64,000 nt of DNA from Myroides oncorhynchi (GTDB lineage Bacteria > Bacteroidota > Bacteroidia > Flavobacteriales > Flavobacteriaceae), in NCBI RefSeq assembly GCF_020905415.1, contig NZ_JAJJMP010000001.1:3545501-3609500 (forward strand). Direction: 5' to 3'. The position numbers were made by a program, and so were the translations under genes. Positions 1-64,000 of the stretch are shown here, piece after piece (within the stretch, counting starts at the first letter, position 1; each line of letters opens with the position of its first letter). Below the pieces are notes generated by a model that was not told where the DNA came from, searched no databases, and was given only the letters and a program-made list of their open reading frames with translations.

Positions 1-227
1 AAATGCCTTACTATAGACTCTCCATCTTTAAGTACTGCTACTGAAACAGAATGAAATCTCTTATCCTCTAGTAATAGAAGAGCATTTTTTGTAATTGCAT
101 TTTCAATATTCTGTTTATTGACTTGCGCATTACTTTTGAAGCTAACTAAGGCAAAAATCAAAAAGACTACTAAACAATAAAGTACTTGGGAGATTATACG
201 CTTCTTCGGGAGGAATAGTGGGTTCAA
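1..227 (-). CDS. Partial secreted serine hydrolase-like protein (5' end only)
   Basis: An open frame runs off the left edge of the window. From a TTG at 227 it encodes LNPLFLPKKR, then a hydrophobic signal segment (VLYCLVVFLIFALVSF) ending SNAQ, then NKQNIENAITKNALLLLE and HSVSVAVLKDGESIV. That last stretch resembles the start of secreted beta-lactamase-fold serine hydrolases, where a strand precedes the S-x-x-K site. The catalytic region lies outside the window, so the family call is an inference. An in-frame TAA (231-233) precedes the TTG and no ATG is present. The native start and promoter may have been removed by the insertion sequence whose end lies at about 235. The gene may therefore be silent. 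Confidence 0.5.
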   Translation of the reverse strand, partial: MNPLFLPKKRIISQVLYCLVVFLIFALVSFKSNAQVNKQNIENAITKNALLLLEDKRFHSVSVAVLKDGESIVRH

Positions 228-234
228 GAATTAT

Positions 235-1949
235 ATGATTATTCCACAGAAAGTGGATCTTCCCCACTTTTGGTGGTAATTCTAGCTAAAACCACAGTAA
301 TTTGCATTATAGATTAATAGCTTATGTCAATTAGTAAATTACTTTTTAATAATACAAGAATTTTTAAGATTATCTCATTAGTAAATGAGCTAGATAAAAT
401 AAGAATCTCACTAGTTAGTAAATCAAAACAAAGCACTTGCCCTAACTGTGAACTACCATCTTCAAAATTACATAGCTACTACATTAGAAAAATAGTTGAT
501 CTTCCTATTTTTGGTAAACAAACAGTGATAAAATTGAAAGCTCGAAAATTCTATTGTTCTACATTAGAATGTCCTTTGAAAATCTTTACAGAGCGATTTA
601 AATCCATCTTTTCTTCTTATCAAAGACGAAGTAATCGGCTAACTAAAAAGTTATTGAATTTAGTTATTCTAACAGGAGGTAGACCTGCTGAGAAAATATG
701 TTCAGAATTTTCTGTTACTGTTAGTGATACCACTTTACTTCGAATTATAGCAAAACAAGAGCTTCCAACAACTGCTAATGTTACACATTTAGGTGTAGAT
801 GATTGGGCTATTCGAAAAAGAGAACGCTATGGAAGTATTCTTATAGACCTAAAAACCAATAAACCAATAGGTTTGTTAAAAGATAGGGAAGAAAATACAT
901 TTTACCATTGGCTTACTCAAAACAAACAAGTACAGCTAATTTCAAGAGACAGATTTATCAATTATCAAAGAGCTTCTACACAAGGAGCACCTCAGGCTTT
1001 ACAAGTTGCTGATCGTTGGCATTTGCTAAAAAACTTAGGAGAAACTGTTCGAAAGATTTTAGATAGGGAATATGCGGTTATTCAAAAAATGAGAAAAAAA
1101 AACACTATGACAGTACAACCAGAAAATAAATGGCGAAAGACTAAAACGTCAAATCATCAATTGCAACGTTTTACCCAAGTCAAAGAGTTATTAGCTCAAA
1201 GTAAGAGTCATAGAGAAATAAGTAAATTGCTTCGCATGAGTCGTGTTACAGTAAAAAAATATGAATTGTATGATGAGCTACCTACGATACATTGTCAAAG
1301 CTCAACAGGTATAGAAAAACATCTCGAATATATCGAATCACAAATTATTCAAGACCCAACAATTCTACTTAAAACGTTACATTCTGAATTGAAAAATCGT
1401 AGATATAGTGGTGCCTATAATACATTATCAGATTCGCTTAGACGATTTCAAATTGCAATTGGGAAAGCTGCTAGAAAGAAGGTGATTTTACCTTCAAACT
1501 TAGTGTTTTGGCGCCCTTCACGCACAATGATATTGTTTGTCACTAAAAAGGAGAGAATCAATAAGGTACAAAGGCAGATACTAGATCAGCTTTGTGAGTT
1601 ATCACCTACCTTACGTTTTACATTGGAATTAGTCAGAGAGTTTCGAAGTATGATGTTTGAACAAAAATGTAGTGATTCTTTTCATACTTGGATTGACAAA
1701 ATAAACCTAAGTGATATCCCAGAGTTTCAGAGTTTTTCTAAAGGGCTTTTAAAAGATACTAACGCAATTAAAAATGCAATAGATTTACCATGGAGTAATG
1801 GTCCTGTTGAAGGTAATGTAAATAAACTTAAGACTCTAAAGAGACAAATGTATGGCAGATGTTCAATTGATTTATTAGAAAAAAGATTGGTACTTTCACC
1901 AGATTAACCACCAAAAGTGGGGAAGATCCACTTTCTGTGGAATAATCAT
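235..1949 (+). mobile_element. ISL3-family insertion sequence
   Basis: A single transposase gene is flanked by perfect inverted repeats of 43 bp (235-277 and 1907-1949). The outer ends read ATGATTATTCCACAGAAAG and the inner ends read ACTTTTGGTGGT. The last few outer bases may be chance. The transposase stop codon overlaps the right repeat. No direct target duplication is visible: the eight bases outside each end do not match. The two flanks encode the 5' ends of two different secreted proteins, both on the minus strand. This fits an adjacent deletion or recombination between two copies rather than one clean insertion. Confidence 0.9.
324..1907 (+). CDS. ISL3-family transposase
   Basis: This 527-residue protein catalyses movement of the surrounding element. 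Near the N terminus is a zinc ribbon (C39-x2-C42 and C78-x4-C83), as in ISL3 transposases. The DDE catalytic core follows, with acidic residues in GVDDW (about 159), in VADRWHLLKN (D230) and in NGPVEGNVNKLK near the C terminus, the usual ISL3 signature. A helix-turn-helix-like stretch (SHREISKLLRMSRVTVKKY, about 293-311) interrupts the core. Length is slightly above typical ISL3 enzymes (about 400-500). The frame is intact, so the element may still be active. Confidence 0.93.
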   Translation: MSISKLLFNNTRIFKIISLVNELDKIRISLVSKSKQSTCPNCELPSSKLHSYYIRKIVDLPIFGKQTVIKLKARKFYCSTLECPLKIFTERFKSIFSSYQRRSNRLTKKLLNLVILTGGRPAEKICSEFSVTVSDTTLLRIIAKQELPTTANVTHLGVDDWAIRKRERYGSILIDLKTNKPIGLLKDREENTFYHWLTQNKQVQLISRDRFINYQRASTQGAPQALQVADRWHLLKNLGETVRKILDREYAVIQKMRKKNTMTVQPENKWRKTKTSNHQLQRFTQVKELLAQSKSHREISKLLRMSRVTVKKYELYDELPTIHCQSSTGIEKHLEYIESQIIQDPTILLKTLHSELKNRRYSGAYNTLSDSLRRFQIAIGKAARKKVILPSNLVFWRPSRTMILFVTKKERINKVQRQILDQLCELSPTLRFTLELVREFRSMMFEQKCSDSFHTWIDKINLSDIPEFQSFSKGLLKDTNAIKNAIDLPWSNGPVEGNVNKLKTLKRQMYGRCSIDLLEKRLVLSPD

Positions 1950-2049
1950 TCAGTTGAGAAATTAAATCTTTACGCTTTAAATCCTGTGCATATGATCCTA
2001 TACTTATAAATAAAGCAATTAGTGTTAATATTTTAAATAAGCTTTTCAT
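1950..2049 (-). pseudogene. 5' stump of a secreted protein gene cut by the IS
   Basis: The first 33 codons encode MKSLFKILTLIALFISIGSYAQ, a signal peptide, followed by DLKRKDLISQL. The frame then runs into the right inverted repeat of the ISL3 element and ends within it in meaningless sequence. The rest of the gene is not on the other side of the element. That side holds the start of another gene. The original function cannot be read. An upstream secreted hydrolase is possible but is only a guess. Confidence 0.7.
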
Positions 2050-2175
2050 TGGCTCAACATTTTATAAACTTGTATCTATCATTAAAAAGTTGATAGTCGC
2101 AGTAGTGGATATGAAATACTAAACTTTCGATTTTGCGTTTAACACATCATTGCGCCAAGCCTATGTTACTTACAG

Positions 2176-2829
2176 TTATTTTACTTTGACTTCTAATATA
2201 TTATCTGGTTTTTTAGTTGGATTTTCAAGATAAACTTTGTTTAAATCAACATTTTCTAACCATCTAGAAATATAAGTTCTCTCTTTTTGTTGAGAATCTT
2301 TAGCTATTTCAAAGTTTAAACTTCTTATTGTATTTCCAGTTCCTATTGATTTACCCCAAAACTTATTATTATCATAACTTAATAATAAATAACTCAAATT
2401 ATTACCATCCGTATCGTAAACTTTTGGTTTCGTATAAGTCTTTTCAAACGTCCATTTAGTAATATATCCTATACCATTTTCATCAATATTTAATTCATCA
2501 TGATCTAAATTAGATAATGTTAAGTTTACTTCACCTGAATAATTTTTAGGAACAATAATTTTTAATGTTGGTGAGTATAATTTGTATATAGTAATTGATA
2601 AGATAATTATTGCAACAAATAAAAGTCTAATTAAAAAATTCTGTTTTTTAAAGATGAATTTAGATATATATGTAAATAACGTTATACAAAAAGTTATAAA
2701 TATTGAAATAATTATTACATAAAAGAAACTAGAAAAGAAAAATCCTCCAGTTAACTGAGTAAGCTGATAAATATAAATTAGCAATAGTAATATTGATAAA
2801 GTAACTAATATTTTTTTTACGTTTCTCAT
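2176..2829 (-). CDS. Hypothetical membrane protein with extracytoplasmic domain
   Basis: This 217-residue protein starts with about three hydrophobic helices (residues 8-25, 30-57 and 66-86). A roughly 125-residue soluble domain follows, beginning LKIIVPKNYSGEVNLTLS and containing NIDENGIGYI. The layout fits an inner-membrane anchor with a small beta-rich domain outside. The 'VPxxYxGxV' opening recalls DUF6843-like domains, but that is a weak resemblance. It stands alone on the minus strand between the IS and tRNA-Ser. The very AT-rich coding region and the neighbouring IS and tRNA suggest accessory DNA. Function unknown. Confidence 0.7.
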   Translation of the reverse strand: MRNVKKILVTLSILLLLIYIYQLTQLTGGFFFSSFFYVIIISIFITFCITLFTYISKFIFKKQNFLIRLLFVAIIILSITIYKLYSPTLKIIVPKNYSGEVNLTLSNLDHDELNIDENGIGYITKWTFEKTYTKPKVYDTDGNNLSYLLLSYDNNKFWGKSIGTGNTIRSLNFEIAKDSQQKERTYISRWLENVDLNKVYLENPTKKPDNILEVKVK

Positions 2830-2970
2830 TGAATAATTGCAGCTAACATTGTTTTTTTTACGAAATAAAACATGGCATAATTTCGTAAAATATAACGCTA
2901 ATTTACCAAAATAAACTCCATAAAAAAACTAACCTCCCTTTTCTGGGTGCAAATTAGGTGCACATAGCAC

Positions 2971-3006
2971 TAAAAAAAGCCCGATAACAGTAGTTATCGG
3001 GCTTTT
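2971..3006 (-). terminator. Terminator of tRNA-Ser
   Basis: Stem AGCCCGATAAC/GTTATCGGGCT with a 4-base loop lies 7 bases past the tRNA 3' end and is followed on the minus strand by a run of Ts. Confidence 0.9.
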
Positions 3007-3010
3007 CAGC

Positions 3011-3094
3011 GGAGGAAGAGGGATTCGAACCCCCGGACCTGTTACAGTCAACAGTTTTCAAGACTGCCGCAATCGACCACTCTGCCATTCCTCC
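3011..3094 (-). tRNA. tRNA-Ser (anticodon TGA)
   Basis: The 84-nt sequence folds as a class II tRNA: acceptor GGAGGAA pairs with TTCCTCC, the T arm contains GGTTCGAATCC, and the anticodon loop reads CTTGAAAA with TGA. A long variable arm is present between the anticodon and T arms. CCA is not encoded. Confidence 0.96.
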
Positions 3095-3248
3095 TTTAGT
3101 CTGCACTACTTTCGTAATGCGAGTGCAAATGTAGTATAATTATTTACAACTCCAAACTATTGTTTTAAAATAATTATACTTTTTATCCTCTTCCGTCTAT
3201 CTATGATAACACCTATTATATAGTATACTGTTTATCAAAAAGATACTA

Positions 3249-4643
3249 CTATTCGAATATCTTCACAACTAATTTATAACTAAGTGCATCTAGAGCATTT
3301 AAAGCACTCTCTGAAGAACTATTTGATAAGATCACAATTCCTTTCTTACGTATAGGATCAAAAGCTATATAATTAGAATAACCAGAATCTATACCTCTTG
3401 TAAAATATAAAGGCTCTCCAGAATCAAATGGATATCCTATCTTCCATCCTAAACTAACCCAATAATTTGGAGAAACAATCAATGTTGGTTTTTTGGCTAA
3501 TTGTAATACTTTATCTGAATCATTAAAATGAGCTTGAACAAATTTGCTCATATCTTCTACTGTTGAAATACCTCCACTAGAAGGTAACAATGCTCCTACC
3601 TTTATAGGATATCCCTCTTTAAGTCCCACGTTAATTCCCTTGATGACATTTTTCTTTTTCTTCGGCATATACACCGTAGAATTCGTCATCTTGTATTTAT
3701 AAAAAATATTTTCCTGTATTAACTTATCAAAAGACTTGTTGTATACCTTACTCAAGGTATTACCTAAAATAGCATATCCCAAGAAAGAAAAGCTTTGTCT
3801 TCTCTCTGTTTTTGAAGAATCTATAAGTAAATCATTAGCTAGATAATCCTCTAATTGATCAATAGTAAAATTAGTCAATAGATCATCTTCTGTTTTTGAT
3901 TCACTCGCTTTTACATCAGGAAGCATAGGTACAAAAGCAGAATGATTAGCAAGCCCCACGAAACTTAACTTTATATTCTTATTAAAATTAAAATCATAAT
4001 AACTATTAATCTCTGAAGTAATATCTAGTTTCTTCTCTACTGCTGCTTCTGCTAATACTGTAGATGTAAATATTGTCATCACATTAGCAATAGAAAATTG
4101 CTTATCAAAATTATCTTCTTTTTTTACCTCGTTTCTATTTTTCTTAAACCCTAAATACTCTACTTTATCATGGTCTATTAATCCGATAGCATATTGTCCA
4201 TTGTCAGGTAGATTTAGAGTTTCACTTAGTATAATTTCCTCGATACTTTGTTTCTTAAACGAATCATCCTGAGGCTTAGGCATATCTAAAATTCTAAAAC
4301 CTATAACTTCTCCAATATCATTCATTGCCAAGTTTAACAAGGCTACTTCATTGTTTTCAAATTCTGTTTTAAACAGTGCTAATTTATTAGCATCTAGTCC
4401 ATAAAACTCCATATTCTTAATATTACCTAGCTTTTCCTTCATTTCTACAAAGAATTGCTTTGCCTTGACACTTGGCAACTCCTCTTTTAAAGATGCGGAA
4501 AAATGTTTATAAATATCTTCATAATCACTTGTATTATAATCTTTCACAAAAACATCTATCAACGGTTTGTATTCTTTGTTTTGTGCAAAAGAACCCATAA
4601 TTGCCATCAAAAACATTACTATAGAAATACTTAATCTCTTCAT
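3249..4643 (-). CDS. Secreted beta-lactamase-fold protein lacking catalytic residues
   Basis: This 464-residue protein has a signal peptide (1-21), an N-terminal NTF2/DUF3887-like domain (about 25-120) and a serine beta-lactamase/transpeptidase-like domain (about 130-460). The domain is recognisable from its order: FSIANVMTIFTSTVLAEAA, RQSFSFLGYAILGNTLSKV, SSGGISTVEDMSKFV and IDSGYSNYIAFDP. The catalytic motifs are lost. The S-x-x-K position reads N187-V-M-T190 and the Y-x-N position reads F285-S-F287. The C-terminal H-x-G stretch reads FTRGIDSGYS. An enzymatic role is therefore unlikely; a binding or scaffolding role is an inference. The gene stands alone. Confidence 0.8.
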   Translation of the reverse strand: MKRLSISIVMFLMAIMGSFAQNKEYKPLIDVFVKDYNTSDYEDIYKHFSASLKEELPSVKAKQFFVEMKEKLGNIKNMEFYGLDANKLALFKTEFENNEVALLNLAMNDIGEVIGFRILDMPKPQDDSFKKQSIEEIILSETLNLPDNGQYAIGLIDHDKVEYLGFKKNRNEVKKEDNFDKQFSIANVMTIFTSTVLAEAAVEKKLDITSEINSYYDFNFNKNIKLSFVGLANHSAFVPMLPDVKASESKTEDDLLTNFTIDQLEDYLANDLLIDSSKTERRQSFSFLGYAILGNTLSKVYNKSFDKLIQENIFYKYKMTNSTVYMPKKKKNVIKGINVGLKEGYPIKVGALLPSSGGISTVEDMSKFVQAHFNDSDKVLQLAKKPTLIVSPNYWVSLGWKIGYPFDSGEPLYFTRGIDSGYSNYIAFDPIRKKGIVILSNSSSESALNALDALSYKLVVKIFE

Positions 4644-4860
4644 TTTAAATTGTTTTACAGGATAAATATATTAGTATTTATCTGATATATTCCCTACTTT
4701 AACAAGAATAAAATAAAAATAATAATTTATTTGTAATCTACACCTCCATTTATGTTCTAATACAAACAAATACAGCTATTTATAACCACATAGATATTCT
4801 TTATTAGAATACATCCTACTAGCACATATTTTTAACTATATTCGCTCCTATAAAAAACGA

Positions 4861-5529
4861 ATGACTATGACCAAGAGTGAGAAAGTACAGTTCGCTATGG
4901 AGACCCTAGATGCTCTATACCCTGAAGTACCCGTGCCATTAGACCATAAAGACCCATATACCTTACTTATAGCTGTATTATTATCAGCACAGTGTACAGA
5001 CGAACGAGTGAATAAAATAACTCCTCTCCTATTCGCTAAGGCTGATAATCCATACGATATGATAAAGCTAACGGTGGAGGAAATCCAAGATATAATCAGA
5101 CCTTGTGGATTGTCACCAATGAAGTCTAAAGGAATCTATGGCTTATCTCATATACTTATTGATAAGCATAATGGTCAAGTCCCACAAGATATGGCTGCCT
5201 TAGAAGAGCTACCTGCTGTGGGGCATAAGACTGCAAGTGTAGTGATGTCTCAAGCTTTTGGTATTCCAGCATTTCCTGTAGATACTCATATCCACAGACT
5301 AATGTACAGATGGAACTTCTCTAATGGCAAGAGTGTAGAGCAAACCGAAAGGGATGCCAAGCGACTATTCCCTGAAGACAAATGGAACTTATTGCATTTA
5401 CAATTAGTTTGGTACGGACGTCAATATTCACCTGCTCGTGCTTGGAACCTAGAGGTCGATATTATCACAAGTGTTATAGGTAGAAAGACTGTAATTAATG
5501 AATATTATAAGAAAAAAGGCTTGAAGTAA
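4861..5529 (+). CDS. nth: Endonuclease III (DNA glycosylase/AP lyase)
   Basis: This base-excision-repair enzyme removes oxidised pyrimidines and cleaves the abasic site. The 222-residue protein carries the helix-hairpin-helix LPAVGHKTASVV with catalytic Lys123 and the GPD-type loop with Asp141 (PVDTHIHRL). The usual C-terminal C-x6-C-x2-C-x5-C iron-sulphur cluster is missing. The tail instead reads YGRQYSPARAWNLEVDIITSVIG with no cysteine. Iron-sulphur-free Nth proteins are known. A second ATG six bases downstream is an equally possible start. A terminator overlaps the stop codon. Confidence 0.93.
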   Translation: MTMTKSEKVQFAMETLDALYPEVPVPLDHKDPYTLLIAVLLSAQCTDERVNKITPLLFAKADNPYDMIKLTVEEIQDIIRPCGLSPMKSKGIYGLSHILIDKHNGQVPQDMAALEELPAVGHKTASVVMSQAFGIPAFPVDTHIHRLMYRWNFSNGKSVEQTERDAKRLFPEDKWNLLHLQLVWYGRQYSPARAWNLEVDIITSVIGRKTVINEYYKKKGLK

Positions 5530-5549
5530 AAACTCCAAGCCTTTCTTTT
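5515..5549 (+). terminator. Terminator of nth
   Basis: Stem AAAGGCTTG/CAAGCCTTT spans the nth stop codon and is followed by CTTTTAG. It may also stop transcription from the opposite strand. Confidence 0.7.
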
Positions 5550-5697
5550 AGTTCTCTTTCGAGTAAAGCGATAGATTATTTATCAAGCCGCTAAGCCCTA
5601 CCAGACTTAACCCTTTCGAATAGCTTAATAGGAATTTAATAGTTTCTTCTTTCGGTAAAGTAAAACTAGATTGTTTTGTTACGTAATTTTTTTTCAT
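5548..5697 (-). CDS. Small protein downstream of ECF sigma factor (49 aa)
   Basis: An ATG-TAA frame encodes MKKNYVTKQSSFTLPKEE followed by TIKFLLSYSKGLSLVGLSG and NNLSLYSKEN. It begins 53 bases after the sigma factor stop on the same strand. Other flavobacteria, as I recall, carry a similar short gene with an 'ETIxFLLxYSK' core next to this sigma factor, so it looks real rather than chance. There is no signal peptide or cysteine. The position suggests a regulator or partner of the sigma factor, but nothing in the sequence proves it. Confidence 0.6.
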   Translation of the reverse strand: MKKNYVTKQSSFTLPKEETIKFLLSYSKGLSLVGLSGLINNLSLYSKEN

Positions 5698-5750
5698 ATA
5701 AAGATGTTTTGTTGTTTTGTACTATGATAACGACAAAACATCTTGGAATA

Positions 5751-6338
5751 TTATATCTCTGTCAAAATAATATTCTTCTCATCAATTAATTTTCTCAAAT
5801 TTAGTAATGCATATCGCATTCTACCTAATGCTGTATTAATACTTACATCAGTGAGTTCTGCTATTTCCTTGAAACTCAAATCTTGATACATACGCATCAT
5901 AATTACCTGACGCTGATCTTCTGGAAGTTCTTTTAAAAGCATGTGTAAATCTGCCTCTATCTGCCCTTGTATAATGTCTCCTTCGACTGTATTAGAATCA
6001 TCCTTTAGAAATGAGAAAATAGGCATTTCTTCAGAGTCATATTGAAATTGAACTCTCTTTTCCTTTCTGTAGTGATCCATTACTAAGTTATGTGCAATGC
6101 GTATCACCCACGGAAGGAACTTGCCCTCTTCGTTATAACGCCCAGATTTAAGCGTATTTATTACTTTAATGAATGTATCTTGGAAAACATCATTTGCCAA
6201 CTCGGCATCTGAAACTTTAGAAAAGATAAAACCATAAATCTTAGACTGATGTCTTTTGATCAAAACTTCTAATGCGCCTTCTCCTCCTGCAATATATAAT
6301 GTTACAAGAGTTGCATCAGGCATATTTATATATACCAT
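5751..6338 (-). CDS. ECF-type RNA polymerase sigma factor
   Basis: This 195-residue sigma-70 family protein has region 2 at about 25-95 (DVFQDTFIKVINTL, FLPWVIRIAHNLVMDHYRK) and region 4 at about 130-185 (LPEDQRQVIMMRMYQDLSFKEIAEL, then the helix-turn-helix SINTALGRMRYALLNLR). There is no region 1 or 3, as expected for ECF factors. No anti-sigma factor gene adjoins it; the only close partner is the 49-codon gene downstream. M6 (MPDATL, at 6323) is an alternative start. An AAGGAA-like site lies ahead of the first ATG. Confidence 0.9.
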   Translation of the reverse strand: MVYINMPDATLVTLYIAGGEGALEVLIKRHQSKIYGFIFSKVSDAELANDVFQDTFIKVINTLKSGRYNEEGKFLPWVIRIAHNLVMDHYRKEKRVQFQYDSEEMPIFSFLKDDSNTVEGDIIQGQIEADLHMLLKELPEDQRQVIMMRMYQDLSFKEIAELTDVSINTALGRMRYALLNLRKLIDEKNIILTEI

Positions 6339-6950
6339 ACCAAATTCCTTTTTTAAAACTGTAAATAGATTCTTATAAAGTAATTTTGTAGAATAGGCTT
6401 TGATTTTTTATAGTTTAACGAGACAAATATATAAAATTATATTTGTTAAAATAAATAAAAAATAAAAGTTTTTTTTAGAACATATAGTAACAAAGCATAA
6501 GATATCATGCCTTTTAAGCAGGATATATTAAAAATCACATATCTTAATATTATCCAAATGAAATAATCACAACATTAAGTGTTATTGACTGTGAAAAACA
6601 CAATTCTTATTTCATTAAATTTAAGATATATTCTCTTCTTATCTCCCTAATTCATTCCTATTCAGATCTAATAGTCTAATTAGCCCCCTTGTACTTATTT
6701 ACCTCTTTGGTATGCATTAGCCAACAAGGAAAAAAGAAACAGAGAACCGAATTTTTCATAGCTACTAGATAGACTATATCATATCTCTAAATACCATCCG
6801 TAATACTATAATACATAAAAATCACTCCTCCAATCTATATCACCCTTTCAATATAAAGTAAAGGCGCAATATTGTACGTCTTCACAATACATATCATATT
6901 CAATACATTAAAGCACTACATTTCAATCGTTAATTCCATTTTATTTTTTG

Positions 6951-6958
6951 TATCTTTG
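6951..6958 (+). promoter_or_regulatory. Promoter -7 element with no gene downstream
   Basis: TATCTTTG matches the Bacteroidota -7 consensus TAnnTTTG exactly. No clear -33 TTTG was found at the expected distance. The first gene downstream starts nearly 700 bases away and has its own promoter. Confidence 0.4.
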
Positions 6959-7138
6959 TCTAGTTAAGCAGCTAATCATAGCTGCATATAATCTCAATAT
7001 TTGCATAAAACTAAGCAAATCCATTCCTCAAATAATCCTATTTTTGAGATAAAAAAATCAATATTTTATACTTTTTCAAAATTATTTTAACACCCTAAAA
7101 TACACAAAAAACTAGTCTTTATACGGAATTACTCGGTG

Positions 7139-7203
7139 TTTGTTCGGGGACTCTTCGGAAAAAGCCCCATTTTACCGAACCTCTTCCGAAGGATTCCCGA
7201 ACA
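7139..7203. repeat. GC-rich imperfect inverted repeat
   Basis: The arms GTTCGGGGACTCTTCGGAA and TTCCGAAGGATTCCCGAAC are near-perfect inverted copies separated by about 22 bases that include GCCCC. The result is a large stable hairpin inside an AT-rich spacer. It lacks a T run, so it is not a standard terminator. Confidence 0.7.
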
Positions 7204-7601
7204 ATGTGTGGACAATATCAAAAAAAGCTACACACCCCTTACTAACACTGAGATATATCACATTTAAAAGAATTTAAAAACAGCTTAAAAGCACACAGTG
7301 TGTTAAAAAATTAACAATAAGTAAATAATTCTATTTAATAAATTAATTAACAATTATACTTGTAGATAAATATTCTCAAAACACCACTTTTATCTAATTC
7401 TCTTTTTCAAATCAAGATAGCGCCATACCCTCTTCCGTTCACTTATACTCTTAGCTATCCCACCACCAAATACACCTTGCTTCCTAAAGCATAAAAAAGA
7501 ATAATAACTAGAATAGCTTCTTATAATGCTAACCTTCATGATTTGATTTGCGAAATATTATAGCACATTAAGGACTTTGGCGAGATTATAAGTTTCTAAA
7601 C

Positions 7602-7632
7602 TTTAGATAAATTAAAGAAAGCATTATCTTTG
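7602..7632 (+). promoter_or_regulatory. Promoter of first uvrA
   Basis: The -33-like TTTA (7602-7605) and -7 TATCTTTG (7625-7632) are separated by 19 bases, 23 bases ahead of the uvrA start. This is the Bacteroidota sigma-A pattern. Confidence 0.65.
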
Positions 7633-7655
7633 TATGTTCAACCTTTATAGGCTTT

Positions 7656-10469
7656 ATGAAAAAAATAGATTTCTCCAATATAGATCCAAAAAAGAATATA
7701 ATAATCAAGGGTGCTCAGTTGCACAACCTTAAGAACATAGACGTCGTGATTCCGCGTAATAACCTTGTGGTTATCACTGGTCTATCTGGTTCAGGTAAGT
7801 CGAGTTTAGCTTTTGACACGTTATATGCTGAGGGACAACGCCGATATGTAGAGAGTTTATCTTCTTATGCACGTCAGTTCTTAGGTCGTATTAATAAACC
7901 TAAGGTGGAATACATCAAGGGTATCGCTCCTGCTATCGCTATCGAACAAAAAGTAAATACGAGTAACGCTAGGTCTACTGTGGGTACTTCTACAGAGATA
8001 TACGACTACATCAAGCTACTTTATGCACGCATCGGGAAGACTATCTCTCCTATCTCTGATGAGGAAGTGAAGAAAGATACCGTAAGTGATGTGTTAGATT
8101 ATATCAAGAGCTTACCGATCGGTGCAAAACTTCTATTGCTAGCACCTATTGACTTAGGACAAGACAGAGTCCTATATGAGTACCTTAATGTATTATTACA
8201 GCAGGGATACGCTAGAGTATTAGTCAATGGGGAGACACTTCGTCTAGACTCCTATATCAGTGAACATACGGAAGATGAAGTCAATAAAGTAGATGCATCA
8301 AATGTATATTTAATCGTAGACCGTATTGTCGTGAGTGATGATGAGGACTTCTATAATCGATTAGGAGATTCTGTGGAAACTGCTTTCTTTGAAGGAAAAG
8401 GATACTGCTACATAGAAGATCTAAAAGACAAAACACGCAAGGAGTTTAGCAACAACTTCGCTTTAGACGGAGAGACATTCTTAGAGCCAAACGTTCACTT
8501 GTTTAGTTTTAACAACCCTTATGGAGCCTGCCCTACTTGTGATGGATACGGGAATATCATCGGTATAGATGAAGAATTAGTGATTCCAAATACAGGCTTA
8601 TCTGTTTATGACAATGCTGTTTTTCCTTGGAGAGGAGAGTCGATGGGATGGTATAGAGATCAACTGGTAAACAACGCTTACAAGTTTGACTTCCCTATTC
8701 ACAAACCGTATTTTGAGTTGACAGATGAACAAAAAGCTTTAGTATGGGAAGGTAACGCTATGTTTACAGGGTTAAACGACTTCTTTAAAGAACTAGAAGA
8801 AAAGAATTATAAGATACAAAATAGAGTACTTCTCTCTCGTTATAGAGGAAAGACCAAATGTCCTACTTGTAAAGGAAAGAGACTGCGTATAGAAGCTAGT
8901 TATGTAAAAGTAGGTGGCAAAACTGTTAGTGAATTAGTAGACTTACCGATTAAGCATTTGATTACTTTCTTTAAGGATCTTGTCTTAAACGAATATGAAG
9001 CTAAAGTAGCTCAACGTCTTTTAATCGAAATCAACAACAGACTAGGTTTTCTTAGTAATGTAGGACTTGACTACTTAACGCTAAACAGAAACTCTGCTTC
9101 TTTATCAGGTGGAGAATCTCAACGTATCAACTTGGCTACATCACTAGGAAGTAGCTTAGTGGGATCGATGTATATCTTAGACGAACCAAGTATAGGACTA
9201 CACCCAAAAGATACGGAGAAGCTTATCGATGTACTAAATAACCTGAAACAATTAGGGAATACCGTGATCGTAGTAGAGCACGATGAGGACATTATGAAGT
9301 CTGCAGATCAGATTATAGATATCGGTCCTGAAGCAGGTAGTTATGGAGGTGAATTAGTCGCTCAAGGGGACTATGCTACCATCCTTAAGTCTGACTCTCT
9401 TACTGGTAAATACCTTAGTGGAGCACTCGAAATAGCTGTTCCAAAGAAGCGCAGACCATATAAACACTTTATTGAGATAATCGGTGCTAGAGAGAACAAC
9501 CTCAAGAATATAGATGTTACTTTTCCATTAGATTGCTTGACTGTAATCACAGGAGTATCTGGTAGTGGTAAAAGTACACTAATCAAAAAGATATTGTTCC
9601 CTGCGTTGCAAAAGAAACTAACAGGACTTAGTGATAAGCCTGGACAGTTCACAGAAATGAAAGGAGAATTCGGAGGGATTAAATCTGTAGAATATGTGGA
9701 TCAAAACCCTATCGGAAGAAGCTCTCGATCTAATCCTGTGACCTACATCAAGGCGTATGATGATATTAGAGATTTATACTCTAAACAACAACTATCTAAG
9801 CTTAGAGGATATCAACCGAAGCACTTCTCATTTAACGTAGATGGCGGTAGATGTGAGACGTGCAAAGGAGAAGGTACAGTGACTGTAGAGATGCAGTTTA
9901 TGGCTGACGTTCACTTAGAATGTGAGACTTGTCACGGAAAGCGCTTTAAGAAAGAAGTATTAGAAGTAAACTTTGAAGGAAAGAATATAGATGATCTATT
10001 GACAATGACGATAGATGATGCACTACAGTTCTTTGACCTACACAAACAAACCAAGATAGCTCAGAAGCTACAGCCTCTACACGATGTGGGATTAGGATAT
10101 GTACAACTAGGTCAGTCTTCTTCTACCCTATCAGGTGGAGAGGCGCAACGTATCAAGCTAGCATCTTTCTTACTAGCGGGAACAACTAGAGATAAGGTGC
10201 TCTTCGTATTTGATGAACCAACGACAGGACTTCACTTCCACGATATTCAGAAGTTGCTGAAGTCATTCGAAGCCTTAATCGAGAAAGGACATTCTATCAT
10301 CGTTATCGAACACAACCTTGACTTGATCAAATGTGCAGATTACATCATCGACATTGGTCCTGGTGGTGGGGAGTATGGCGGTGAGTTAGTAGCCTTAGGT
10401 ACCCCTGAAGAAGTAGCTAAAAATAAAGCCTCTCTAACAGGTCATTACTTAAAAGAAAAATTAAAATAA
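7656..10469 (+). CDS. uvrA: UvrA excinuclease ABC subunit A (first copy)
   Basis: This is the DNA damage-recognition ATPase of nucleotide excision repair, working with UvrB and UvrC. The 937-residue protein has two ABC ATPase domains, with Walker [10 protein letters not shown] (about 43-51) and GVSGSGKST in the second half, and signature motifs [13 protein letters not shown] and [13 protein letters not shown]. Walker B regions read [11 protein letters not shown] and [11 protein letters not shown]. Zinc-binding CxxC pairs are in [29 protein letters not shown] and CETCHGKRF. Length is normal. A second complete UvrA lies at 38714-41548. Which one is the main repair protein cannot be told from sequence. 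Confidence 0.95.
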
Positions 10470-10525
10470 TTACTTAGATAATTAAGAATTACGACGATAT
10501 ATCTCGTAAATAGAGAATAAAAACT

Positions 10526-10558
10526 AAAGGCTGTGTCATTGTTGTGACACAGCCTTTT
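10526..10558. terminator. Bidirectional terminator
   Basis: Stem AAAGGCTGTGTCA/TGACACAGCCTTT with T tracts on both sides lies between uvrA and the convergent glycosyltransferase gene. Confidence 0.9.
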
Positions 10559-10601
10559 ATATTTACACACTCTGAATATCTACAAACAGAGGACCTAATT
10601 C

Positions 10602-11891
10602 TTAACTCTTAATTAATTTAGCTAGTTTCTCTGTTAGTCGCTTGCGACTATAGTACTGTAACCCCATACCATACACCTTAAGTTGTTGTTTTTGATATAG
10701 TTCGAAGTATTCTAATAAGACATCACTCAACTTATCTTTCTCACTATACAGCACTACTTTACCTGTATTAGTCTCTTTGACAATATCAAAGAAGTCAGAC
10801 TCCTCAGGGCCTATTCCCAAGATAGGACGTTCAGATGCCATATATTCAAACAATTTACCCGGTATAATGGCTTTAGTATCTTCAGAGTCTATCTCTATCA
10901 ATAGCAACACTTGTGAAGCGCGCATTTGCCTCAAGGCTTCTACATTATCTACATAGCCTAAGTTCAGCACACAGTCCTCTAGCTTAAACTCTTTGACTGT
11001 ATCCAATACTTGGCTACTCACCTTCCCTACTAACTTCAGTTGAAACGCCTCTTTAAACGCTTTGTTCTCTTTTCTTAGTTCCGATATTGCCTTCCACAGT
11101 ATTCTAGGATTGCGTTCTGACAAGAAAGAACCTATATGCGCTAAGGTAAACTTCTCATCTAGTGGTATCTTCCCAAGACTTGTGATATCATAGCCATTAG
11201 TAATAACCGTTATAGGCTTGCTCGTTTTCTCTTGAAACTCTTTCTTCGTTGTTTTACTTGTAACGATGATTTGATCTGCTTTATTTAAAACCTCTTTCTC
11301 TAGTTCTAGATGTTTAGTTGTACTAGATTCATTTAGTTTTAATTCCTTGTGATAACCTATCGTAGTCCACGGATCTCTAAAGTCAGCTATCCATTGGACA
11401 CTTAACTGCTCTTTAAGCGCCATTCCTATCAAATGCATACTGTGAGGCGGTCCTGTTGTAATAACTGTCTCTATATCCTTATTTTGCTTTAAATAGTCAG
11501 TCAAATAAGCAACAGACGGCTTGACCCAACTTACTCGTGCATCCGGAATATAGAAGTTCCCTCTTACCCAAAGCAATAGCTTCTCGGTAAAAGTCTGTTT
11601 CTTCTTATCTGGAATAATACCTGCACTTAATGTATCTGTATTCTTACCACTTACTAACTTTGCTTTGCGATAAGGCTCATTAATGGGTTGCGTTAACACT
11701 CTAATCGAAGGATCAACTTCGCTTGTGTTATTTGTATCTATTAGTGGATAACTAGGATTCTCAGGAACATAGACAATTGGCTCTATATCAAAACTTGGCA
11801 AATATTTGACAAACTTCAGCCAACGCTGTACTCCTGGTCCTCCTGCTGGTGGCCAATAATAACTTATGATTAAAACTTTTTTCTTAGACAT
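10602..11891 (-). CDS. Glycosyltransferase (GT4-like)
   Basis: This 429-residue cytoplasmic protein has the GT-B fold of family 4 transferases, which move a sugar from a nucleotide donor. The N-terminal half starts KVLIISYYWPPAGGPGVQRW, a typical acceptor-binding Gly-rich loop. It also contains WIADFRDPW. The C-terminal half contains LAHIGSFLSERNP, LGYVDNVEALRQM and an E-rich donor-site region (IPGKLFEYMASERPILGIG). The upstream gene encodes a YfhO-like membrane protein, 131 bases away on the same strand. That pairing suggests cell-surface glycan assembly. The sugar and acceptor are unknown. Confidence 0.85.
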   Translation of the reverse strand: MSKKKVLIISYYWPPAGGPGVQRWLKFVKYLPSFDIEPIVYVPENPSYPLIDTNNTSEVDPSIRVLTQPINEPYRKAKLVSGKNTDTLSAGIIPDKKKQTFTEKLLLWVRGNFYIPDARVSWVKPSVAYLTDYLKQNKDIETVITTGPPHSMHLIGMALKEQLSVQWIADFRDPWTTIGYHKELKLNESSTTKHLELEKEVLNKADQIIVTSKTTKKEFQEKTSKPITVITNGYDITSLGKIPLDEKFTLAHIGSFLSERNPRILWKAISELRKENKAFKEAFQLKLVGKVSSQVLDTVKEFKLEDCVLNLGYVDNVEALRQMRASQVLLLIEIDSEDTKAIIPGKLFEYMASERPILGIGPEESDFFDIVKETNTGKVVLYSEKDKLSDVLLEYFELYQKQQLKVYGMGLQYYSRKRLTEKLAKLIKS

Positions 11892-11921
11892 ACTCGTTCT
11901 GCATTTTGTTTTTTTATTCTG

Positions 11922-12019
11922 TTTTTTTGTGATGGCGTGATGTTGTTGTTTGAAAGTTTAATTATCTTATTAAGAGTAATATCCTCTTTCAAAAAAACAA
12001 AAAAACGAAATCACAAAAA
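11922..12019. repeat. Short dispersed repeat, family 3 copy
   Basis: This is a ~98-bp segment with inverted ends (TTTTTTTGTGAT near 11922 and ATCACAAAAA near 12010). After the left end comes GGCGTGATGTTGTTG. Similar segments lie at 32118-32220 and 32291-32386, with a partial one at 38508. It fills almost the whole spacer between two minus-strand genes. Confidence 0.55.
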
Positions 12020-12022
12020 CAC

Positions 12023-14461
12023 TTACTTCTTCTTCGCCACTAGATAAATACCTCCGGCTGTAATTAATAAAATTAGAATACTCGAAATTAACGCTATAGT
12101 TCCTCCTTTTGAGATAACTTCAGGCTCGAATGTAAATTCTACTGTATGTTTTCCTTTAGGAAGTTCGATAGCTCTTAGCACATAGTCTACTGCTACAATA
12201 GGCACTTCTACATTATCTACCTTCGCTATCCATCCGTGAGGATAGTATATCTCAGAGAACACTGCTAATCCATCATTCGTATTCGTAGCTTCATAAGTGA
12301 TCTTATTAGGAGCATAGCTCTTAAGATTGATTGTTGCTAATGAATCTACTGCATAATTATCTTTAATTGCGATATCCTTAAACACAGTCGTATTAAGGAC
12401 AGCTTGTTGTTTCGTCTTTAATCCCGTTAAAGCTTTCATCTCTCCATCTGCATTCTCTACTTTCTTCACGCTAGACACGAACCAAGCGTTTCCGTTAGCA
12501 TTATCATTTAATAAAGGAATATCTCTTCCCTCTTCATCTTTTTGGATAATGTACTTTACATTCATCATGTTTAATACTTCCATATTAGAGTTTTGACTCA
12601 ACTGGTAATCTGCTAATTCTTGCATTCTACGAGGCTTCGCTGCATGGTATCCTCCTAGTGAATTATGGAAGAAAGAGCTTCTCGCACTATTAAACCCACC
12701 GCTGAACTCATACACTCTAAAGTGCTCTGTATCATTTAGAATAACTTTATCAGCAGGTGTTGCTTGAAACGGAGTATTCATTTGTGATGCTAATACGAAG
12801 TGAGAATCATTCACATAGTTTCTATCTACTAATACTAGGTCCCCTACCATCAGCACACCTACGATAACTGCTGCTATCTGAGCACTGATCTTCCCTTTAG
12901 TAGAGAAATATAATGCTGCTGCTGCTAACGCGATAAGTACAAAACTTCTGATCAAATCAGCTGTGTACATATCCTTTCTATCTTGTATCAAAGCATTGAT
13001 AAAGCCTGGCCCTATCTCTCCATAAGCTCCTCTGTAGTACTCATCATTTAATCCTATGAAACTCAATGTTCCTTTTACTAAGAATAACAAAATGATAATA
13101 GACCCTACTGCAATACCTGATTTCTTAAGTAATGCTAATTGTTCCTGTTTCTCTAATTTGCTATAACCATAAAGTCCCATAATCGCTAAAGCAGGTACGC
13201 ACATCTCTAAGATTACTTGGATAGATGATACTGCTCTAAACTTATTATACATCGGGAAATAGTCAATAAAGAAGTCTGTCAGCACTGGGAAGTTCTTACC
13301 CCAAGATAACATCAGTGAGAACAATGCTCCTGCGATAAAGATATACTTGATATTTCTCTTCTCTGTAAATATCCCTAATACAAATAAGAAGAATACAACG
13401 GCTCCGATATAGGCAGGTGCTGCTACGATAGGCTGATCTCCCCAATATGTAGGAGAACTAGCTGCCATCTCTGCTGCCTGCTGATCATTCGCTCCTACAG
13501 ATTTGAATAACTTATAGGTATTCGAATCAGTCCCTAACTTCTCGCCATTCGCTCCACCTGTAAGACGAGGTGCAATCAAGTTTAAACTTTCGAAGATTCC
13601 GTAGCTATATTCTGTGATGTAGTCATAACTCATCGCATTAGAAGATACTTTAGCAGAACCATCAGGCTGATAAGTTAATTCACTGTTGCTACGTGTACTA
13701 AACTTAGTGTATTCAGAAGTAGCCATAAGGTTAGTCGCATTCGCTCCTATACTCAATATCGCTGCACCTATAAGCACTGTTAAAGAGTACCCGATAGCTT
13801 TAAAGTCTTTTTGTTTGATATATATTACCATATAATAGATACCTACCAGAATCAACAGTAATAAAAGGTAATATGTCATTTGGAAGTGATTAGCTCCGAT
13901 CTCTAATGCTACTGCAAAGAGTGTAAGCAATCCTCCTTTTATATAATGCTTTCTAAAGACTAATAATACTCCTGCTAATACCATCGGCATATAAGCGATA
14001 GCGTGTGCTTTAGCATTATGCCCTACTCCTAATATAATAATCAAGTAGGTAGAAAAACCAAAGGCTAATGCTCCAATAAAAGAACGCAATGGCTTCATCC
14101 CTAAAGAAGCTAGTAATACATAAAAACCAAGGAAGTAGATAAATAGATAATCTGCTGGTCTAGGTAAAAAACGAATAACACTATCAAGTGTTTTCACGTA
14201 ATTATGAGGAAACTTAGCTCCTAACTGATAAGTTGGCATTCCCCCAAAGGCACTATTCGTCCAGTATGGTTCTTCTTTAACTACTTCTCTAAAGTCGATT
14301 TGCTCTTTAGCCATTCCGGTATATTGTACGATATCGGATTGGTAAATCACTTTATTTGACAATACTGGCGAAAAATATAATAGTGCTACTATTATGAATC
14401 CTAAAACCACTAACAGATTTGGATAAATCTTTTTAAATGTATTGGTTGTTTCTGATGACAT
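12023..14461 (-). CDS. YfhO-family multi-pass membrane protein
   Basis: This 812-residue protein has about a dozen hydrophobic helices, beginning LLVVLGFIIVALLYFSPVL. Family features include an acidic loop after the first helix (KVIYQSDIVQYTGMAKEQ) and the aromatic stretch EEPYWTNSAFGGMPTYQ. Helices are followed by a large beta-rich extracytoplasmic domain (about 560-780) ending in a last helix. The fold is that of GT-C-type transferases using lipid-linked sugars, with YfhO linked to glycosylation of surface polymers. The neighbour is a GT4-like enzyme. The exact substrate is not visible. Confidence 0.88.
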   Translation of the reverse strand: MSSETTNTFKKIYPNLLVVLGFIIVALLYFSPVLSNKVIYQSDIVQYTGMAKEQIDFREVVKEEPYWTNSAFGGMPTYQLGAKFPHNYVKTLDSVIRFLPRPADYLFIYFLGFYVLLASLGMKPLRSFIGALAFGFSTYLIIILGVGHNAKAHAIAYMPMVLAGVLLVFRKHYIKGGLLTLFAVALEIGANHFQMTYYLLLLLILVGIYYMVIYIKQKDFKAIGYSLTVLIGAAILSIGANATNLMATSEYTKFSTRSNSELTYQPDGSAKVSSNAMSYDYITEYSYGIFESLNLIAPRLTGGANGEKLGTDSNTYKLFKSVGANDQQAAEMAASSPTYWGDQPIVAAPAYIGAVVFFLFVLGIFTEKRNIKYIFIAGALFSLMLSWGKNFPVLTDFFIDYFPMYNKFRAVSSIQVILEMCVPALAIMGLYGYSKLEKQEQLALLKKSGIAVGSIIILLFLVKGTLSFIGLNDEYYRGAYGEIGPGFINALIQDRKDMYTADLIRSFVLIALAAAALYFSTKGKISAQIAAVIVGVLMVGDLVLVDRNYVNDSHFVLASQMNTPFQATPADKVILNDTEHFRVYEFSGGFNSARSSFFHNSLGGYHAAKPRRMQELADYQLSQNSNMEVLNMMNVKYIIQKDEEGRDIPLLNDNANGNAWFVSSVKKVENADGEMKALTGLKTKQQAVLNTTVFKDIAIKDNYAVDSLATINLKSYAPNKITYEATNTNDGLAVFSEIYYPHGWIAKVDNVEVPIVAVDYVLRAIELPKGKHTVEFTFEPEVISKGGTIALISSILILLITAGGIYLVAKKK

Positions 14462-14540
14462 TTATACTACTATTTAAGATGCTAAAGTAAGTAAATTTAA
14501 GGATGCTTTAAAGATATCAATGTAGTTTTCTTTAAAGTCA

Positions 14541-14578
14541 AAAAAAAGCCCTCAAGAGCAACTGCTCCTGAGGGCTTT
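14541..14578 (-). terminator. Terminator of DUF4834 gene
   Basis: Stem AAAGCCCTCAAGAGCA/TGCTCCTGAGGGCTTT (one mismatch) is followed on the minus strand by seven Ts. Confidence 0.9.
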
Positions 14579-14594
14579 AAATGGTTATCTAATA

Positions 14595-14870
14595 TTACTT
14601 CTTGTCGATTTCCTCAAAGTCTACATACTCGCCTACTACTTTAGTAGAGCGCGGTACTCTACCACTCTGAGTAGATGTATCAGTATAAGTCTGAGACTCT
14701 TGATTACTTTGACTTCCGTTATATTGGTTATACTCTTGTTGTCTTTGTTGAAAATTCTGTTCTGCTTTCTTCGCTACCTTGTATATTAATACAGGGAACA
14801 AATAACGCATCGCTATTTTAAATGCGTAATATATCAGAACAATAATAATAAGTGCTTTAATAAATCCCAT
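14595..14870 (-). CDS. DUF4834 family small membrane protein
   Basis: This 91-residue protein has one N-terminal transmembrane helix (about 4-17, ALIIIVLIYYAFKIAM), a basic patch (VAKKAEQ) and a Gln/Asn/Ser-rich disordered linker. It ends with VVGEYVDFEEIDKK, a conserved tail of the DUF4834 family in Bacteroidota. Function unknown. It sits upstream of the rhodanese gene on the same strand, 182 bases apart. The terminator downstream of it indicates separate transcription. Confidence 0.8.
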   Translation of the reverse strand: MGFIKALIIIVLIYYAFKIAMRYLFPVLIYKVAKKAEQNFQQRQQEYNQYNGSQSNQESQTYTDTSTQSGRVPRSTKVVGEYVDFEEIDKK

Positions 14871-15052
14871 GATTTCCTTCTTTTTATCAAAAATAGTAAT
14901 TATAACAACTAAATGACAATCGCAACTCTTAAATTATTGATAAATATAGATATTTGGTTAACGGTTAACTGTTCATAGTAATCGGTATTTTAATTCTCGT
15001 TTAGAAGATGAGTAGTCTTTCAAAAGGCTATTTCTCATTCTCCATTAAATAC

Positions 15053-15427
15053 TTACTCCTTCCACTTCGTATATCCACCTTCTAACTCATACACTTCTTT
15101 AAAGCCATTCTGTAATAAAAGATTTCTAGCTTTCTCACTGCGTTTACCTGATTTGCAAAAGATATATAGCGGTTTATCCTTTGACAAGTCCTTAGTCTGC
15201 TCTAGAAAGTTCTCTCCTAAGAAGTCCATATTCTTTGCATACTCTATAGTCCCTTCTGAGAACTCCTTAGGTGTGCGTACATCTATAAGTTGTACTTCTG
15301 TTTTTTCTATAACTTGCTGAAAAGAAGAATTATTCAATAAGTGGTTTGATTTATCTTGACTATATCCTGTAAAAGAGACACTTAACATCACAATAAATAA
15401 AAGAATCAAAACGTTATGATTTTTCAT
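15053..15427 (-). CDS. Secreted rhodanese-like protein
   Basis: This 124-residue protein has a signal peptide (1-23, ending TGYSQ) and a single rhodanese domain. It includes LIDVRTPKEFSEGTI at the start and the active-site loop FCKSGKRSEKA, whose cysteine would carry persulphide. The tail ELEGGYTKWKE is typical. It probably acts in the periplasm or at the membrane in sulphur transfer or thiol handling, but the partner is unknown. It is transcribed away from hemN, with which it shares a 91-base intergenic region. Confidence 0.88.
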   Translation of the reverse strand: MKNHNVLILLFIVMLSVSFTGYSQDKSNHLLNNSSFQQVIEKTEVQLIDVRTPKEFSEGTIEYAKNMDFLGENFLEQTKDLSKDKPLYIFCKSGKRSEKARNLLLQNGFKEVYELEGGYTKWKE

Positions 15428-15490
15428 ATAAAAATAGTTATTAGTTTAACAAAAATGACAAATATCATAGTATGCGAATTGACGTCACTA

Positions 15491-15510
15491 TATATTTGTT
15501 ATCAAATATA
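15491..15510 (+). promoter_or_regulatory. hemN promoter with overlapping palindrome
   Basis: TATATTTG (15491-15498) matches the -7 consensus and is also the left arm of a perfect inverted repeat TATATTTG-TTAT-CAAATATA. The repeat ends 8 bases before the hemN start. The symmetry over the promoter suggests a repressor or activator site. Similarity to an FNR/CRP-type box is only partial. Confidence 0.55.
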
Positions 15511-15518
15511 GAACAAAT

Positions 15519-16880
15519 ATGTCATTTTCTCTTATACAAAAGTACAATGTACCAGGGCCAAGGTACACGAGCTACCCCACAGTTCCTTATTGGGAAGAGA
15601 CCTCTTTTAGTAGAGATAAATGGGTTGATTCACTTAAAAAATCATTCCTAGAATCTAATCAAAAAGAAGGAATCAGCATTTACATACACTTGCCTTTTTG
15701 TGAGAGCTTGTGTACATTTTGTGGGTGCCATAAGAGGATAACTAAAAGACATGAGGTAGAAAGCCCTTACATTGATGCCCTTCTAAAGGAGTGGGATTTG
15801 TATTGTGCTTTATTCGATGAAAAGCCAATTATCAAAGAGATTCACTTAGGAGGTGGAACTCCTACATTCTTTTCACCGAAACACTTAACAAAACTTATAG
15901 AAGGTATAAAAGCGAAATCAGTCATCGCAGATGAATATGAATTCAGCTTCGAAGGACACCCTAATAACACAACAAAAGAACACTTATCTACTTTATATAA
16001 CCTAGGTTTTAGAAGAGTAAGTTATGGTGTACAAGATTATAACCCTGAGGTTCAGAAAGCAATCCATAGAGAACAGAGTTTCCACAATGTAGCTAAAGTT
16101 ACGCTATGGGCTAAAGAACTAGGATATACTTCTATCTCACATGATATCATCTACGGTCTGCCTTTTCAGAAGTTAGAGCATGTTATTGATACCATTGAGA
16201 AGACTAAATCACTCTCTCCTGATCGATTAGCATTTTATAGTTATGCACATGTGCCGTGGATCAAAGGAAATGGGCAACGTGGTTTTAATGATGAGGATGT
16301 CCCTAAAGACGATGTGAAACGTCAATTATATGAGAAAGGAAAAGAACTACTTCTAAAAAATGATTACATAGAAATAGGTATGGATCACTTCTCATTAAAA
16401 AGTGATTCGCTTTATAAGTCAATGAATACAGGTCATATCCATAGAAACTTTATGGGATACACTTCTTCAAAGACACAGGTAATGATAGGTTTAGGAGTAT
16501 CTTCTATTAGTGATAGCTGGTATGCCTTCGCTCAGAATGAAAAAGACATCGATACTTATTACGCTCTTTTAGAACAAGGAACTATTCCTGTAACTAAAGG
16601 ACATATTTTGAATGAGGAAGATTTGATTATTAGAAAACATATCTTAAATTTAATGTGTTCTTTATCTACTGATCTGGAAGCAGACTTAGATAAAATAGAC
16701 TTCAACCCTGTTCTAGCTGAATTAAAAGAATTAGAGCTAGATGAGTTGATCCAAATTAAGGATTATAATATTAAGATAACTAAGAAAGGTCGTGCATTTG
16801 TTAGAAATGTGTGTATGGCTCTAGACATGAGACTACACAAGAACAAACCACAGAGACAATTGTTCTCAATGACTATCTAA
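15519..16880 (+). CDS. hemN: Oxygen-independent coproporphyrinogen III oxidase
   Basis: This radical-SAM enzyme converts coproporphyrinogen III to protoporphyrinogen IX without oxygen, in haem synthesis. The 453-residue protein has the cluster motif C61-x3-C65-x2-C68, followed by Cys70 as in true HemN. It also has the GGGTPTFF SAM-binding loop and DIIYGLPFQ. The N-terminal NVPGPRYTSYP extension distinguishes it from HemW. The start ATG lies just after a palindromic promoter, giving a very short leader. A 65-codon membrane protein gene follows 13 bases later and is probably co-transcribed. Confidence 0.95.
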   Translation: MSFSLIQKYNVPGPRYTSYPTVPYWEETSFSRDKWVDSLKKSFLESNQKEGISIYIHLPFCESLCTFCGCHKRITKRHEVESPYIDALLKEWDLYCALFDEKPIIKEIHLGGGTPTFFSPKHLTKLIEGIKAKSVIADEYEFSFEGHPNNTTKEHLSTLYNLGFRRVSYGVQDYNPEVQKAIHREQSFHNVAKVTLWAKELGYTSISHDIIYGLPFQKLEHVIDTIEKTKSLSPDRLAFYSYAHVPWIKGNGQRGFNDEDVPKDDVKRQLYEKGKELLLKNDYIEIGMDHFSLKSDSLYKSMNTGHIHRNFMGYTSSKTQVMIGLGVSSISDSWYAFAQNEKDIDTYYALLEQGTIPVTKGHILNEEDLIIRKHILNLMCSLSTDLEADLDKIDFNPVLAELKELELDELIQIKDYNIKITKKGRAFVRNVCMALDMRLHKNKPQRQLFSMTI

Positions 16881-16893
16881 TAAAAGAAGAATA

Positions 16894-17091
16894 ATGAATA
16901 AAAACGTAGAGAAAGCAGTAACCTTTATTGTGTTACTAGGACTGGTAGCTGGAATATACAACTTAGACATGGAACACTTATGGTCTATACCCCATAATTG
17001 GATGTCCTATATTGGATTCTTAATATTTATAGCCTACTTAGCCTATTCTCTTAAGAAAGCTGCTAGACAACAGGATAAAGAAGGTCTCTAA
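16894..17091 (+). CDS. Small two-helix membrane protein
   Basis: This 65-residue protein has two predicted membrane helices (about 8-24 and 37-53) joined by a short loop containing DMEHLWSIPHNW, and a basic C-terminal tail (KKAARQQDKEG). It starts 13 bases after hemN on the same strand and precedes the paired terminators. Family not recognised. The position suggests co-expression with haem synthesis under low oxygen, which is inference. Confidence 0.65.
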   Translation: MNKNVEKAVTFIVLLGLVAGIYNLDMEHLWSIPHNWMSYIGFLIFIAYLAYSLKKAARQQDKEGL

Positions 17092-17150
17092 ATCACACGA
17101 ATTGTCATTTGTTTATTGTCTACTCTCAGGTAGACAGTAGTATAAAAAAA

Positions 17151-17178
17151 AGTCCTTAATCTCAGTTAAGGACTTTTG
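17151..17178. terminator. Terminator, first copy
   Basis: Stem AGTCCTTAA/TTAAGGACT with loop TCTCAG, flanked by A and T runs so it can work on both strands. Confidence 0.85.
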
Positions 17179-17273
17179 TTTTTATGTAAACCTTACTAAC
17201 GAGTGATAAAAATATTTATCACGCAAATCGCCATTCGTTTATTGTCTACTCTCAGATAGACAGTAGTATAAAA

Positions 17274-17302
17274 AAGTCCTCAATCTCAGTTAAGGACTTT
17301 TA
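17274..17302. terminator. Terminator, second copy
   Basis: Same stem as the unit 124 bases upstream with one changed base (AGTCCTCAA). It lies just past the end of acs. Confidence 0.85.
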
Positions 17303-17333
17303 TTTTCACCTTAAAGACTATATTATAGTCTTG

Positions 17334-19244
17334 CTATTCGCTTTTATTAGCAATAATAACTTCTATTATCTCTGGATTGATTAAAGTAGATACATCTCCG
17401 AATTCTTTAGTTTCTCCATTAGAAATAGAGCGAAGTATACGTCTCATAATCTTCCCTGATCTCGTTTTAGGTAAACTATCTACGAACTGAATCTTATCTA
17501 GCTTAGCTATCGGACCGATATGACTAGAGATCATATTATTAATCTCTTTCTTCAAGTTCTCTCTATCACGGTATTCACCCTCCATCTTAAGAGTGATAAA
17601 CCCATGTAGTGCATTCCCTTTTATATCGTGCTTAAACCCTACTACAGCACTCTCTGCTACTGCTGGGTGCTCATTGATAGCATCTTCGATAGGTGCAGTC
17701 CCTAAGTTATGCCCTGATACGATAACCACATCATCAGCACGACCTGTGATTCTGTAATACCCTACTTCATCTCTTAAAGCCCCATCTCCAGTGAAGTACT
17801 TCCCTGGGAATTGACTAAAGTATGTCTCTTTATAGCGTTCGTGATCACCCCAAATAGTACGCGCCATAGAAGGCCAAGGAAACTTAATACACAATGCTCC
17901 ATCTACTTGATTATCTTCTATCTCATTGCGCTTATCATCCATCAAGACAGCTTGTATCCCTGGTAATGGCAATGTCGCATAAGTAGGTTTAGTAGGCGTA
18001 ATAAAAGGAAGTGGAGAAACAAGGATACTTCCTGTCTCCGTCTGCCACCATGTATCTACGATAGGACATCTTTTCTTTCCTACGTGGTCATTATACCAGT
18101 GCCATGCTTCCTCATTAATAGGCTCCCCTACTGATCCAATCACTCTAAGGCTAGACAAGTCATGCGAATTCACATAGCTATAATCTTCTGTCATTAATGA
18201 ACGGATAGCCGTAGGAGCTGTATAGAACTGTGTTACTTTATATTTATCGATGATATCCCAGAATCTACTAGGTGTAGGATATGACGGAACTCCTTCGAAC
18301 ATTACTGTCGTTGCTCCATTTAACAGTGGTCCGTAGATAATATATGAGTGTCCTGTAATCCATCCACAGTCAGCAGTACACCAGAAGATATCTTCTTCTT
18401 TATAATCAAATATATTCTTAAACGAATAAGCAGTCTGTACCATATAACCAGCTGTCGTATGCACCATCCCTTTAGGTGATCCAGTAGACCCTGAAGTATA
18501 AAGGATAAATAAAGGATCCTCTGCATCCATTACTTGAGCTACATTATTAGTAGATGCTTCTTCTAATAAAGGAGCTAACCATAAGTCACGTCCTTCTTTA
18601 AAAGCTACTTCTCCTCCTGTTCTCTTCACTACTAATACTCTTTCTACACCTGGACAAGACTCTAATGCCTCATCTATAATAGGCTTTAAAGGTATTGTCT
18701 TACTTCCTCTGTAACTCCCATCAGAAGTAACCACATACTTACACTCTGCATCATTTATACGCTTAGACACAGCTGATGAAGAAAACCCGGCGAAGATAAC
18801 GCTGTGTATCGCTCCTAATCTAGCACATGCTAACATCGCTATCGATAGTTCTGGAATCATTGGTAGATAAATACATACTCTATCTCCTTTCTTTACTCCT
18901 TGTTCTTTAAGAACATTAGCCATCTTACACACTCTATTATATAAGTCATTATAGGTAATAGTCTCTGAGGCTTCTTCTGGATTATTAGGTTCAAATATAA
19001 TGGCTGCTTTTTCTCCCCTTTTTGCAAGGTGGCGATCAATACAGTTCTTTACGATATTCAACTTTGCATTGACAAACCATTGAAATTTGGACTCTTCCAT
19101 ATCAAACTCAAATACCTTGTCCCATACTTGGTACCAAACAAAATTCTCTTCAGCTATTTTACCCCAGAACTTACGAGGTTCTCTAACGGACTTTTTATAG
19201 TGTTTAAAGTACTGTTCTAGATTTTCTATTTTATAATAACTCAT
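17334..19244 (-). CDS. acs: Acetyl-CoA synthetase (AMP-forming)
   Basis: The enzyme activates acetate to acetyl-CoA through acetyl-AMP. The 636-residue protein has the phosphate-binding loop YTSGSTGSPKGMVHT (249-263) and the adenylate motif DTWWQTETG. It also has the hinge region GRADDVVIVSGHNLGT and the C-terminal PKTRSGKIMRRIL, whose lysine is the acetylation-sensitive catalytic residue. Length matches the family (about 630-650). The gene stands alone, with terminators beyond its 3' end. The lack of a neighbouring acetyltransferase or deacetylase gene is noted but not unusual. Confidence 0.96.
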   Translation of the reverse strand: MSYYKIENLEQYFKHYKKSVREPRKFWGKIAEENFVWYQVWDKVFEFDMEESKFQWFVNAKLNIVKNCIDRHLAKRGEKAAIIFEPNNPEEASETITYNDLYNRVCKMANVLKEQGVKKGDRVCIYLPMIPELSIAMLACARLGAIHSVIFAGFSSSAVSKRINDAECKYVVTSDGSYRGSKTIPLKPIIDEALESCPGVERVLVVKRTGGEVAFKEGRDLWLAPLLEEASTNNVAQVMDAEDPLFILYTSGSTGSPKGMVHTTAGYMVQTAYSFKNIFDYKEEDIFWCTADCGWITGHSYIIYGPLLNGATTVMFEGVPSYPTPSRFWDIIDKYKVTQFYTAPTAIRSLMTEDYSYVNSHDLSSLRVIGSVGEPINEEAWHWYNDHVGKKRCPIVDTWWQTETGSILVSPLPFITPTKPTYATLPLPGIQAVLMDDKRNEIEDNQVDGALCIKFPWPSMARTIWGDHERYKETYFSQFPGKYFTGDGALRDEVGYYRITGRADDVVIVSGHNLGTAPIEDAINEHPAVAESAVVGFKHDIKGNALHGFITLKMEGEYRDRENLKKEINNMISSHIGPIAKLDKIQFVDSLPKTRSGKIMRRILRSISNGETKEFGDVSTLINPEIIEVIIANKSE

Positions 19245-19316
19245 ATTTTAGTTGTGATTTTTTTATGTAATATTTATTTAAGCTCTTAAATATATGATTT
19301 TAGTAATAAATAGCAA

Positions 19317-19360
19317 AAAGTCATACAATATTTTTATTCCTAAAAATATTGTATGACTTT
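19317..19360 (-). terminator. Terminator of the nitronate monooxygenase-like gene
   Basis: A nearly perfect stem of about 19 bp (AAGTCATACAATATTTTT and its inverse) is followed by Ts on the minus strand. It lies ahead of the acs start and isolates the two genes. Confidence 0.9.
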
Positions 19361-19378
19361 ATATTGATTATAATTTCA

Positions 19379-20320
19379 CTAAAAATAAGCGACTTCTTTC
19401 TTTGCGGATTCGAACTCAGCCATGACATTTTTTACGATATCTGCTACTGGCTCTATCTTGTGAATTAGTCCTGCTATCTGACCTACTTCTAATTCTCCTT
19501 CTACTAGATCTCCCTCGAACATTCCTTTTTTAGCACGAGCTCTACCTAGGTATTCTTTTAATTCTTCTACGCTAGGGCATTTTGCATATAATTCTTGCAG
19601 TCCTGCGTAAAACTCATTCTTAATAAGACGCACAGGTGCAAGTTCTTTCAAACTTAATGCTGTATCTCCTTCTTGAACATCTAATAGTAGATTCTTAAAA
19701 TTAGCATGTGCAGAACTTTCTTCTGATGCGATAAATCGAGTACCCATTTGCACTCCATCAGCTCCCAATACCATAGCCGCTAGCATCCCTTTACCTGTAG
19801 CGATACCTCCTGCTGCTATTAATGGAATACTAATCTTCTCACGCACCATAGGAATTAAAGTAAGTGTTGTAGTCTCTTCTCTTCCATTGTGTCCTCCTGC
19901 TTCAAATCCTTCAGCTACAATAGCATCCACTCCTGCCTCTTGTGCCTTTAGTGCGAACTTAGAAGAACTCACTACATGTACTACCGTTATACCGTGCTCC
20001 TTTAAGAAAGAAGTCCATGTCTTAGGATTACCAGCAGAAGTAAAGACTATCTTCACGCCTTCTTCTACGATAATATGCATGATCTCCTCTATATTAGGAT
20101 ATAACATCGGTACATTAACACCGAATGGCTTGTCTGTTGCCTTCTTACACTTCTGGATATGCTCTCTTAGTACTTCTGGATACATAGAACCTGCACCTAT
20201 AAGTCCTAAACCACCTGCATTACTTACTGCACTAGCCAACTTATAACCACTGTTCCATATCATTCCACCCTGTACGACAGGATACTGGATATTAAAAAGA
20301 TCTACTAACTTATTTTTCAT
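19379..20320 (-). CDS. Nitronate monooxygenase / enoyl-ACP reductase FabK-like flavoprotein
   Basis: This is a TIM-barrel FMN enzyme of the nitronate monooxygenase/FabK family. The chosen start MKNKLVDLFNIQYPVVQGGM at 20320 removes a 22-residue extension that would begin inside the upstream gene. Family motifs include QGGMIW, GLIGAG, EGFEAGGHNGR with a conserved histidine, and LIAAGGIATGKGMLAAMVLGADGVQMGTRF split over the flavin-phosphate loop. Residue content does not separate a nitronate monooxygenase from a FabK-type reductase. It lies 14 bases after mnmA and is probably co-transcribed. Confidence 0.85.
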   Translation of the reverse strand: MKNKLVDLFNIQYPVVQGGMIWNSGYKLASAVSNAGGLGLIGAGSMYPEVLREHIQKCKKATDKPFGVNVPMLYPNIEEIMHIIVEEGVKIVFTSAGNPKTWTSFLKEHGITVVHVVSSSKFALKAQEAGVDAIVAEGFEAGGHNGREETTTLTLIPMVREKISIPLIAAGGIATGKGMLAAMVLGADGVQMGTRFIASEESSAHANFKNLLLDVQEGDTALSLKELAPVRLIKNEFYAGLQELYAKCPSVEELKEYLGRARAKKGMFEGDLVEGELEVGQIAGLIHKIEPVADIVKNVMAEFESAKKEVAYF

Positions 20321-20334
20321 TGTATTTTGGTTGT

Positions 20335-21546
20335 TTATAGTTTCGAAATAACACCCGAACCGATTAGTTCGTCTTCGATATGCCAAGATACAAATTGTCC
20401 TTCTGTGATTCCTGATTGTGGTTCTTCAAAACGCACAAACATTCCCTCTTTCATTTTGTGTAATGTTGCTTTTTGCAACGGTTGGCGATATCTTATACGT
20501 GCTAATATAGACATTGTTTCGCCTTCTTGCAATGCCAAGTCTTCGCGAATCCAGTGAATTTCATCTTCACGCACAAATAATGCCTTGTGAAACAACCCAG
20601 GGTGATCACTTCCTTGTCCTGTATAGATGATATTTTCATTTACATCCGTACTGATAATAAACAATGGCTCTGCAGTTCCTCCTACGTTTAATCCTTTACG
20701 TTGACCAATAGTAAAGAAGTGCGCTCCGAAGTGCTCCCCTACTTTCTTACCCATCTCAGGTGTATACACGATAGATGTAGCCTCTGCTTTTAAAGCTTCT
20801 TCTAATGTAGAGAATACCTCTTCTTCTTTCTTGTAAATAGGAGAATTCTTAGGTATCTCATAGATTAACCCATCTTTACGACTCAACTTTTGTTGTAAGA
20901 ACTCTGGCAATCTAACTTTTCCAATAAAACACAATCCTTGAGAATCTTTCTTATCAGCTGTGATTAAGTTCATCTTCGCCGCTATCTCACGCACCTCTGG
21001 CTTAAGCAATTCTCCTACTGGGAATAACGCCTTCGCTAACTGCTCTTGAGATAACTGACATAAGAAATAAGACTGATCCTTATTAGGGTCCTCACCAGCT
21101 AATAGTTTATACACAGTCTCTTGTGTACCATCTGCTTTAGTGATAACCTCTTCATCTTTGCGACAGTAATGTCCTGTAGCTACATAATCTGCTCCTAAGC
21201 TCAATGCTATCTTCATAAATACATCAAACTTGATCTCGCGATTACACAGCACATCAGGATTAGGGGTACGACCATTCTCATACTCCTTAAACATATAGTC
21301 TACAATCTTCTCTTTATATTGTTCACTTAAGTCTACTGTCTGGAATGGTATCCCAAGCTTCTCAGCGACCATTAAAGCATCGTTGCTATCCTCTAACCAT
21401 GGACATTCATTAGAAATCGTCACAGTATCATCGTGCCAATTTTTCATGAATAATCCAATAACTTCATATCCTTGTTCTTTCAGTAAATAAGCTGCGACAC
21501 TTGAGTCTACACCTCCCGAAAGACCTACTACTACTCTTTTCTTCAT
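20335..21546 (-). CDS. mnmA: tRNA-specific 2-thiouridylase MnmA
   Basis: It adds sulphur at the wobble uridine (s2U34) of Lys, Glu and Gln tRNAs. The 403-residue protein has the PP-loop [11 protein letters not shown] (8-18), the catalytic cysteine C101 ([12 protein letters not shown]) and the partner cysteine C206 ([10 protein letters not shown]). The C-terminal beta-barrel domains include FTIGQRKGL and the late [20 protein letters not shown] promoter (21565-21572, minus) lies ahead. The nitronate monooxygenase-like gene follows closely. Confidence 0.95.
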
Positions 21547-21891
21547 GATAAAAAAATATTGCTACAAATTTACAAGAAATGCATCAATACAAAAAGCTTT
21601 TGAATTTATCTTATCTTTTAATTATGATATGTCCATAGAGAATATCTATCATTAACGCATACAAGAGTTTAAACGCTATCTGTAGATTTAAGGTCTTACA
21701 AATAAAAGGTGGATTATTTTTTATTCAGTGATATTGGTATTATATTTATATCAAGATAGTTACAGTTATTTATTAACCATTTAGAAGTAGTATTCCATAG
21801 AATCAGCAACACGTTTAATAAAGTCAATGCTTACAACTATACATACTAATGGTTCAAATAACATCAACATATAATAGTAAATTTCATCATC
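21547..21891. other. Divergent intergenic region
   Basis: 345 bp between mnmA and the SIMPL gene. Apart from the mnmA promoter nothing specific was found. No repeat family copy is present. Confidence 0.5.
21565..21593 (-). promoter_or_regulatory. mnmA promoter
   Basis: On the minus strand TTTG (21590-21593), a 17-base spacer and TAAATTTG (21565-21572) fit the TTTG-N17-TAnnTTTG pattern, 18 bases ahead of the start. Confidence 0.6.
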
Positions 21892-22644
21892 ATGCAAAAC
21901 AAAACTTTAGCTAAATCACTTATCTTGGGTTTCTCACTATTAGTGAGTTTTTCTTTATTGGGATTCTTTATTTTCAAAGGACTAAAGACATTTAGTGATA
22001 AAGATCGTGTAGTAACCGTAAAGGGATTAGCCGAAATGAATATAATGGCAACCTCTGCTACTATTGTAATAGATTTTGCAAATTCTGGAGATGATTTACA
22101 GCAAATAATGAAGCAAACAGAACAAAAGAAAGAGGCGATTATTGCTTATTTAACTAGTACTGGATTTTCAAAAACGGACATCAAAATTGCTAATATAGGG
22201 GTCAATGATCAAGAAAAGTACCACGAACTTCGTTGGGAAGATGGGCGACAAGTATCAGTAAAAATAGACAGATATACTATTACACAGCAACTAACTATTG
22301 AAACAAAAGACATAAAAGACACAGGAAACAAAATTGCTCAAATCAATCTAGATTTAATTAGCAAAGACCTGACTTCGAATATACAACCTATATATTCTTT
22401 TCCTGAACTAAACTCTATTAAACCACAATTGATAGCAGAGAGTACAAAGAATGCTCGTATTGCTGGTGAGCAGTTCGCTAACGATTCGCAAGCTAAATTA
22501 GGTAAGATTAAGACAGCCTCACAAGGGCAAATCACTATTGTAGGTAAGTATTATTTTGATGAAGAAGAAACAAATAATACACTTAATGAACCTTATATGC
22601 AAAAAGCTAGAGTAGTCAGTACTATTGTATTCTTTTTAGAATAA
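21892..22644 (+). CDS. SIMPL domain protein (DUF541)
   Basis: This 250-residue protein has one N-terminal membrane segment (about 9-27, LILGFSLLVSFSLLGFFIF) followed by a SIMPL domain. It begins RVVTVKGLAEMNIMATSATI and includes SKTDIKIANIGVN and the conserved PIYSFPELNSIKPQLIAESTKNAR. SIMPL proteins are surface or periplasmic with poorly defined roles, some tied to oxidative stress. The anchor suggests the domain sits outside the cytoplasm. It is a single gene with its own terminator. Confidence 0.85.
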   Translation: MQNKTLAKSLILGFSLLVSFSLLGFFIFKGLKTFSDKDRVVTVKGLAEMNIMATSATIVIDFANSGDDLQQIMKQTEQKKEAIIAYLTSTGFSKTDIKIANIGVNDQEKYHELRWEDGRQVSVKIDRYTITQQLTIETKDIKDTGNKIAQINLDLISKDLTSNIQPIYSFPELNSIKPQLIAESTKNARIAGEQFANDSQAKLGKIKTASQGQITIVGKYYFDEEETNNTLNEPYMQKARVVSTIVFFLE

Positions 22645-22676
22645 TAGACACATCAGAATACTTATTATTAGAAAGT

Positions 22677-22720
22677 AAAAACATCATCTATACCTGAATG
22701 GAATATAGATGATGTTTTTT
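22677..22720 (+). terminator. Terminator of the SIMPL gene
   Basis: Stem AAACATCATCTAT/ATAGATGATGTTT followed by six Ts. Confidence 0.9.
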
Positions 22721-22812
22721 ATTTAATATTATACCCTTTAGGGTATAAAAACAAGCAATCACTAAATACTATACCTCTTCGGGTATAATAAGCAGTGACA
22801 AAATACCACTAA

Positions 22813-23622
22813 CTACCATAGCTTCTTCCCTAATAACTCTGACTGAGTCTTTGCCTTATTAATTCCTTCTTTTAACTTCTGCATCACCTCCGTTTCATTA
22901 AAGTAATTAATCGCTTGCTCCGTAGTACCTCCTTTAGAAGATACTTTAGCGATCCACTCATGTGTCGATAGTGAGTTAGACTCATATAACCCAAGAGCAC
23001 CTGAGATAGTTTGCTTTACTAATAGCTCTGCTTGTGATGGTTCAAAGCCGTACGCTATAGCTGACTGAATCATCGACTCCATAAAGTAGAATACATACGC
23101 AGGTCCACTACCTGATATAGCAGTAGCTGCATCTATCTTCCCTTCCTCAGATACATAGACAGACTTACCTGTGGTATTAATCAAGTTCTGAATAATAAAC
23201 AACTCCTTTCTATCCAACTCCTCTGATGCTGTAAATACAGTCATCCCCCTACCTATTTGCGTCGGGAGATTAGGCATAGATCGGACGATTTTCTCTACTC
23301 CGAGGTCGTGTTTCAATCTATCGATAGAGATACCCGCCATCACTGACACGATGATTTGCTCTCCCTTGACATACTTCTTTAGATCATCTACTAGCATAGT
23401 GAAGTCCTGGGGTTTTACAGCGATGATGACGATATCACATGTCCCTATATCACTGTCTAATTTATAGCGATAAGATAACTTATGTACATTGCGACTATCT
23501 TCAAACGACTTCTGTGAACGTGTATAAATCAAAACGTCATTTGGATTAATAAACCTAGAGTTAATAAATCCGTTGGCAAAAGTACTGCCCATATTCCCCA
23601 TTCCCACTATTGCGATTCTCAT
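22813..23622 (-). CDS. proC: Pyrroline-5-carboxylate reductase
   Basis: It carries out the last step of proline synthesis, reducing pyrroline-5-carboxylate with NAD(P)H. The N-terminal Rossmann motif is IAIVGMGNMGSTFANGF. Later features are the NAD-binding VIIAVKPQDF, the turn VVSVMAGIS-like IVSVMAGISIDRL, and the dimerisation/substrate region ISGSGPAYVFYFMESM with SSKGGTTEQAI. The ATG at 23622 is preferred over an upstream in-frame GTG that lies inside the yidC terminator hairpin. About 270 residues, normal for the family. Confidence 0.95.
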   Translation of the reverse strand: MRIAIVGMGNMGSTFANGFINSRFINPNDVLIYTRSQKSFEDSRNVHKLSYRYKLDSDIGTCDIVIIAVKPQDFTMLVDDLKKYVKGEQIIVSVMAGISIDRLKHDLGVEKIVRSMPNLPTQIGRGMTVFTASEELDRKELFIIQNLINTTGKSVYVSEEGKIDAATAISGSGPAYVFYFMESMIQSAIAYGFEPSQAELLVKQTISGALGLYESNSLSTHEWIAKVSSKGGTTEQAINYFNETEVMQKLKEGINKAKTQSELLGKKLW

Positions 23623-23625
23623 AAA

Positions 23626-23657
23626 CAAAAACACCTCTGGATTAGACCAGAGGTGTT
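23626..23657 (-). terminator. Terminator of yidC
   Basis: Stem ACACCTCTGG/CCAGAGGTGT with T-rich tail (minus strand) lies between yidC and proC, only a few bases before the proC start. It may attenuate rather than block read-through into proC. Confidence 0.85.
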
Positions 23658-23680
23658 AAATATATAGAAAATAAACTTAT

Positions 23681-25591
23681 TTATTTCTTCTTTTTGTTTT
23701 CGTTTTGCAATTTCTGTTGCTCTTGAGCTTGAGCCATCATCTCTTGCATTTTACGTTGGAATCTACCTTTTGGACGTTCTTTCGTTTTGTTCTCATCGAT
23801 GATTGCTTTAATTTTCTCATCTTTCACAATATGGTTTTTAATTACATACATAATACCAATTGTAATAGAGTTAGAAACAAAGTAGTACAAACTCAATCCT
23901 GATGCATAGTTATTAAAGAAGAATAACATCATAATCGGAGAGATATAAATCATCACTTTCATAATCTTGCTCATATCTGGCATACCTTCTTGAGCTGGAG
24001 CAGACATTTGTTGATCTCCTGTAGTCATCTTCATATAGAAGAAGATAGCAATAGAAGCCAATAATGGGAATAAACTCACGTGATCTCCATAGAAAGGAAT
24101 TCTGAATGGCAATTTCAATATTTGGTCATAAGATGACAAGTCATCTGCCCATAAGAATGATTTTTGTCTCAAGTCAAACGCTGACGGGAAGAACTGGAAC
24201 AACGAGTAGAAAATAGGAATCTGTAATAATGCTGGTATACATCCTGCCATAGGATTAACCCCTGCTTTATTATAAAGACTCATCGTCTCTTGTTGTTTCT
24301 TCATTGGGTCATTCTTATACTTCTCATTTAACTCGTTCACTTCTGGACGAATTGCTTTCATCTTAGCTTGAGAAACATACGATTTATATGTCAATGGAGA
24401 AATCACTAATCTCACTAATACAGTTAATGCAATAATAGCAATACCATAAGGTAAGAATGAACTCAATAATCCGAATACTGGAATAAATAAGAAACGGTTA
24501 ACCCATCCGAATAATCCCCATCCTAAAGGAACTGTTTTATCTAATCCTTTGTCATAAGACTTTAACAACTTATAATCTGATGGTCCGAAGAACCATTGCA
24601 TATCATAGTTTAATTCACCATTCGTATATGCTAATGGCATTTTAGCTGAGAACTGTTTAGTAAATACAGTGTCTTTTGCCTCATCCTGAACTAAGTTCTC
24701 TGATTTTAAACTAGCTGTAGCAAATCCTTTATCTGATAATAAGATAGAACTAAAGAAATGTTGTTTAAATGCGATATAGTTAGCATCCTTGATATCTTTA
24801 GTATCTTCTTTGCTACTAGCGCTTAAGTTATTGTCTTTTCCATCTTCATACTCATAGTAAAGACGAGTATATTGGTTCTCGTACGAGATACTTTTCTCAT
24901 TTGTAAATGCTTTAAGTTTCCAGTCTAATGATGGAACCTCAGAAGTATTCACTACTTTACTTAACCCTTGAGTACGAATAGAAAAGTCTAACATATAATC
25001 ATTAGGCTTTAATACGTATCTATACTCTAAAAACTCAGTAGCTGATACTTTTAAACGCATAGATAATACTTGATTCTCCCCTTCTTTAGATAATTCTGGT
25101 TCGAAGTATAAATCTCTTGTATTAAATTTCTTGTTGTCTTTCGTATATAACTCTAAGTTAAACTCTGAGTTGTTATTTTTAATAAGCTCTACTAACTGTT
25201 TAGAATCTTTAGTAAAACGAGTATTATCATTCACAACAACATTAGATAAACCACCACCTTTATTCTCAACAACTAAAGTAAGTAACTCACTTTTAAGTTC
25301 AGTTTGCCCTCCTTTTGCTGATGGTAAAGTTGCACTGTAAGCGAATGGACCTAAAGCAGCTTGTAAAGCAGGATTAACTACTGAATCAGTTTGTGTCTCT
25401 ACTTGAGCACTTATAGCAGTCGAAATCTTCTCAGCCTCTGCTTCTTTAACAACCTCTGTCTTTGCCATCTCTTTATCACTAGCGATAGACTCCTTTTCTT
25501 TGTTGATATTATTCAACATCATCCAAATTAGCAATCCGGCAATAATAACAAAGCCGACAATACTGTTACGATCTAATTTTTTTCCTTCCAT
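23681..25591 (-). CDS. yidC: Membrane protein insertase YidC
   Basis: It inserts and folds inner-membrane proteins with or without Sec. The 636-residue protein has an N-terminal signal anchor (about 10-25), a long periplasmic domain (about 60-350) typical of Gram-negative YidC, then the conserved core. Core features are LTVLVRLVISPLTYKSYVSQAKM with the positively charged groove residue, KQQETMSLYNKAGVNPMAGCIPALLQIPIFYSLF and late helices ending YYFVSNSITIGIMYVI. The C-terminus is Lys/Gln-rich, as usual for ribosome binding. It lies 62 bases after pyrG and is probably co-transcribed. Confidence 0.95.
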   Translation of the reverse strand: MEGKKLDRNSIVGFVIIAGLLIWMMLNNINKEKESIASDKEMAKTEVVKEAEAEKISTAISAQVETQTDSVVNPALQAALGPFAYSATLPSAKGGQTELKSELLTLVVENKGGGLSNVVVNDNTRFTKDSKQLVELIKNNNSEFNLELYTKDNKKFNTRDLYFEPELSKEGENQVLSMRLKVSATEFLEYRYVLKPNDYMLDFSIRTQGLSKVVNTSEVPSLDWKLKAFTNEKSISYENQYTRLYYEYEDGKDNNLSASSKEDTKDIKDANYIAFKQHFFSSILLSDKGFATASLKSENLVQDEAKDTVFTKQFSAKMPLAYTNGELNYDMQWFFGPSDYKLLKSYDKGLDKTVPLGWGLFGWVNRFLFIPVFGLLSSFLPYGIAIIALTVLVRLVISPLTYKSYVSQAKMKAIRPEVNELNEKYKNDPMKKQQETMSLYNKAGVNPMAGCIPALLQIPIFYSLFQFFPSAFDLRQKSFLWADDLSSYDQILKLPFRIPFYGDHVSLFPLLASIAIFFYMKMTTGDQQMSAPAQEGMPDMSKIMKVMIYISPIMMLFFFNNYASGLSLYYFVSNSITIGIMYVIKNHIVKDEKIKAIIDENKTKERPKGRFQRKMQEMMAQAQEQQKLQNENKKKK

Positions 25592-25653
25592 TACTTAATT
25601 TGTAGTTTATCAAATTTTTCGTTGTAATAACATAGTGTTAATTACGATAAGAA

Positions 25654-27267
<1,614 letters not shown>

Positions 27268-27750
27268 TTAGTGTGTGTATTAGTTGTGTAGTTAACAATA
27301 AAACTTGGCAAAAATACAACTTTCCACTCTATTCTTCTAATTTTAGATTGCCTAAAAAAGCAACACACATCAACTTATACTTTATTAACTATTTAGGTGA
27401 CTCCCTATTTCTATTTCCATTATAAAACTGCTAAAAATGGAGAACCTCTCCTCCCACCCCTATATACTTTTGTATATTAAATAATTATCTTTTATAACAC
27501 CGCCTTGTATTGACCATCTTAACTACGTAATTAGCTAGAATAACAGCTTTAATCAATCTATTATACTAAGGTAACTTTAACATTTTTACCGTTTGTTATC
27601 ACTTAATATCTAAAATACACCTACTAACCTTCCATTATTTAGTAAATACCTTTCCCATCTTGCGGTTCTTGTCCAATTATAGCCTGTCTATCACTTATTG
27701 TGGGATAATAACTCACTATAAACTATCTTTGCTTATATAAAGTTAATTAA
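27268..27750. other. Divergent intergenic region between pyrG and the Crp-like gene
   Basis: About 480 bp, AT-rich. Holds the pyrG -7 element (27309-27316, minus) and the Crp-like gene -7 TATCTTTG (27724-27731). No repeat family or coding frame was recognised in the rest. Confidence 0.5.
27724..27731 (+). promoter_or_regulatory. Promoter -7 of the Crp-like gene
   Basis: TATCTTTG matches TAnnTTTG and lies 19 bases ahead of the start. A TTG at 27698-27700 is slightly too far for an ideal -33. Confidence 0.55.
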
Positions 27751-28320
27751 ATGAATTTAGAACAAATCATAGATAACATCTACCCCCTCTCTAAACCTGC
27801 TAAGGATAAGCTAATCGCTATTTTTACGGAAATTACTTTCCCTAAGAATTACTTGCTTTCTGAGTATGAGAAACACGAGAACTACTTCTACTTTATTAAG
27901 AGCGGTCTAGTGCGTGCCTATGCACTACAAGAAGATAGAGAGTTAACCTTCTGGTTTGGTACAGATGGAGATCCCGCATTATCTATGTATAACTATATTC
28001 TAAATAGACCGAGCTACGAGACTATCGATCTAATCGAAGACAGCGCCCTATACTTCACTAAGAATAGTCAACTAGAAAAACTATATACTTCTGATATCGA
28101 GATAGCGAACTGGGGTAGAAAGTTTGCGGAGATAGAATTACTTAAAACAGAAGAACGCTCTATCACTAGGCAAATCAAGTCTGCTAAAGAACGCTATAAT
28201 GACTTATTAGAGAATGAACCACACTTGCTCAACAGAGTACCTCTTAAATACATAGCGTCATTCCTGGGAATCACACAAGTAAGCTTAAGTAGAATACGCA
28301 GTGAATTCTCCAAAAAATAA
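27751..28320 (+). CDS. Crp/Fnr-family transcriptional regulator
   Basis: This 189-residue protein has a cyclic-nucleotide-binding fold at about 20-115 (YLLSEYEKHENYFYFIKSGLVRAYAL split over the beta-roll). Its C-terminal winged helix contains NRVPLKYIASFLGI and the recognition helix TQVSLSRIRSEF. No cysteine cluster is present, so it is not an oxygen-sensing FNR. Bacteroidota carry many such regulators, often of unknown ligand. It stands alone in a long non-coding neighbourhood. Target genes cannot be named. Confidence 0.88.
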   Translation: MNLEQIIDNIYPLSKPAKDKLIAIFTEITFPKNYLLSEYEKHENYFYFIKSGLVRAYALQEDRELTFWFGTDGDPALSMYNYILNRPSYETIDLIEDSALYFTKNSQLEKLYTSDIEIANWGRKFAEIELLKTEERSITRQIKSAKERYNDLLENEPHLLNRVPLKYIASFLGITQVSLSRIRSEFSKK

Positions 28321-28354
28321 CATCTAAATATTTAGATTTCATTTAATTAATTTA

Positions 28355-28510
28355 AACCCACCATCAGTATTAGCCAAATACTGCAAAGCAATTCTACTTC
28401 GTAGTTCTTTCATTAGTTCTAAAACCATACTATAGTATACCTTAATCACTAATTTAGACTTACCTTGTATAATTACTTTTCGTTTATATGTCTATCGCTG
28501 ATTCTGGATT
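28355..28510 (+). repeat. 156-bp palindromic element, copy A
   Basis: The left end AACCCACCATCAG and right end CTGATTCTGGATT are slightly diverged from the consensus AACCCAGAAT/ATTCTGGGTT. The middle has CCATACTATAGTATA. The arms pair along most of their length. Lies between the Crp-like gene and the permease. Confidence 0.85.
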
Positions 28511-28619
28511 AAAACATCTCACTAGGATGTAGTATAATTATTAAGTTTTTATTGATCTTTTTGTAAAAGAATTATTACAAAATTCACTCTTCTTTCTAGA
28601 TCATTTTAAAAAAATCACC

Positions 28620-28900
28620 ATAACATACATCACTAGGATAAAATAGGCATTTCTATGCTATTTCGGTTTGAGTGAGTCCATAGTGACTCCATTAAAACAG
28701 CCTTTTTAATGGAGTCACTATGCAGTCACAATGCTGTCACTATACTTTCACACATAGCCACAAACTCTAAACAAGATATTAAGGAGAATAATAGACAAAG
28801 TCCGCATGAGATAGAATTGCTGATTTTCAATAGAATAAAAATCATTTTATAACTGCAATCTACAAATTTAAACTGAGAATTTATAAAATTATATCAACCA
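28620..28900 (+). repeat. Family 2 repeat, copy A
   Basis: Homologous to 49620-49915. Shared blocks include GAGTGAGTCCATA, a perfect 19-bp hairpin at 28679-28722 with loop CAGCCT, ATAATAGA-AAAGTCC and TTTTCAATAGAATAAAAATC. No coding frame is shared. Confidence 0.75.
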
Positions 28901-29155
28901 AGATAAGCAAACTATACTTGCTAAATAGAGTACCTTTTAACCAAAAAATAGCTTTTTTAATCAATCTAATAATATTCGAAACCTTGTGTTTTTCATAGAA
29001 TATTATTTGGTACACTACATTTCAATCTATATTAAATTCTGATTATTACACTTTATTTAGCTTAAAATAATATTTAAGATGTAAAGTTTCGCTTATTTTA
29101 TTATCTTTAATTTAAATTAATCATCGATTAATTAGATATTACATACTGCGTTTAA

Positions 29156-29163
29156 TACTTTTG
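29156..29163 (+). promoter_or_regulatory. Promoter -7 of the permease gene
   Basis: TACTTTTG matches TAnnTTTG, 15 bases ahead of the ATG at 29179. Confidence 0.5.
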
Positions 29164-29178
29164 CAACAAATAGTAACA

Positions 29179-30642
29179 ATGGAAAATCAGAATAAGAATC
29201 AAGAAGTAGTACGAGGACTTAAAGCAAGACACCTATCTATGATCGCCATCGGAGGGTGTATAGGAACAGGGTTATTTATGGCAAGTGGAGAAGCCATACA
29301 TCAGGCTGGTCCTGGTGGAGCACTTCTAGCTTATGCGATGATTGGTCTAATGGTATACTTCTTAATGACCTCTTTAGGTGAGATGGCAACATACCTACCT
29401 GTATCAGGATCATTCAGTACTTATGCTGCTCGATTTGTTGACCCATCTTTAGGGTTTGCCTTAGGGTGGAACTATTGGTTTAACTGGGTTATTACTGTAG
29501 CAGTAGACGTCTCTATCGCAGCAGTAGTTATCTCATATTGGGAACCGCTAGGATTCTTACCACCGTGGGGATGGAGTTTACTATTCTTTATTATCATATT
29601 TGGGCTAAATTGTCTATCAGTAAAAGCTTATGGAGAGTCAGAATACTGGTTCGCTATTATAAAAGTAGTAACTGTAGTCTTATTCTTAGGAATCGGACTT
29701 CTAACTATATTCGGAATATTAGGTGGTGAATACATCGGATTTAAGAACTTCACACTAGGAGATGCCCCTATATTAGGTGGTGGTTTCTCAGGTAAGTTCC
29801 TAAGTGTACTGGGGGTATTTCTAATCGCAGGTTTCTCGTTTCAAGGAACTGAACTAATCGGTATCACTGCAGGTGAATCAGAAAACCCTGAGAAAAACAT
29901 TCCTAAAGCAATCAAACAAGTATTTTGGAGAATCTTAGTATTCTATATATTAGCAATCTTCGTGATTGGGTTAATCATTCCATATACAAGTCCTTCCCTA
30001 TTAGGAGCAGACATTTCTGAAATTGCAAAATCACCTTTTACCTTAGTATTTGAGAAAGCGCACTTAGCTTTCGCTGCAGCTGTGATGAATGCAGTAATCC
30101 TTACCTCTATCCTATCAGCGGGTAACTCAGGATTATATGCTTCTACTCGTATGCTATATGCAATGGGAAAAGACGGAATGGCACATAAAGCATTCGGAGG
30201 AACGAATAAAAATGGGGTGCCTTTAATCGCATTAGCCGCTACAGGAGCAGTGGTATTACTAATATTCGCAGTACAGTCTACACACCCTAATGCTGTTGAC
30301 TTTATCCTAGCAGCCTCTGGGCTAACAGGGTTCATTGCTTGGTTAGGTATTGCGATTAGTCACTATAGATTTAGAAGAGCATTCCACGCTCAAAACAAGA
30401 ATTTAGATGCGTTAATATACAAAGCTAAGTGGTTCCCATTTGGACCATTATTTGCCTTATTCCTTTGTGTGCTAGTTATCATCGGACAAGATTCTAAACT
30501 TATTATGGAAGGAGTATTTGACTGGAGAGGAATGCTAATCACCTATATGGGAATACCTTTCTTCTTAGCTTTTTACTTATACCATAAGCTTAAATTTAAA
30601 ACAAAGCTAATCCCGCTTAAAGATGTGGATTTAAAAAGATAA
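29179..30642 (+). CDS. Amino-acid permease (LysP-like, APC family)
   Basis: This proton-coupled amino-acid importer has twelve predicted helices. The ATG at 29179 (MENQNKNQEV) is chosen over an upstream TTG that lies within the promoter element. Family motifs are LKARHLSMIAIGGCIGTGLFMASG in the first helix, GEMATYLPVSGSF, FQGTELIGITAGESENPEKNIPKAI, and SAGNSGLYASTRMLYAMGKDGMA. The pattern is closest to lysine or basic amino-acid permeases, but the substrate cannot be fixed from sequence. 487 residues, normal. A terminator follows. Confidence 0.88.
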   Translation: MENQNKNQEVVRGLKARHLSMIAIGGCIGTGLFMASGEAIHQAGPGGALLAYAMIGLMVYFLMTSLGEMATYLPVSGSFSTYAARFVDPSLGFALGWNYWFNWVITVAVDVSIAAVVISYWEPLGFLPPWGWSLLFFIIIFGLNCLSVKAYGESEYWFAIIKVVTVVLFLGIGLLTIFGILGGEYIGFKNFTLGDAPILGGGFSGKFLSVLGVFLIAGFSFQGTELIGITAGESENPEKNIPKAIKQVFWRILVFYILAIFVIGLIIPYTSPSLLGADISEIAKSPFTLVFEKAHLAFAAAVMNAVILTSILSAGNSGLYASTRMLYAMGKDGMAHKAFGGTNKNGVPLIALAATGAVVLLIFAVQSTHPNAVDFILAASGLTGFIAWLGIAISHYRFRRAFHAQNKNLDALIYKAKWFPFGPLFALFLCVLVIIGQDSKLIMEGVFDWRGMLITYMGIPFFLAFYLYHKLKFKTKLIPLKDVDLKR

Positions 30643-30675
30643 TACCTTTTATAGGTAACAGGAAACAGGAAACGA

Positions 30676-30706
30676 AAAAAGCGTGAGTTTAGACTCACGC
30701 TTTTTG
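30676..30706. terminator. Bidirectional terminator
   Basis: Stem AAAAAGCGTGAGT/ACTCACGCTTTTT, loop TTAG, between convergent genes. Confidence 0.9.
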
Positions 30707-30725
30707 TATTATAAGAGTTAAAATA

Positions 30726-31127
30726 CTAATTTTTAATCTTTATACTTATTATCCCAAAGCTTGTAGCAAAAGATCCATTGATAAAATCTTTTCCAGGAAT
30801 TTTTTTGTATTCAAAACTCTCTATCTTATCTACAGATATACCTTTAAAATAAGAAGATTTCTTCAATTCTATATTATTTTCAGAGCCTACTAATATAACA
30901 GCAAATTCTCCTTTTTCCAATAACGGTAACGCCCCTTGGTTAAAGAACTTTGTTGAACTCAAATAAACACTTTCAATATACTCCTGTAAATCAATTGCAT
31001 TCTCTTTATTTAACATTGTTGCATCTTCAACATCTAATTTTAGAGACACTGTTAACTTTTTAGTACTTTCTTGTGCATAGATATTACTTGCTAAACACAA
31101 AATCAAAAACACCCCAATTTTTCTCAT
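30726..31127 (-). CDS. Hypothetical secreted protein
   Basis: This 133-residue protein has a signal peptide (MRKIGVFLILCLASNIYA, cut before QES). The mature part has LTVSLKLDVEDA and a Lys-rich second half (KKSSYFKGISVDKIESFEYKK split here only by context) ending in GIISIKIKN. No family recognised. The repeated 'KIESFEYKK...GSFATSFGIISI' style hints at a carboxypeptidase-regulatory or plug-like fold, but this is weak. It lies 32 bases downstream of the panE-like gene on the same strand. Confidence 0.7.
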   Translation of the reverse strand: MRKIGVFLILCLASNIYAQESTKKLTVSLKLDVEDATMLNKENAIDLQEYIESVYLSSTKFFNQGALPLLEKGEFAVILVGSENNIELKKSSYFKGISVDKIESFEYKKIPGKDFINGSFATSFGIISIKIKN

Positions 31128-31159
31128 ACTTTTTAATTTATACTAATAATTTAAATCAA

Positions 31160-32110
31160 CTAATTACCTTTGTACTTACTTCCAGAGTATACTACTAGAT
31201 GGTTGCACATCTGTTTATACATCGGTGTTTCTAGACCTAAGAGGACACCTTGTCTTACCATATACCCACCCATAATGCCTAATTCATTGTGTTCTTTAAG
31301 AGCTGTAAAGTCACTGTGCATCGAAGTAGTTGATTCATATGGAATCGCTTTTAATCGCTCTGTAATAACACTTACGATATCAGCTGATAATGCTACACCT
31401 TTCTTCTTTCCTATAGCCGAAGCCTCTACTAATAACTGCTTCATTTCTTCTGGATGATGTTCCATTACACCTCCGAAAGTACTGTTATAGTAAGCAGTTG
31501 CCATTGCAGAGGCAGATACTAAGATATACTTCTCCCATACCTCTCTTGAGATTTCGGAAGTAGCCTCTGCATTTACATTAGCCTCCTTTAAGACAGTCTC
31601 AAAGTCGCTCATTTCCTGTGTCACCTCCCTATCTCGTCCAAAAAGAATACGTTGTCTTCCACTAGGGTTATCAATCACTCCAGCCTCTTTTAAACGAGAA
31701 ACCATATACGTACAGCCTTGCCATACTCTAGCTTCTCCAAATACAGCTACAAGTTGCTCATACGCCTCTACTCCATTAAGCAGAGGGATAATCACTGTAT
31801 GTTCTCCCACACATCCCTTCATATCAGCTATGGTCTGAGATAAGTCATATCCTTTAGTGGCGATGATGATATAATCTGTATGCTTAATATCACTCCAACT
31901 AGAAGTAGCTAAAGCAGGATGTCCTACTACTTCACTGTCTTTTGACAGTACCGTTAATCCCTTTTCTTTAACAGCATCAAGGTGCTTACCTCTCGCTACA
32001 AAACATACTTCTATATCCTGACTATCTTGATATTTATTTGCTAGTAATCCTCCATAAAATCCTCCTACTCCACCAAGCCCTACTATTGTTATTCTCTTTT
32101 TATTTTTCAT
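31160..32110 (-). CDS. 2-dehydropantoate 2-reductase-like protein
   Basis: This ketopantoate reductase family enzyme reduces 2-dehydropantoate to pantoate with NADPH for CoA synthesis. The N-terminal Rossmann motif is ITIVGLGGVGGFYGGLLA. Later features are IIIATKGYDL, the conserved asparagine in IIPLLNGVEAYEQL, the catalytic-type lysine in EVWEKYILVSASAMA, and ERLKAIPYESTTSMHSDF near the C terminus. 316 residues, normal. Bacteroidota often have several paralogues, so a different 2-oxoacid substrate is possible. Confidence 0.85.
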   Translation of the reverse strand: MKNKKRITIVGLGGVGGFYGGLLANKYQDSQDIEVCFVARGKHLDAVKEKGLTVLSKDSEVVGHPALATSSWSDIKHTDYIIIATKGYDLSQTIADMKGCVGEHTVIIPLLNGVEAYEQLVAVFGEARVWQGCTYMVSRLKEAGVIDNPSGRQRILFGRDREVTQEMSDFETVLKEANVNAEATSEISREVWEKYILVSASAMATAYYNSTFGGVMEHHPEEMKQLLVEASAIGKKKGVALSADIVSVITERLKAIPYESTTSMHSDFTALKEHNELGIMGGYMVRQGVLLGLETPMYKQMCNHLVVYSGSKYKGN

Positions 32111-32117
32111 TGTTTTT

Positions 32118-32220
32118 TTATTATTTTTCTGTGATGTTGTGATGTTGGCCCTTTATTAACTTGTAAAAGATGATTATCTTGAACAAAAGACGACATCACT
32201 ATTCCATTTTGAAAGGTAAT
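32118..32220. repeat. Family 3 repeat copy
   Basis: Begins TTTTCTGTGATGTTGTGATGTTG and ends near a GACATCAC stretch. Similar in layout to 11922-12019 and 32291-32386 but less conserved at the right end. Confidence 0.45.
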
Positions 32221-32253
32221 TTAATTAAATGAGAAGACAAAAGAACTAAATAA

Positions 32254-32285
32254 CAAAAGCCGCTCCCCCAAGGCAACGGCTTTTA
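32254..32285 (-). terminator. Terminator of the NCS2 permease gene
   Basis: Stem AAAAGCCG/CGGCTTTT with a 14-base loop, between two copies of the family 3 repeat. Confidence 0.6.
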
Positions 32286-32290
32286 TTGTT

Positions 32291-32386
32291 ATTTTGTAAA
32301 GTCGTGATGTTGTGGTATTGTTCTTTGATTAAATTCACTTTTAAAAAGATAGTTCTCTTGAACGAAAAAACAAAATCACAAAAAAA
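32291..32386. repeat. Family 3 repeat copy
   Basis: Begins ATTTTGTAAAGTCGTGATGTT and ends AAAATCACAAAAAA. It abuts the permease stop codon. Confidence 0.55.
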
Positions 32387-32387
32387 C

Positions 32388-33725
32388 TTATTTCACTACC
32401 ACGTCTAATACGATCTTCAATAAGAACAGTATAGATAATACATATACTGTAGGTGTGATATCTTTGTGCTCTTTTGCTCCTATTTTAAGGACTGTGTAGC
32501 TCAAGATACCGAATACGATTCCCTCTGCTATACTGTACGTAAACGGCATAAAGACAATAGTCAAGAATGCTGGTAGTCCGTCAGACAGCTTGTCAAAGTT
32601 GATTCTAGTAACTGATGATATCATAAATAACCCAACCACAATCAATGCTGGCGCCGTAGCCGCTGCTGGTATAATTAAAAAGACAGGCCCTAAGAATAGC
32701 GCTAAACCAAACATCAAGGCTACACTTACAGCTGTTAATCCTGTGCGTCCACCTGAGGCTACTCCCGATGCACTCTCTACATAAGATGTCACAGAGCTAG
32801 TTCCTAAAATAGATCCTACAGTAGTCCCCATTGCATCTGTAAATAATGCTTTTTTCATTTGTGGGAAGTTGCCATCTTTATCAGCCAAGTTTGTTTTAGA
32901 AATAACACCAATCAAAGTACCTACTGTATCAAATAAGTTGACAAACAAGAAAGTAAATACTACGACTATCATATCTATAGAGAGGATTTGATTCCATCCC
33001 TCTACTGTAAACATCGGCTTAATTGCTTCTCCAAAGATAGGTTCTATTGATGGTGGTAAAGCTACAATGCTCGTCGGCAAGGCTACATCTCCTAAGATTA
33101 GTCCAAATATCGTAGCGCTCAGAATACCAAATAGAATAGCTCCATTCACATTGCGAATTAACAAGATTCCTGTTACTACAAGTCCTATTAAAGTCATCCA
33201 TACGGTATGCTGACCAAAATCTCCTAACCTGACTAAGGTATTAGGATCCGATACTACTACTCCCGCACTCTTCAGCCCGATAAGGGTAATGAATAGCCCT
33301 ATCCCTGCAGGTATTGCTTCTTTAAGCACTTTAGGGATACTTCTGACAATCAACTCACGTACATTAAAGAACGTTAATAGCAAGAAGATGATTCCCTCTA
33401 TAAATACTGCAGTCAATGCGAACTGCCACGTATATCCTAAAGTCAATACTACAGAATAGGCAAAAAAACTATTTAACCCCATTCCTGGAGCTTGTGCGAT
33501 AGGTAACTTGGCATAAAAGCCCATTAGTAAAGTCGCTACGATCGTAGCTAAAGCAGTTGTAGTAAATAACGCTTCTCTATCCATACCTGCATCCGCAAGT
33601 ATATTAGGATTCACTACCAAGATATAAGACATAGTAAGAAACGTAATGATACCCGCTATAAACTCACGTTTAATAGTAGTACCATTGCTACCCAACTGGA
33701 AGTAGCGTTCAAGAAAATTCTTCAT
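32388..33725 (-). CDS. NCS2-family purine permease (guanine/hypoxanthine type)
   Basis: This 445-residue, many-helix membrane transporter belongs to the AzgA/PbuG branch of NCS2. Motifs are REFIAGIITFLTMSYILVVNP near the N terminus, AQAPGMGLNSFFAYSVV in the third helix, VFTFLFVNLFDTVGTLIGV with the conserved Asp-Thr-Val-Gly, and SSVTSYVESASGVASGGRTGLT. The last contains the substrate-binding loop seen in this branch. Predicted to import guanine, hypoxanthine or adenine with protons. It lies in a single-gene unit on the minus strand. Confidence 0.9.
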   Translation of the reverse strand: MKNFLERYFQLGSNGTTIKREFIAGIITFLTMSYILVVNPNILADAGMDREALFTTTALATIVATLLMGFYAKLPIAQAPGMGLNSFFAYSVVLTLGYTWQFALTAVFIEGIIFLLLTFFNVRELIVRSIPKVLKEAIPAGIGLFITLIGLKSAGVVVSDPNTLVRLGDFGQHTVWMTLIGLVVTGILLIRNVNGAILFGILSATIFGLILGDVALPTSIVALPPSIEPIFGEAIKPMFTVEGWNQILSIDMIVVVFTFLFVNLFDTVGTLIGVISKTNLADKDGNFPQMKKALFTDAMGTTVGSILGTSSVTSYVESASGVASGGRTGLTAVSVALMFGLALFLGPVFLIIPAAATAPALIVVGLFMISSVTRINFDKLSDGLPAFLTIVFMPFTYSIAEGIVFGILSYTVLKIGAKEHKDITPTVYVLSILFLLKIVLDVVVK

Positions 33726-33828
33726 TGTGTTGTTGCTTTAAAGCACGCAAAAATAAGAAGTTTTTAGTTAAGTATATCGTTGTAAGTGAGAAATAAGAGC
33801 TTGAGTTTTATTGACTGTTACATCCCCT

Positions 33829-34635
33829 CTATATATTTGTATTAAAATCGCGTTCTATAGGATTCTGATGATTACCTTTCTTTCTATTTAAATATGTTTG
33901 TCCAGCTCCTCCTATTGTAATTCCTGTTCCTTCTAAATCACTTAAAAAAGTCTTATTAGCGTCTATGCTCATCGCCTTCTTTGTTTTCTCCTTAGAAGAT
34001 TCTGTATAGGCGTCCACCTCATTTACATCCCAGATAACATTTACTTTTCGACTATTTAAGAATTCAAAAGAATATTGCTCCTCTGTGTCCCACGCTTTGA
34101 CAACAAACCCTGGTAAGTTATTAAATTTGTATGGACCTACTTGCCCCTGTATATCTTGAGTAAACCACACCGTCCACTCCCTGCCTCCATAAGTAGTAGT
34201 TGCTTCTTGTACTGTGTAATTATTCCATTTTAATTTATCAGCTTTAATATCCCACTTAATTTCGGCTCTATCCTCCTTATAAAAGTTCATTAATCTCCCT
34301 ATTTTATTATAGAATCTATTAATATTCTTATCTGTTATCACAAACCAACTAAACACAGGCCTATATGAGATTACCTTCTGCATAATCTCTTCTTTAGAAG
34401 TATTATCAGCTTTCGTTAATTGCCATCTAGTCTTTTCGTAAGAAGCATAATCCATAAACCTAGATTGATCTTCTTTTACATCTACTATAGCTGTTCCTTC
34501 TCTAACTACATTTTCTGATTTATCTACTAGCACCTTGCTTTCATAGTAATACCTCATTACCTCTACTTCTTCTACCTCTTGGGCGTAAGTAAGGTTGGCA
34601 ATAATCAAAACAAAGAATATGTAATATTTTTTCAT
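33829..34635 (-). CDS. GLPGLI family secreted protein
   Basis: This 268-residue protein has a signal peptide (1-18, ending TYAQ) and a repetitive beta-strand body with MRYYYESKVLVD and YEKTRWQL. The central motif reads GPYKFNNLPGFVVKAWDTE, a degenerate version of the GLPGLI signature that names the family. These Bacteroidota proteins are exported, but their role is unknown. It lies 59 bases after the ankyrin gene on the same strand. Confidence 0.85.
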   Translation of the reverse strand: MKKYYIFFVLIIANLTYAQEVEEVEVMRYYYESKVLVDKSENVVREGTAIVDVKEDQSRFMDYASYEKTRWQLTKADNTSKEEIMQKVISYRPVFSWFVITDKNINRFYNKIGRLMNFYKEDRAEIKWDIKADKLKWNNYTVQEATTTYGGREWTVWFTQDIQGQVGPYKFNNLPGFVVKAWDTEEQYSFEFLNSRKVNVIWDVNEVDAYTESSKEKTKKAMSIDANKTFLSDLEGTGITIGGAGQTYLNRKKGNHQNPIERDFNTNI

Positions 34636-34693
34636 CTAAAGTAATTTAAGTTCAATCAAGAGTGAATAACAAATTTATCTATATAAAGCAAAT

Positions 34694-35761
34694 CTACCTC
34701 TTATACTTCACTTCTCCTAAAGGTATAGGCATTGGGTTTTTAAGTACCCATTTGGATGCTAGTTCACACAAGTAATTAAGTTCCCTTGTTTCACCATTTC
34801 CATACTTGCGTATTCCTGCCACCATCGGTGTTACACTTGCTAAGTCGCGTTCACTAAGAGATACTTCTGTCGAAAGATAGGCTAAATAAGCATCTAGCAT
34901 CTTCTTAAAGTTCGCATCCCAATTACCACCGCCATTCCTATATATCTCATCTCTCACCTTACCTGTGATACGGACAACTTCTCCTTGTACCGTCTTAGCA
35001 CTCCCTTTAGACGGAACTAATAGCTCCCATAGTTCCTCATACTGCTCTTCCCAAACAGTTCCATTCACTTCTATTTTAGAAACTCCATCATGCATAATAC
35101 GTCTTTTTACAGGCGTAACACTGTACAAGTTATACAAAGCACGTAATGCTATATCGGTCTCTTCTAAATAATCTGGATTAAAGTTTTCTCTATGAAACTC
35201 AAAATTTTCTCCTATACGCGTAACATCATCACGCATACTTAAGGTTATTTCTTTCGTATAAGGTAGTAATATCTTAGATACTTCTACTAACGCAGCCAAA
35301 TCAACATTATTCGCTCTACGAAGTGCATAAGTCAAAGGTGTCTCTTTATAGGAGTTTAGCACATTTACTATTGCTCCTTTTTTTATTAAACTCTTCACCA
35401 CTTTTGCATTAAATCCATTACCTGCGGCAAAATGCAAAGGTGAAGATCCGTAGGTATCTATACCATTAACATCAGCACCTAATTCTAAAAAGACATCTAC
35501 TTGTTTTGTTCTTCTTAATCCTGCATGTATATGAAGAGCAGAACGTCCATACGTATCTACAGCTTCTATATCCGCTCCATTCTCCACTAACCATTTGACT
35601 AGCTCATTGGATATCCCATAAAAGCTAAGGGCCGTGGTCTTACCATAACCGCCTCTTGCGTCTATCTCACATATATCAAATACTGCCTTAAGTGCGGCGA
35701 TATCGTTGCTATCTACTAACTCTTGGAAGTTCTTCGGTAGGGTTTTCTTTTTCTTTGCCAT
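34694..35761 (-). CDS. Ankyrin repeat protein
   Basis: This 355-residue cytoplasmic protein has about four ankyrin repeats in residues 35-165. Repeat markers include KTTALSFYGISNELVKWLVENGADI, YGRSALHIHAG, YGSSPLHFAAGNGFNAKVVKSL and YKETPLTYALRRAN (each under twenty residues apart from the first, shown across a repeat join). The C-terminal half (about 180-355) is not recognised. Ankyrins mediate protein binding; the partner is unknown. The start ATG is followed by a basic MAKKKKTLPKNF tail. Confidence 0.85.
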   Translation of the reverse strand: MAKKKKTLPKNFQELVDSNDIAALKAVFDICEIDARGGYGKTTALSFYGISNELVKWLVENGADIEAVDTYGRSALHIHAGLRRTKQVDVFLELGADVNGIDTYGSSPLHFAAGNGFNAKVVKSLIKKGAIVNVLNSYKETPLTYALRRANNVDLAALVEVSKILLPYTKEITLSMRDDVTRIGENFEFHRENFNPDYLEETDIALRALYNLYSVTPVKRRIMHDGVSKIEVNGTVWEEQYEELWELLVPSKGSAKTVQGEVVRITGKVRDEIYRNGGGNWDANFKKMLDAYLAYLSTEVSLSERDLASVTPMVAGIRKYGNGETRELNYLCELASKWVLKNPMPIPLGEVKYKR

Positions 35762-35889
35762 TTACAACTTTAATATTTCTTTTTTCAACTCGAATATACA
35801 AAGAATAATGCAATATAATTTACTCGATAAATAATATTTACCAAACTTAATTACTTATAACTAATTTTAATTCAAAGATCAACGCCTTT

Positions 35890-35937
35890 AACCCAGAATC
35901 AGCATTAGCCAAATACTACAAAGTAATTCTACTTCAC
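35890..35937 (+). repeat. Palindromic element fragment, copy B
   Basis: The first ~47 bases of the 156-bp element (AACCCAGAATCAGCATTAGC, then AAATACTACAAAG). It is cut where the tonB terminator begins. Confidence 0.75.
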
Positions 35938-35939
35938 AC

Positions 35940-35971
35940 AAAAAAAGCAGCATCCGTTACAGATGCTGCTA
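35940..35971 (-). terminator. Terminator of tonB-like gene
   Basis: Stem AGCAGCATC/GATGCTGCT, followed on the minus strand by seven Ts. Confidence 0.9.
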
Positions 35972-35997
35972 GATATAAAAAAAATTTAAAACAAAAT

Positions 35998-36843
35998 CTA
36001 TTGAACTCTAATAGTGATCGGAAGTGTAAATTGAGAGCGAACAGGTTTATCATTATTCATCGCTGGCTTCCACTTAGACATCGTTTTTAATACACGAATA
36101 GCCTCTTTACTCACTCCATATCCAGGATCTCTCATCACTTTAATATCTGTCAGACTACCATCTTTCTCAACGATGAATGACATAATTACTTTTATTTCTC
36201 TTGTACCTGCATCCATATCAGGTGTTCTAAATTTAGAGACAAATTCGCTATTGAATTTCCCTATCGAACCATAAGGTTCTGCCTTATGAGATACACCAAT
36301 ATACACTTTAGTATCATTAACATCTGTACCTCCTGATACTTCAGGTTTAAATACATCTTCTGGTTTACTTGTTGTATTCTCTCCTGTAGGTATTTCTCCT
36401 AATTCATCTCCAATAATAGTCTCTGAACCTGGATTAGCATTAGCTAACTCCTCTACTGTCGCTACAGTCTCTGTAATATTCGCCGCATGATCAGCCTCAA
36501 GAGGAGTAAATCTAACTTCATCTACACTTGTTAATACAGTCTCTACTTTAGTTTCTGGTATCTCAACCTCTGGTTCATCTTTAGGAATAAATACTTCATC
36601 ATCTAGAAGTGTAGGCTCTATAGGAATATCTATAACCACTACTCCTGGATCATTACTCGCAAATAGATTAGAGACAACCGATGGAACTACAAATACGGCA
36701 CAGAACAAGAGTATTCCTGCCACTAATGAAATAATGGTGGTATATGAACTGTTTTGACGCAACTTATAAGCTCCATACGCTTTATTGCGATTCTCAAATA
36801 CAATATCCAACCAGTCTTTTTTAAACAAATCGTTCTTTGCCAT
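35998..36843 (-). CDS. TonB-like energy transducer protein
   Basis: This 281-residue protein has the Bacteroidota TonB N-terminal motif WLDIVFENRNKAYGAYKLR before one membrane helix (about 33-54). An acidic Pro/Glu/Val-rich periplasmic linker follows (about 65-170). The TonB C-terminal domain covers about 195-281 and contains VIMSFIVEKDGSLTDIKVMRDPG and MSKWKPAMNNDKPVRSQFTLPITI. It would link the proton motive force to outer-membrane receptors. ExbB/ExbD genes are not next to it. Confidence 0.9.
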   Translation of the reverse strand: MAKNDLFKKDWLDIVFENRNKAYGAYKLRQNSSYTTIISLVAGILLFCAVFVVPSVVSNLFASNDPGVVVIDIPIEPTLLDDEVFIPKDEPEVEIPETKVETVLTSVDEVRFTPLEADHAANITETVATVEELANANPGSETIIGDELGEIPTGENTTSKPEDVFKPEVSGGTDVNDTKVYIGVSHKAEPYGSIGKFNSEFVSKFRTPDMDAGTREIKVIMSFIVEKDGSLTDIKVMRDPGYGVSKEAIRVLKTMSKWKPAMNNDKPVRSQFTLPITIRVQ

Positions 36844-37504
36844 AATTTTATCATTTAAAAGTTAAACATTGGCTGTTGGATCTTCATCTACCAACAACTA
36901 AATCAATCTACAGCTCTTTTCATACTGTATTAAATAATTAATATTAAACCATATTACATTACAAATATATAAATTATAAACGATAATATTTCATAATTAT
37001 TATTTCAAGTAAAAATATTTCTTAAAATTATGCTAATAAAAAACACATTAATCTATCCTATCTTTCAAAACTTCTAGGTTTTTGGGCAATTAAAATCTAA
37101 TTACTTAGCCAAAAGTTGTACTAACATCGACACGTTTTTTTTAACCCAAAATAAGTGATAGACATATAAATGAAAAGGAATTATACAAAACAGGTCTGAA
37201 TTAGTAATAAAAGCACACCATAGTATGGTTTTAGAGCTTATGAAAGAGCTATGAAGTAGAATGGCTTTGTAGTATTTGGCTAACGCTAATTCTGGGTTCA
37301 ACTAAGGTGAAAAACGGAGTTATATATTTTAGTTATAATCCTAATATTAACAAGGGACTAAATCTATTTTAATTTATACGATGAATATTTTTGTTCCTTC
37401 TGAGGGACTATTTTGGGAAGATGACTGGAATCTGATTGGAACCTAGCAGAAACAAATAAAGCTATCTATGGGGTTAGGTAACTTATTAATATCATTTATT
37501 AATA
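36844..37504. other. Non-coding region with a palindromic element
   Basis: About 660 bp. It contains the full-length reverse copy C (37143-37298). The remainder is AT-rich with no gene or clear promoter recognised. Confidence 0.6.
37143..37298 (-). repeat. 156-bp palindromic element, copy C
   Basis: Reverse orientation. The ends are AACCCAAAATAAGTGATAG and CTAACGCTAATTCTGGGTT, and the central palindrome is eroded to CACACCATAGTATGG. Length exactly 156 bp, as in copies A and G. Confidence 0.9.
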
Positions 37505-38473
37505 CTAAATAGTTATCACTAATCTAGTACCCGATGCAAGCTGTTTATTCCACGCTTCTTCAATACTCTCTAATGGGTGTGCCTCTGTCTGAATATGTAA
37601 TTTGTGATTAGAGGCCAATAAGAACATCTCAGGTAAGATTACTTTATTAAACACAATTAGTTCTTCTGGAGATAAACTACCGAATCCTGATCCTAGTATC
37701 TCGATAGCAGAGCTTCTAAGTATCGAAGAAGAAAGAGAAATCTCTTTCCCTGCCATATCTCCTGCTGTAACGATCTTCGTAGTATGTGATATATGTGTGA
37801 TAGAATCTCCTTTTAAAATTTCCATTATTAATGAAATCGGTTTGCCCCATAGGTAATCAATCACGATATCGATAGGTGTTTCACGGTGTATAACAGCTAA
37901 TCGTTCTTTAATGCTGTCGTCAGTATCTTTTAGATTAATCAGATGAGTCGCCCCATAAGATCTTAATTCTTCTAATAGTCGCTCATTACGCCCTGTAACG
38001 ATAATATTCTTAGCACCGTAATGCTTTGCTATTTGAACAGCGACATGTCCTGTGACTCCTGTTGCGCCGTTAAATAATACTGTTTGACCTGCAACAAGTT
38101 TGGCTCTAATCAAAAGAGGCATCGCTGATCCTAAAACAGCATTAGGCAAAGCCGCTGCTGTAACATAATCTAGTGTATGCGGTATAGGAGTATAATTATC
38201 ACCTATGATCGCTTGCTCTGCTAGCATCCCTGTAATCCCGAAGCCATAGACACGTGTCCCGTCTGCTAGTTCTCCTACTCCATCTGTTCCCGCTACTGTA
38301 GGAAACTCTCTATAACTAGCATAGTGCTTACCACTTACGCGAGCTTTATCAAGGTTCTTAACCGCGGCAGCCTTGACATTAAGTAATTGTTGATTTTCTT
38401 TCAAATCAAATAATAAATCAATATCCCCGTATTTGGGCGTGCTTCCCGATTTATGTAATATAGCTGCTTTCAT
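37505..38473 (-). CDS. Zinc-independent quinone oxidoreductase-like protein (MDR family)
   Basis: This 322-residue medium-chain dehydrogenase/reductase has the N-terminal GroES-like barrel (MKAAILHKSGSTPKYGDI, then FPTVAGTDGVGELADG). The Rossmann domain follows with LVAGQTVLFNGATGVTGHVAVQIAKHYGAK. No structural or catalytic zinc cysteines are present, as in NADPH:quinone reductases. The natural substrate is unknown. It is transcribed away from the second uvrA. Confidence 0.85.
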   Translation of the reverse strand: MKAAILHKSGSTPKYGDIDLLFDLKENQQLLNVKAAAVKNLDKARVSGKHYASYREFPTVAGTDGVGELADGTRVYGFGITGMLAEQAIIGDNYTPIPHTLDYVTAAALPNAVLGSAMPLLIRAKLVAGQTVLFNGATGVTGHVAVQIAKHYGAKNIIVTGRNERLLEELRSYGATHLINLKDTDDSIKERLAVIHRETPIDIVIDYLWGKPISLIMEILKGDSITHISHTTKIVTAGDMAGKEISLSSSILRSSAIEILGSGFGSLSPEELIVFNKVILPEMFLLASNHKLHIQTEAHPLESIEEAWNKQLASGTRLVITI

Positions 38474-38507
38474 TATAGTGTGTTGTTATTAATGCCTAAA
38501 AGTAGCT

Positions 38508-38572
38508 ATTTTTTTGTAAAGTTGTGATGTCGTTGGGGCGAATTGCAATTCGCCCGTACAGGCGTGATGATG
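38508..38572. repeat. Partial family 3 repeat joined to a GC-rich palindrome
   Basis: A TTTTTTTGTAAAGTTGTGATG start resembles family 3 and is followed by the perfect 20-bp palindrome GGGCGAATTGCAATTCGCCC (near 38538-38557). The palindrome resembles the hairpins at 42372-42392 and 42614-42633. Confidence 0.55.
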
Positions 38573-38688
38573 AACAAATAACCTTTAATAATTTAATCTA
38601 CTACTAAAAGCTCAGTTATCTAACAAAAAAACTTGCTAAACTATGTAGCAGATTTATTGTTAAGCTTCACTTTACTTGTTTAAAGTCG

Positions 38689-38696
38689 TATATTTG
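38689..38696 (+). promoter_or_regulatory. Promoter -7 of second uvrA
   Basis: TATATTTG matches TAnnTTTG, 17 bases ahead of the ATG. No good -33 was found. Confidence 0.55.
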
Positions 38697-38713
38697 TTCC
38701 TTTGCCAAAAAAT

Positions 38714-41548
38714 ATGTCTAAAACAGAAGAAACAATAGAAGTATTAGGAGCTAGAGTACACAATCTAAAGAATATAGACGTGTCTATCCCACGAGAAAAA
38801 CTAGTAGTTATCACTGGTCTATCTGGTTCGGGTAAATCTTCTCTTGCATTTGACACTATCTATGCTGAAGGCCAACGCCGTTATATAGAAACTTTTTCTG
38901 CTTATGCTAGACAATTTCTAGGAGGCCTAGAACGACCTGATGTGGATAAGATAGATGGTCTGTCTCCTGTAATTGCTATCGAACAGAAAACAACCAATAA
39001 AAGCCCACGATCTACAGTGGGTACAATTACTGAAATCTATGACTTTATGCGTCTGTTATTTGCTAGAGCTGGAGAAGCATATAGTTATAATACAGGTGAA
39101 AAGATGGTCAGTTACTCAGATGAACAAATCTTAGACCTAATCATCAGTGAGTATCAAGGTAAGCGAATCAATGTACTTGCACCTGTAGTACGCGCTCGCA
39201 AGGGGCACTATAGAGAGTTATTTGAACAGATAGCTAAACAAGGGTTCCTAAAAGTACGCGTAGATGGAGAGATACTTGATATCACTTCAGGTATGCGTGT
39301 GGATAGATACAAAACACATGATATAGAAACAGTTATAGACCGTGTCGCAATAGATGATACTGAGCAAACCAAACAACGCCTTACAGAGAGTATCAAGGTA
39401 GCGATGCACTATGGAGATGATATCATTATGGTATTAGAACACGAGGGTGAAGTAGCGCGCTTCTTTAGTCGTCATCTGATGTGTCCTACCACAGGTATCT
39501 CTTACTCTAAACCCGAGCCAAATAACTTCTCATTTAACTCTCCTAAAGGAGCGTGTCCATGCTGTAATGGTCTGGGTACGATAAATGAGATTAATATGCT
39601 TAAGATTATTCCTGACTCTGCTATCTCTATTAAAGCTGGAGGGTTAATTCCTCTAGGTACAGAGAAGAAATCATGGATGTTTAAACAACTAGAGATAATC
39701 GCTGAGAAATATAAGTTCTCTTTAAATGACCCTATCGATAAAATCCCTGCTGAGGCAATGAATATTATCCTTAATGGCGGTCAAGAGAGTTTCTCTGTTG
39801 TATCTAAAGTAGCTGGAATTACGAAGAACTATAAGATTGACTTTGAAGGTATTCTAAACTTTATCAAAAATCAGTTTGAAGAAAGTGAAAGTGCTACGAT
39901 TAAAAGATGGGCTAAAGAATTTATGGATGAGATAGATTGTCCTGAATGTAATGGTACTCGTCTTAAGAAAGAAGCACTTTATTTCAAAATGGGAGATAAA
40001 AACATCGGTGAGTTAATTCAGATGGATGTTGAGTCGCTAATTACTTGGTTTAAGAAACTACCTTATCAACTTACAGAGAAGCAAGTAGCTATCGGTAGTG
40101 AAGTACTTAAGGAGATCACTACACGCCTATCGTTCTTACAAGATGTGGGACTTACCTACTTATCTCTAAATAGGAGTTCACGCACATTATCAGGAGGTGA
40201 AGCACAGCGTATTCGTTTAGCTACTCAGATAGGTTCACAATTAGTAGGTGTATTATATATCTTGGACGAGCCTAGTATCGGTCTTCACCAACGTGATAAC
40301 GAACGTCTTATTAAGTCATTAGAATCTCTTAGAGATATCGGAAACTCTGTCTTAGTAGTAGAACATGACAAGGATATGATAGAGCGTGCTGATTATGTCA
40401 TCGACATCGGACCTAAAGCAGGTAAAAACGGTGGTAAGATTATAAGTGAGGGTACTCCTGCAGAGCTGTTAAAAGAAGATACGCTTACGGCAAATTACCT
40501 TAATGGTAAATTAAAAATAGCAGTACCTAAGAAACGCAGAAAAGGAAATGGTAAAACCTTAAAGCTAGAAGGGGCAACAGGAAATAACCTAAAGAATGTG
40601 AGTATAGAAATACCACTTGGAACACTAACATGTGTAACAGGGGTATCAGGCTCAGGGAAGTCCACATTAATCAATGGAACACTCTATCCTATTCTTAATA
40701 CACACTTCTTCCATGCAGTGGCAAAACCACAACCTTATAAGAAAATAAAGGGATTAGAACATATAGACAAAGTTATTGCGATAGATCAAAGTCCTATTGG
40801 GCGTACACCTAGATCTAATCCTGCGACATACACAGAGGTATTCTCAGATATTAGAAACCTATTTGCTCAACTGCCTGAAGCTGCAATACGTGGTTATAAA
40901 CCTGGACGATTTAGCTTTAATGTGAAAGGTGGTCGATGCGATACATGTGAAGGTTCTGGAGTGCGTACGATAGAGATGGGATTCTTACCAGATGTATATG
41001 TAGAATGTGAAACCTGTCAAGGAAAGCGTTTTAATAGAGAGACATTAGAGATTCGCTATAAAGGCAAGTCTATTTCGGATGTACTAGATACAACCGTAGC
41101 AGAAGCAGTGGGATTTTTTGAGAATATTCCAAAAATATATCGTAAATTGAAAACTATTAATGAAGTCGGTTTAGGGTATATTACTTTAGGGCAACAAAGC
41201 ACTACTTTATCAGGTGGAGAAGCTCAACGTATCAAATTAGCTAGTGAACTATCTAAGAAAGATACAGGTAATACATTCTATATATTGGATGAACCTACAA
41301 CAGGTTTGCACTTTGAAGATATTCGCGTATTAATGGAAGTGATTAACAAATTAGTCGAGAAAGGAAATACCATATTAATCATCGAGCACAACTTAGATGT
41401 AATCAAGACAGCTGACTATATTATAGATGTTGGATATGAAGGTGGTAGCCAAGGTGGTGAGATAGTTGCCACAGGTACCCCTGAAGAAATATGTAAAAAT
41501 AACAAGAGCTATACAGCTCACTTTTTAAAAGAGGAGTTAAAAAATTAA
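38714..41548 (+). CDS. uvrA: UvrA excinuclease ABC subunit A (second copy)
   Basis: A complete 944-residue paralogue of the UvrA at 7656. The ATG at 38714 is preferred over an upstream TTG. Walker A motifs are GLSGSGKSS and GVSGSGKST. Signatures are [13 protein letters not shown] and [13 protein letters not shown]. Walker B regions read [13 protein letters not shown] and [11 protein letters not shown]. Zinc cysteines are in [29 protein letters not shown] and CETCQGKRF. Both copies have every ATPase motif, so neither looks decayed. A LOG-family gene starts 5 bases after its stop. Confidence 0.95.
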
Positions 41549-41552
41549 GATT

Positions 41553-42275
41553 ATGAAAGACGCATTTGAAAGTGAAGAAGCAAAGATCCAAGAGAAGTTT
41601 AAACAAAGATCTTGGAATGAGATAAAAACAAATGATTCATGGGGAATCTTTAAAATCATGTCAGAATTCGTAAATGGATATGAGAAAATAGGTCGTATCG
41701 GACCTTGTGTATCTATCTTCGGTTCGGCTAGAACTAAAACAGATGACCCTTATTATAAATTAGCAGAAGAAATCGCGTTCAAAGTGAGTCAGGCAGGTTA
41801 CGGTATTATTACTGGAGGCGGACCTGGTATCATGGAGGCTGGTAATAAAGGTGCTCACTTAGGAAAGGGAGTATCAGTGGGGTTAAATATTGAATTACCT
41901 TTCGAGCAACACTTTAATCCATATATCGACGCAGATAAAAACTTACAGTTCGATTACTTCTTCGTACGTAAAGTAATGTTTGTAAAATACTCTCAAGGAT
42001 TCGTAGTAATGCCTGGTGGATTTGGTACACTTGATGAGTTATTCGAAGCAATCACACTTATCCAAACTAAGAAAATAGCGAAATTCCCTATCGTATTAGT
42101 TGGTAGTGAATTTTGGGGAGGATTAATTGATTGGGTTAAATCAACTCTTCTAGATAAATATCACAATATCTCTCCTGAGGATATGGACTTAATCAAGATC
42201 GTAGATTCAGCTGATGAAGTAGTAGAAGTTATCGATGCTTTCTACAAGAAATACAACTTAAGACCAAACTTCTAA
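41553..42275 (+). CDS. LOG-family protein (TIGR00730)
   Basis: This 240-residue Rossmann-fold protein has GIITGGGPGIMEAGNKGA and the signature PGGFGTLDELFEA, with the conserved Arg/Glu pair of cytokinin-activating LOG enzymes. Those cleave nucleoside 5'-monophosphates to release ribose phosphate. In bacteria without cytokinins the role is probably nucleotide housekeeping. The gene is tightly linked downstream of the second uvrA, which suggests co-transcription. A terminator follows. Confidence 0.9.
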   Translation: MKDAFESEEAKIQEKFKQRSWNEIKTNDSWGIFKIMSEFVNGYEKIGRIGPCVSIFGSARTKTDDPYYKLAEEIAFKVSQAGYGIITGGGPGIMEAGNKGAHLGKGVSVGLNIELPFEQHFNPYIDADKNLQFDYFFVRKVMFVKYSQGFVVMPGGFGTLDELFEAITLIQTKKIAKFPIVLVGSEFWGGLIDWVKSTLLDKYHNISPEDMDLIKIVDSADEVVEVIDAFYKKYNLRPNF

Positions 42276-42300
42276 AAAATGTTTTAGATATAAATAGAGA

Positions 42301-42333
42301 AGACTGCTATAGCAATATAGTGGTCTTTTTTTG
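42301..42333 (+). terminator. Terminator of uvrA-LOG unit
   Basis: Stem AAGACTGCTATA/TATAGTGGTCTT, with two wobble pairs, loop GCAA and seven Ts. Confidence 0.85.
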
Positions 42334-42339
42334 TACCCA

Positions 42340-42660
42340 TTATTGACACTTATACGATTTTAGGCATCGGTACGGGTGTATTACTATACGCCCTACAACG
42401 TATGTTCACAATCTAGCTAAGGTACAGACGCAATATAGCCAACACGTCACCTGTCCTATTCACTAAAACTGTCCACAGGACACTTTCTTAACGTTTTGTT
42501 CTGCGACAACGCAAATATTGTGTCTACGTTGTGGAGTTACGAGTGCGATCCTTCCTTACGTCAGGATGACAAAGATAGTGGAAGGGGGATTAGGAATATG
42601 GACGTAGTTTGCGCGGCGTATAGTAATACGCCCATACCGTTGTAGATTATGATTGTAGAT
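42340..42660. repeat. GC-rich repeat-laden spacer
   Basis: Two hairpin palindromes (GGGTGTATTACTATACGCCC near 42374-42393 and GGCGTATAGTAATACGCCC near 42615-42633) flank about 220 bp with higher GC than the surroundings. This contains GTGCGATCCTTCCTTACGTC-type sequence, which I recall as a dispersed repeat in flavobacteria. No gene. Confidence 0.6.
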
Positions 42661-42678
42661 ATAACATATCACAAAAAA

Positions 42679-42707
42679 AGCTGCTATAACTTACGTTACA
42701 GCAGCTT
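42679..42707 (-). terminator. Terminator of the TlpA-like gene
   Basis: Stem AAGCTGCTATAAC/GTTACAGCAGCTT (one mismatch), followed by seven Ts on the minus strand. Confidence 0.9.
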
Positions 42708-42729
42708 CTTTTTGATATCTAAACGAAGA

Positions 42730-43902
42730 TTACTTCGCTAATAACTCTTCTATTTTTTTACTTAGATCCTCACCTCTTAAGTTCATCTCGATAATAGTTC
42801 CATTACCATCTACTAAGTAGTTAGCAGGAATACCTTCGATACCATAAGCAGCTACGATAGGATCTTCCCAAAACTTAAGGTTAGATACTTGAGCCCAAGT
42901 TAATTTATCTACCTCAATTGCTTTCTTCCAAGCAGCGTCATCTTTATCTAAAGAGTAACCGATAATATCAAACCCTTTAGCATGAAAAGCTTCGTATGCT
43001 TTTACTACATTAGGATTCTCTTGACGACATGGTCCACACCATGATGCCCATACATCTACAAGGACTAGTTTCTTCCCTTGTAAGAAAGCAGACAAAGTTA
43101 ATTCTTTACCATCAGGAGTTAATCCTTTAAATTCTGGTAATTTACTTCCTACAGCTAATCCACTAGCTGCTCCTTCAGCAGGTTCACCCACTTCACCTAA
43201 CACATGTCCTAAACGTTCCGCAACCTTTTTACCAATTTTAGAGTCTTTTAATTCCTTAGAATACTTATCAAAATCAGCTTTATATTCCTCAGGGCTTTTC
43301 TCTCCTGATGGGATCATTTGGTTTAATAAGAATAATCCGAAGGCTTTCCCTTCATTCTCTTTAGCATATTTCTCTAAGATACTCTTAGGTCCAACTAATA
43401 AAGCTTGGTATTCAGATTCTAATTTTTTAAACTCTTCTGAATCAGTTTTCCCAGTTTGAGCTAACATCATCATTTGCATTCCCTTTTCATCAGAAAACGC
43501 CATAATCTTCTCAGCGAAAGGATTAATCTCGTCTTGGAATTTCTGAAGTTTATCATTATTTTCAGTTCCACCTACAACTGTTTTTTCTGGTGTATTTTTA
43601 TCTACAGTAATTGTAATAGTACCAGGTTCTGCAAGAAAAAATGCATTAAGATCCCCTGTTTCACCACCTTTAACGTGTAAGAATGCTTCATCTAATTCTG
43701 TAAACTTATGCTCGATAGATACCTTACCTCCTACTATAGTTCCCTTAGCTACTGCTACAGGTACATCTTGACCAATTTCCACAGACAGTATCTCTACTTC
43801 TGTATTGTCTGGAAAATTATTTGCTGTTAACTCAATAACATTTTTTTTCTGGCACGATGCAAACAATATCGTAGCTACTAGAAAAACTCCTAATTTCTTC
43901 AT
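42730..43902 (-). CDS. TlpA-family thioredoxin lipoprotein with DUF4369 domain
   Basis: This 390-residue thiol-disulphide protein is anchored outside the cytoplasm. A lipoprotein signal ends at Cys17 (LFASCQKK). A DUF4369 domain (about 22-130) is followed by a helical linker and a C-terminal thioredoxin domain (about 245-390) with the redox motif WCGPC near residue 290 and the cis-proline region GIEGIPANYLV. It is likely to reduce or exchange disulphides in the periplasm. A second, ruined copy of the same gene lies immediately upstream (44134-46582). Confidence 0.93.
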   Translation of the reverse strand: MKKLGVFLVATILFASCQKKNVIELTANNFPDNTEVEILSVEIGQDVPVAVAKGTIVGGKVSIEHKFTELDEAFLHVKGGETGDLNAFFLAEPGTITITVDKNTPEKTVVGGTENNDKLQKFQDEINPFAEKIMAFSDEKGMQMMMLAQTGKTDSEEFKKLESEYQALLVGPKSILEKYAKENEGKAFGLFLLNQMIPSGEKSPEEYKADFDKYSKELKDSKIGKKVAERLGHVLGEVGEPAEGAASGLAVGSKLPEFKGLTPDGKELTLSAFLQGKKLVLVDVWASWCGPCRQENPNVVKAYEAFHAKGFDIIGYSLDKDDAAWKKAIEVDKLTWAQVSNLKFWEDPIVAAYGIEGIPANYLVDGNGTIIEMNLRGEDLSKKIEELLAK

Positions 43903-44076
43903 CTAAATAGTTTTTATTTTAATTGCTTAAAAATAGACATTATTTTAGATTACACATTAGTTTTCATTTGACTTTTTAAAATGATTAACTTTTTTATAGT
44001 TAAATAATAGATATTCAATCTAAAACTTGTATAATTATCTTAAATAATTGGAAGACTAGTCATGCTATAAACAACA

Positions 44077-44107
44077 AAAGCTATTACAACTTTCGTCATA
44101 ATAGCTT
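44077..44107 (-). terminator. Terminator of the decayed TlpA-like gene
   Basis: Stem AAAGCTATTA/TAATAGCTT in the 3' flank of the pseudogene. Confidence 0.65.
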
Positions 44108-44808
44108 CTTTCTTAGTATTATAAAATAGATTATTACTTTAGTACTTCTTCTAGTTTTTAATTTAACTCTTCACCTCGTAAATCTTTTGCCAAAACAACA
44201 CCTTTATTATCTATCAAAAAACTTGCAGGAACACCACAAATACCATAATCTTCGACAATAGGATCCTGCCAGAATTTAAGATTAGATACTTGAGTCCAAG
44301 TTAACTTGTCTGCTTCAATTGCTTTTCTCCAAGATGCATCATCTTTATCTAAAGAATAGCCAATAATATCAAATCCCCTCTTATGGAATGCCTCATAGGT
44401 CTTAACTAAATTAGGGTTTTCTGCACGACATGGTCCACACCATGATGCCCATACATCTACAAGAACAACTTTCTTATCTTTTAAATATGTTGTAAGGTTT
44501 AATTCCTCACCGTCTACTGTCATTCCTTTAAACTCAGGTAAAACATCTCCTATTTGTGGTCCTTCTTCTTGTGCTGTTTCTATTTCAGTGATAAATTCTA
44601 GGCGTTCTTCAACTTTCTTGCCTAATAATGATTTTTTGGCGTCTTCGGAATAATTCTTTTTAAAATCTTCTTTATACTCAGGAATTGGTTTTCAGTTTTC
44701 TTACCGACTATAGAGTTTCTAAGTTGTTCTGGATATTTTTTAAATTCTTCCTTATATTCTTCAGGCTTCTTCTTCATAAAGCTTGTCTTTTTAAGGAATA
44801 AAATTAAA

Positions 44809-45912
44809 CTAAGTACACGACAAAAAACAAAATACATTGATATTTAGTTGATTAACTTTAGAATGAAATAGTCTAGCCAAGTAATCAAGGCCTAATTTTA
44901 CTACACTAATACTTCTATTACTATGTTTTTTGAAGGATATAGGTTTAATGTATGTATCGATATAATCTCCAATTTTATAGCACCAAACAAGTGCAAGCAT
45001 TACTAGCATAATGAGCTGTTCAAGTTTTTTAATACACTTTAAATGCGTGTCTTCAATATTAAAACCACTTGACTTCATTGCTCTAAATAATGTTTCTATT
45101 TGCCATCTTTCTTTATATTTTTCAGAAGCATTTTCGGGTTTATTAAAACTTACAATTATACAATAATCAGTTTTGCCATCTGTCATTATCTTTGTGGCTG
45201 ACAGATAACATAGTTGTCCATGTAGATACACAATTTTTTCATAAGCTCTAAACTCTCCAACTTTTAAATTGTAAAACAGATGATATGCATATTTATCTTC
45301 TTGCTTATGAGGTAGATAAACTTTAAAATTGTTTCGAATACGTATATAATACCTAATTCTTTCGTTATTCAAATATTCTATCCAACGTTCTCCAATAAAC
45401 TCTCTGTCAGCTAATAAGCACTCTATACAATCTTTTCCAAACCATTCTATAAAATCATTAATGAGTTCTTTTCTCTCATTGGTATTTGAGTTTCCTTTTT
45501 TATCTAACATCTTAAATATTAAAGGGAAAGCAACATTTTTGTAACAAACACCAAGCATCAGTATGTTGATGTTTTGATTTCCAAACTTCCAGTTTGTACG
45601 ATCTATAACAAGGGTATATTTATCTTGTTTAGGAAGAATAGCAAAGATGAACTTAGCTACAAGTTCAGATGTTAACTTAGCATCATAAACAAAACGTTGA
45701 ATACGCCTACAGTTACTTTCTGCTTTAACTGAGTTGTCAAATGCTATAGATATATTTGTAAAATTGACTGACTTTACTTTGCATAGAGCCACGATAAATA
45801 AGGAAATAAAACTGATCCTAGCTAAATTGAGTTTATCCTTAAAACCTCCTTTTAATATCGTTAAAAGTTCTGTACTTTTGTAATCTAGGCTGTTGTTCGT
45901 TTCTAAAGGCAT
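44809..45912 (-). CDS. IS4-family transposase
   Basis: This 367-residue DDE transposase has its catalytic residues at D104 (LVIDRTNWKFG), D169 (LLADREFIG) and E273 in the family motif Y266-x2-R269-x3-E273-x6-K280. The frame is complete, so the element may be active. The stop TAG takes its last base from the target duplication, so the protein's end depends on where the element lands. A possible coding start is the ATG at 45912, with no strong ribosome site seen. Confidence 0.93.
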   Translation of the reverse strand: MPLETNNSLDYKSTELLTILKGGFKDKLNLARISFISLFIVALCKVKSVNFTNISIAFDNSVKAESNCRRIQRFVYDAKLTSELVAKFIFAILPKQDKYTLVIDRTNWKFGNQNINILMLGVCYKNVAFPLIFKMLDKKGNSNTNERKELINDFIEWFGKDCIECLLADREFIGERWIEYLNNERIRYYIRIRNNFKVYLPHKQEDKYAYHLFYNLKVGEFRAYEKIVYLHGQLCYLSATKIMTDGKTDYCIIVSFNKPENASEKYKERWQIETLFRAMKSSGFNIEDTHLKCIKKLEQLIMLVMLALVWCYKIGDYIDTYIKPISFKKHSNRSISVVKLGLDYLARLFHSKVNQLNINVFCFLSCT

Positions 45913-46021
45913 TACGTGAGAATTTTTCCTTTAAGATACTGAATATCAGCCTTTTTTACAAATATATGTCTCGCCTATTTTGTTGTAAATCAGATATTTA
46001 ACATTTTTGTCGGGTACTAAG
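44810..46021 (-). mobile_element. IS4-family insertion sequence
   Basis: A 1,212-bp element inside the decayed TlpA-like gene. Imperfect inverted ends are TAAGTACACGACAAAAA and (reverse) TTAGTACCCGACAAAAA. A 10-bp direct duplication AAAATTAAAC lies at 44800-44809 and 46022-46031, and 10 bp fits the IS4 family. Removing the element and one copy restores the frame of the host gene, which confirms the ends. Confidence 0.93.
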
Positions 46022-46670
46022 AAAATTAAACCAACTATATTAGTTTTATTGGCTTTTTCTTCTCGTTCAATAGCTTGATAATAGTTATCCTCATGTACTT
46101 CCATTTTTTCTCAATCTTTTTAATTCTTCAGAGTCTTCAGGTAACGTCATCATTTTTGATTCATTTAAATCAAAAAAATCACTATATTTTATACTTGCAG
46201 ATTGAATCTCTTTAAGTGAATTTTGATATTTTTCATTATTCTCAGTTCCTTTCACTTTATAATCTTTCGGATTCTTTTTATCAAAAAAAACAGTGATATT
46301 TCCTGGTTCACCTACAAACAGAATTTTATCATCAACTTTATCACCCTCCTTGATAGAGATAAAAGCCTCATTTACTTCGACAAAAGGGTTTTTAAATGTT
46401 ACTTTTCCATCTTTGATCGTTCCAGAAGAAAGAACAAGAGAGTCGCTATCTATTGTTTCTCTAATACAGATATAAACATTGGTATTCTCAGGAATATCTA
46501 CTACTGTCAACTCAATACTATTCTTTTTTTGGCATGATATAAAAAATAATATTGAGACAAATACAAATATCAACTTCTTCATAAAAATGAGTTAAAATAT
46601 TAACAAATAGATATTTGAATTAAGTTAGTATTATTTGAATATATATATTCAAATAATTATCAGCTAAAAC

Positions 46671-47432
46671 CTACTTTTCAATCCATTTTTTAAAGTCATT
46701 TACTTTCTCTCGACTTACTATGAGATCTTCAGATTCAAAATTAGTTAAGTTTAATTTAAGTCTTGAGTTAGAATACGCATAGATATCTTTTATACTGTGA
46801 ATAGAGACAATAAACTTCCTATTAACCCTATAGAAATCTTGAGGATCAAGCATCTTTTCTAATTCTTCTAAAGTAAAATCAATAATATAATTCCTTCCTT
46901 CTGTAGTCTGCACATAGGATGCTTTATTCTCGCTATAGAAACACACTATCTCAGATCTTAAAACAATTTTTATCTGTGCTCCAACTTTAACTACAAACCT
47001 CTCCTTATAATCTACTACATTATTTGTGGACATAAATTGTTTAAACAAATCAAACTGTTGATTAAATCCAAAGATAGCACTCCTATTATTTTTAAATTTT
47101 TCAACAGCTTGTTGCAACTCACTTTCTTGTATCGGTTTTAATAAATAATCAATGCTATTTAATTTAAAAGCTCGAAGTGCATAATCATCATAAGCTGTTG
47201 TGAAAATAATAGAACTATCAACTTTCACTTGTTCAAAAATCTCGAAAGACAGTCCATCTGATAGCTGTATGTCTAAAAAGATGAGGTCTGGCTCTCTATT
47301 AGAACCAAACCACACTACTGCCTCCTCTACACTCGAAAGGTTTATCATAGAACTATAACCTAACTTCTCTAACTTCCTCTCAAGTGAGCGAGCAGCGGGC
47401 TTTTCATCTTCAATAATTACTATATTGATCAT
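46671..47432 (-). CDS. LytTR-type response regulator
   Basis: This 253-residue regulator has a receiver domain (1-120) with the phosphoacceptor D54 (LIFLDIQLSDG), the early acidic pair ED (9-10) and the lysine in YLLKPI. A LytTR DNA-binding domain follows (about 150-250, with RFVVKVGAQIKIVLRSEIVCFYSEN and FYRVNRKFIVSIHSI). Its partner is the sensor kinase encoded two genes upstream. It overlaps the preceding gene by 23 bases, so the operon is translationally coupled. Confidence 0.93.
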   Translation of the reverse strand: MINIVIIEDEKPAARSLERKLEKLGYSSMINLSSVEEAVVWFGSNREPDLIFLDIQLSDGLSFEIFEQVKVDSSIIFTTAYDDYALRAFKLNSIDYLLKPIQESELQQAVEKFKNNRSAIFGFNQQFDLFKQFMSTNNVVDYKERFVVKVGAQIKIVLRSEIVCFYSENKASYVQTTEGRNYIIDFTLEELEKMLDPQDFYRVNRKFIVSIHSIKDIYAYSNSRLKLNLTNFESEDLIVSREKVNDFKKWIEK

Positions 47433-47787
47433 TATTTTTTACACTTAATTGATACTGATATGTTGTTTTTATCTTCTCTAGTTCCCTTCTTTCCATTCTA
47501 TCTTGTAATACTCTTAATCCAGGAATATTATTAAGAAATAATGAAATGAATCGAATAGCTAAACTTAATAGTAAGATGACAAATAATACATTCGCATAAT
47601 TCACATCTCTTACACTCACATTGATCGTTACATTTGCAATGCCGTACTCTCTATCGTACCACACAATTCCCATAAAGAATAAAACAACTAGGAGTTTTAT
47701 AAACAATAGTATCGCGCGATTATTCCTTGCATAGATAAGTTTTTTATACTCTACCAAGGCTTTTGGTGATATTGTTGATTGTTCCAT
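47410..47787 (-). CDS. Small two-helix membrane protein in the kinase operon
   Basis: This 125-residue protein has two hydrophobic helices (about 27-43 and 64-83) separated by a polar loop with WYDREYGIANVTINV. The tail is charged and contains LQDRMERRELEKIK. No family recognised. Its place between sensor kinase and regulator, overlapping the regulator, suggests a membrane partner of the sensor. Confidence 0.7.
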   Translation of the reverse strand: MEQSTISPKALVEYKKLIYARNNRAILLFIKLLVVLFFMGIVWYDREYGIANVTINVSVRDVNYANVLFVILLLSLAIRFISLFLNNIPGLRVLQDRMERRELEKIKTTYQYQLSVKNNDQYSNY

Positions 47788-47793
47788 AATATG

Positions 47794-49140
47794 TTAATTC
47801 CATTTTTGTCCTTCTCCCTTATGTTTATCCATGTACTCTCTAATCTTCTTATCTTCCCAGTCCTTTCCTAAGAACAGACTGTAATTAAAGGTTTTCATTG
47901 CATCAGATGCTAAACCTATCCCCCAAGCGAATAAGGGAATTAAACTCCACATAAACGATGGCTCAGTAAGTAAGTTAAGCATAATCAAGAAGCTGTTAAC
48001 CATTATAAAAGTAGTAAGGTGAGCATAAAACTTTTTAATTTTCTCTACCTTCTTCTTTGCTTCTACTAATATTTCTTGTTCGTTCTCAGGTACATCTATA
48101 ATTTTCATGTGTTCTATAATTTTAGTTAGTATTGGTATTCTCACAGTAAAGTATTCCTCTGTTTCTTCTATAAAAACTGGCTTAGACGTTAATAAGGCAT
48201 ATCTACTCGCGATATTTTCTAATCCTATTCCTTTTCTATTGTCTAGTACTTGTTTTTTATTTAAGGTGTTTTTGATAATTAAATATCCATCCGCGCCCTC
48301 CTTAATAGTAATATGAATAGGTCGCTGTGCAGAAGCTTTGTTATGCTTAATCACATTTTCTAATAGCAACTGTAAAGACAAGGGTACCACCTTCGCTCCC
48401 TCTTGTTTAATTTCCGTTGGCAATTCAAATACCAAGCTGTCCTCAAAACGCATTTGCAACAATTCTATATACGTCTTAGCGAAGGCTAGTTCTTCTTCAA
48501 TAGGGACTAATTCTTTATTCTTCTGATCTAGTATATAGCGATATGTTTTAGATAGCGAATTATTAAACCCCAGTGCTTTATCCTGATCCTCTTCTATTAA
48601 AGCTCCTAATACATTCAGACTATTAAATAAAAAATGTGGGTCAAGCTGATTCTTTAAGCTTTCAAACTGAGCAGAAACATTGCCTGTTATCACCTTCTGT
48701 TCCTCTAATTCTTTGTCTTTTACCAAACTAGAAAATGTCACATGAAAGTAGATACCCATTAGAATTGTATAAAAAACTGTAAAGTTTAAAACAGGTTTAA
48801 AACGACCATCAATAAATAGATTCACAACTTCCCCTTCTTCTACGAAGGACATATTAACTACTTTTACCAATAGTGCTATGGTGAATATAACTACTGCGTT
48901 AATAGCAGTAGCAAGTAAGGTAGTTAAGCCTATATTATTACTATTCTCTGTACGATAAAGCCTAGCTAGATAATTCTTTTTCAAATAATTATTAACTAAA
49001 ACTATACTCGCAGCAAATAAACTAAAGTATATAATAAACAAGTAAACATCTAAATGATATAGTCGCAATACTTTCTTAAACATGAGGAAAGTAATAAGGA
49101 GTACTGCTATTATCTTGGTAATATTATTTCGCTGTGTCAT
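47794..49140 (-). CDS. LytS-like sensor histidine kinase with 2TM domain
   Basis: This 448-residue kinase has about four N-terminal helices (12-140), a His_kinase domain with H169 in QLDPHFLFNSLN and a HATPase region with QLLLENVIKHN and GIGLENIASRY. Unusually, a 2TM-type membrane domain follows at the C terminus (about 360-440, FYAHLTTFIMVNSFLIMLN and MWSLIPLFAWGIGL). It starts inside the tiny upstream gene (17-base overlap) and is followed 6 bases later by the two-helix protein. The signal sensed is unknown. Confidence 0.9.
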   Translation of the reverse strand: MTQRNNITKIIAVLLITFLMFKKVLRLYHLDVYLFIIYFSLFAASIVLVNNYLKKNYLARLYRTENSNNIGLTTLLATAINAVVIFTIALLVKVVNMSFVEEGEVVNLFIDGRFKPVLNFTVFYTILMGIYFHVTFSSLVKDKELEEQKVITGNVSAQFESLKNQLDPHFLFNSLNVLGALIEEDQDKALGFNNSLSKTYRYILDQKNKELVPIEEELAFAKTYIELLQMRFEDSLVFELPTEIKQEGAKVVPLSLQLLLENVIKHNKASAQRPIHITIKEGADGYLIIKNTLNKKQVLDNRKGIGLENIASRYALLTSKPVFIEETEEYFTVRIPILTKIIEHMKIIDVPENEQEILVEAKKKVEKIKKFYAHLTTFIMVNSFLIMLNLLTEPSFMWSLIPLFAWGIGLASDAMKTFNYSLFLGKDWEDKKIREYMDKHKGEGQKWN

Positions 49141-49282
49141 TTTTTAAAATAGTATTAATCTGCACATTTACAATCTGGTTTCTTTGATTAAAAATGCTCT
49201 TTGTACTTTCTTCTTTTTTAATGCCAAACATAGTTAAGAAGAATGTAATCAAAAATAAGGTAATGGTTATAATAATTTTCAT
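49124..49282 (-). CDS. Tiny membrane protein leading the kinase operon (52 aa)
   Basis: A frame from ATG 49282 encodes MKIIITITLFLITFFLTMFG, one membrane helix, then KKEESTKSIFNQRNQIVNVQ and a short tail NTILKNDTAK. Its stop lies 17 bases inside the kinase gene, in another frame. Such overlap usually means translational coupling. No homologue is recognised. Confidence 0.55.
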   Translation of the reverse strand: MKIIITITLFLITFFLTMFGIKKEESTKSIFNQRNQIVNVQINTILKNDTAK

Positions 49283-49399
49283 ATCTATCTTGTTTTTTGT
49301 TGAAGCAAAGATGTGACAGATCCATCAAGAAAAAAAAAGAAGAGTACCGAACTGTTGAGTTTATAGGACGAACTGTAATATACAGGTATTATACCTTTA

Positions 49400-49437
49400 A
49401 ACCCAGAATATGCGATAGCTAAATACCTCAAAACAAT
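49400..49437 (+). repeat. Palindromic element fragment, copy D
   Basis: AACCCAGAATATGCGATAGC followed by TAAATACCTCAAAACAATT matches the left end of the element. Sequence beyond is unrelated. Confidence 0.6.
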
Positions 49438-49619
49438 TTAGCCTAGTATAAGTATAGTAATTCTACTATACGAAGAAAATTCCCATTTTGGTATTAAATA
49501 TCAAAAAACGGGTGTAGAGAAAATAGTTGAATTTTATTTACTATATTTGTAACCAAATGAATATCAGTATTTATTCTTTTTTTTTAGACCAATCTTCAAG
49601 GTCAATATTTACAATAATC

Positions 49620-49915
49620 GCATCAATATATTAATAGGATATCATAGGTATCTTTATGCTATCTCCGTTCGAGTGAGTCCATAATGAGTCTATAGTGACT
49701 CCATTAAAATGGCTGTTTTAATGGAGTCACTATAGACACACTATGCTGTCAATATGCTTCCTTACAAAACTACATAGCAACTTCATCAAAACAAACATAA
49801 AACAAGGTATTTAGGAGGATAATAGATAAAGTCCATAGAAGATAAGACCTTAGATTTTCAATAGAATAAAAATCATTTTATAGTGGCAAGTTACACGATT
49901 AAACTAAGATTATAT
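49620..49915 (+). repeat. Family 2 repeat, copy B
   Basis: Homologous to 28620-28900. Its hairpin is a perfect 19-bp stem (49691-49709 with 49716-49734). The outermost pair is T-A here and C-G in copy A. Confidence 0.75.
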
Positions 49916-50147
49916 AAAAGATAATAGCTAAAGTGAATAAAAGCAAGATAGTTCCATACGTCGCTTTTGCTAATTACCCCACTACACATTAGCAGTTAAA
50001 ATAATAGAGTGTACTTAAGGTAACAGTAAAAAACTGGCTGTCAACCCGATGTAGCGACTTCGTTAAAATGTAGGTAAAAAGAGCCGTATTTATTCGACAA
50101 TAATGAATAATAAGTTTAAATTTGCCTTTCTAATCTACAAAAAAGTT

Positions 50148-50696
50148 ATGGTATATAAGTTCAGAGTAATCCTTGATACTGAGGAAGATATATTTAGAGA
50201 CATTGCTATTTCAGAAGATGACTCATTAGAAGATTTACACAATGCTATCGTAAATGCTTTCGGTTTTGACGGTATGGAGGCTGCTTCATTTTACAAGTGT
50301 GATGATCAATGGACTCAGCTTGAAGAAGAAATCTCGTTATTTGACATGGGAGAAAATCCTGGTGAAGATACAACCATGAACTCTACTACTATAGGATATA
50401 TTTTAGATGAAGAAAACACTAAGATCATATATGTATATGACTTCTTAAATATGTGGACTTTCTTCGTAGAATTAGGAGCTATCGAAGAAGAAGAACCAGG
50501 AGTATCATATCCTGAAGTACTGTTCTCACATGGTATTCTACCAGACAGTATGCCAGGTAAGTCATTCACTGCCAATCCCGTATCTAATGACGATATCTAT
50601 GGTGAGTTTGACGATGATTTCGATGATGAAGATTTCGACATGTTTGAAGATGGCGATAACTTCGAAGATTTCGGTTATGAAGAAAACTGGAACTAA
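50148..50696 (+). CDS. Plasmid pRiA4b ORF-3-like protein
   Basis: This 182-residue protein starts at MVYKFRVILDTEEDIFRDI. A further 15 upstream codons are possible but lack support. The fold of the pRiA4b ORF-3/IS1096 passenger family is seen in DSLEDLHNAIVNAFGFDGMEAASF and the following WTQLEEE. The C-terminal third is very acidic (Asp/Glu/Phe-rich, ending NFEDFGYEENWN). No enzyme activity is known for the family. It is followed 65 bases later by a nucleoid-associated protein gene on the same strand. Confidence 0.8.
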   Translation: MVYKFRVILDTEEDIFRDIAISEDDSLEDLHNAIVNAFGFDGMEAASFYKCDDQWTQLEEEISLFDMGENPGEDTTMNSTTIGYILDEENTKIIYVYDFLNMWTFFVELGAIEEEEPGVSYPEVLFSHGILPDSMPGKSFTANPVSNDDIYGEFDDDFDDEDFDMFEDGDNFEDFGYEENWN

Positions 50697-50761
50697 TCCC
50701 TTTACAATTTCATTTTTAATTTATACTAAGTAGATTATACTACTTACTCATTACTGACATT

Positions 50762-51826
50762 ATGATTAACTTATTTAATACGCACATTGAAACTCTATCT
50801 ATCCATAGAGTTGGAAATAAAAGCAGAAATGAAGCTATCTTCTTATCTGAGGAACCTTATAACTTAAATGATGAAATAGCTCCTTTATTAAAAGAGTATT
50901 TCTTTAAACCATTCCGTGAGAAAGAAGAAAACTTCTATCAATTCGCACATGATGTTGATTTAGAATTTAACGAAATGTATAACTATGCTAACGAGCTTTT
51001 TAATGCTCCATCAGCAGAGAATGCACAGGCAATTTCTAAGAAAATAACAAGTCACTTATTCGAACAGTCAAATCATCCACATATTAAGAATGGAGAAGTA
51101 TATGTTACATACTTGACTAACTTATCTATTGATAACAATATAGTAGATGCTATAGGTATCTTTAAAAGTGAAATCAAGACTGACTTCTTACAACTTCAAG
51201 AAAATGGATCTAACTTAGAGATGCACCTTCTACAAGGTATCAATCTTAATAAGTTAGACAAAGGATGTATCATCTTTAATTACAAAAAAGAAGAGGGGTA
51301 CAAAATCTTAACTATCGATAGCAACAAATATGATGCACGTTATTGGTTAGAACATTTCTTAAATGTAGATATATTCCAAGATGAGGCATTTATGACTAAA
51401 AAATACCTTAAGTTCTGTCAAGACTTCGCTAAAGAAGTAGTACTTCCTGCTGAAGACAAGAAAGAAGAGGTTATGTTTATGAACCGTTCTGTGAACTACT
51501 TCGCTAAAAACGATGAGTTCGAAGAGACTAATTTCTTAAACGAAGTAATCGACAATCCAGATTTAGCTGCTGAGTTTAAAAACTACAAAGTAGATAAAGG
51601 AGAGAAATACAGTATCGAAGATACAACATCATTCCCTATTGCAAATAATGCAGTAACAGATGCTAGAAAGAAGCTTAAGAATGTAATCAACCTTGACACT
51701 AACATCCAAATCAAACTAGACTTTATCAACCCTGAAAGTGCTGATAAGTTTGTAGAAAAAGGATGGGATGAAGAGAAGCAAATGTATTACTACCTTGTTT
51801 ACTTTAACAAAGAACAAAAATCTTAA
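50762..51826 (+). CDS. 37-kDa nucleoid-associated protein (NdpA-like)
   Basis: This 354-residue protein belongs to the 37-kDa nucleoid-associated protein family (E. coli YejK). Family features include an acidic start with IHRVGNKSRNEAIFLSEEP, the DLEFNEMYNYANELF helix and GEVYVTYLTNLSIDN, followed by the late RYWLEHFLNV. It binds nucleoid DNA, and its precise role is unclear. It sits between the pRiA4b-like gene and a terminator. Confidence 0.85.
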   Translation: MINLFNTHIETLSIHRVGNKSRNEAIFLSEEPYNLNDEIAPLLKEYFFKPFREKEENFYQFAHDVDLEFNEMYNYANELFNAPSAENAQAISKKITSHLFEQSNHPHIKNGEVYVTYLTNLSIDNNIVDAIGIFKSEIKTDFLQLQENGSNLEMHLLQGINLNKLDKGCIIFNYKKEEGYKILTIDSNKYDARYWLEHFLNVDIFQDEAFMTKKYLKFCQDFAKEVVLPAEDKKEEVMFMNRSVNYFAKNDEFEETNFLNEVIDNPDLAAEFKNYKVDKGEKYSIEDTTSFPIANNAVTDARKKLKNVINLDTNIQIKLDFINPESADKFVEKGWDEEKQMYYYLVYFNKEQKS

Positions 51827-51842
51827 TAAGAATACATAATTT

Positions 51843-51876
51843 AGCGATTCCACTTATACTGGAGTCGCTTTTTTTA
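51843..51876 (+). terminator. Terminator of the nucleoid-protein gene
   Basis: Stem AGCGATTCCA/TGGAGTCGCT with a loop of about 8 bases and seven Ts. Confidence 0.85.
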
Positions 51877-51892
51877 TTTAAAAACATACATT

Positions 51893-52417
51893 ATGAGAGA
51901 GTTTAATTACATCTTAATATCAGAGGGAGCATTTAATGCAAATACCGCTCAAGACATTCTTAATTCTAATATTTCTGTAGTTAATTACCTACGTAGTTCT
52001 GAAGTAGGTGATGATGAGTTACATCCTGATGCTTTTGCGAGCTATTGTGTCGATTATTATTTAAACTCTGTGGAATCTAATGGGCTTGTTTCGTTTATTT
52101 ATAATAGCAAATGGGATTTAGACTTAATCGAGATCATCCACGCTGGATTAATAGCTATGGACGCAAAAGAGCACTTAGAATATTTTGAAAAACAAATGAG
52201 AAGAGTCAAAGCTTTTAGCAATATCAAACTAAAGAAATTCTTTGATACTGAACTAGGGAAAGAAAAAGAAACTGCTTCTTTATTAGAAGACAACTCTTTT
52301 AAAGACATATCGGAGGATTTAAGAGCGCTAAATGCTACTTGGTTAAAAGATCATCCCGATTTAAAAATAGTAAGCCTAGAAGAGATGCAAAGTATCATCA
52401 CTGAATTTATATCATAA
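51893..52417 (+). CDS. DMP19/DUF4375-like hypothetical protein
   Basis: This 174-residue soluble protein has a central segment CVDYYLNSVESNGLVSFIYNS followed by IEIIHAGLIAMDAKEHLEYFEKQMRRV. It resembles the DMP19/DUF4375 pattern (a Gly-rich turn followed by an Ala/Gly helix), but the match is weak. No signal peptide or membrane helix. Role unknown. It follows a terminator, so it probably has its own promoter. Confidence 0.6.
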   Translation: MREFNYILISEGAFNANTAQDILNSNISVVNYLRSSEVGDDELHPDAFASYCVDYYLNSVESNGLVSFIYNSKWDLDLIEIIHAGLIAMDAKEHLEYFEKQMRRVKAFSNIKLKKFFDTELGKEKETASLLEDNSFKDISEDLRALNATWLKDHPDLKIVSLEEMQSIITEFIS

Positions 52418-52420
52418 ACT

Positions 52421-52570
52421 CATTATCTGGATAAGTCAGATAGCACAAAGTAATTCTTCGTTATAAATCCTTCATTAGCTCTTAAATCATACTATATAAA
52501 TATGATGTAATCTAATCGAACCTATTCTGCATGATTACTTTTCGTTTACTTGCCTATTACAGGTTCTGTG
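52421..52570 (+). repeat. Palindromic element, diverged copy E
   Basis: Weakened ends, but the order CAAAGTAATTCTTCG, CTTCATTAGCTCTTAAA, TCATACTATATAAATATGAT and ATGATTACTTTTCGTTTACT follows the consensus. It lies between convergent genes. Confidence 0.65.
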
Positions 52571-52572
52571 AT

Positions 52573-52601
52573 AAAAAAAGCTCCTCAATGAGGAGCTTTT
52601 T
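52573..52601. terminator. Bidirectional terminator
   Basis: Stem AAAAAGCTCCTCA/TGAGGAGCTTTTT, between convergent genes. Confidence 0.92.
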
Positions 52602-52608
52602 TACTTTA

Positions 52609-53034
52609 TTATTTACTGAACTCAAATTTAGAAATCTTAAGATCATTACCTTTTTTAGCTAGATAAATTTTTTCTACCACCTCTTCAGGTTGGTTTTCAT
52701 ACTTTACTTTATACTCAAAATAAAAGTCTTTTGTTTTAGCTTTTTTATCTCTATCAGTCATTTCCCACTTATCAAGTACAAAACTTTTAATATTCCCGTA
52801 CTTCTCATCTCTATCTTTAAGACCTTTAATAAAAGCGGCTTGTTGTTCATCATTATAGAAATCTTCATTCATATATTTCGGAATGGAATCATAACTGTCT
52901 TGCATTACATTGTAATAATACCATCCAATCAATGTCTCTCCGGCTTTTTGATCTCCAAGTTCTGTACTTTTTTTTGTGTTATTACATGACACAAATACCA
53001 CTGCTGCGAATAAGAATGTAAAAATCTTTTTCAT
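52609..53034 (-). CDS. Hypothetical lipoprotein
   Basis: This 141-residue protein has a lipoprotein signal ending at Cys17 (FAAVVFVSCNN). The mature part has an NTF2-like pattern: MNEDFYNDEQQAAFIKGLKDR, then GNIKSFVLDKWEMTD, and ends in strands VKYENQPEEVVEKIYLA and NDLKISKFEFSK. DUF4019/DUF3887-like fold is possible. Function unknown. Confidence 0.75.
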   Translation of the reverse strand: MKKIFTFLFAAVVFVSCNNTKKSTELGDQKAGETLIGWYYYNVMQDSYDSIPKYMNEDFYNDEQQAAFIKGLKDRDEKYGNIKSFVLDKWEMTDRDKKAKTKDFYFEYKVKYENQPEEVVEKIYLAKKGNDLKISKFEFSK

Positions 53035-53143
53035 AAGAAATACTTTTAATTAATTGTTAAATTATAAAACTCTCCTAACCTTTTTATCTCCTATAAATTT
53101 AATAAATAATAATGATTTTTGCAAATTCTTAATCAACAAATAA

Positions 53144-53422
53144 TTAAATTCCTTTTTTTCCTAAATATGTATAACACCATGTGATTGTAAAAGTGGGTAC
53201 AAAATCAAATCCAGGGGATAATTCTTCGATAAAATTAACAATTGCACCAACCCTACCTACTTTACCAGGATACATTTTTAATAGTATATAAGCTGATATA
53301 GGTGCCCAGACAAGATCTACAAACTCTCCTGCCCCAGGTATCATATAGGATAAACACCCTACTAGATCCATAAATACACCTATGTAAAGCTGTCTATATT
53401 TAATTTTATTATCTGTAATCAT
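53144..53422 (-). CDS. Small conserved membrane protein
   Basis: This 92-residue protein has two to three short hydrophobic stretches (LYIGVFMDLVGCLSYMIPG, VWAPISAYILLKMY and FVPTFTITWCYTYL). The pattern 'DxxGxxSYxxPGxGExxDxxWAPxSA' is one I recall from small flavobacterial membrane proteins of unknown role. It starts 9 bases after msrA and is likely to be co-transcribed with it. Confidence 0.7.
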   Translation of the reverse strand: MITDNKIKYRQLYIGVFMDLVGCLSYMIPGAGEFVDLVWAPISAYILLKMYPGKVGRVGAIVNFIEELSPGFDFVPTFTITWCYTYLGKKGI

Positions 53423-53431
53423 TCATTTACT

Positions 53432-53977
53432 TTATTTCAGTTTACCTGCGTATTTTACTCTAAACTTATCTAGCTTTGGCTTTACGACCAACTGACAGTA
53501 TGGGTTCTTATCTCCACTTTTCTTAAAGTAATCTTGATGATAGTCTTCCGCCACATAGAATCTACTTGCTTCAGATAGCTTAGTTACGATGGGATCGCTA
53601 TATACTTTTTCCTCTATTAAAATATTCAGATATTCTGTTGCTACTTTTTTCTGAATCTCATCTGTATAAAATATTTCGCTTCTATACTGAGTCCCCACAT
53701 CCTCTCCTTGTCTGTTTAAAGTTGTAGGATTATGACTTGTAAAGAAAATCTCCAACAGTTCATTATAATTAATAATCAATGGATCATAAGTAACCTTAAT
53801 TGCTTCAGCATGTCCAGTTTCTCCAGTGCACACTTCCTCATAAGTTGGATTATCCTTTACTCCCCCAATATATCCAGGAAGGACTTCTTTTACTCCTTTT
53901 AAACTACTAAAAATTGCTTCCACGCACCAAAAACATCCTGCTCCAAATATTGCTGTTTTAAATGTATTGTTTTCCAT
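53432..53977 (-). CDS. msrA: Peptide methionine sulphoxide reductase A
   Basis: It repairs the S-form of oxidised methionine in proteins. The catalytic cysteine is C15 in GAGCFWCVEAIF. Other family features are VLPGYIGG, TGHAEAIKVTYD, HNPTTLNRQGEDVGTQYRS and AEDYHQDY. The ATG at 53977 is preferred over an upstream GTG. 181 residues, normal. No MsrB domain is fused. Confidence 0.94.
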   Translation of the reverse strand: MENNTFKTAIFGAGCFWCVEAIFSSLKGVKEVLPGYIGGVKDNPTYEEVCTGETGHAEAIKVTYDPLIINYNELLEIFFTSHNPTTLNRQGEDVGTQYRSEIFYTDEIQKKVATEYLNILIEEKVYSDPIVTKLSEASRFYVAEDYHQDYFKKSGDKNPYCQLVVKPKLDKFRVKYAGKLK

Positions 53978-54167
53978 CACTTTGTTGTACTAATCTTGTT
54001 TTTATTATTTGCTCATCTTACTTATTACTAAACCTAACTTTATCCAAGTAATTTAGCACTATAAAGATAGTTTATTATTTTTTAAAAAATTATTACTTCT
54101 CTTTTAATCCTTTTTAGGTTTTTAAAATAAGTAAAAAGCGTTACTTTGTATTTCTAATTTCAAGATA

Positions 54168-54842
54168 ATGATAAGAGCAACTAATATTCACAAGCACTAC
54201 GACAAACTAGAGGTTTTAAAAGGAGTAGATTTACATATTAAAAAAGGAGAAATTGTTTCTATTGTTGGAGCTTCTGGAGCAGGTAAAACAACTTTACTTC
54301 AAATATTGGGAACTCTAGATAAACCTACCGATACTAGCAATACAACTCTATTTATTCACGGTCAAGATATACTCAGCTTAAAAGATAAAGACATTTCTAA
54401 ATTTAGAAATCTAAACCTTGGTTTTATCTTTCAGTTTCATCAGCTTTTACCTGAATTTACAGCATTAGAAAATGTATGTATACCTGCTTTTATCGCCAAT
54501 AAAGATAAACAGGAAACTGAAAAAGAAGCTATACGCCTACTAGAGTACCTGGGTTTATCACATCGTATAAAACATTTTCCATCAGAATTATCTGGAGGTG
54601 AACAACAACGTGTAGCAGTAGCTAGAGCGCTAATTAACAAACCTCAAGTCATCTTCGCAGATGAGCCTTCTGGTAATCTTGATACTCACTCTGCTGAGAA
54701 CTTGCACAAATTATTCTTCAAACTTAGAGATGAATTAGGTCAGACTTTTGTCATTGTAACTCACAACGAGGAATTAGCCAATATGGCTGATAGAAAACTA
54801 ACAATGGTGGATGGACAGATTAAACACAATCAAAGTATATAA
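54168..54842 (+). CDS. ABC transporter ATPase (LolD-like)
   Basis: This 224-residue ATPase has Walker [10 protein letters not shown] (36-44 region), Q-loop [12 protein letters not shown], signature [15 protein letters not shown] and Walker [13 protein letters not shown]. The sequence matches the LolD/MacB class, which drives lipoprotein release or macrolide/peptide efflux. No permease gene is next to it. In Bacteroidota this ATPase is often separate, so LolD is the more likely role. A GDCCVxC gene starts 41 bases downstream. Confidence 0.88.
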
Positions 54843-54882
54843 CACAATTAAAATCATCTTCCTCTCCTTAAAAATAATTAAG

Positions 54883-55089
54883 ATGGAAATTATATTAAAT
54901 TCAACTATTACTTGCCCTAACTGTGGCAGTACAAAATTAGAAGAAATGCCAACTAATGCTTGTCACTTTTTTTATGAATGCGAAAATTGTAATACTGTTC
55001 TAAAACCAAAAGATGGTGACTGTTGTGTATACTGTAGTTATGGAGATGTAAAATGTCCACCTATCCAACAAAGCAAAAGTTGTTGCTAA
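54883..55089 (+). CDS. GDCCVxC domain small protein
   Basis: This 68-residue protein starts at MEIILNSTITCPNCGS; an upstream start would overlap the ATPase gene. It has a CPNC pair, CENC, and the hallmark GDCCVYCSYGDVKCPP, ending SKSCC. The family is annotated as GDCCVxC domain (seleno)protein. Here the key positions are cysteines, not UGA. About a sixth of residues are cysteine, pointing to metal or thiol chemistry, perhaps mercury-linked, though no mer genes are present. Confidence 0.88.
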   Translation: MEIILNSTITCPNCGSTKLEEMPTNACHFFYECENCNTVLKPKDGDCCVYCSYGDVKCPPIQQSKSCC

Positions 55090-55150
55090 TAAGAATAACC
55101 ACATAGTAGTACACAATAATCACTTTTAAGATACTAAACACTACCTCATA

Positions 55151-55909
55151 ATGACTACTAATGAACTAAAGGATTTCTTAGACGAGAAAGTCCTTCTTTA
55201 TAACAATCCTTCCTTTATACAAGATGATCCTATACAAATACCACATCTCTATACTCTAAAGGAAGATATAGAAATAGCTGGATTCTTAAGCGCTACTATA
55301 GCATGGGGTAATAGAAAAATGATTATCAAAAATGCTCATCGCATGATGGAACTCATGGGTAATTCTCCTTATGACTTCGTAATGGAACACCATGATGACC
55401 AACTAGAGAATCTTGATTCTTTTGTTCATAGAACTTTTAATGGCGTTGACTTTACTTCTTTTATAAAAGGGTTAAAGCATATCTATACAAATCACAATGG
55501 ACTCGAAAGTGTATTCGCAAATGTTACTTTACTGATGCAAGAGAGAATCTCTAACTTCAAGAAACTATTCTTTGAGATAGAGCACCCTACTAGGTCTGAA
55601 AAGCATATATCTGACCCTTTAAAAGGTTCGGCTGCAAAAAGACTGAATATGTACCTACGTTGGATGGTCAGAAACGATAACACAGGAGTAGATCTAGGAA
55701 TATGGAATACAATCAGTACAGCTGATCTATCTTGCCCTTTAGATGTACACTCAGGTAATATGGCAAGAAAGCTAGGTATCCTAAGCCGTAAACAAAATGA
55801 CGCAAAGGCACTAGCTGAATTAGATGCTGCTTTGCGTCGTTTTGATCCGATAGACCCAGTCAAATATGATTTTGCTCTATTTGGACTAGGTGCTATTGAG
55901 AAGTTTTAA
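55151..55909 (+). CDS. TIGR02757 family protein
   Basis: This 252-residue soluble protein is conserved across Bacteroidota and some Proteobacteria under TIGR02757. Recognisable segments are IAGFLSATIAWGNRKMIIKNA, RTFNGVDFTSFIKGLKHIY (in parts), RLNMYLRWMVRN and the acid-rich LDVHSGNMARKLGIL. It ends RFDPIDPVKYDFALFGLGAIE. A helix-hairpin-helix-like C-terminus recalls DNA glycosylases, but no activity has been shown that I know of. It is followed by a palindromic element that may act as its terminator. Confidence 0.85.
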   Translation: MTTNELKDFLDEKVLLYNNPSFIQDDPIQIPHLYTLKEDIEIAGFLSATIAWGNRKMIIKNAHRMMELMGNSPYDFVMEHHDDQLENLDSFVHRTFNGVDFTSFIKGLKHIYTNHNGLESVFANVTLLMQERISNFKKLFFEIEHPTRSEKHISDPLKGSAAKRLNMYLRWMVRNDNTGVDLGIWNTISTADLSCPLDVHSGNMARKLGILSRKQNDAKALAELDAALRRFDPIDPVKYDFALFGLGAIEKF

Positions 55910-56058
55910 TCCAAAATCCGCAATAGATAGATAAACGAAAAGCAATTATACAAGATAGGTCTAAATTAGCTCTACCATCATACTATAGTATGGTTTTAGA
56001 GTTAATGAAAGAACTATGAAGTAGAATTGCCTTACAGTATTTGGCTATTGCGGGTTTT
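55909..56058 (-). repeat. Palindromic element, copy F
   Basis: Reverse orientation, ends AATCCGCAATAG and CTATTGCGGGTT, centre CATACTATAGTATG perfect. The ends are altered together, keeping the pairing (CGCAATAG with CTATTGCG). It lies between convergent genes and ends in six Ts. Confidence 0.85.
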
Positions 56059-56063
56059 TTAAT

Positions 56064-56981
56064 TTAGTAATCTATCACTTGATAGTCTAGTTTTACTTTA
56101 TTGTAATATAATGCCTTAACTATACCGTCAGATACTCCTATTTTCGGAACATAGATATATTTGGCACCACTCCATTTCATGGCGTTATTATAAATGTTAA
56201 TCGCCGGTATAATAACGTCAGCACGGTCTGGATTAAGTCCTAATAACGAAATACGATCATCATAAGACATCTTACTTAATCTTAGCAACTGCTTGTGTAA
56301 GTAAAAATATGAAAGAGGCTTATCCTGAGTCTTACCAGACATTTTGAAGATTTTATTAATATTCCCTCCACTACCGATAACGATTAGATCTTTAAGCCCT
56401 TTTGATTCTTCTTTAATCCATTGTTCAATATCTGTCCATACTTGTTTTTCAACCATATTGTTTAACAGCCGAACTGTACCATTTTTAAACGATCTCGAAG
56501 TAAGCTGTTTCCCTTGATCAAATAATGTGAATTCAGTACTTCCACCTCCTACATCGATATAAAGAATACTATTGCTACTATTAATAAAATGTTTTAAATC
56601 AGATGAAGCAATAATCATTGCTTCTTTCTTCCCATCTATAATACTAATCTTAATTCCCGACTCTTTGTAAACACGATCTACAATAGGTTTTGCATTATTA
56701 GCTTCGCGCATAGCACTAGTAGCGCAAGCCATAAATCGATCTACTTTATTTACTTTCATTAATAAATAGAAAGCTTTCATTGCATCTACCATACGATCTT
56801 CTGCCTCCTGAGACACTGCCCCAGAAGTAAAAACATCTTGTCCTAATCGTATCGGAACACGTATTAATGAGCTCTTACTAAAAATAGTTTCTTTTCCTTC
56901 CTCTTCGATTATATTTAAAATTAATAATCGCATTGCATTGGAACCTATATCTATAGCTGCATATTTCTTTATCCTTAGCAT
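56064..56981 (-). CDS. ppx: Exopolyphosphatase / Ppx-GppA family protein
   Basis: It would hydrolyse terminal phosphate from polyphosphate or pppGpp. The 305-residue protein has the ASKHA ATPase motifs AAIDIGSNAMRLLI (residues 8-21) and ILYIDVGGGSTEFTLF. It has only the N-terminal catalytic half; the C-terminal HD-like domain of long Ppx proteins is absent, as in short-form enzymes. It lies 11 bases downstream of ppk1. Confidence 0.9.
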   Translation of the reverse strand: MLRIKKYAAIDIGSNAMRLLILNIIEEEGKETIFSKSSLIRVPIRLGQDVFTSGAVSQEAEDRMVDAMKAFYLLMKVNKVDRFMACATSAMREANNAKPIVDRVYKESGIKISIIDGKKEAMIIASSDLKHFINSSNSILYIDVGGGSTEFTLFDQGKQLTSRSFKNGTVRLLNNMVEKQVWTDIEQWIKEESKGLKDLIVIGSGGNINKIFKMSGKTQDKPLSYFYLHKQLLRLSKMSYDDRISLLGLNPDRADVIIPAINIYNNAMKWSGAKYIYVPKIGVSDGIVKALYYNKVKLDYQVIDY

Positions 56982-56991
56982 ATATACAATT

Positions 56992-59103
56992 CTATTTTTT
57001 TAACTTATTTTGATAATACTTATACATTTCTTGTTGCGAATGGAACATATTTTCTTTTGTATATCCTCGATATTTATTAGACAAATCTGCAGTCTGGTAC
57101 CTTGTCTTGTAATTTCCTTTCCATCCTATATTGAAAGTATCTATAAGCTCTTGTTTCACCACTTCATCATAAATTGGGCAAGTTACTTCTACTCTTTCAT
57201 CTAAATTTCTTGTCATAAAATCCGCTGATGAAATAAAGACTTCTGGTTTATTATTATTGCCAAAAATATACACTCGAGAATGCTCTAAGAAACGATCTAC
57301 AATACTGATTGCTTCAATATTCTCACTCATTCCTGGAACACCTGGTATTAAAGAGCATATCCCTCTTATAATCAATTGAATCTTCACGCCTGCATTACTA
57401 GCCTCATATAGTTTATCTATCATTTTTAAATCAGATAAACTATTCATTTTTAAACGAATAAATGAAGGCAATCCATTTTGTGCATTCTTAATCTCTCTAT
57501 CGATTAACTTCACAAAGCCTTTACGGGTATAATGAGGGGATACTAACAGGTGTTTATACTTGTGCACACGGTAATTAACCTGTAAGAATTCAAATACCTT
57601 AGAAACATCTTTCATCAGAGAATTATGACTTGTAAATACTGTGACATCAGTATACACCTTAGCTGTACTCTCATTAAAGTTTCCTGTTGAAATAAAGCCA
57701 TAACGCTTTACCTTTTTATTCTCAAGTCGTTCTACTACACATATTTTGCTGTGCACCTTTAATCCTTTTACACCGAAGATTAACTTTACCCCTTCTGATT
57801 GCATTAACTCAGAATAAAAAATATTAGTTGCCTCATCGAAACGCGCCTGTAACTCTACCTGAGCTACAACTTTCTTTCCATTCTTCACAGCATTAATCAA
57901 TGAACTAATAATCTGTGAATTCTTTGCCAATCGATACAATGTAATTTTTATAGACAATACCTGCGGATCCAAAGCTGCTTCTCTTAAAAACTTAACTAAA
58001 TAAGAATAAGATTGATATGGAGTATAAATCATATAATCTCTCTTCTGAATCTGCTGAATGATACTATCTTCTAAATTTAATCCCTTTACAGGTACAGGCA
58101 CTTGTTTAGGATAAGTAAGATCTATTCTCCCAGTTGTAGGAAAACTCATATAGTCACGTCGATTGTGATATCTTCCTGAAGGAATAATACTATCATTCAA
58201 TTCTATTTCGACATTCTCTAATAAGAAATCAAGCATCTCTTGATCCATTTCTTGATCATAAACGAAACGCACTATAGCTCCTTGCTTTCTATCACGTACT
58301 CCACTAGATATCTTTTCTACAAATGACTTGTGTAAATCAGTATCAAAATCCAATTCGGCATCACGAGTAACTTTAATCATAAAAGCCGATTCTGCTTTAA
58401 AGTCAAAAATACTAAAGATTGAATCCAAGTTATATCGGATGATATCATCTATCATCATAATATATTTTTTATCATCTTCTGAAGGAACTTCTACAAATCG
58501 ATTTACAATGTTAGGTATCTCAATTACAGCGTAACGAATAGCAGAGTTATCTCTCTTCTGTTTATTTGTTTGATGTTTCTCTACCAATAGAGGATCTATC
58601 TCTAGCTTTACAACCAAATAACCATGAGTATCTCTTAATAATGGGAACTCAGCCAAGTCACTTAAGATAATTGTAACCATATCTGGTGAGACTTGATGTA
58701 AGAAAAAATCTTTGACAAAAGCTTGTTGCTTATCATCTATCTCCTGTTCATTCACCATAAATATCCCTTCTTCTTCTAGTTTGCGTTCCACATCATGTAA
58801 AATGCGAACACTTTCTTTCTGAAGTTCAATAACCCTAGCTGTAATTTGAGCTAATAAATCTTTTACGATTACTCCACTCCCTAGCTTTCGATTACTTTCT
58901 CCTGTAAGAGTCATTCTTCGTATTGTAGCATAGCGAACTCTAAAAAACTCATCCAAATTATTTGAGAAAATACCGATAAATCGTAGTCTTTCTAACAGGG
59001 GAACAGTTTCGTCACCCGCCTCTTGCAAAACTCTCTCATTAAATGACAACCAACTTTGCTCGCGGTCTATATATTTATATTTTACTGTATTTTGTGTATT
59101 CAT
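56992..59103 (-). CDS. ppk1: Polyphosphate kinase 1
   Basis: It makes polyphosphate from ATP reversibly through a phosphohistidine. The 703-residue protein has the N-terminal domain with REQSWLSFNERVLQEA, the middle PLERLRFIGIFSNNLDEFF and the two C-terminal PLD-like domains. The catalytic histidine is in GLKVHSKICVVER. A second conserved histidine is in FLEHSRVYIFGN. Length is normal (about 690-730). It is co-transcribed with sixA (3 bases upstream) and ppx. Confidence 0.95.
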   Translation of the reverse strand: MNTQNTVKYKYIDREQSWLSFNERVLQEAGDETVPLLERLRFIGIFSNNLDEFFRVRYATIRRMTLTGESNRKLGSGVIVKDLLAQITARVIELQKESVRILHDVERKLEEEGIFMVNEQEIDDKQQAFVKDFFLHQVSPDMVTIILSDLAEFPLLRDTHGYLVVKLEIDPLLVEKHQTNKQKRDNSAIRYAVIEIPNIVNRFVEVPSEDDKKYIMMIDDIIRYNLDSIFSIFDFKAESAFMIKVTRDAELDFDTDLHKSFVEKISSGVRDRKQGAIVRFVYDQEMDQEMLDFLLENVEIELNDSIIPSGRYHNRRDYMSFPTTGRIDLTYPKQVPVPVKGLNLEDSIIQQIQKRDYMIYTPYQSYSYLVKFLREAALDPQVLSIKITLYRLAKNSQIISSLINAVKNGKKVVAQVELQARFDEATNIFYSELMQSEGVKLIFGVKGLKVHSKICVVERLENKKVKRYGFISTGNFNESTAKVYTDVTVFTSHNSLMKDVSKVFEFLQVNYRVHKYKHLLVSPHYTRKGFVKLIDREIKNAQNGLPSFIRLKMNSLSDLKMIDKLYEASNAGVKIQLIIRGICSLIPGVPGMSENIEAISIVDRFLEHSRVYIFGNNNKPEVFISSADFMTRNLDERVEVTCPIYDEVVKQELIDTFNIGWKGNYKTRYQTADLSNKYRGYTKENMFHSQQEMYKYYQNKLKK

Positions 59104-59105
59104 TT

Positions 59106-59591
59106 CTATTTTAAGTCTCGTGGGAAAATGGTTAATTCAGTAGAACCTTTTTCTATTGCTGCCCAGTCATCTGTATCAAAATTAATTATTACAACGCCTG
59201 ATGTGGGTACATTGTCAAAAGTTTCGCTACCAAATTTATTAACAAATTTCGTGATTGCAGCATTATGACCAAAAAGAATTAATGTATCATGCTCATTTTT
59301 ACAGTTTTTTATTGCCTCCACTAATTGTGAGCGTTCAAATGTGTAAACATCCCTGTTTTCAATAATACAATCCATATTGATCTCCATATTTTGACAAAAT
59401 ATAGTTGCTGTTTTTCTAGCTCTCTTGGCTGGGCTAGTCCACACAATGACTTTAGATGGTAAATGACCTATTAATGCATGAGACACCAAATGTGCATCAT
59501 TTACTCCTCTCTTTGATAACGGGCGTGACAAATCATCAGTAATGGCTTCCCAGCACGATTTTGCATGTCTAATAAGGATTAGTTTTTTCAT
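59106..59591 (-). CDS. sixA: SixA-like phosphohistidine phosphatase
   Basis: This 161-residue histidine phosphatase has the R8-H9 motif of LILIRHAKSCWE, TSPAKRARKTA and LFGHNAAITKFVN with the second catalytic histidine. SixA enzymes remove phosphate from histidine phosphotransfer proteins. It is the first gene of a sixA-ppk1-ppx operon. Because polyphosphate kinase works through a phosphohistidine, a link to polyphosphate metabolism is plausible but unproven. Confidence 0.88.
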   Translation of the reverse strand: MKKLILIRHAKSCWEAITDDLSRPLSKRGVNDAHLVSHALIGHLPSKVIVWTSPAKRARKTATIFCQNMEINMDCIIENRDVYTFERSQLVEAIKNCKNEHDTLILFGHNAAITKFVNKFGSETFDNVPTSGVVIINFDTDDWAAIEKGSTELTIFPRDLK

Positions 59592-59730
59592 AATAGTTTT
59601 ATTTATTGGTAGATTATTGTGTTTTTTTTAGTATATGCATCACATTCCTTGCCAAGAACAACATAAACTTATCTAAATCTAATAAAAAATATCAATATAA
59701 AATATATTTTATGCTATAAAATAAAAACTT

Positions 59731-59738
59731 TACTTTTG
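59731..59738 (+). promoter_or_regulatory. Promoter -7 of DUF4199 gene
   Basis: TACTTTTG matches TAnnTTTG, 24 bases before the start. Confidence 0.5.
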
Positions 59739-59762
59739 AACTATTAATTATAAAACAGAATA

Positions 59763-60308
59763 ATGAGGAATTTCTCTATTGAATTTAAATGGGCTTCTAT
59801 AGCTACTTTAGCTGCTTTAGTATGGATGTTTATTGTCAAATCACTAGGTTTTCATGAGTTAGAAAAGATTAGATATGAAGTCGGACTTCAATTAATTTTC
59901 AACCTTGGACTTACTGTATTTTATTGGCTGGGTATTAGACAGAAGAAAAAAGAGTTTTACAATGGAGTTATTTCTTGGCAACGTGCTTTCTTATCTGGAC
60001 TTGTCATTTGTATTATGATTACCTTCTTCTTCCCTCTTATACAGTACATCACATTCATGCAAGTGACTCCTAACTTTATGAATACGTTACAAGTGGCAAT
60101 GACTACACAAACCAAAATGCCTCTAGAGGAAGCTATTAACTATGCATCATTTGATATATACTTGCGAAATGGCGTAACCAACAACCTGTCTTTTGGTGTT
60201 GTAATTATCGCTATTATTTCGTACTTTATTCAAACCAAAAATGCTGCTGAAATAGTAACTACTCCACAGCAAAAAAAGAACAATAAACGAAAATATAACA
60301 ATAAATAA
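59763..60308 (+). CDS. DUF4199 family membrane protein
   Basis: This 181-residue protein has four predicted helices (about 11-25, 42-58, 76-97 and 138-155) and a basic C-terminal tail (KKNNKRKYNNK). The layout and the conserved SWQRAFLSGLVICIM-type loop fit the DUF4199 family common in Bacteroidota. Function unknown. kdsA follows 9 bases later and is probably co-transcribed. Confidence 0.8.
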   Translation: MRNFSIEFKWASIATLAALVWMFIVKSLGFHELEKIRYEVGLQLIFNLGLTVFYWLGIRQKKKEFYNGVISWQRAFLSGLVICIMITFFFPLIQYITFMQVTPNFMNTLQVAMTTQTKMPLEEAINYASFDIYLRNGVTNNLSFGVVIIAIISYFIQTKNAAEIVTTPQQKKNNKRKYNNK

Positions 60309-60317
60309 ACAGATCTT

Positions 60318-61136
60318 ATGAATCTAAATAATATACCCTTAATCAAAAATGTGGACGCTGATAACTTCTTTTTATTAGCTGGTCCTTGTGCTATTGAAGG
60401 TGAAGAAATGGCAATGCGTATTGCAGAAAAACTAGTTACAGTAACAGATAATCTTAAAATTCCTTTTGTATTCAAAGGTTCTTTTAAGAAAGCTAATAGA
60501 TCTCGTATTGACAGCTTTACTGGTATCGGAGACGAAACAGCTCTTAAAATCTTACAGAAAGTAGGTAAAGAGTTTGGCGTTCCTACAGTAACTGATATCC
60601 ACGAAAACTCTGATGCTGCCATGGCAGCTGAATATGTAGATGTATTACAAATCCCAGCATTCCTTGTAAGACAAACTGACCTGGTAGTAGCTGCAGCAAA
60701 TACTGGTAAAGTAGTCAACCTTAAAAAAGGGCAATTTATGAGTCCTGAGAGTATGAAGCATGCCGTACAGAAGGTATTAGACTGTCATAACGATAGTGTT
60801 ATGGTTACTGATAGAGGTACAATGTTTGGATACCAAGATATGATTATTGATTATAGAGGTATTCCTACTATGCAACAATATGCTACTACAGTATTAGATA
60901 TTACACATTCTTTACAACAACCTAACCAAGCTTCTGGTGTTACAGGAGGACGTCCTGATTTAATCGAGACTGTTGCAAAAGCTGGTATTGCAGTTGGTGT
61001 AGATGGATTGTTCCTAGAAACACATTTTGACCCAGCAAATGCGAAAAGTGATGGAGCAAATATGCTTCACTTAAACTACTTTGAAGATTTGATGAAAAAA
61101 TTAGTTGATATCAGACAAACAATCAATAAATTTTAA
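60318..61136 (+). CDS. kdsA: KDO 8-phosphate synthase
   Basis: It condenses phosphoenolpyruvate with arabinose 5-phosphate to make KDO 8-phosphate for lipopolysaccharide. The 272-residue TIM barrel has LLAGPCAIEGEEMAMRIAE, the substrate loop FKGSFKKANRSR, and DRGTMFGYQDM. It ends with the metal/substrate segment VDGLFLETHFDPANAKSDGANML shown here only in part. Length normal. Marks the cell as Gram-negative with an LPS core. Confidence 0.95.
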   Translation: MNLNNIPLIKNVDADNFFLLAGPCAIEGEEMAMRIAEKLVTVTDNLKIPFVFKGSFKKANRSRIDSFTGIGDETALKILQKVGKEFGVPTVTDIHENSDAAMAAEYVDVLQIPAFLVRQTDLVVAAANTGKVVNLKKGQFMSPESMKHAVQKVLDCHNDSVMVTDRGTMFGYQDMIIDYRGIPTMQQYATTVLDITHSLQQPNQASGVTGGRPDLIETVAKAGIAVGVDGLFLETHFDPANAKSDGANMLHLNYFEDLMKKLVDIRQTINKF

Positions 61137-61221
61137 AAAAATATTTTAACACTACTTTTTTTATAACCAATCAGTTAGATAAATTGAGGTGAGAAAAGTA
61201 GAAAAAAAAGCCTTGCATCTC

Positions 61222-61251
61222 TTGCAGATTAAGAAAACAGCACTATATTTG
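61222..61251 (+). promoter_or_regulatory. Promoter of the tRNA-Tyr cluster
   Basis: TTGC (61222-61225), an 18-base spacer and TATATTTG (61244-61251), 35 bases ahead of the first tRNA. This is the best full promoter in the window. Confidence 0.75.
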
Positions 61252-61286
61252 CACCGTTCTAAACAAACAAGATAAGCAAAAGCTTA

Positions 61287-61370
61287 GGGGAGATACTCAA
61301 GCGGCCAACGAGGACGGACTGTAAATCCGTTGGGTAACCTTCGCAGGTTCGAATCCTGCTCTCCCCACCA
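61287..61370 (+). tRNA. tRNA-Tyr (GTA), copy 1
   Basis: An 81-nt class II tRNA: acceptor GGGGAGA pairs with TCTCCCC, the anticodon loop reads CTGTAAA with GTA, and the T arm is GGTTCGAATCC. This copy alone is followed by an encoded CCA (61368-61370). Confidence 0.97.
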
Positions 61371-61418
61371 AACGTTCATTAACAAGAAAATATTACTTAG
61401 ATATAACCTTTTTAGGAA

Positions 61419-61499
61419 GGGGAGATACTCAAGCGGCCAACGAGGACGGACTGTAAATCCGTTGGGTAACCTTCGCAGGTTCGAATCCTGCTCTCCCCA
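61419..61499 (+). tRNA. tRNA-Tyr (GTA), copy 2
   Basis: Identical to copy 1 over all 81 bases; CCA not encoded. Confidence 0.97.
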
Positions 61500-61550
61500 C
61501 TAATAAAGTCATATTGTATAAAAATCATAGTCTAATTTAACCTTTTAGGA

Positions 61551-61631
61551 GGGGAGATACTCAAGCGGCCAACGAGGACGGACTGTAAATCCGTTGGGTA
61601 ACCTTCGCAGGTTCGAATCCTGCTCTCCCCA
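61551..61631 (+). tRNA. tRNA-Tyr (GTA), copy 3
   Basis: Identical to copies 1 and 2; followed by CGA, so CCA is added after transcription. Confidence 0.97.
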
Positions 61632-61675
61632 CGAAGACTTTTTATACAATATATTATCTAAGTTACCTCTTAGGA

Positions 61676-61756
61676 GGGGAGATACTCAAGCGGCCAACGA
61701 GGACGGACTGTAAATCCGTTGGGTAACCTTCGCAGGTTCGAATCCTGCTCTCCCCA
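61676..61756 (+). tRNA. tRNA-Tyr (GTA), copy 4
   Basis: Identical to the others. A strong terminator follows 5 bases later. Confidence 0.97.
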
Positions 61757-61760
61757 CAAT

Positions 61761-61789
61761 AAAAAAGCGATCAATTGATCGCTTTTTTT
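61761..61789 (+). terminator. Terminator of the tRNA-Tyr cluster
   Basis: Perfect palindrome AAAGCGATCA/TGATCGCTTT with loop AT and seven Ts. Confidence 0.93.
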
Positions 61790-61852
61790 GTTTTTAATAT
61801 TACTTATTACACTTCGCTTTTTAATATTAAAAAGCTTAAAGATTTAGCTTCC

Positions 61853-61944
61853 TACTCTTCGTCTTGTACGTCCTTAGAATTTCTTTGAGGATTACTAGCC
61901 CAGAACGCTTTTCTCAACGAAATGTGTATAAAACCTTCTAACAC
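61853..61944 (-). other. Possible remnant of a short gene
   Basis: The minus strand reads LEGFIHISLRKAFWASNPQ, then RNSKDVQDEE and a stop, in one frame. There is no ATG. The frame continues upstream into the palindromic element copy G, so any real start has been lost or never existed. It reads like protein but cannot be assigned. Confidence 0.25.
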
Positions 61945-61973
61945 AACTCTAACAACTAAGATTAATCTCCTTA

Positions 61974-62129
61974 AACCCAGAATCAGCGTTAGCCAAATAC
62001 TACAAAGCGATTCTATGTCATAGCTCTTTCATTAGCGCTATAACCATACTATAGTATGCTTAAATCACTAATTCAGATCTATTTTGTATAATTTCTTTTC
62101 CTTTATATGTCTATCACATATTCTGGGTT
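61974..62129 (+). repeat. 156-bp palindromic element, copy G (best copy)
   Basis: Ends AACCCAGAAT and ATTCTGGGTT are perfect inverses and the centre is CCATACTATAGTATGC. The arms match over most of 78 bases: AAAGCGATTCTA on one side and TATAATTTCTTTTC on the other. Confidence 0.92.
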
Positions 62130-62254
62130 AAACAATCTGATAAATCATTTATCAAACTCTATCTTACTTCACTATTTCACCTACTTTTTTAGGAAAAAAA
62201 AACGATAATACGTTTTTATACCTATCATCGCCTTCATTCTATTAGTTACACTAT

Positions 62255-63382
62255 TTACTTCAGTGTTATTTTCTTTCCATCTCTCATCACCACAAGCGTT
62301 GGTCTATCTTTTGTGCGCTGTAAGTATTTTCTATAGCCACACATTTTATCCATAGAGACTCCATCTATAGACAACACTACATCTCCTAGCCTAACCTCCT
62401 TCTCCTTTTCACCAATAGCTGCTATTATATACTGTTCATCTATATAAGCAATACCATAACCGATTTTCTCTAAAGTTGCTGTAACTGTGCTATCCTGAAC
62501 CTTTTTAAAATATAACAGTTTAAATGAAGGCAAATAGAAAAAATGAAATTGCTTAATAAATTCCACGCCCATCTGATAAGTACTATAACTAGCTGTATAA
62601 GTAAGCTCCTCTTTATCTAATACAAGCTTTCCTAAACTCAACGTTGCATCTTGAGTGATTAATGTTCTACTTACAGATTCATTCATACCAAATGCCCCTA
62701 CACTACCTACACTAATATAGGTATTATACTTTAGCCCACTCAAATATCCTAACAATCCACGATCTGCACTCACTGTAAGATAACCGTTATCTCCTGTATC
62801 AAAGAGAAATGGTCTCTTCTGTCCTTTTCCTATAGTTCCAGGAATAACGATACGTGTATCGTTATTATATTCTAGATTCTCTACTGATATAAACTTATCG
62901 TTCAACAACCTATCTACCAGTTCAGGTGAAAAATCCTGTAGAATAATCTCTTTTTTTATAGGATCCACTTCTAATACCTTATTCTTATAAATAACATTCC
63001 CTAATACGCCATCTATCTTATAACATTTAAAGATAGGATCATTAACCATAGGAAAAGATTCAAAATCAGTAAAAGGCAAACCTTTAAAAGTATAATTACC
63101 CACTTTAAGACTATCCACATATAATGTAGGTATAGCCTGCACCACATTATTAGCATCTTTAGCTGCAATATGTTCTCCTTCATAATATTCTTCTAATAAG
63201 CTAGCTCTTATTGACAATCCATCCCAACCAGTATCAAAGAGAAAAGTCATTGGTTGATTATTAACTTTTAAATCAACTAACATCCAACCTGAATCATCAT
63301 TATACGGCAATCGAATAGTCTGTCCAAATCCAGTAAAAGTGGACATTACAAAAACAAACAGTAAGAAATTTATAAACCTCAT
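62255..63382 (-). CDS. Secreted aspartic protease-like protein with PDZ domain
   Basis: This 375-residue protein has a signal peptide (1-20, ending FTGFGQ). Two retropepsin-like lobes follow, each with the motif FLFDTG (D50-T-G and D195-T-G). The C-terminal PDZ domain (about 305-375) reads GIAYIDEQYIIAAIGEKE then RLGDVVLSIDGVSM. Two DTG loops in one chain would supply both active-site aspartates, as in pepsin, rather than needing a dimer. Bacterial members are poorly studied; peptidase activity is inferred. Confidence 0.88.
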   Translation of the reverse strand: MRFINFLLFVFVMSTFTGFGQTIRLPYNDDSGWMLVDLKVNNQPMTFLFDTGWDGLSIRASLLEEYYEGEHIAAKDANNVVQAIPTLYVDSLKVGNYTFKGLPFTDFESFPMVNDPIFKCYKIDGVLGNVIYKNKVLEVDPIKKEIILQDFSPELVDRLLNDKFISVENLEYNNDTRIVIPGTIGKGQKRPFLFDTGDNGYLTVSADRGLLGYLSGLKYNTYISVGSVGAFGMNESVSRTLITQDATLSLGKLVLDKEELTYTASYSTYQMGVEFIKQFHFFYLPSFKLLYFKKVQDSTVTATLEKIGYGIAYIDEQYIIAAIGEKEKEVRLGDVVLSIDGVSMDKMCGYRKYLQRTKDRPTLVVMRDGKKITLK

Positions 63383-63527
63383 ATAGCATTATATTATTTA
63401 ACTAAAATAGCCTTTTATTTTGACTGTTTTAAATCTTTAAGAATAATTGTCTTCTTTTTTAACAGACCATTATTTATTCTTTTAAAAAGTCTTCAACCTA
63501 CTTCAATCACTCCATTAGATTACATTA

Positions 63528-63664
63528 AACCCACATTAGCTAAATACTACAAAGCAATTCTACTTCATAGCTCAATAACCATATTATAGCATGCTGATAT
63601 CACTAATTCGGATCTGTTTTGTATAATTGCTTTTTACTTATATGCCTATCACATAATCTAGATT
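63528..63664 (+). repeat. Palindromic element, shortened copy H
   Basis: 137 bp; the left end lost part of AGAATCAGC. Internal AAATACTACAAAGCAATTC and CCATATTATAGCATG, plus TGTATAATTGCTTTTTACTT, follow the consensus. Confidence 0.8.
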
Positions 63665-63829
63665 AAAAGTAAATACTCTATCATCCATATAAAATAGACA
63701 TCTTAAGTACCCCCTCTTCCTCACTATAATCATAAACACTGTTATTCAATATCTTAAAACACAGAATAAGAACTTATATAAACTCATTATGAATAAGCTA
63801 CAGTTATGTTATTCAAATGAAAATAAACT

Positions 63830-63837
63830 TATTTTTG
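63830..63837 (+). promoter_or_regulatory. Promoter -7 of rlmD-like gene
   Basis: TATTTTTG matches TAnnTTTG; only 4 bases separate it from the ATG, implying a leaderless or near-leaderless message. Confidence 0.45.
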
Positions 63838-63841
63838 CGGC

Positions 63842-64000
63842 ATGAGTAGAAAAAGAACAGAAAGAATCGTATTCGAAAACGTAGAAGTCCTTGATGCAGG
63901 TGCAAAAGGCGTTTCGGTAGCTAAAGCTCCAGATGGGAAAGTTATCTTTATTCCTAACGTAGTTCCGGGAGATGTGGTAGATGTACAAACATTCAAAAAG
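63842..64000 (+). CDS. Partial 23S rRNA uracil-C5-methyltransferase (RlmD-like)
   Basis: The first 53 codons encode MSRKRTERIVFENVEVLDAG, then AKGVSVAKAPDGKVIFIPNV and VPGDVVDVQTFKK. The TRAM-domain pattern (a GxGV-like glycine turn, then IPxVxPGDVVDV) is that of RNA m5U methyltransferases. The catalytic domain lies beyond the window. Confidence 0.8.
   Translation, partial: MSRKRTERIVFENVEVLDAGAKGVSVAKAPDGKVIFIPNVVPGDVVDVQTFKK

Follow-up and report, generated by a model that had tools for sequence, protein, structure and literature searches.

A gene-less, palindromic 152 bp repeat of Myroides oncorhynchi: a probable IS1380-type MITE

Insertion sequences of the IS1380 family generate duplications of 4–5 bp, and the published IRL of one of them, ISEc9, is ACGTAGAATCTAGG, which reads inwards as CCTAGATTCTACGT (PMC12116815). 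The transposases of this family have been called distant prokaryotic relatives of piggyBac, which targets TTAA (PMC10140906). Correia and ERIC elements belong among the bacterial MITEs (PMC2229807). Here, we describe a repeat from M. oncorhynchi, found in a stretch of 64,000 nucleotides that we refer to as the window. The end of this repeat, CCCAGATT, resembles the inward-read ISEc9 end as published (PMC12116815). Unlike the IS1380 insertion sequences (ISEcp1/ISEc9 and relatives), the Myroides repeat carries no transposase gene, measures 152 bp instead of 1400 bp and is palindromic throughout.

The original prediction was of a 156 bp element at six or more sites in the window. All six named copies were found by a profile, far above chance, and the repeat is real; the element proper is 152 bp in length (CCCAG...CTGGG), with inverted ends and no transposase gene, the greater length having been given because two bases of a 5 bp target duplication were counted at each end. 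Copy A (28357–28508, + strand) lies within an exact TTAAA duplication (28352–28356 and 28509–28513), as does the 152 bp copy G (61976–62127, + strand; TTAAA at 61971–61975 and 62128–62132). Copy E (52419–52570, + strand), the most diverged in the window, has an exact duplication of ATAAA (52414–52418 and 52571–52575). The 152 bp copy C (37145–37296, − strand) is flanked by TTTAA and TTCAA, matching at four of five positions, and copy F (55910–56061, − strand), placed by the profile, has one eroded end. Copy H (about 63530–63662, + strand) is internally shortened to ~133 bp, with TTAAA at 63525–63529 and 63663–63667. Two fragments had also been proposed. That near 35890 is a clean left end of 45 bp (35892–35936, + strand; profile score 36), where TTTAA precedes CCCAG, and that near 49400 (49402–49440, + strand), where TTAAA precedes CCCAGAATATGCGATAG, is graded only as a probable left-end remnant because it gave no profile match at the threshold of E 1e-3. 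The copies in the window sit, as predicted, between ORFs and in both orientations; at both E and F, the 5 bp duplication shares bases with the end of the preceding ORF.

A profile search of the genome and its relatives had been proposed together with the prediction. Over the genome stretches covered it gave 130 non-overlapping copies or fragments, 86 of them near full length (41 on the + strand and 45 on the − strand, with two of the 86 being one segmental duplication counted twice), and the repeat was found in six of 398 genomes. A 20 bp core motif, with up to three mismatches allowed, matched this genome 120 times, compared with seven matches for a backwards control. This Myroides genome carries about a hundred or more copies. 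Exact 5 bp direct repeats flank 46 of the 86 copies, against 16.1 expected when the flanks of different copies are paired, and represent AT-rich targets (TTAAA, TTTAA and ATAAA); such an exact duplication is absent at the other 40, and duplications of 6–9 bp were seen around none of the 86. The repeat is short (within about 30–300 bp), multicopy and gene-less with a target-site duplication, properties by which a MITE is recognized. Those matches to the element that were given a name belong to Myroides and one MAG. Copy G had no match in the plasmid and phage collections at E 1e-5, and no published description of the 152 bp element was found in the literature searched.

Empty sites, which were also to be looked for according to the prediction, were found. 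Both flanks of 12 copies could be matched in another genome: five of these sites were empty, three were occupied (151–152 extra bases in the relative) and four were uninterpretable. The empty sites, those of copies E and F among them, were each clear in one or more relatives, where the net difference was −5 or −6 bp. The copy E site in genome G296 is empty and retains a single ATAAA, and G123, G296 and G020 all lack the element at the copy F site. Synteny rows for copy 0 (flanked by another MITE), copy 83 (whose flanks have diverged too far), copy 85 together with the 45 bp fragment, and copy 101 were set aside, and copies A, C, G and H yielded no row in the base-level comparison. Approximate match spacing, which is 185 and 157 bases shorter in G123 at copies G and H, respectively, and 145 bases shorter in G296 at copy H, suggests that G123 is without both copies and that G296 is without H. 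A palindromic, intergenic and equally numerous sequence might instead belong to the REP-type extragenic palindromes, which a RAYT transposase spreads with no duplication of the target. The target duplications, the clean empty sites and the possession of ends common to a DDE insertion sequence make this assignment extremely improbable.

No named family had been assigned to the repeat originally; its ends match those of an IS1380-family insertion sequence. Two intact IS1380-family genes are present in the same genome (Pfam PF13701, 179.3 and 176.4 bits), and one of the two transposases scores 253 bits against the NCBIfam IS1380 model NF033539, for which the cut-off is 180; the transposase of the candidate mover is thus a member of this family. 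Both insertion sequences have the ends CCCACATTCCGCATTAG and CCCAGATTACGCATTAG, with one change in one right end, and both stand between TTAAA or TTTAA repeats. In G330 and G296, the duplications around the 1400 bp copies are ATTAA and TTTAA. The 17 bp ends are common to the insertion sequences and the 152 bp repeat, which accordingly has the IS-like inverted ends of a MITE, and its 5 bp duplication fits the 4–5 bp of IS1380-family movement. Near-matches to the 17-mer number 36 in the genome, with four at IS ends, 29 in MITE copies and three elsewhere; the backwards 17-mer gave none in the same genome. Some of the 29 are the two ends of a single copy.

Beyond the terminal ~17 bp the similarity of the MITE to the insertion sequence is no better than that of shuffled sequence. 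An internal-deletion derivative of this insertion sequence would contain parental sequence, and the middle of the MITE shows none beyond the level of shuffled sequence; we therefore describe the MITE as sharing ends with the insertion sequence, descent by internal deletion being unsupported. An unrelated interior would also suit a MITE mobilized by a transposase from outside the IS1380 family, the end match then representing partial convergence. Some carriers of the MITE (G123, G020, G076 and G267) gave no transposase match at E 1e-20, with few candidates scored per genome, and G330, with equally few scored, has the transposase and no MITE match. The occurrence of the insertion sequence and the MITE does not strictly coincide across genomes. 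Nevertheless, 33 of the 36 near-matches to the 17 bp end in this genome fall in the insertion sequence or the MITE, and the 5 bp AT-rich targets of the two are identical. We consider a mover from outside the IS1380 family to be highly improbable.

A functional RNA or DNA hairpin had been suggested as a further possibility. The symmetry is real. The repeat is palindromic over its full length, with a conserved centre, CATACTATAGTATG, and the predicted pairing of the arms is borne out in copy G, the sole copy folded, at −30.2 kcal/mol (z = −3.57; shuffled sequences average −18.96). Compensatory changes are present in part: in the true register seven inner pairs reach five or more two-sided compensated cells, while 96 other registers average 0.98 such pairs and have at most four, but on a laxer count (at least two compensated cells) the true register gives 16 pairs and others reach 15. 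These features would be consistent with a hairpin that was dispersed by movement or duplication and is retained for its RNA, which might stabilize or terminate transcripts or act as a regulator. The same may be said of the gene context, since the copies are mostly between genes (four of the 86 overlap ORFs from a crude ORF caller) and are surrounded by convergent gene pairs more often than divergent pairs (27 versus 12). At the one overlap inspected the TTG start of the ORF falls inside the element and the gene probably begins after it. In the arm pairs A–C cells outnumber G–T cells (134 versus 75), and A–C is readable as G–U on the opposite strand. This excess, however, is not consistent from pair to pair, with G–T higher at 13 and A–C at 19 (10 and 12 inside), nor are the copies biased in orientation relative to the neighbour that presents its 3' end to them (50 in the same orientation, 46 opposite). 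No clear constraint on the element was seen in three shared copies, where its identity is 83, 84 and 91% and that of the flanks is 89/86, 97/71–72 and 92/96%, with 13 gap positions in copy 67 and 36 in copy 70; copy 67 is mixed, the element being conserved more than one flank and less than the other. Copy G and its surroundings have no terminator-like or σ70-like site, and at the gathering score the only Rfam matches in the window are five tRNAs. Despite some covariation, the strand-consistent G–U covariation and gene orientation of a functional RNA family were not found, and a role as RNA is very unlikely. We also regard it as unlikely that the palindrome is maintained since an extruded DNA hairpin participates in movement or copying, with arm-to-arm repair preserving the symmetry. 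If true, this would be an IS1380-type non-autonomous element under selection for a DNA hairpin.

With its 5 bp duplications, its empty sites in relatives, its 130 copies or fragments and, alongside them in the genome, an insertion sequence whose ends match, the repeat lends good support to the original idea of a non-autonomous mobile element. We put at about 0.9 the probability, judged from sequence, that the repeat is a gene-less IS1380-type MITE, most likely moved in trans by the IS1380 transposase of this genome, and its status as a new MITE family of a known general type is well supported. The MITE evidently inserts into the AT-rich targets TTAAA, TTTAA and ATAAA, duplicating them. Because ends and targets are shared, the most likely mechanism is binding of the MITE ends by the IS1380-family DDE transposase and mobilization in trans. 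Selection would probably purge insertions in genes and promoters, so that the persisting copies lie between genes, with gene 3' ends the more frequent location, and these copies would then decay. For Myroides this is a MITE family whose likely mover resides in the same genome. Its insertion sites number about a hundred or more, and as some differ between species they could be used as strain markers. The MITE also offers a compact natural substrate for end recognition by IS1380 transposases (the ISEcp1 family).

The bcr1 repeat of the Bacillus cereus group is near 155 bp in length and forms a hairpin. By its description it is comparable to the Myroides MITE as a short multicopy repeat, with mobility tied to a TTTAT motif (PMC6542083); the host phylum differs. 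The likeness to piggyBac is an analogy only, that element being eukaryotic with a 4 bp TTAA duplication. The Myroides repeat resembles the bacterial MITEs and TIMEs as they have been described, which are short, multicopy and gene-less with ends like those of an intact IS and short direct repeats (PMC4133298), and MITECca01 of Cardinium is reported with the same traits (PMC9769881). It differs from these in sequence and in its 5 bp AT-rich target, and in Myroides the mover is likely to belong to the IS1380 family, compared with IS982 for MITECca01 and Tn3 for the TIMEs.

The repeated element of the original prediction is real, but its length of 156 bp was an overestimate. A profile built from 31 copies gives a palindromic MITE of 152 bp running from CCCAG to CTGGG, the longer figure having counted, on either side, two bases of the direct repeat that flanks it. 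Six near-full copies and one clear fragment lie in the window. The DNA searched with the profile comprised 30 loci, the window and 83 stretches around 89 picked places, which came from part of the core-motif and model matches, and some weak places fall outside it. Within these profiled stretches of G000, the window's own genome, there are 130 non-overlapping copies or fragments. Of these, 86 are near full length (41 on the plus strand and 45 on the minus strand) and 110 score at least 50 bits, with a summed length of 16.7 kb or 0.4% of the genome. A core-motif search of the genome counted 120 matches.

The element is mobile. Direct repeats of 5 bp adjoin CCCAG...CTGGG directly and are exact in 46 of the 86 near-full copies, against 16.1 expected when the left flank of one copy is set against the right flank of another; four of the five bases agree in a further 21. 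Repeats of 6 to 9 bp were found in none of the 86. The exact duplications are TTAAA (19), TTTAA (16), ATAAA (6) and others (5). At C1:1860686 and C1:1862959 of G000, 2.3 kb from each other, stand two copies that agree fully in element and flanks. They reflect one segmental duplication, not separate insertions, and both are included in the 86.

When both flanks of each of the 130 copies were compared with 897 kb from other genomes, in 98 loci of which some overlap, 12 distinct copies had the two flanks matched close to the junction. Five of these (14, 68, 72, 103 and 104 in the genome-wide list, the last two being copies E and F of the window) are matched by a clear empty site in one or more genomes, with an extra length of -5 or -6, i.e. 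with one duplication missing. Copies 12, 67 and 70 are occupied at the same place, with 151–152 extra bases, and copies 0, 83, 85 and 101 were counted as neither. At copy F the extra lengths are -6 (G123), +42 (G296) and +3 (G020). Copy E (52419–52570) lies directly 3' of a gene's stop codon and is followed by a hairpin and a run of T's. It reads ATAAA, element, ATAAAaaaagctcctcaatgag in G000 and a single ATAAAaaaagctcctcaatgag in G296; G123 and G020 also lack the element there, with small other differences (+15 and +24). It is the most diverged near-full copy of the window, its best matches being 75–77%, even though its duplication is exact and its site in G296 precisely empty. Either its source was a diverged one or it is an old copy that was precisely lost from the relatives.

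A crude ORF caller placed 42 of the 86 near-full copies between tandem genes, 27 between convergent and 12 between divergent genes, with four overlapping an ORF and one at an edge; the corresponding counts for the intergenic regions of the window are 22, 10 and 9. This distribution fits insertion followed by loss from genes and promoters.

The original prediction offered an RNA or DNA hairpin family as the alternative to a mobile element. Copy G folds well, and the arms covary in a set of 78 sequences left from 98 gap-free copies after removal of near-duplicates. In the true register seven inner pairs have at least five two-sided compensated cells (mean 0.98 and maximum 4 in 96 other registers) and 16 pairs have at least two (mean 7.3 and maximum 15). 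Transcription of the reference strand would predict an excess of G-T over A-C cells, an A-C excess pointing to G-U on the opposite strand. The mainly paired positions hold 75 G-T and 134 A-C cells (46 and 70 in the inner part); pair by pair, G-T leads at 13 and A-C at 19 (10 and 12 inner), which we read as no consistent strand preference. For neighbouring genes that end towards a copy, gene and copy have the same orientation in 50 cases and opposite ones in 46, and three shared copies give no clear sign of constraint. An RNA role gains little support. Since a single transposase has to read both ends, covariation there is expected; this need leaves the covariation of the inner arms unexplained, which founder copies of subfamilies could also produce. 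That the extruded DNA hairpin is itself active in movement or copying, a reading based on the inner-arm covariation, we regard as improbable.

For movement by a transposase, a candidate is present in the same genome. A domain search found two intact IS1380 transposase genes and three weak matches under the family cut-off; one of the intact transposases passes the NCBI IS1380 model (253 bits, cut-off 180). The two insertion sequences have the ends CCCACATTCCGCATTAG and CCCAGATTACGCATTAG, with a single change in one right end, and sit between TTAAA or TTTAA repeats; 1400-bp copies in G330 and G296 have ATTAA and TTTAA duplications. Searched through the whole genome with up to two mismatches, the 17-bp end gave 36 matches: four insertion-sequence ends, 29 within MITE copies, some being both ends of one copy, and three elsewhere. 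The same search with the end reversed gave none. Eight perfect matches are MITE ends. Since the ends are common to both, this IS1380 transposase likely moves the MITE. Past the ends the likeness is no greater than for shuffled sequence, and descent by deletion from the insertion sequence is therefore not part of our conclusion. The proposal of a non-autonomous mobile element is well supported by the duplications, the empty sites and these common ends.

Among 398 sampled genomes of the same GTDB genus, with two candidates per genome scored, six carry the MITE, G000 included. Model matches on both strands number 149 in G000, at least 150 in G296, 76 in G123, 30 in G020, four in G267 and two in G076. 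A family-level sample found it in one of 397 genomes, G000 itself, the five other carriers not being among the matched genomes of that sample. A 35-base pattern matched 39 stretches of a species-genome collection (38 Myroides records and one Flavobacteriaceae MAG); it recovers just 11 of the fetched G000 copies, counting a locus fetched twice once, and a missing match elsewhere therefore does not amount to absence. A close transposase (96–100% identical) occurs in three of the 398 genomes, G000, G296 and G330; six further genomes have relatives of it that are more distant or broken. The carriers of transposase and MITE differ, so the two are not strictly coincident.

The window has other repeats. 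A second palindromic family (28625–28888 and 49626–49919; core TGAGTCCATAGTGACTCCATTAAAA, a short loop, then TTTTAATGGAGTCACTAT) occupies at least roughly 30 places in the genome (53 matches on both strands, 40 of 73 candidates scored); by eye it does not resemble the MITE. The ORF at 235–1949 encodes transposase domains of the ISL3 family (PF01610) and has 84-nt inverted repeats on both sides, four similar tRNA genes stand in tandem 125–132 bp apart at 61287–61756, and a tandemly duplicated stretch at 17092–17306 carries hairpins followed by T's.

Among the open-access papers searched on Myroides, Flavobacteria, IS1380 and MITEs, none describes this element, judged by titles and the opening lines of abstracts, ISfinder and subscription papers being outside that scope; the portion consulted of a comparative genomics study of M. 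odoratimimus (PMC6391281) mentions insertion-sequence analysis and no such repeat. For the IS1380 family, PMC12116815 gives duplications of 4–5 bp and, as the end of ISEc9, CCTAGATTCTACGT.
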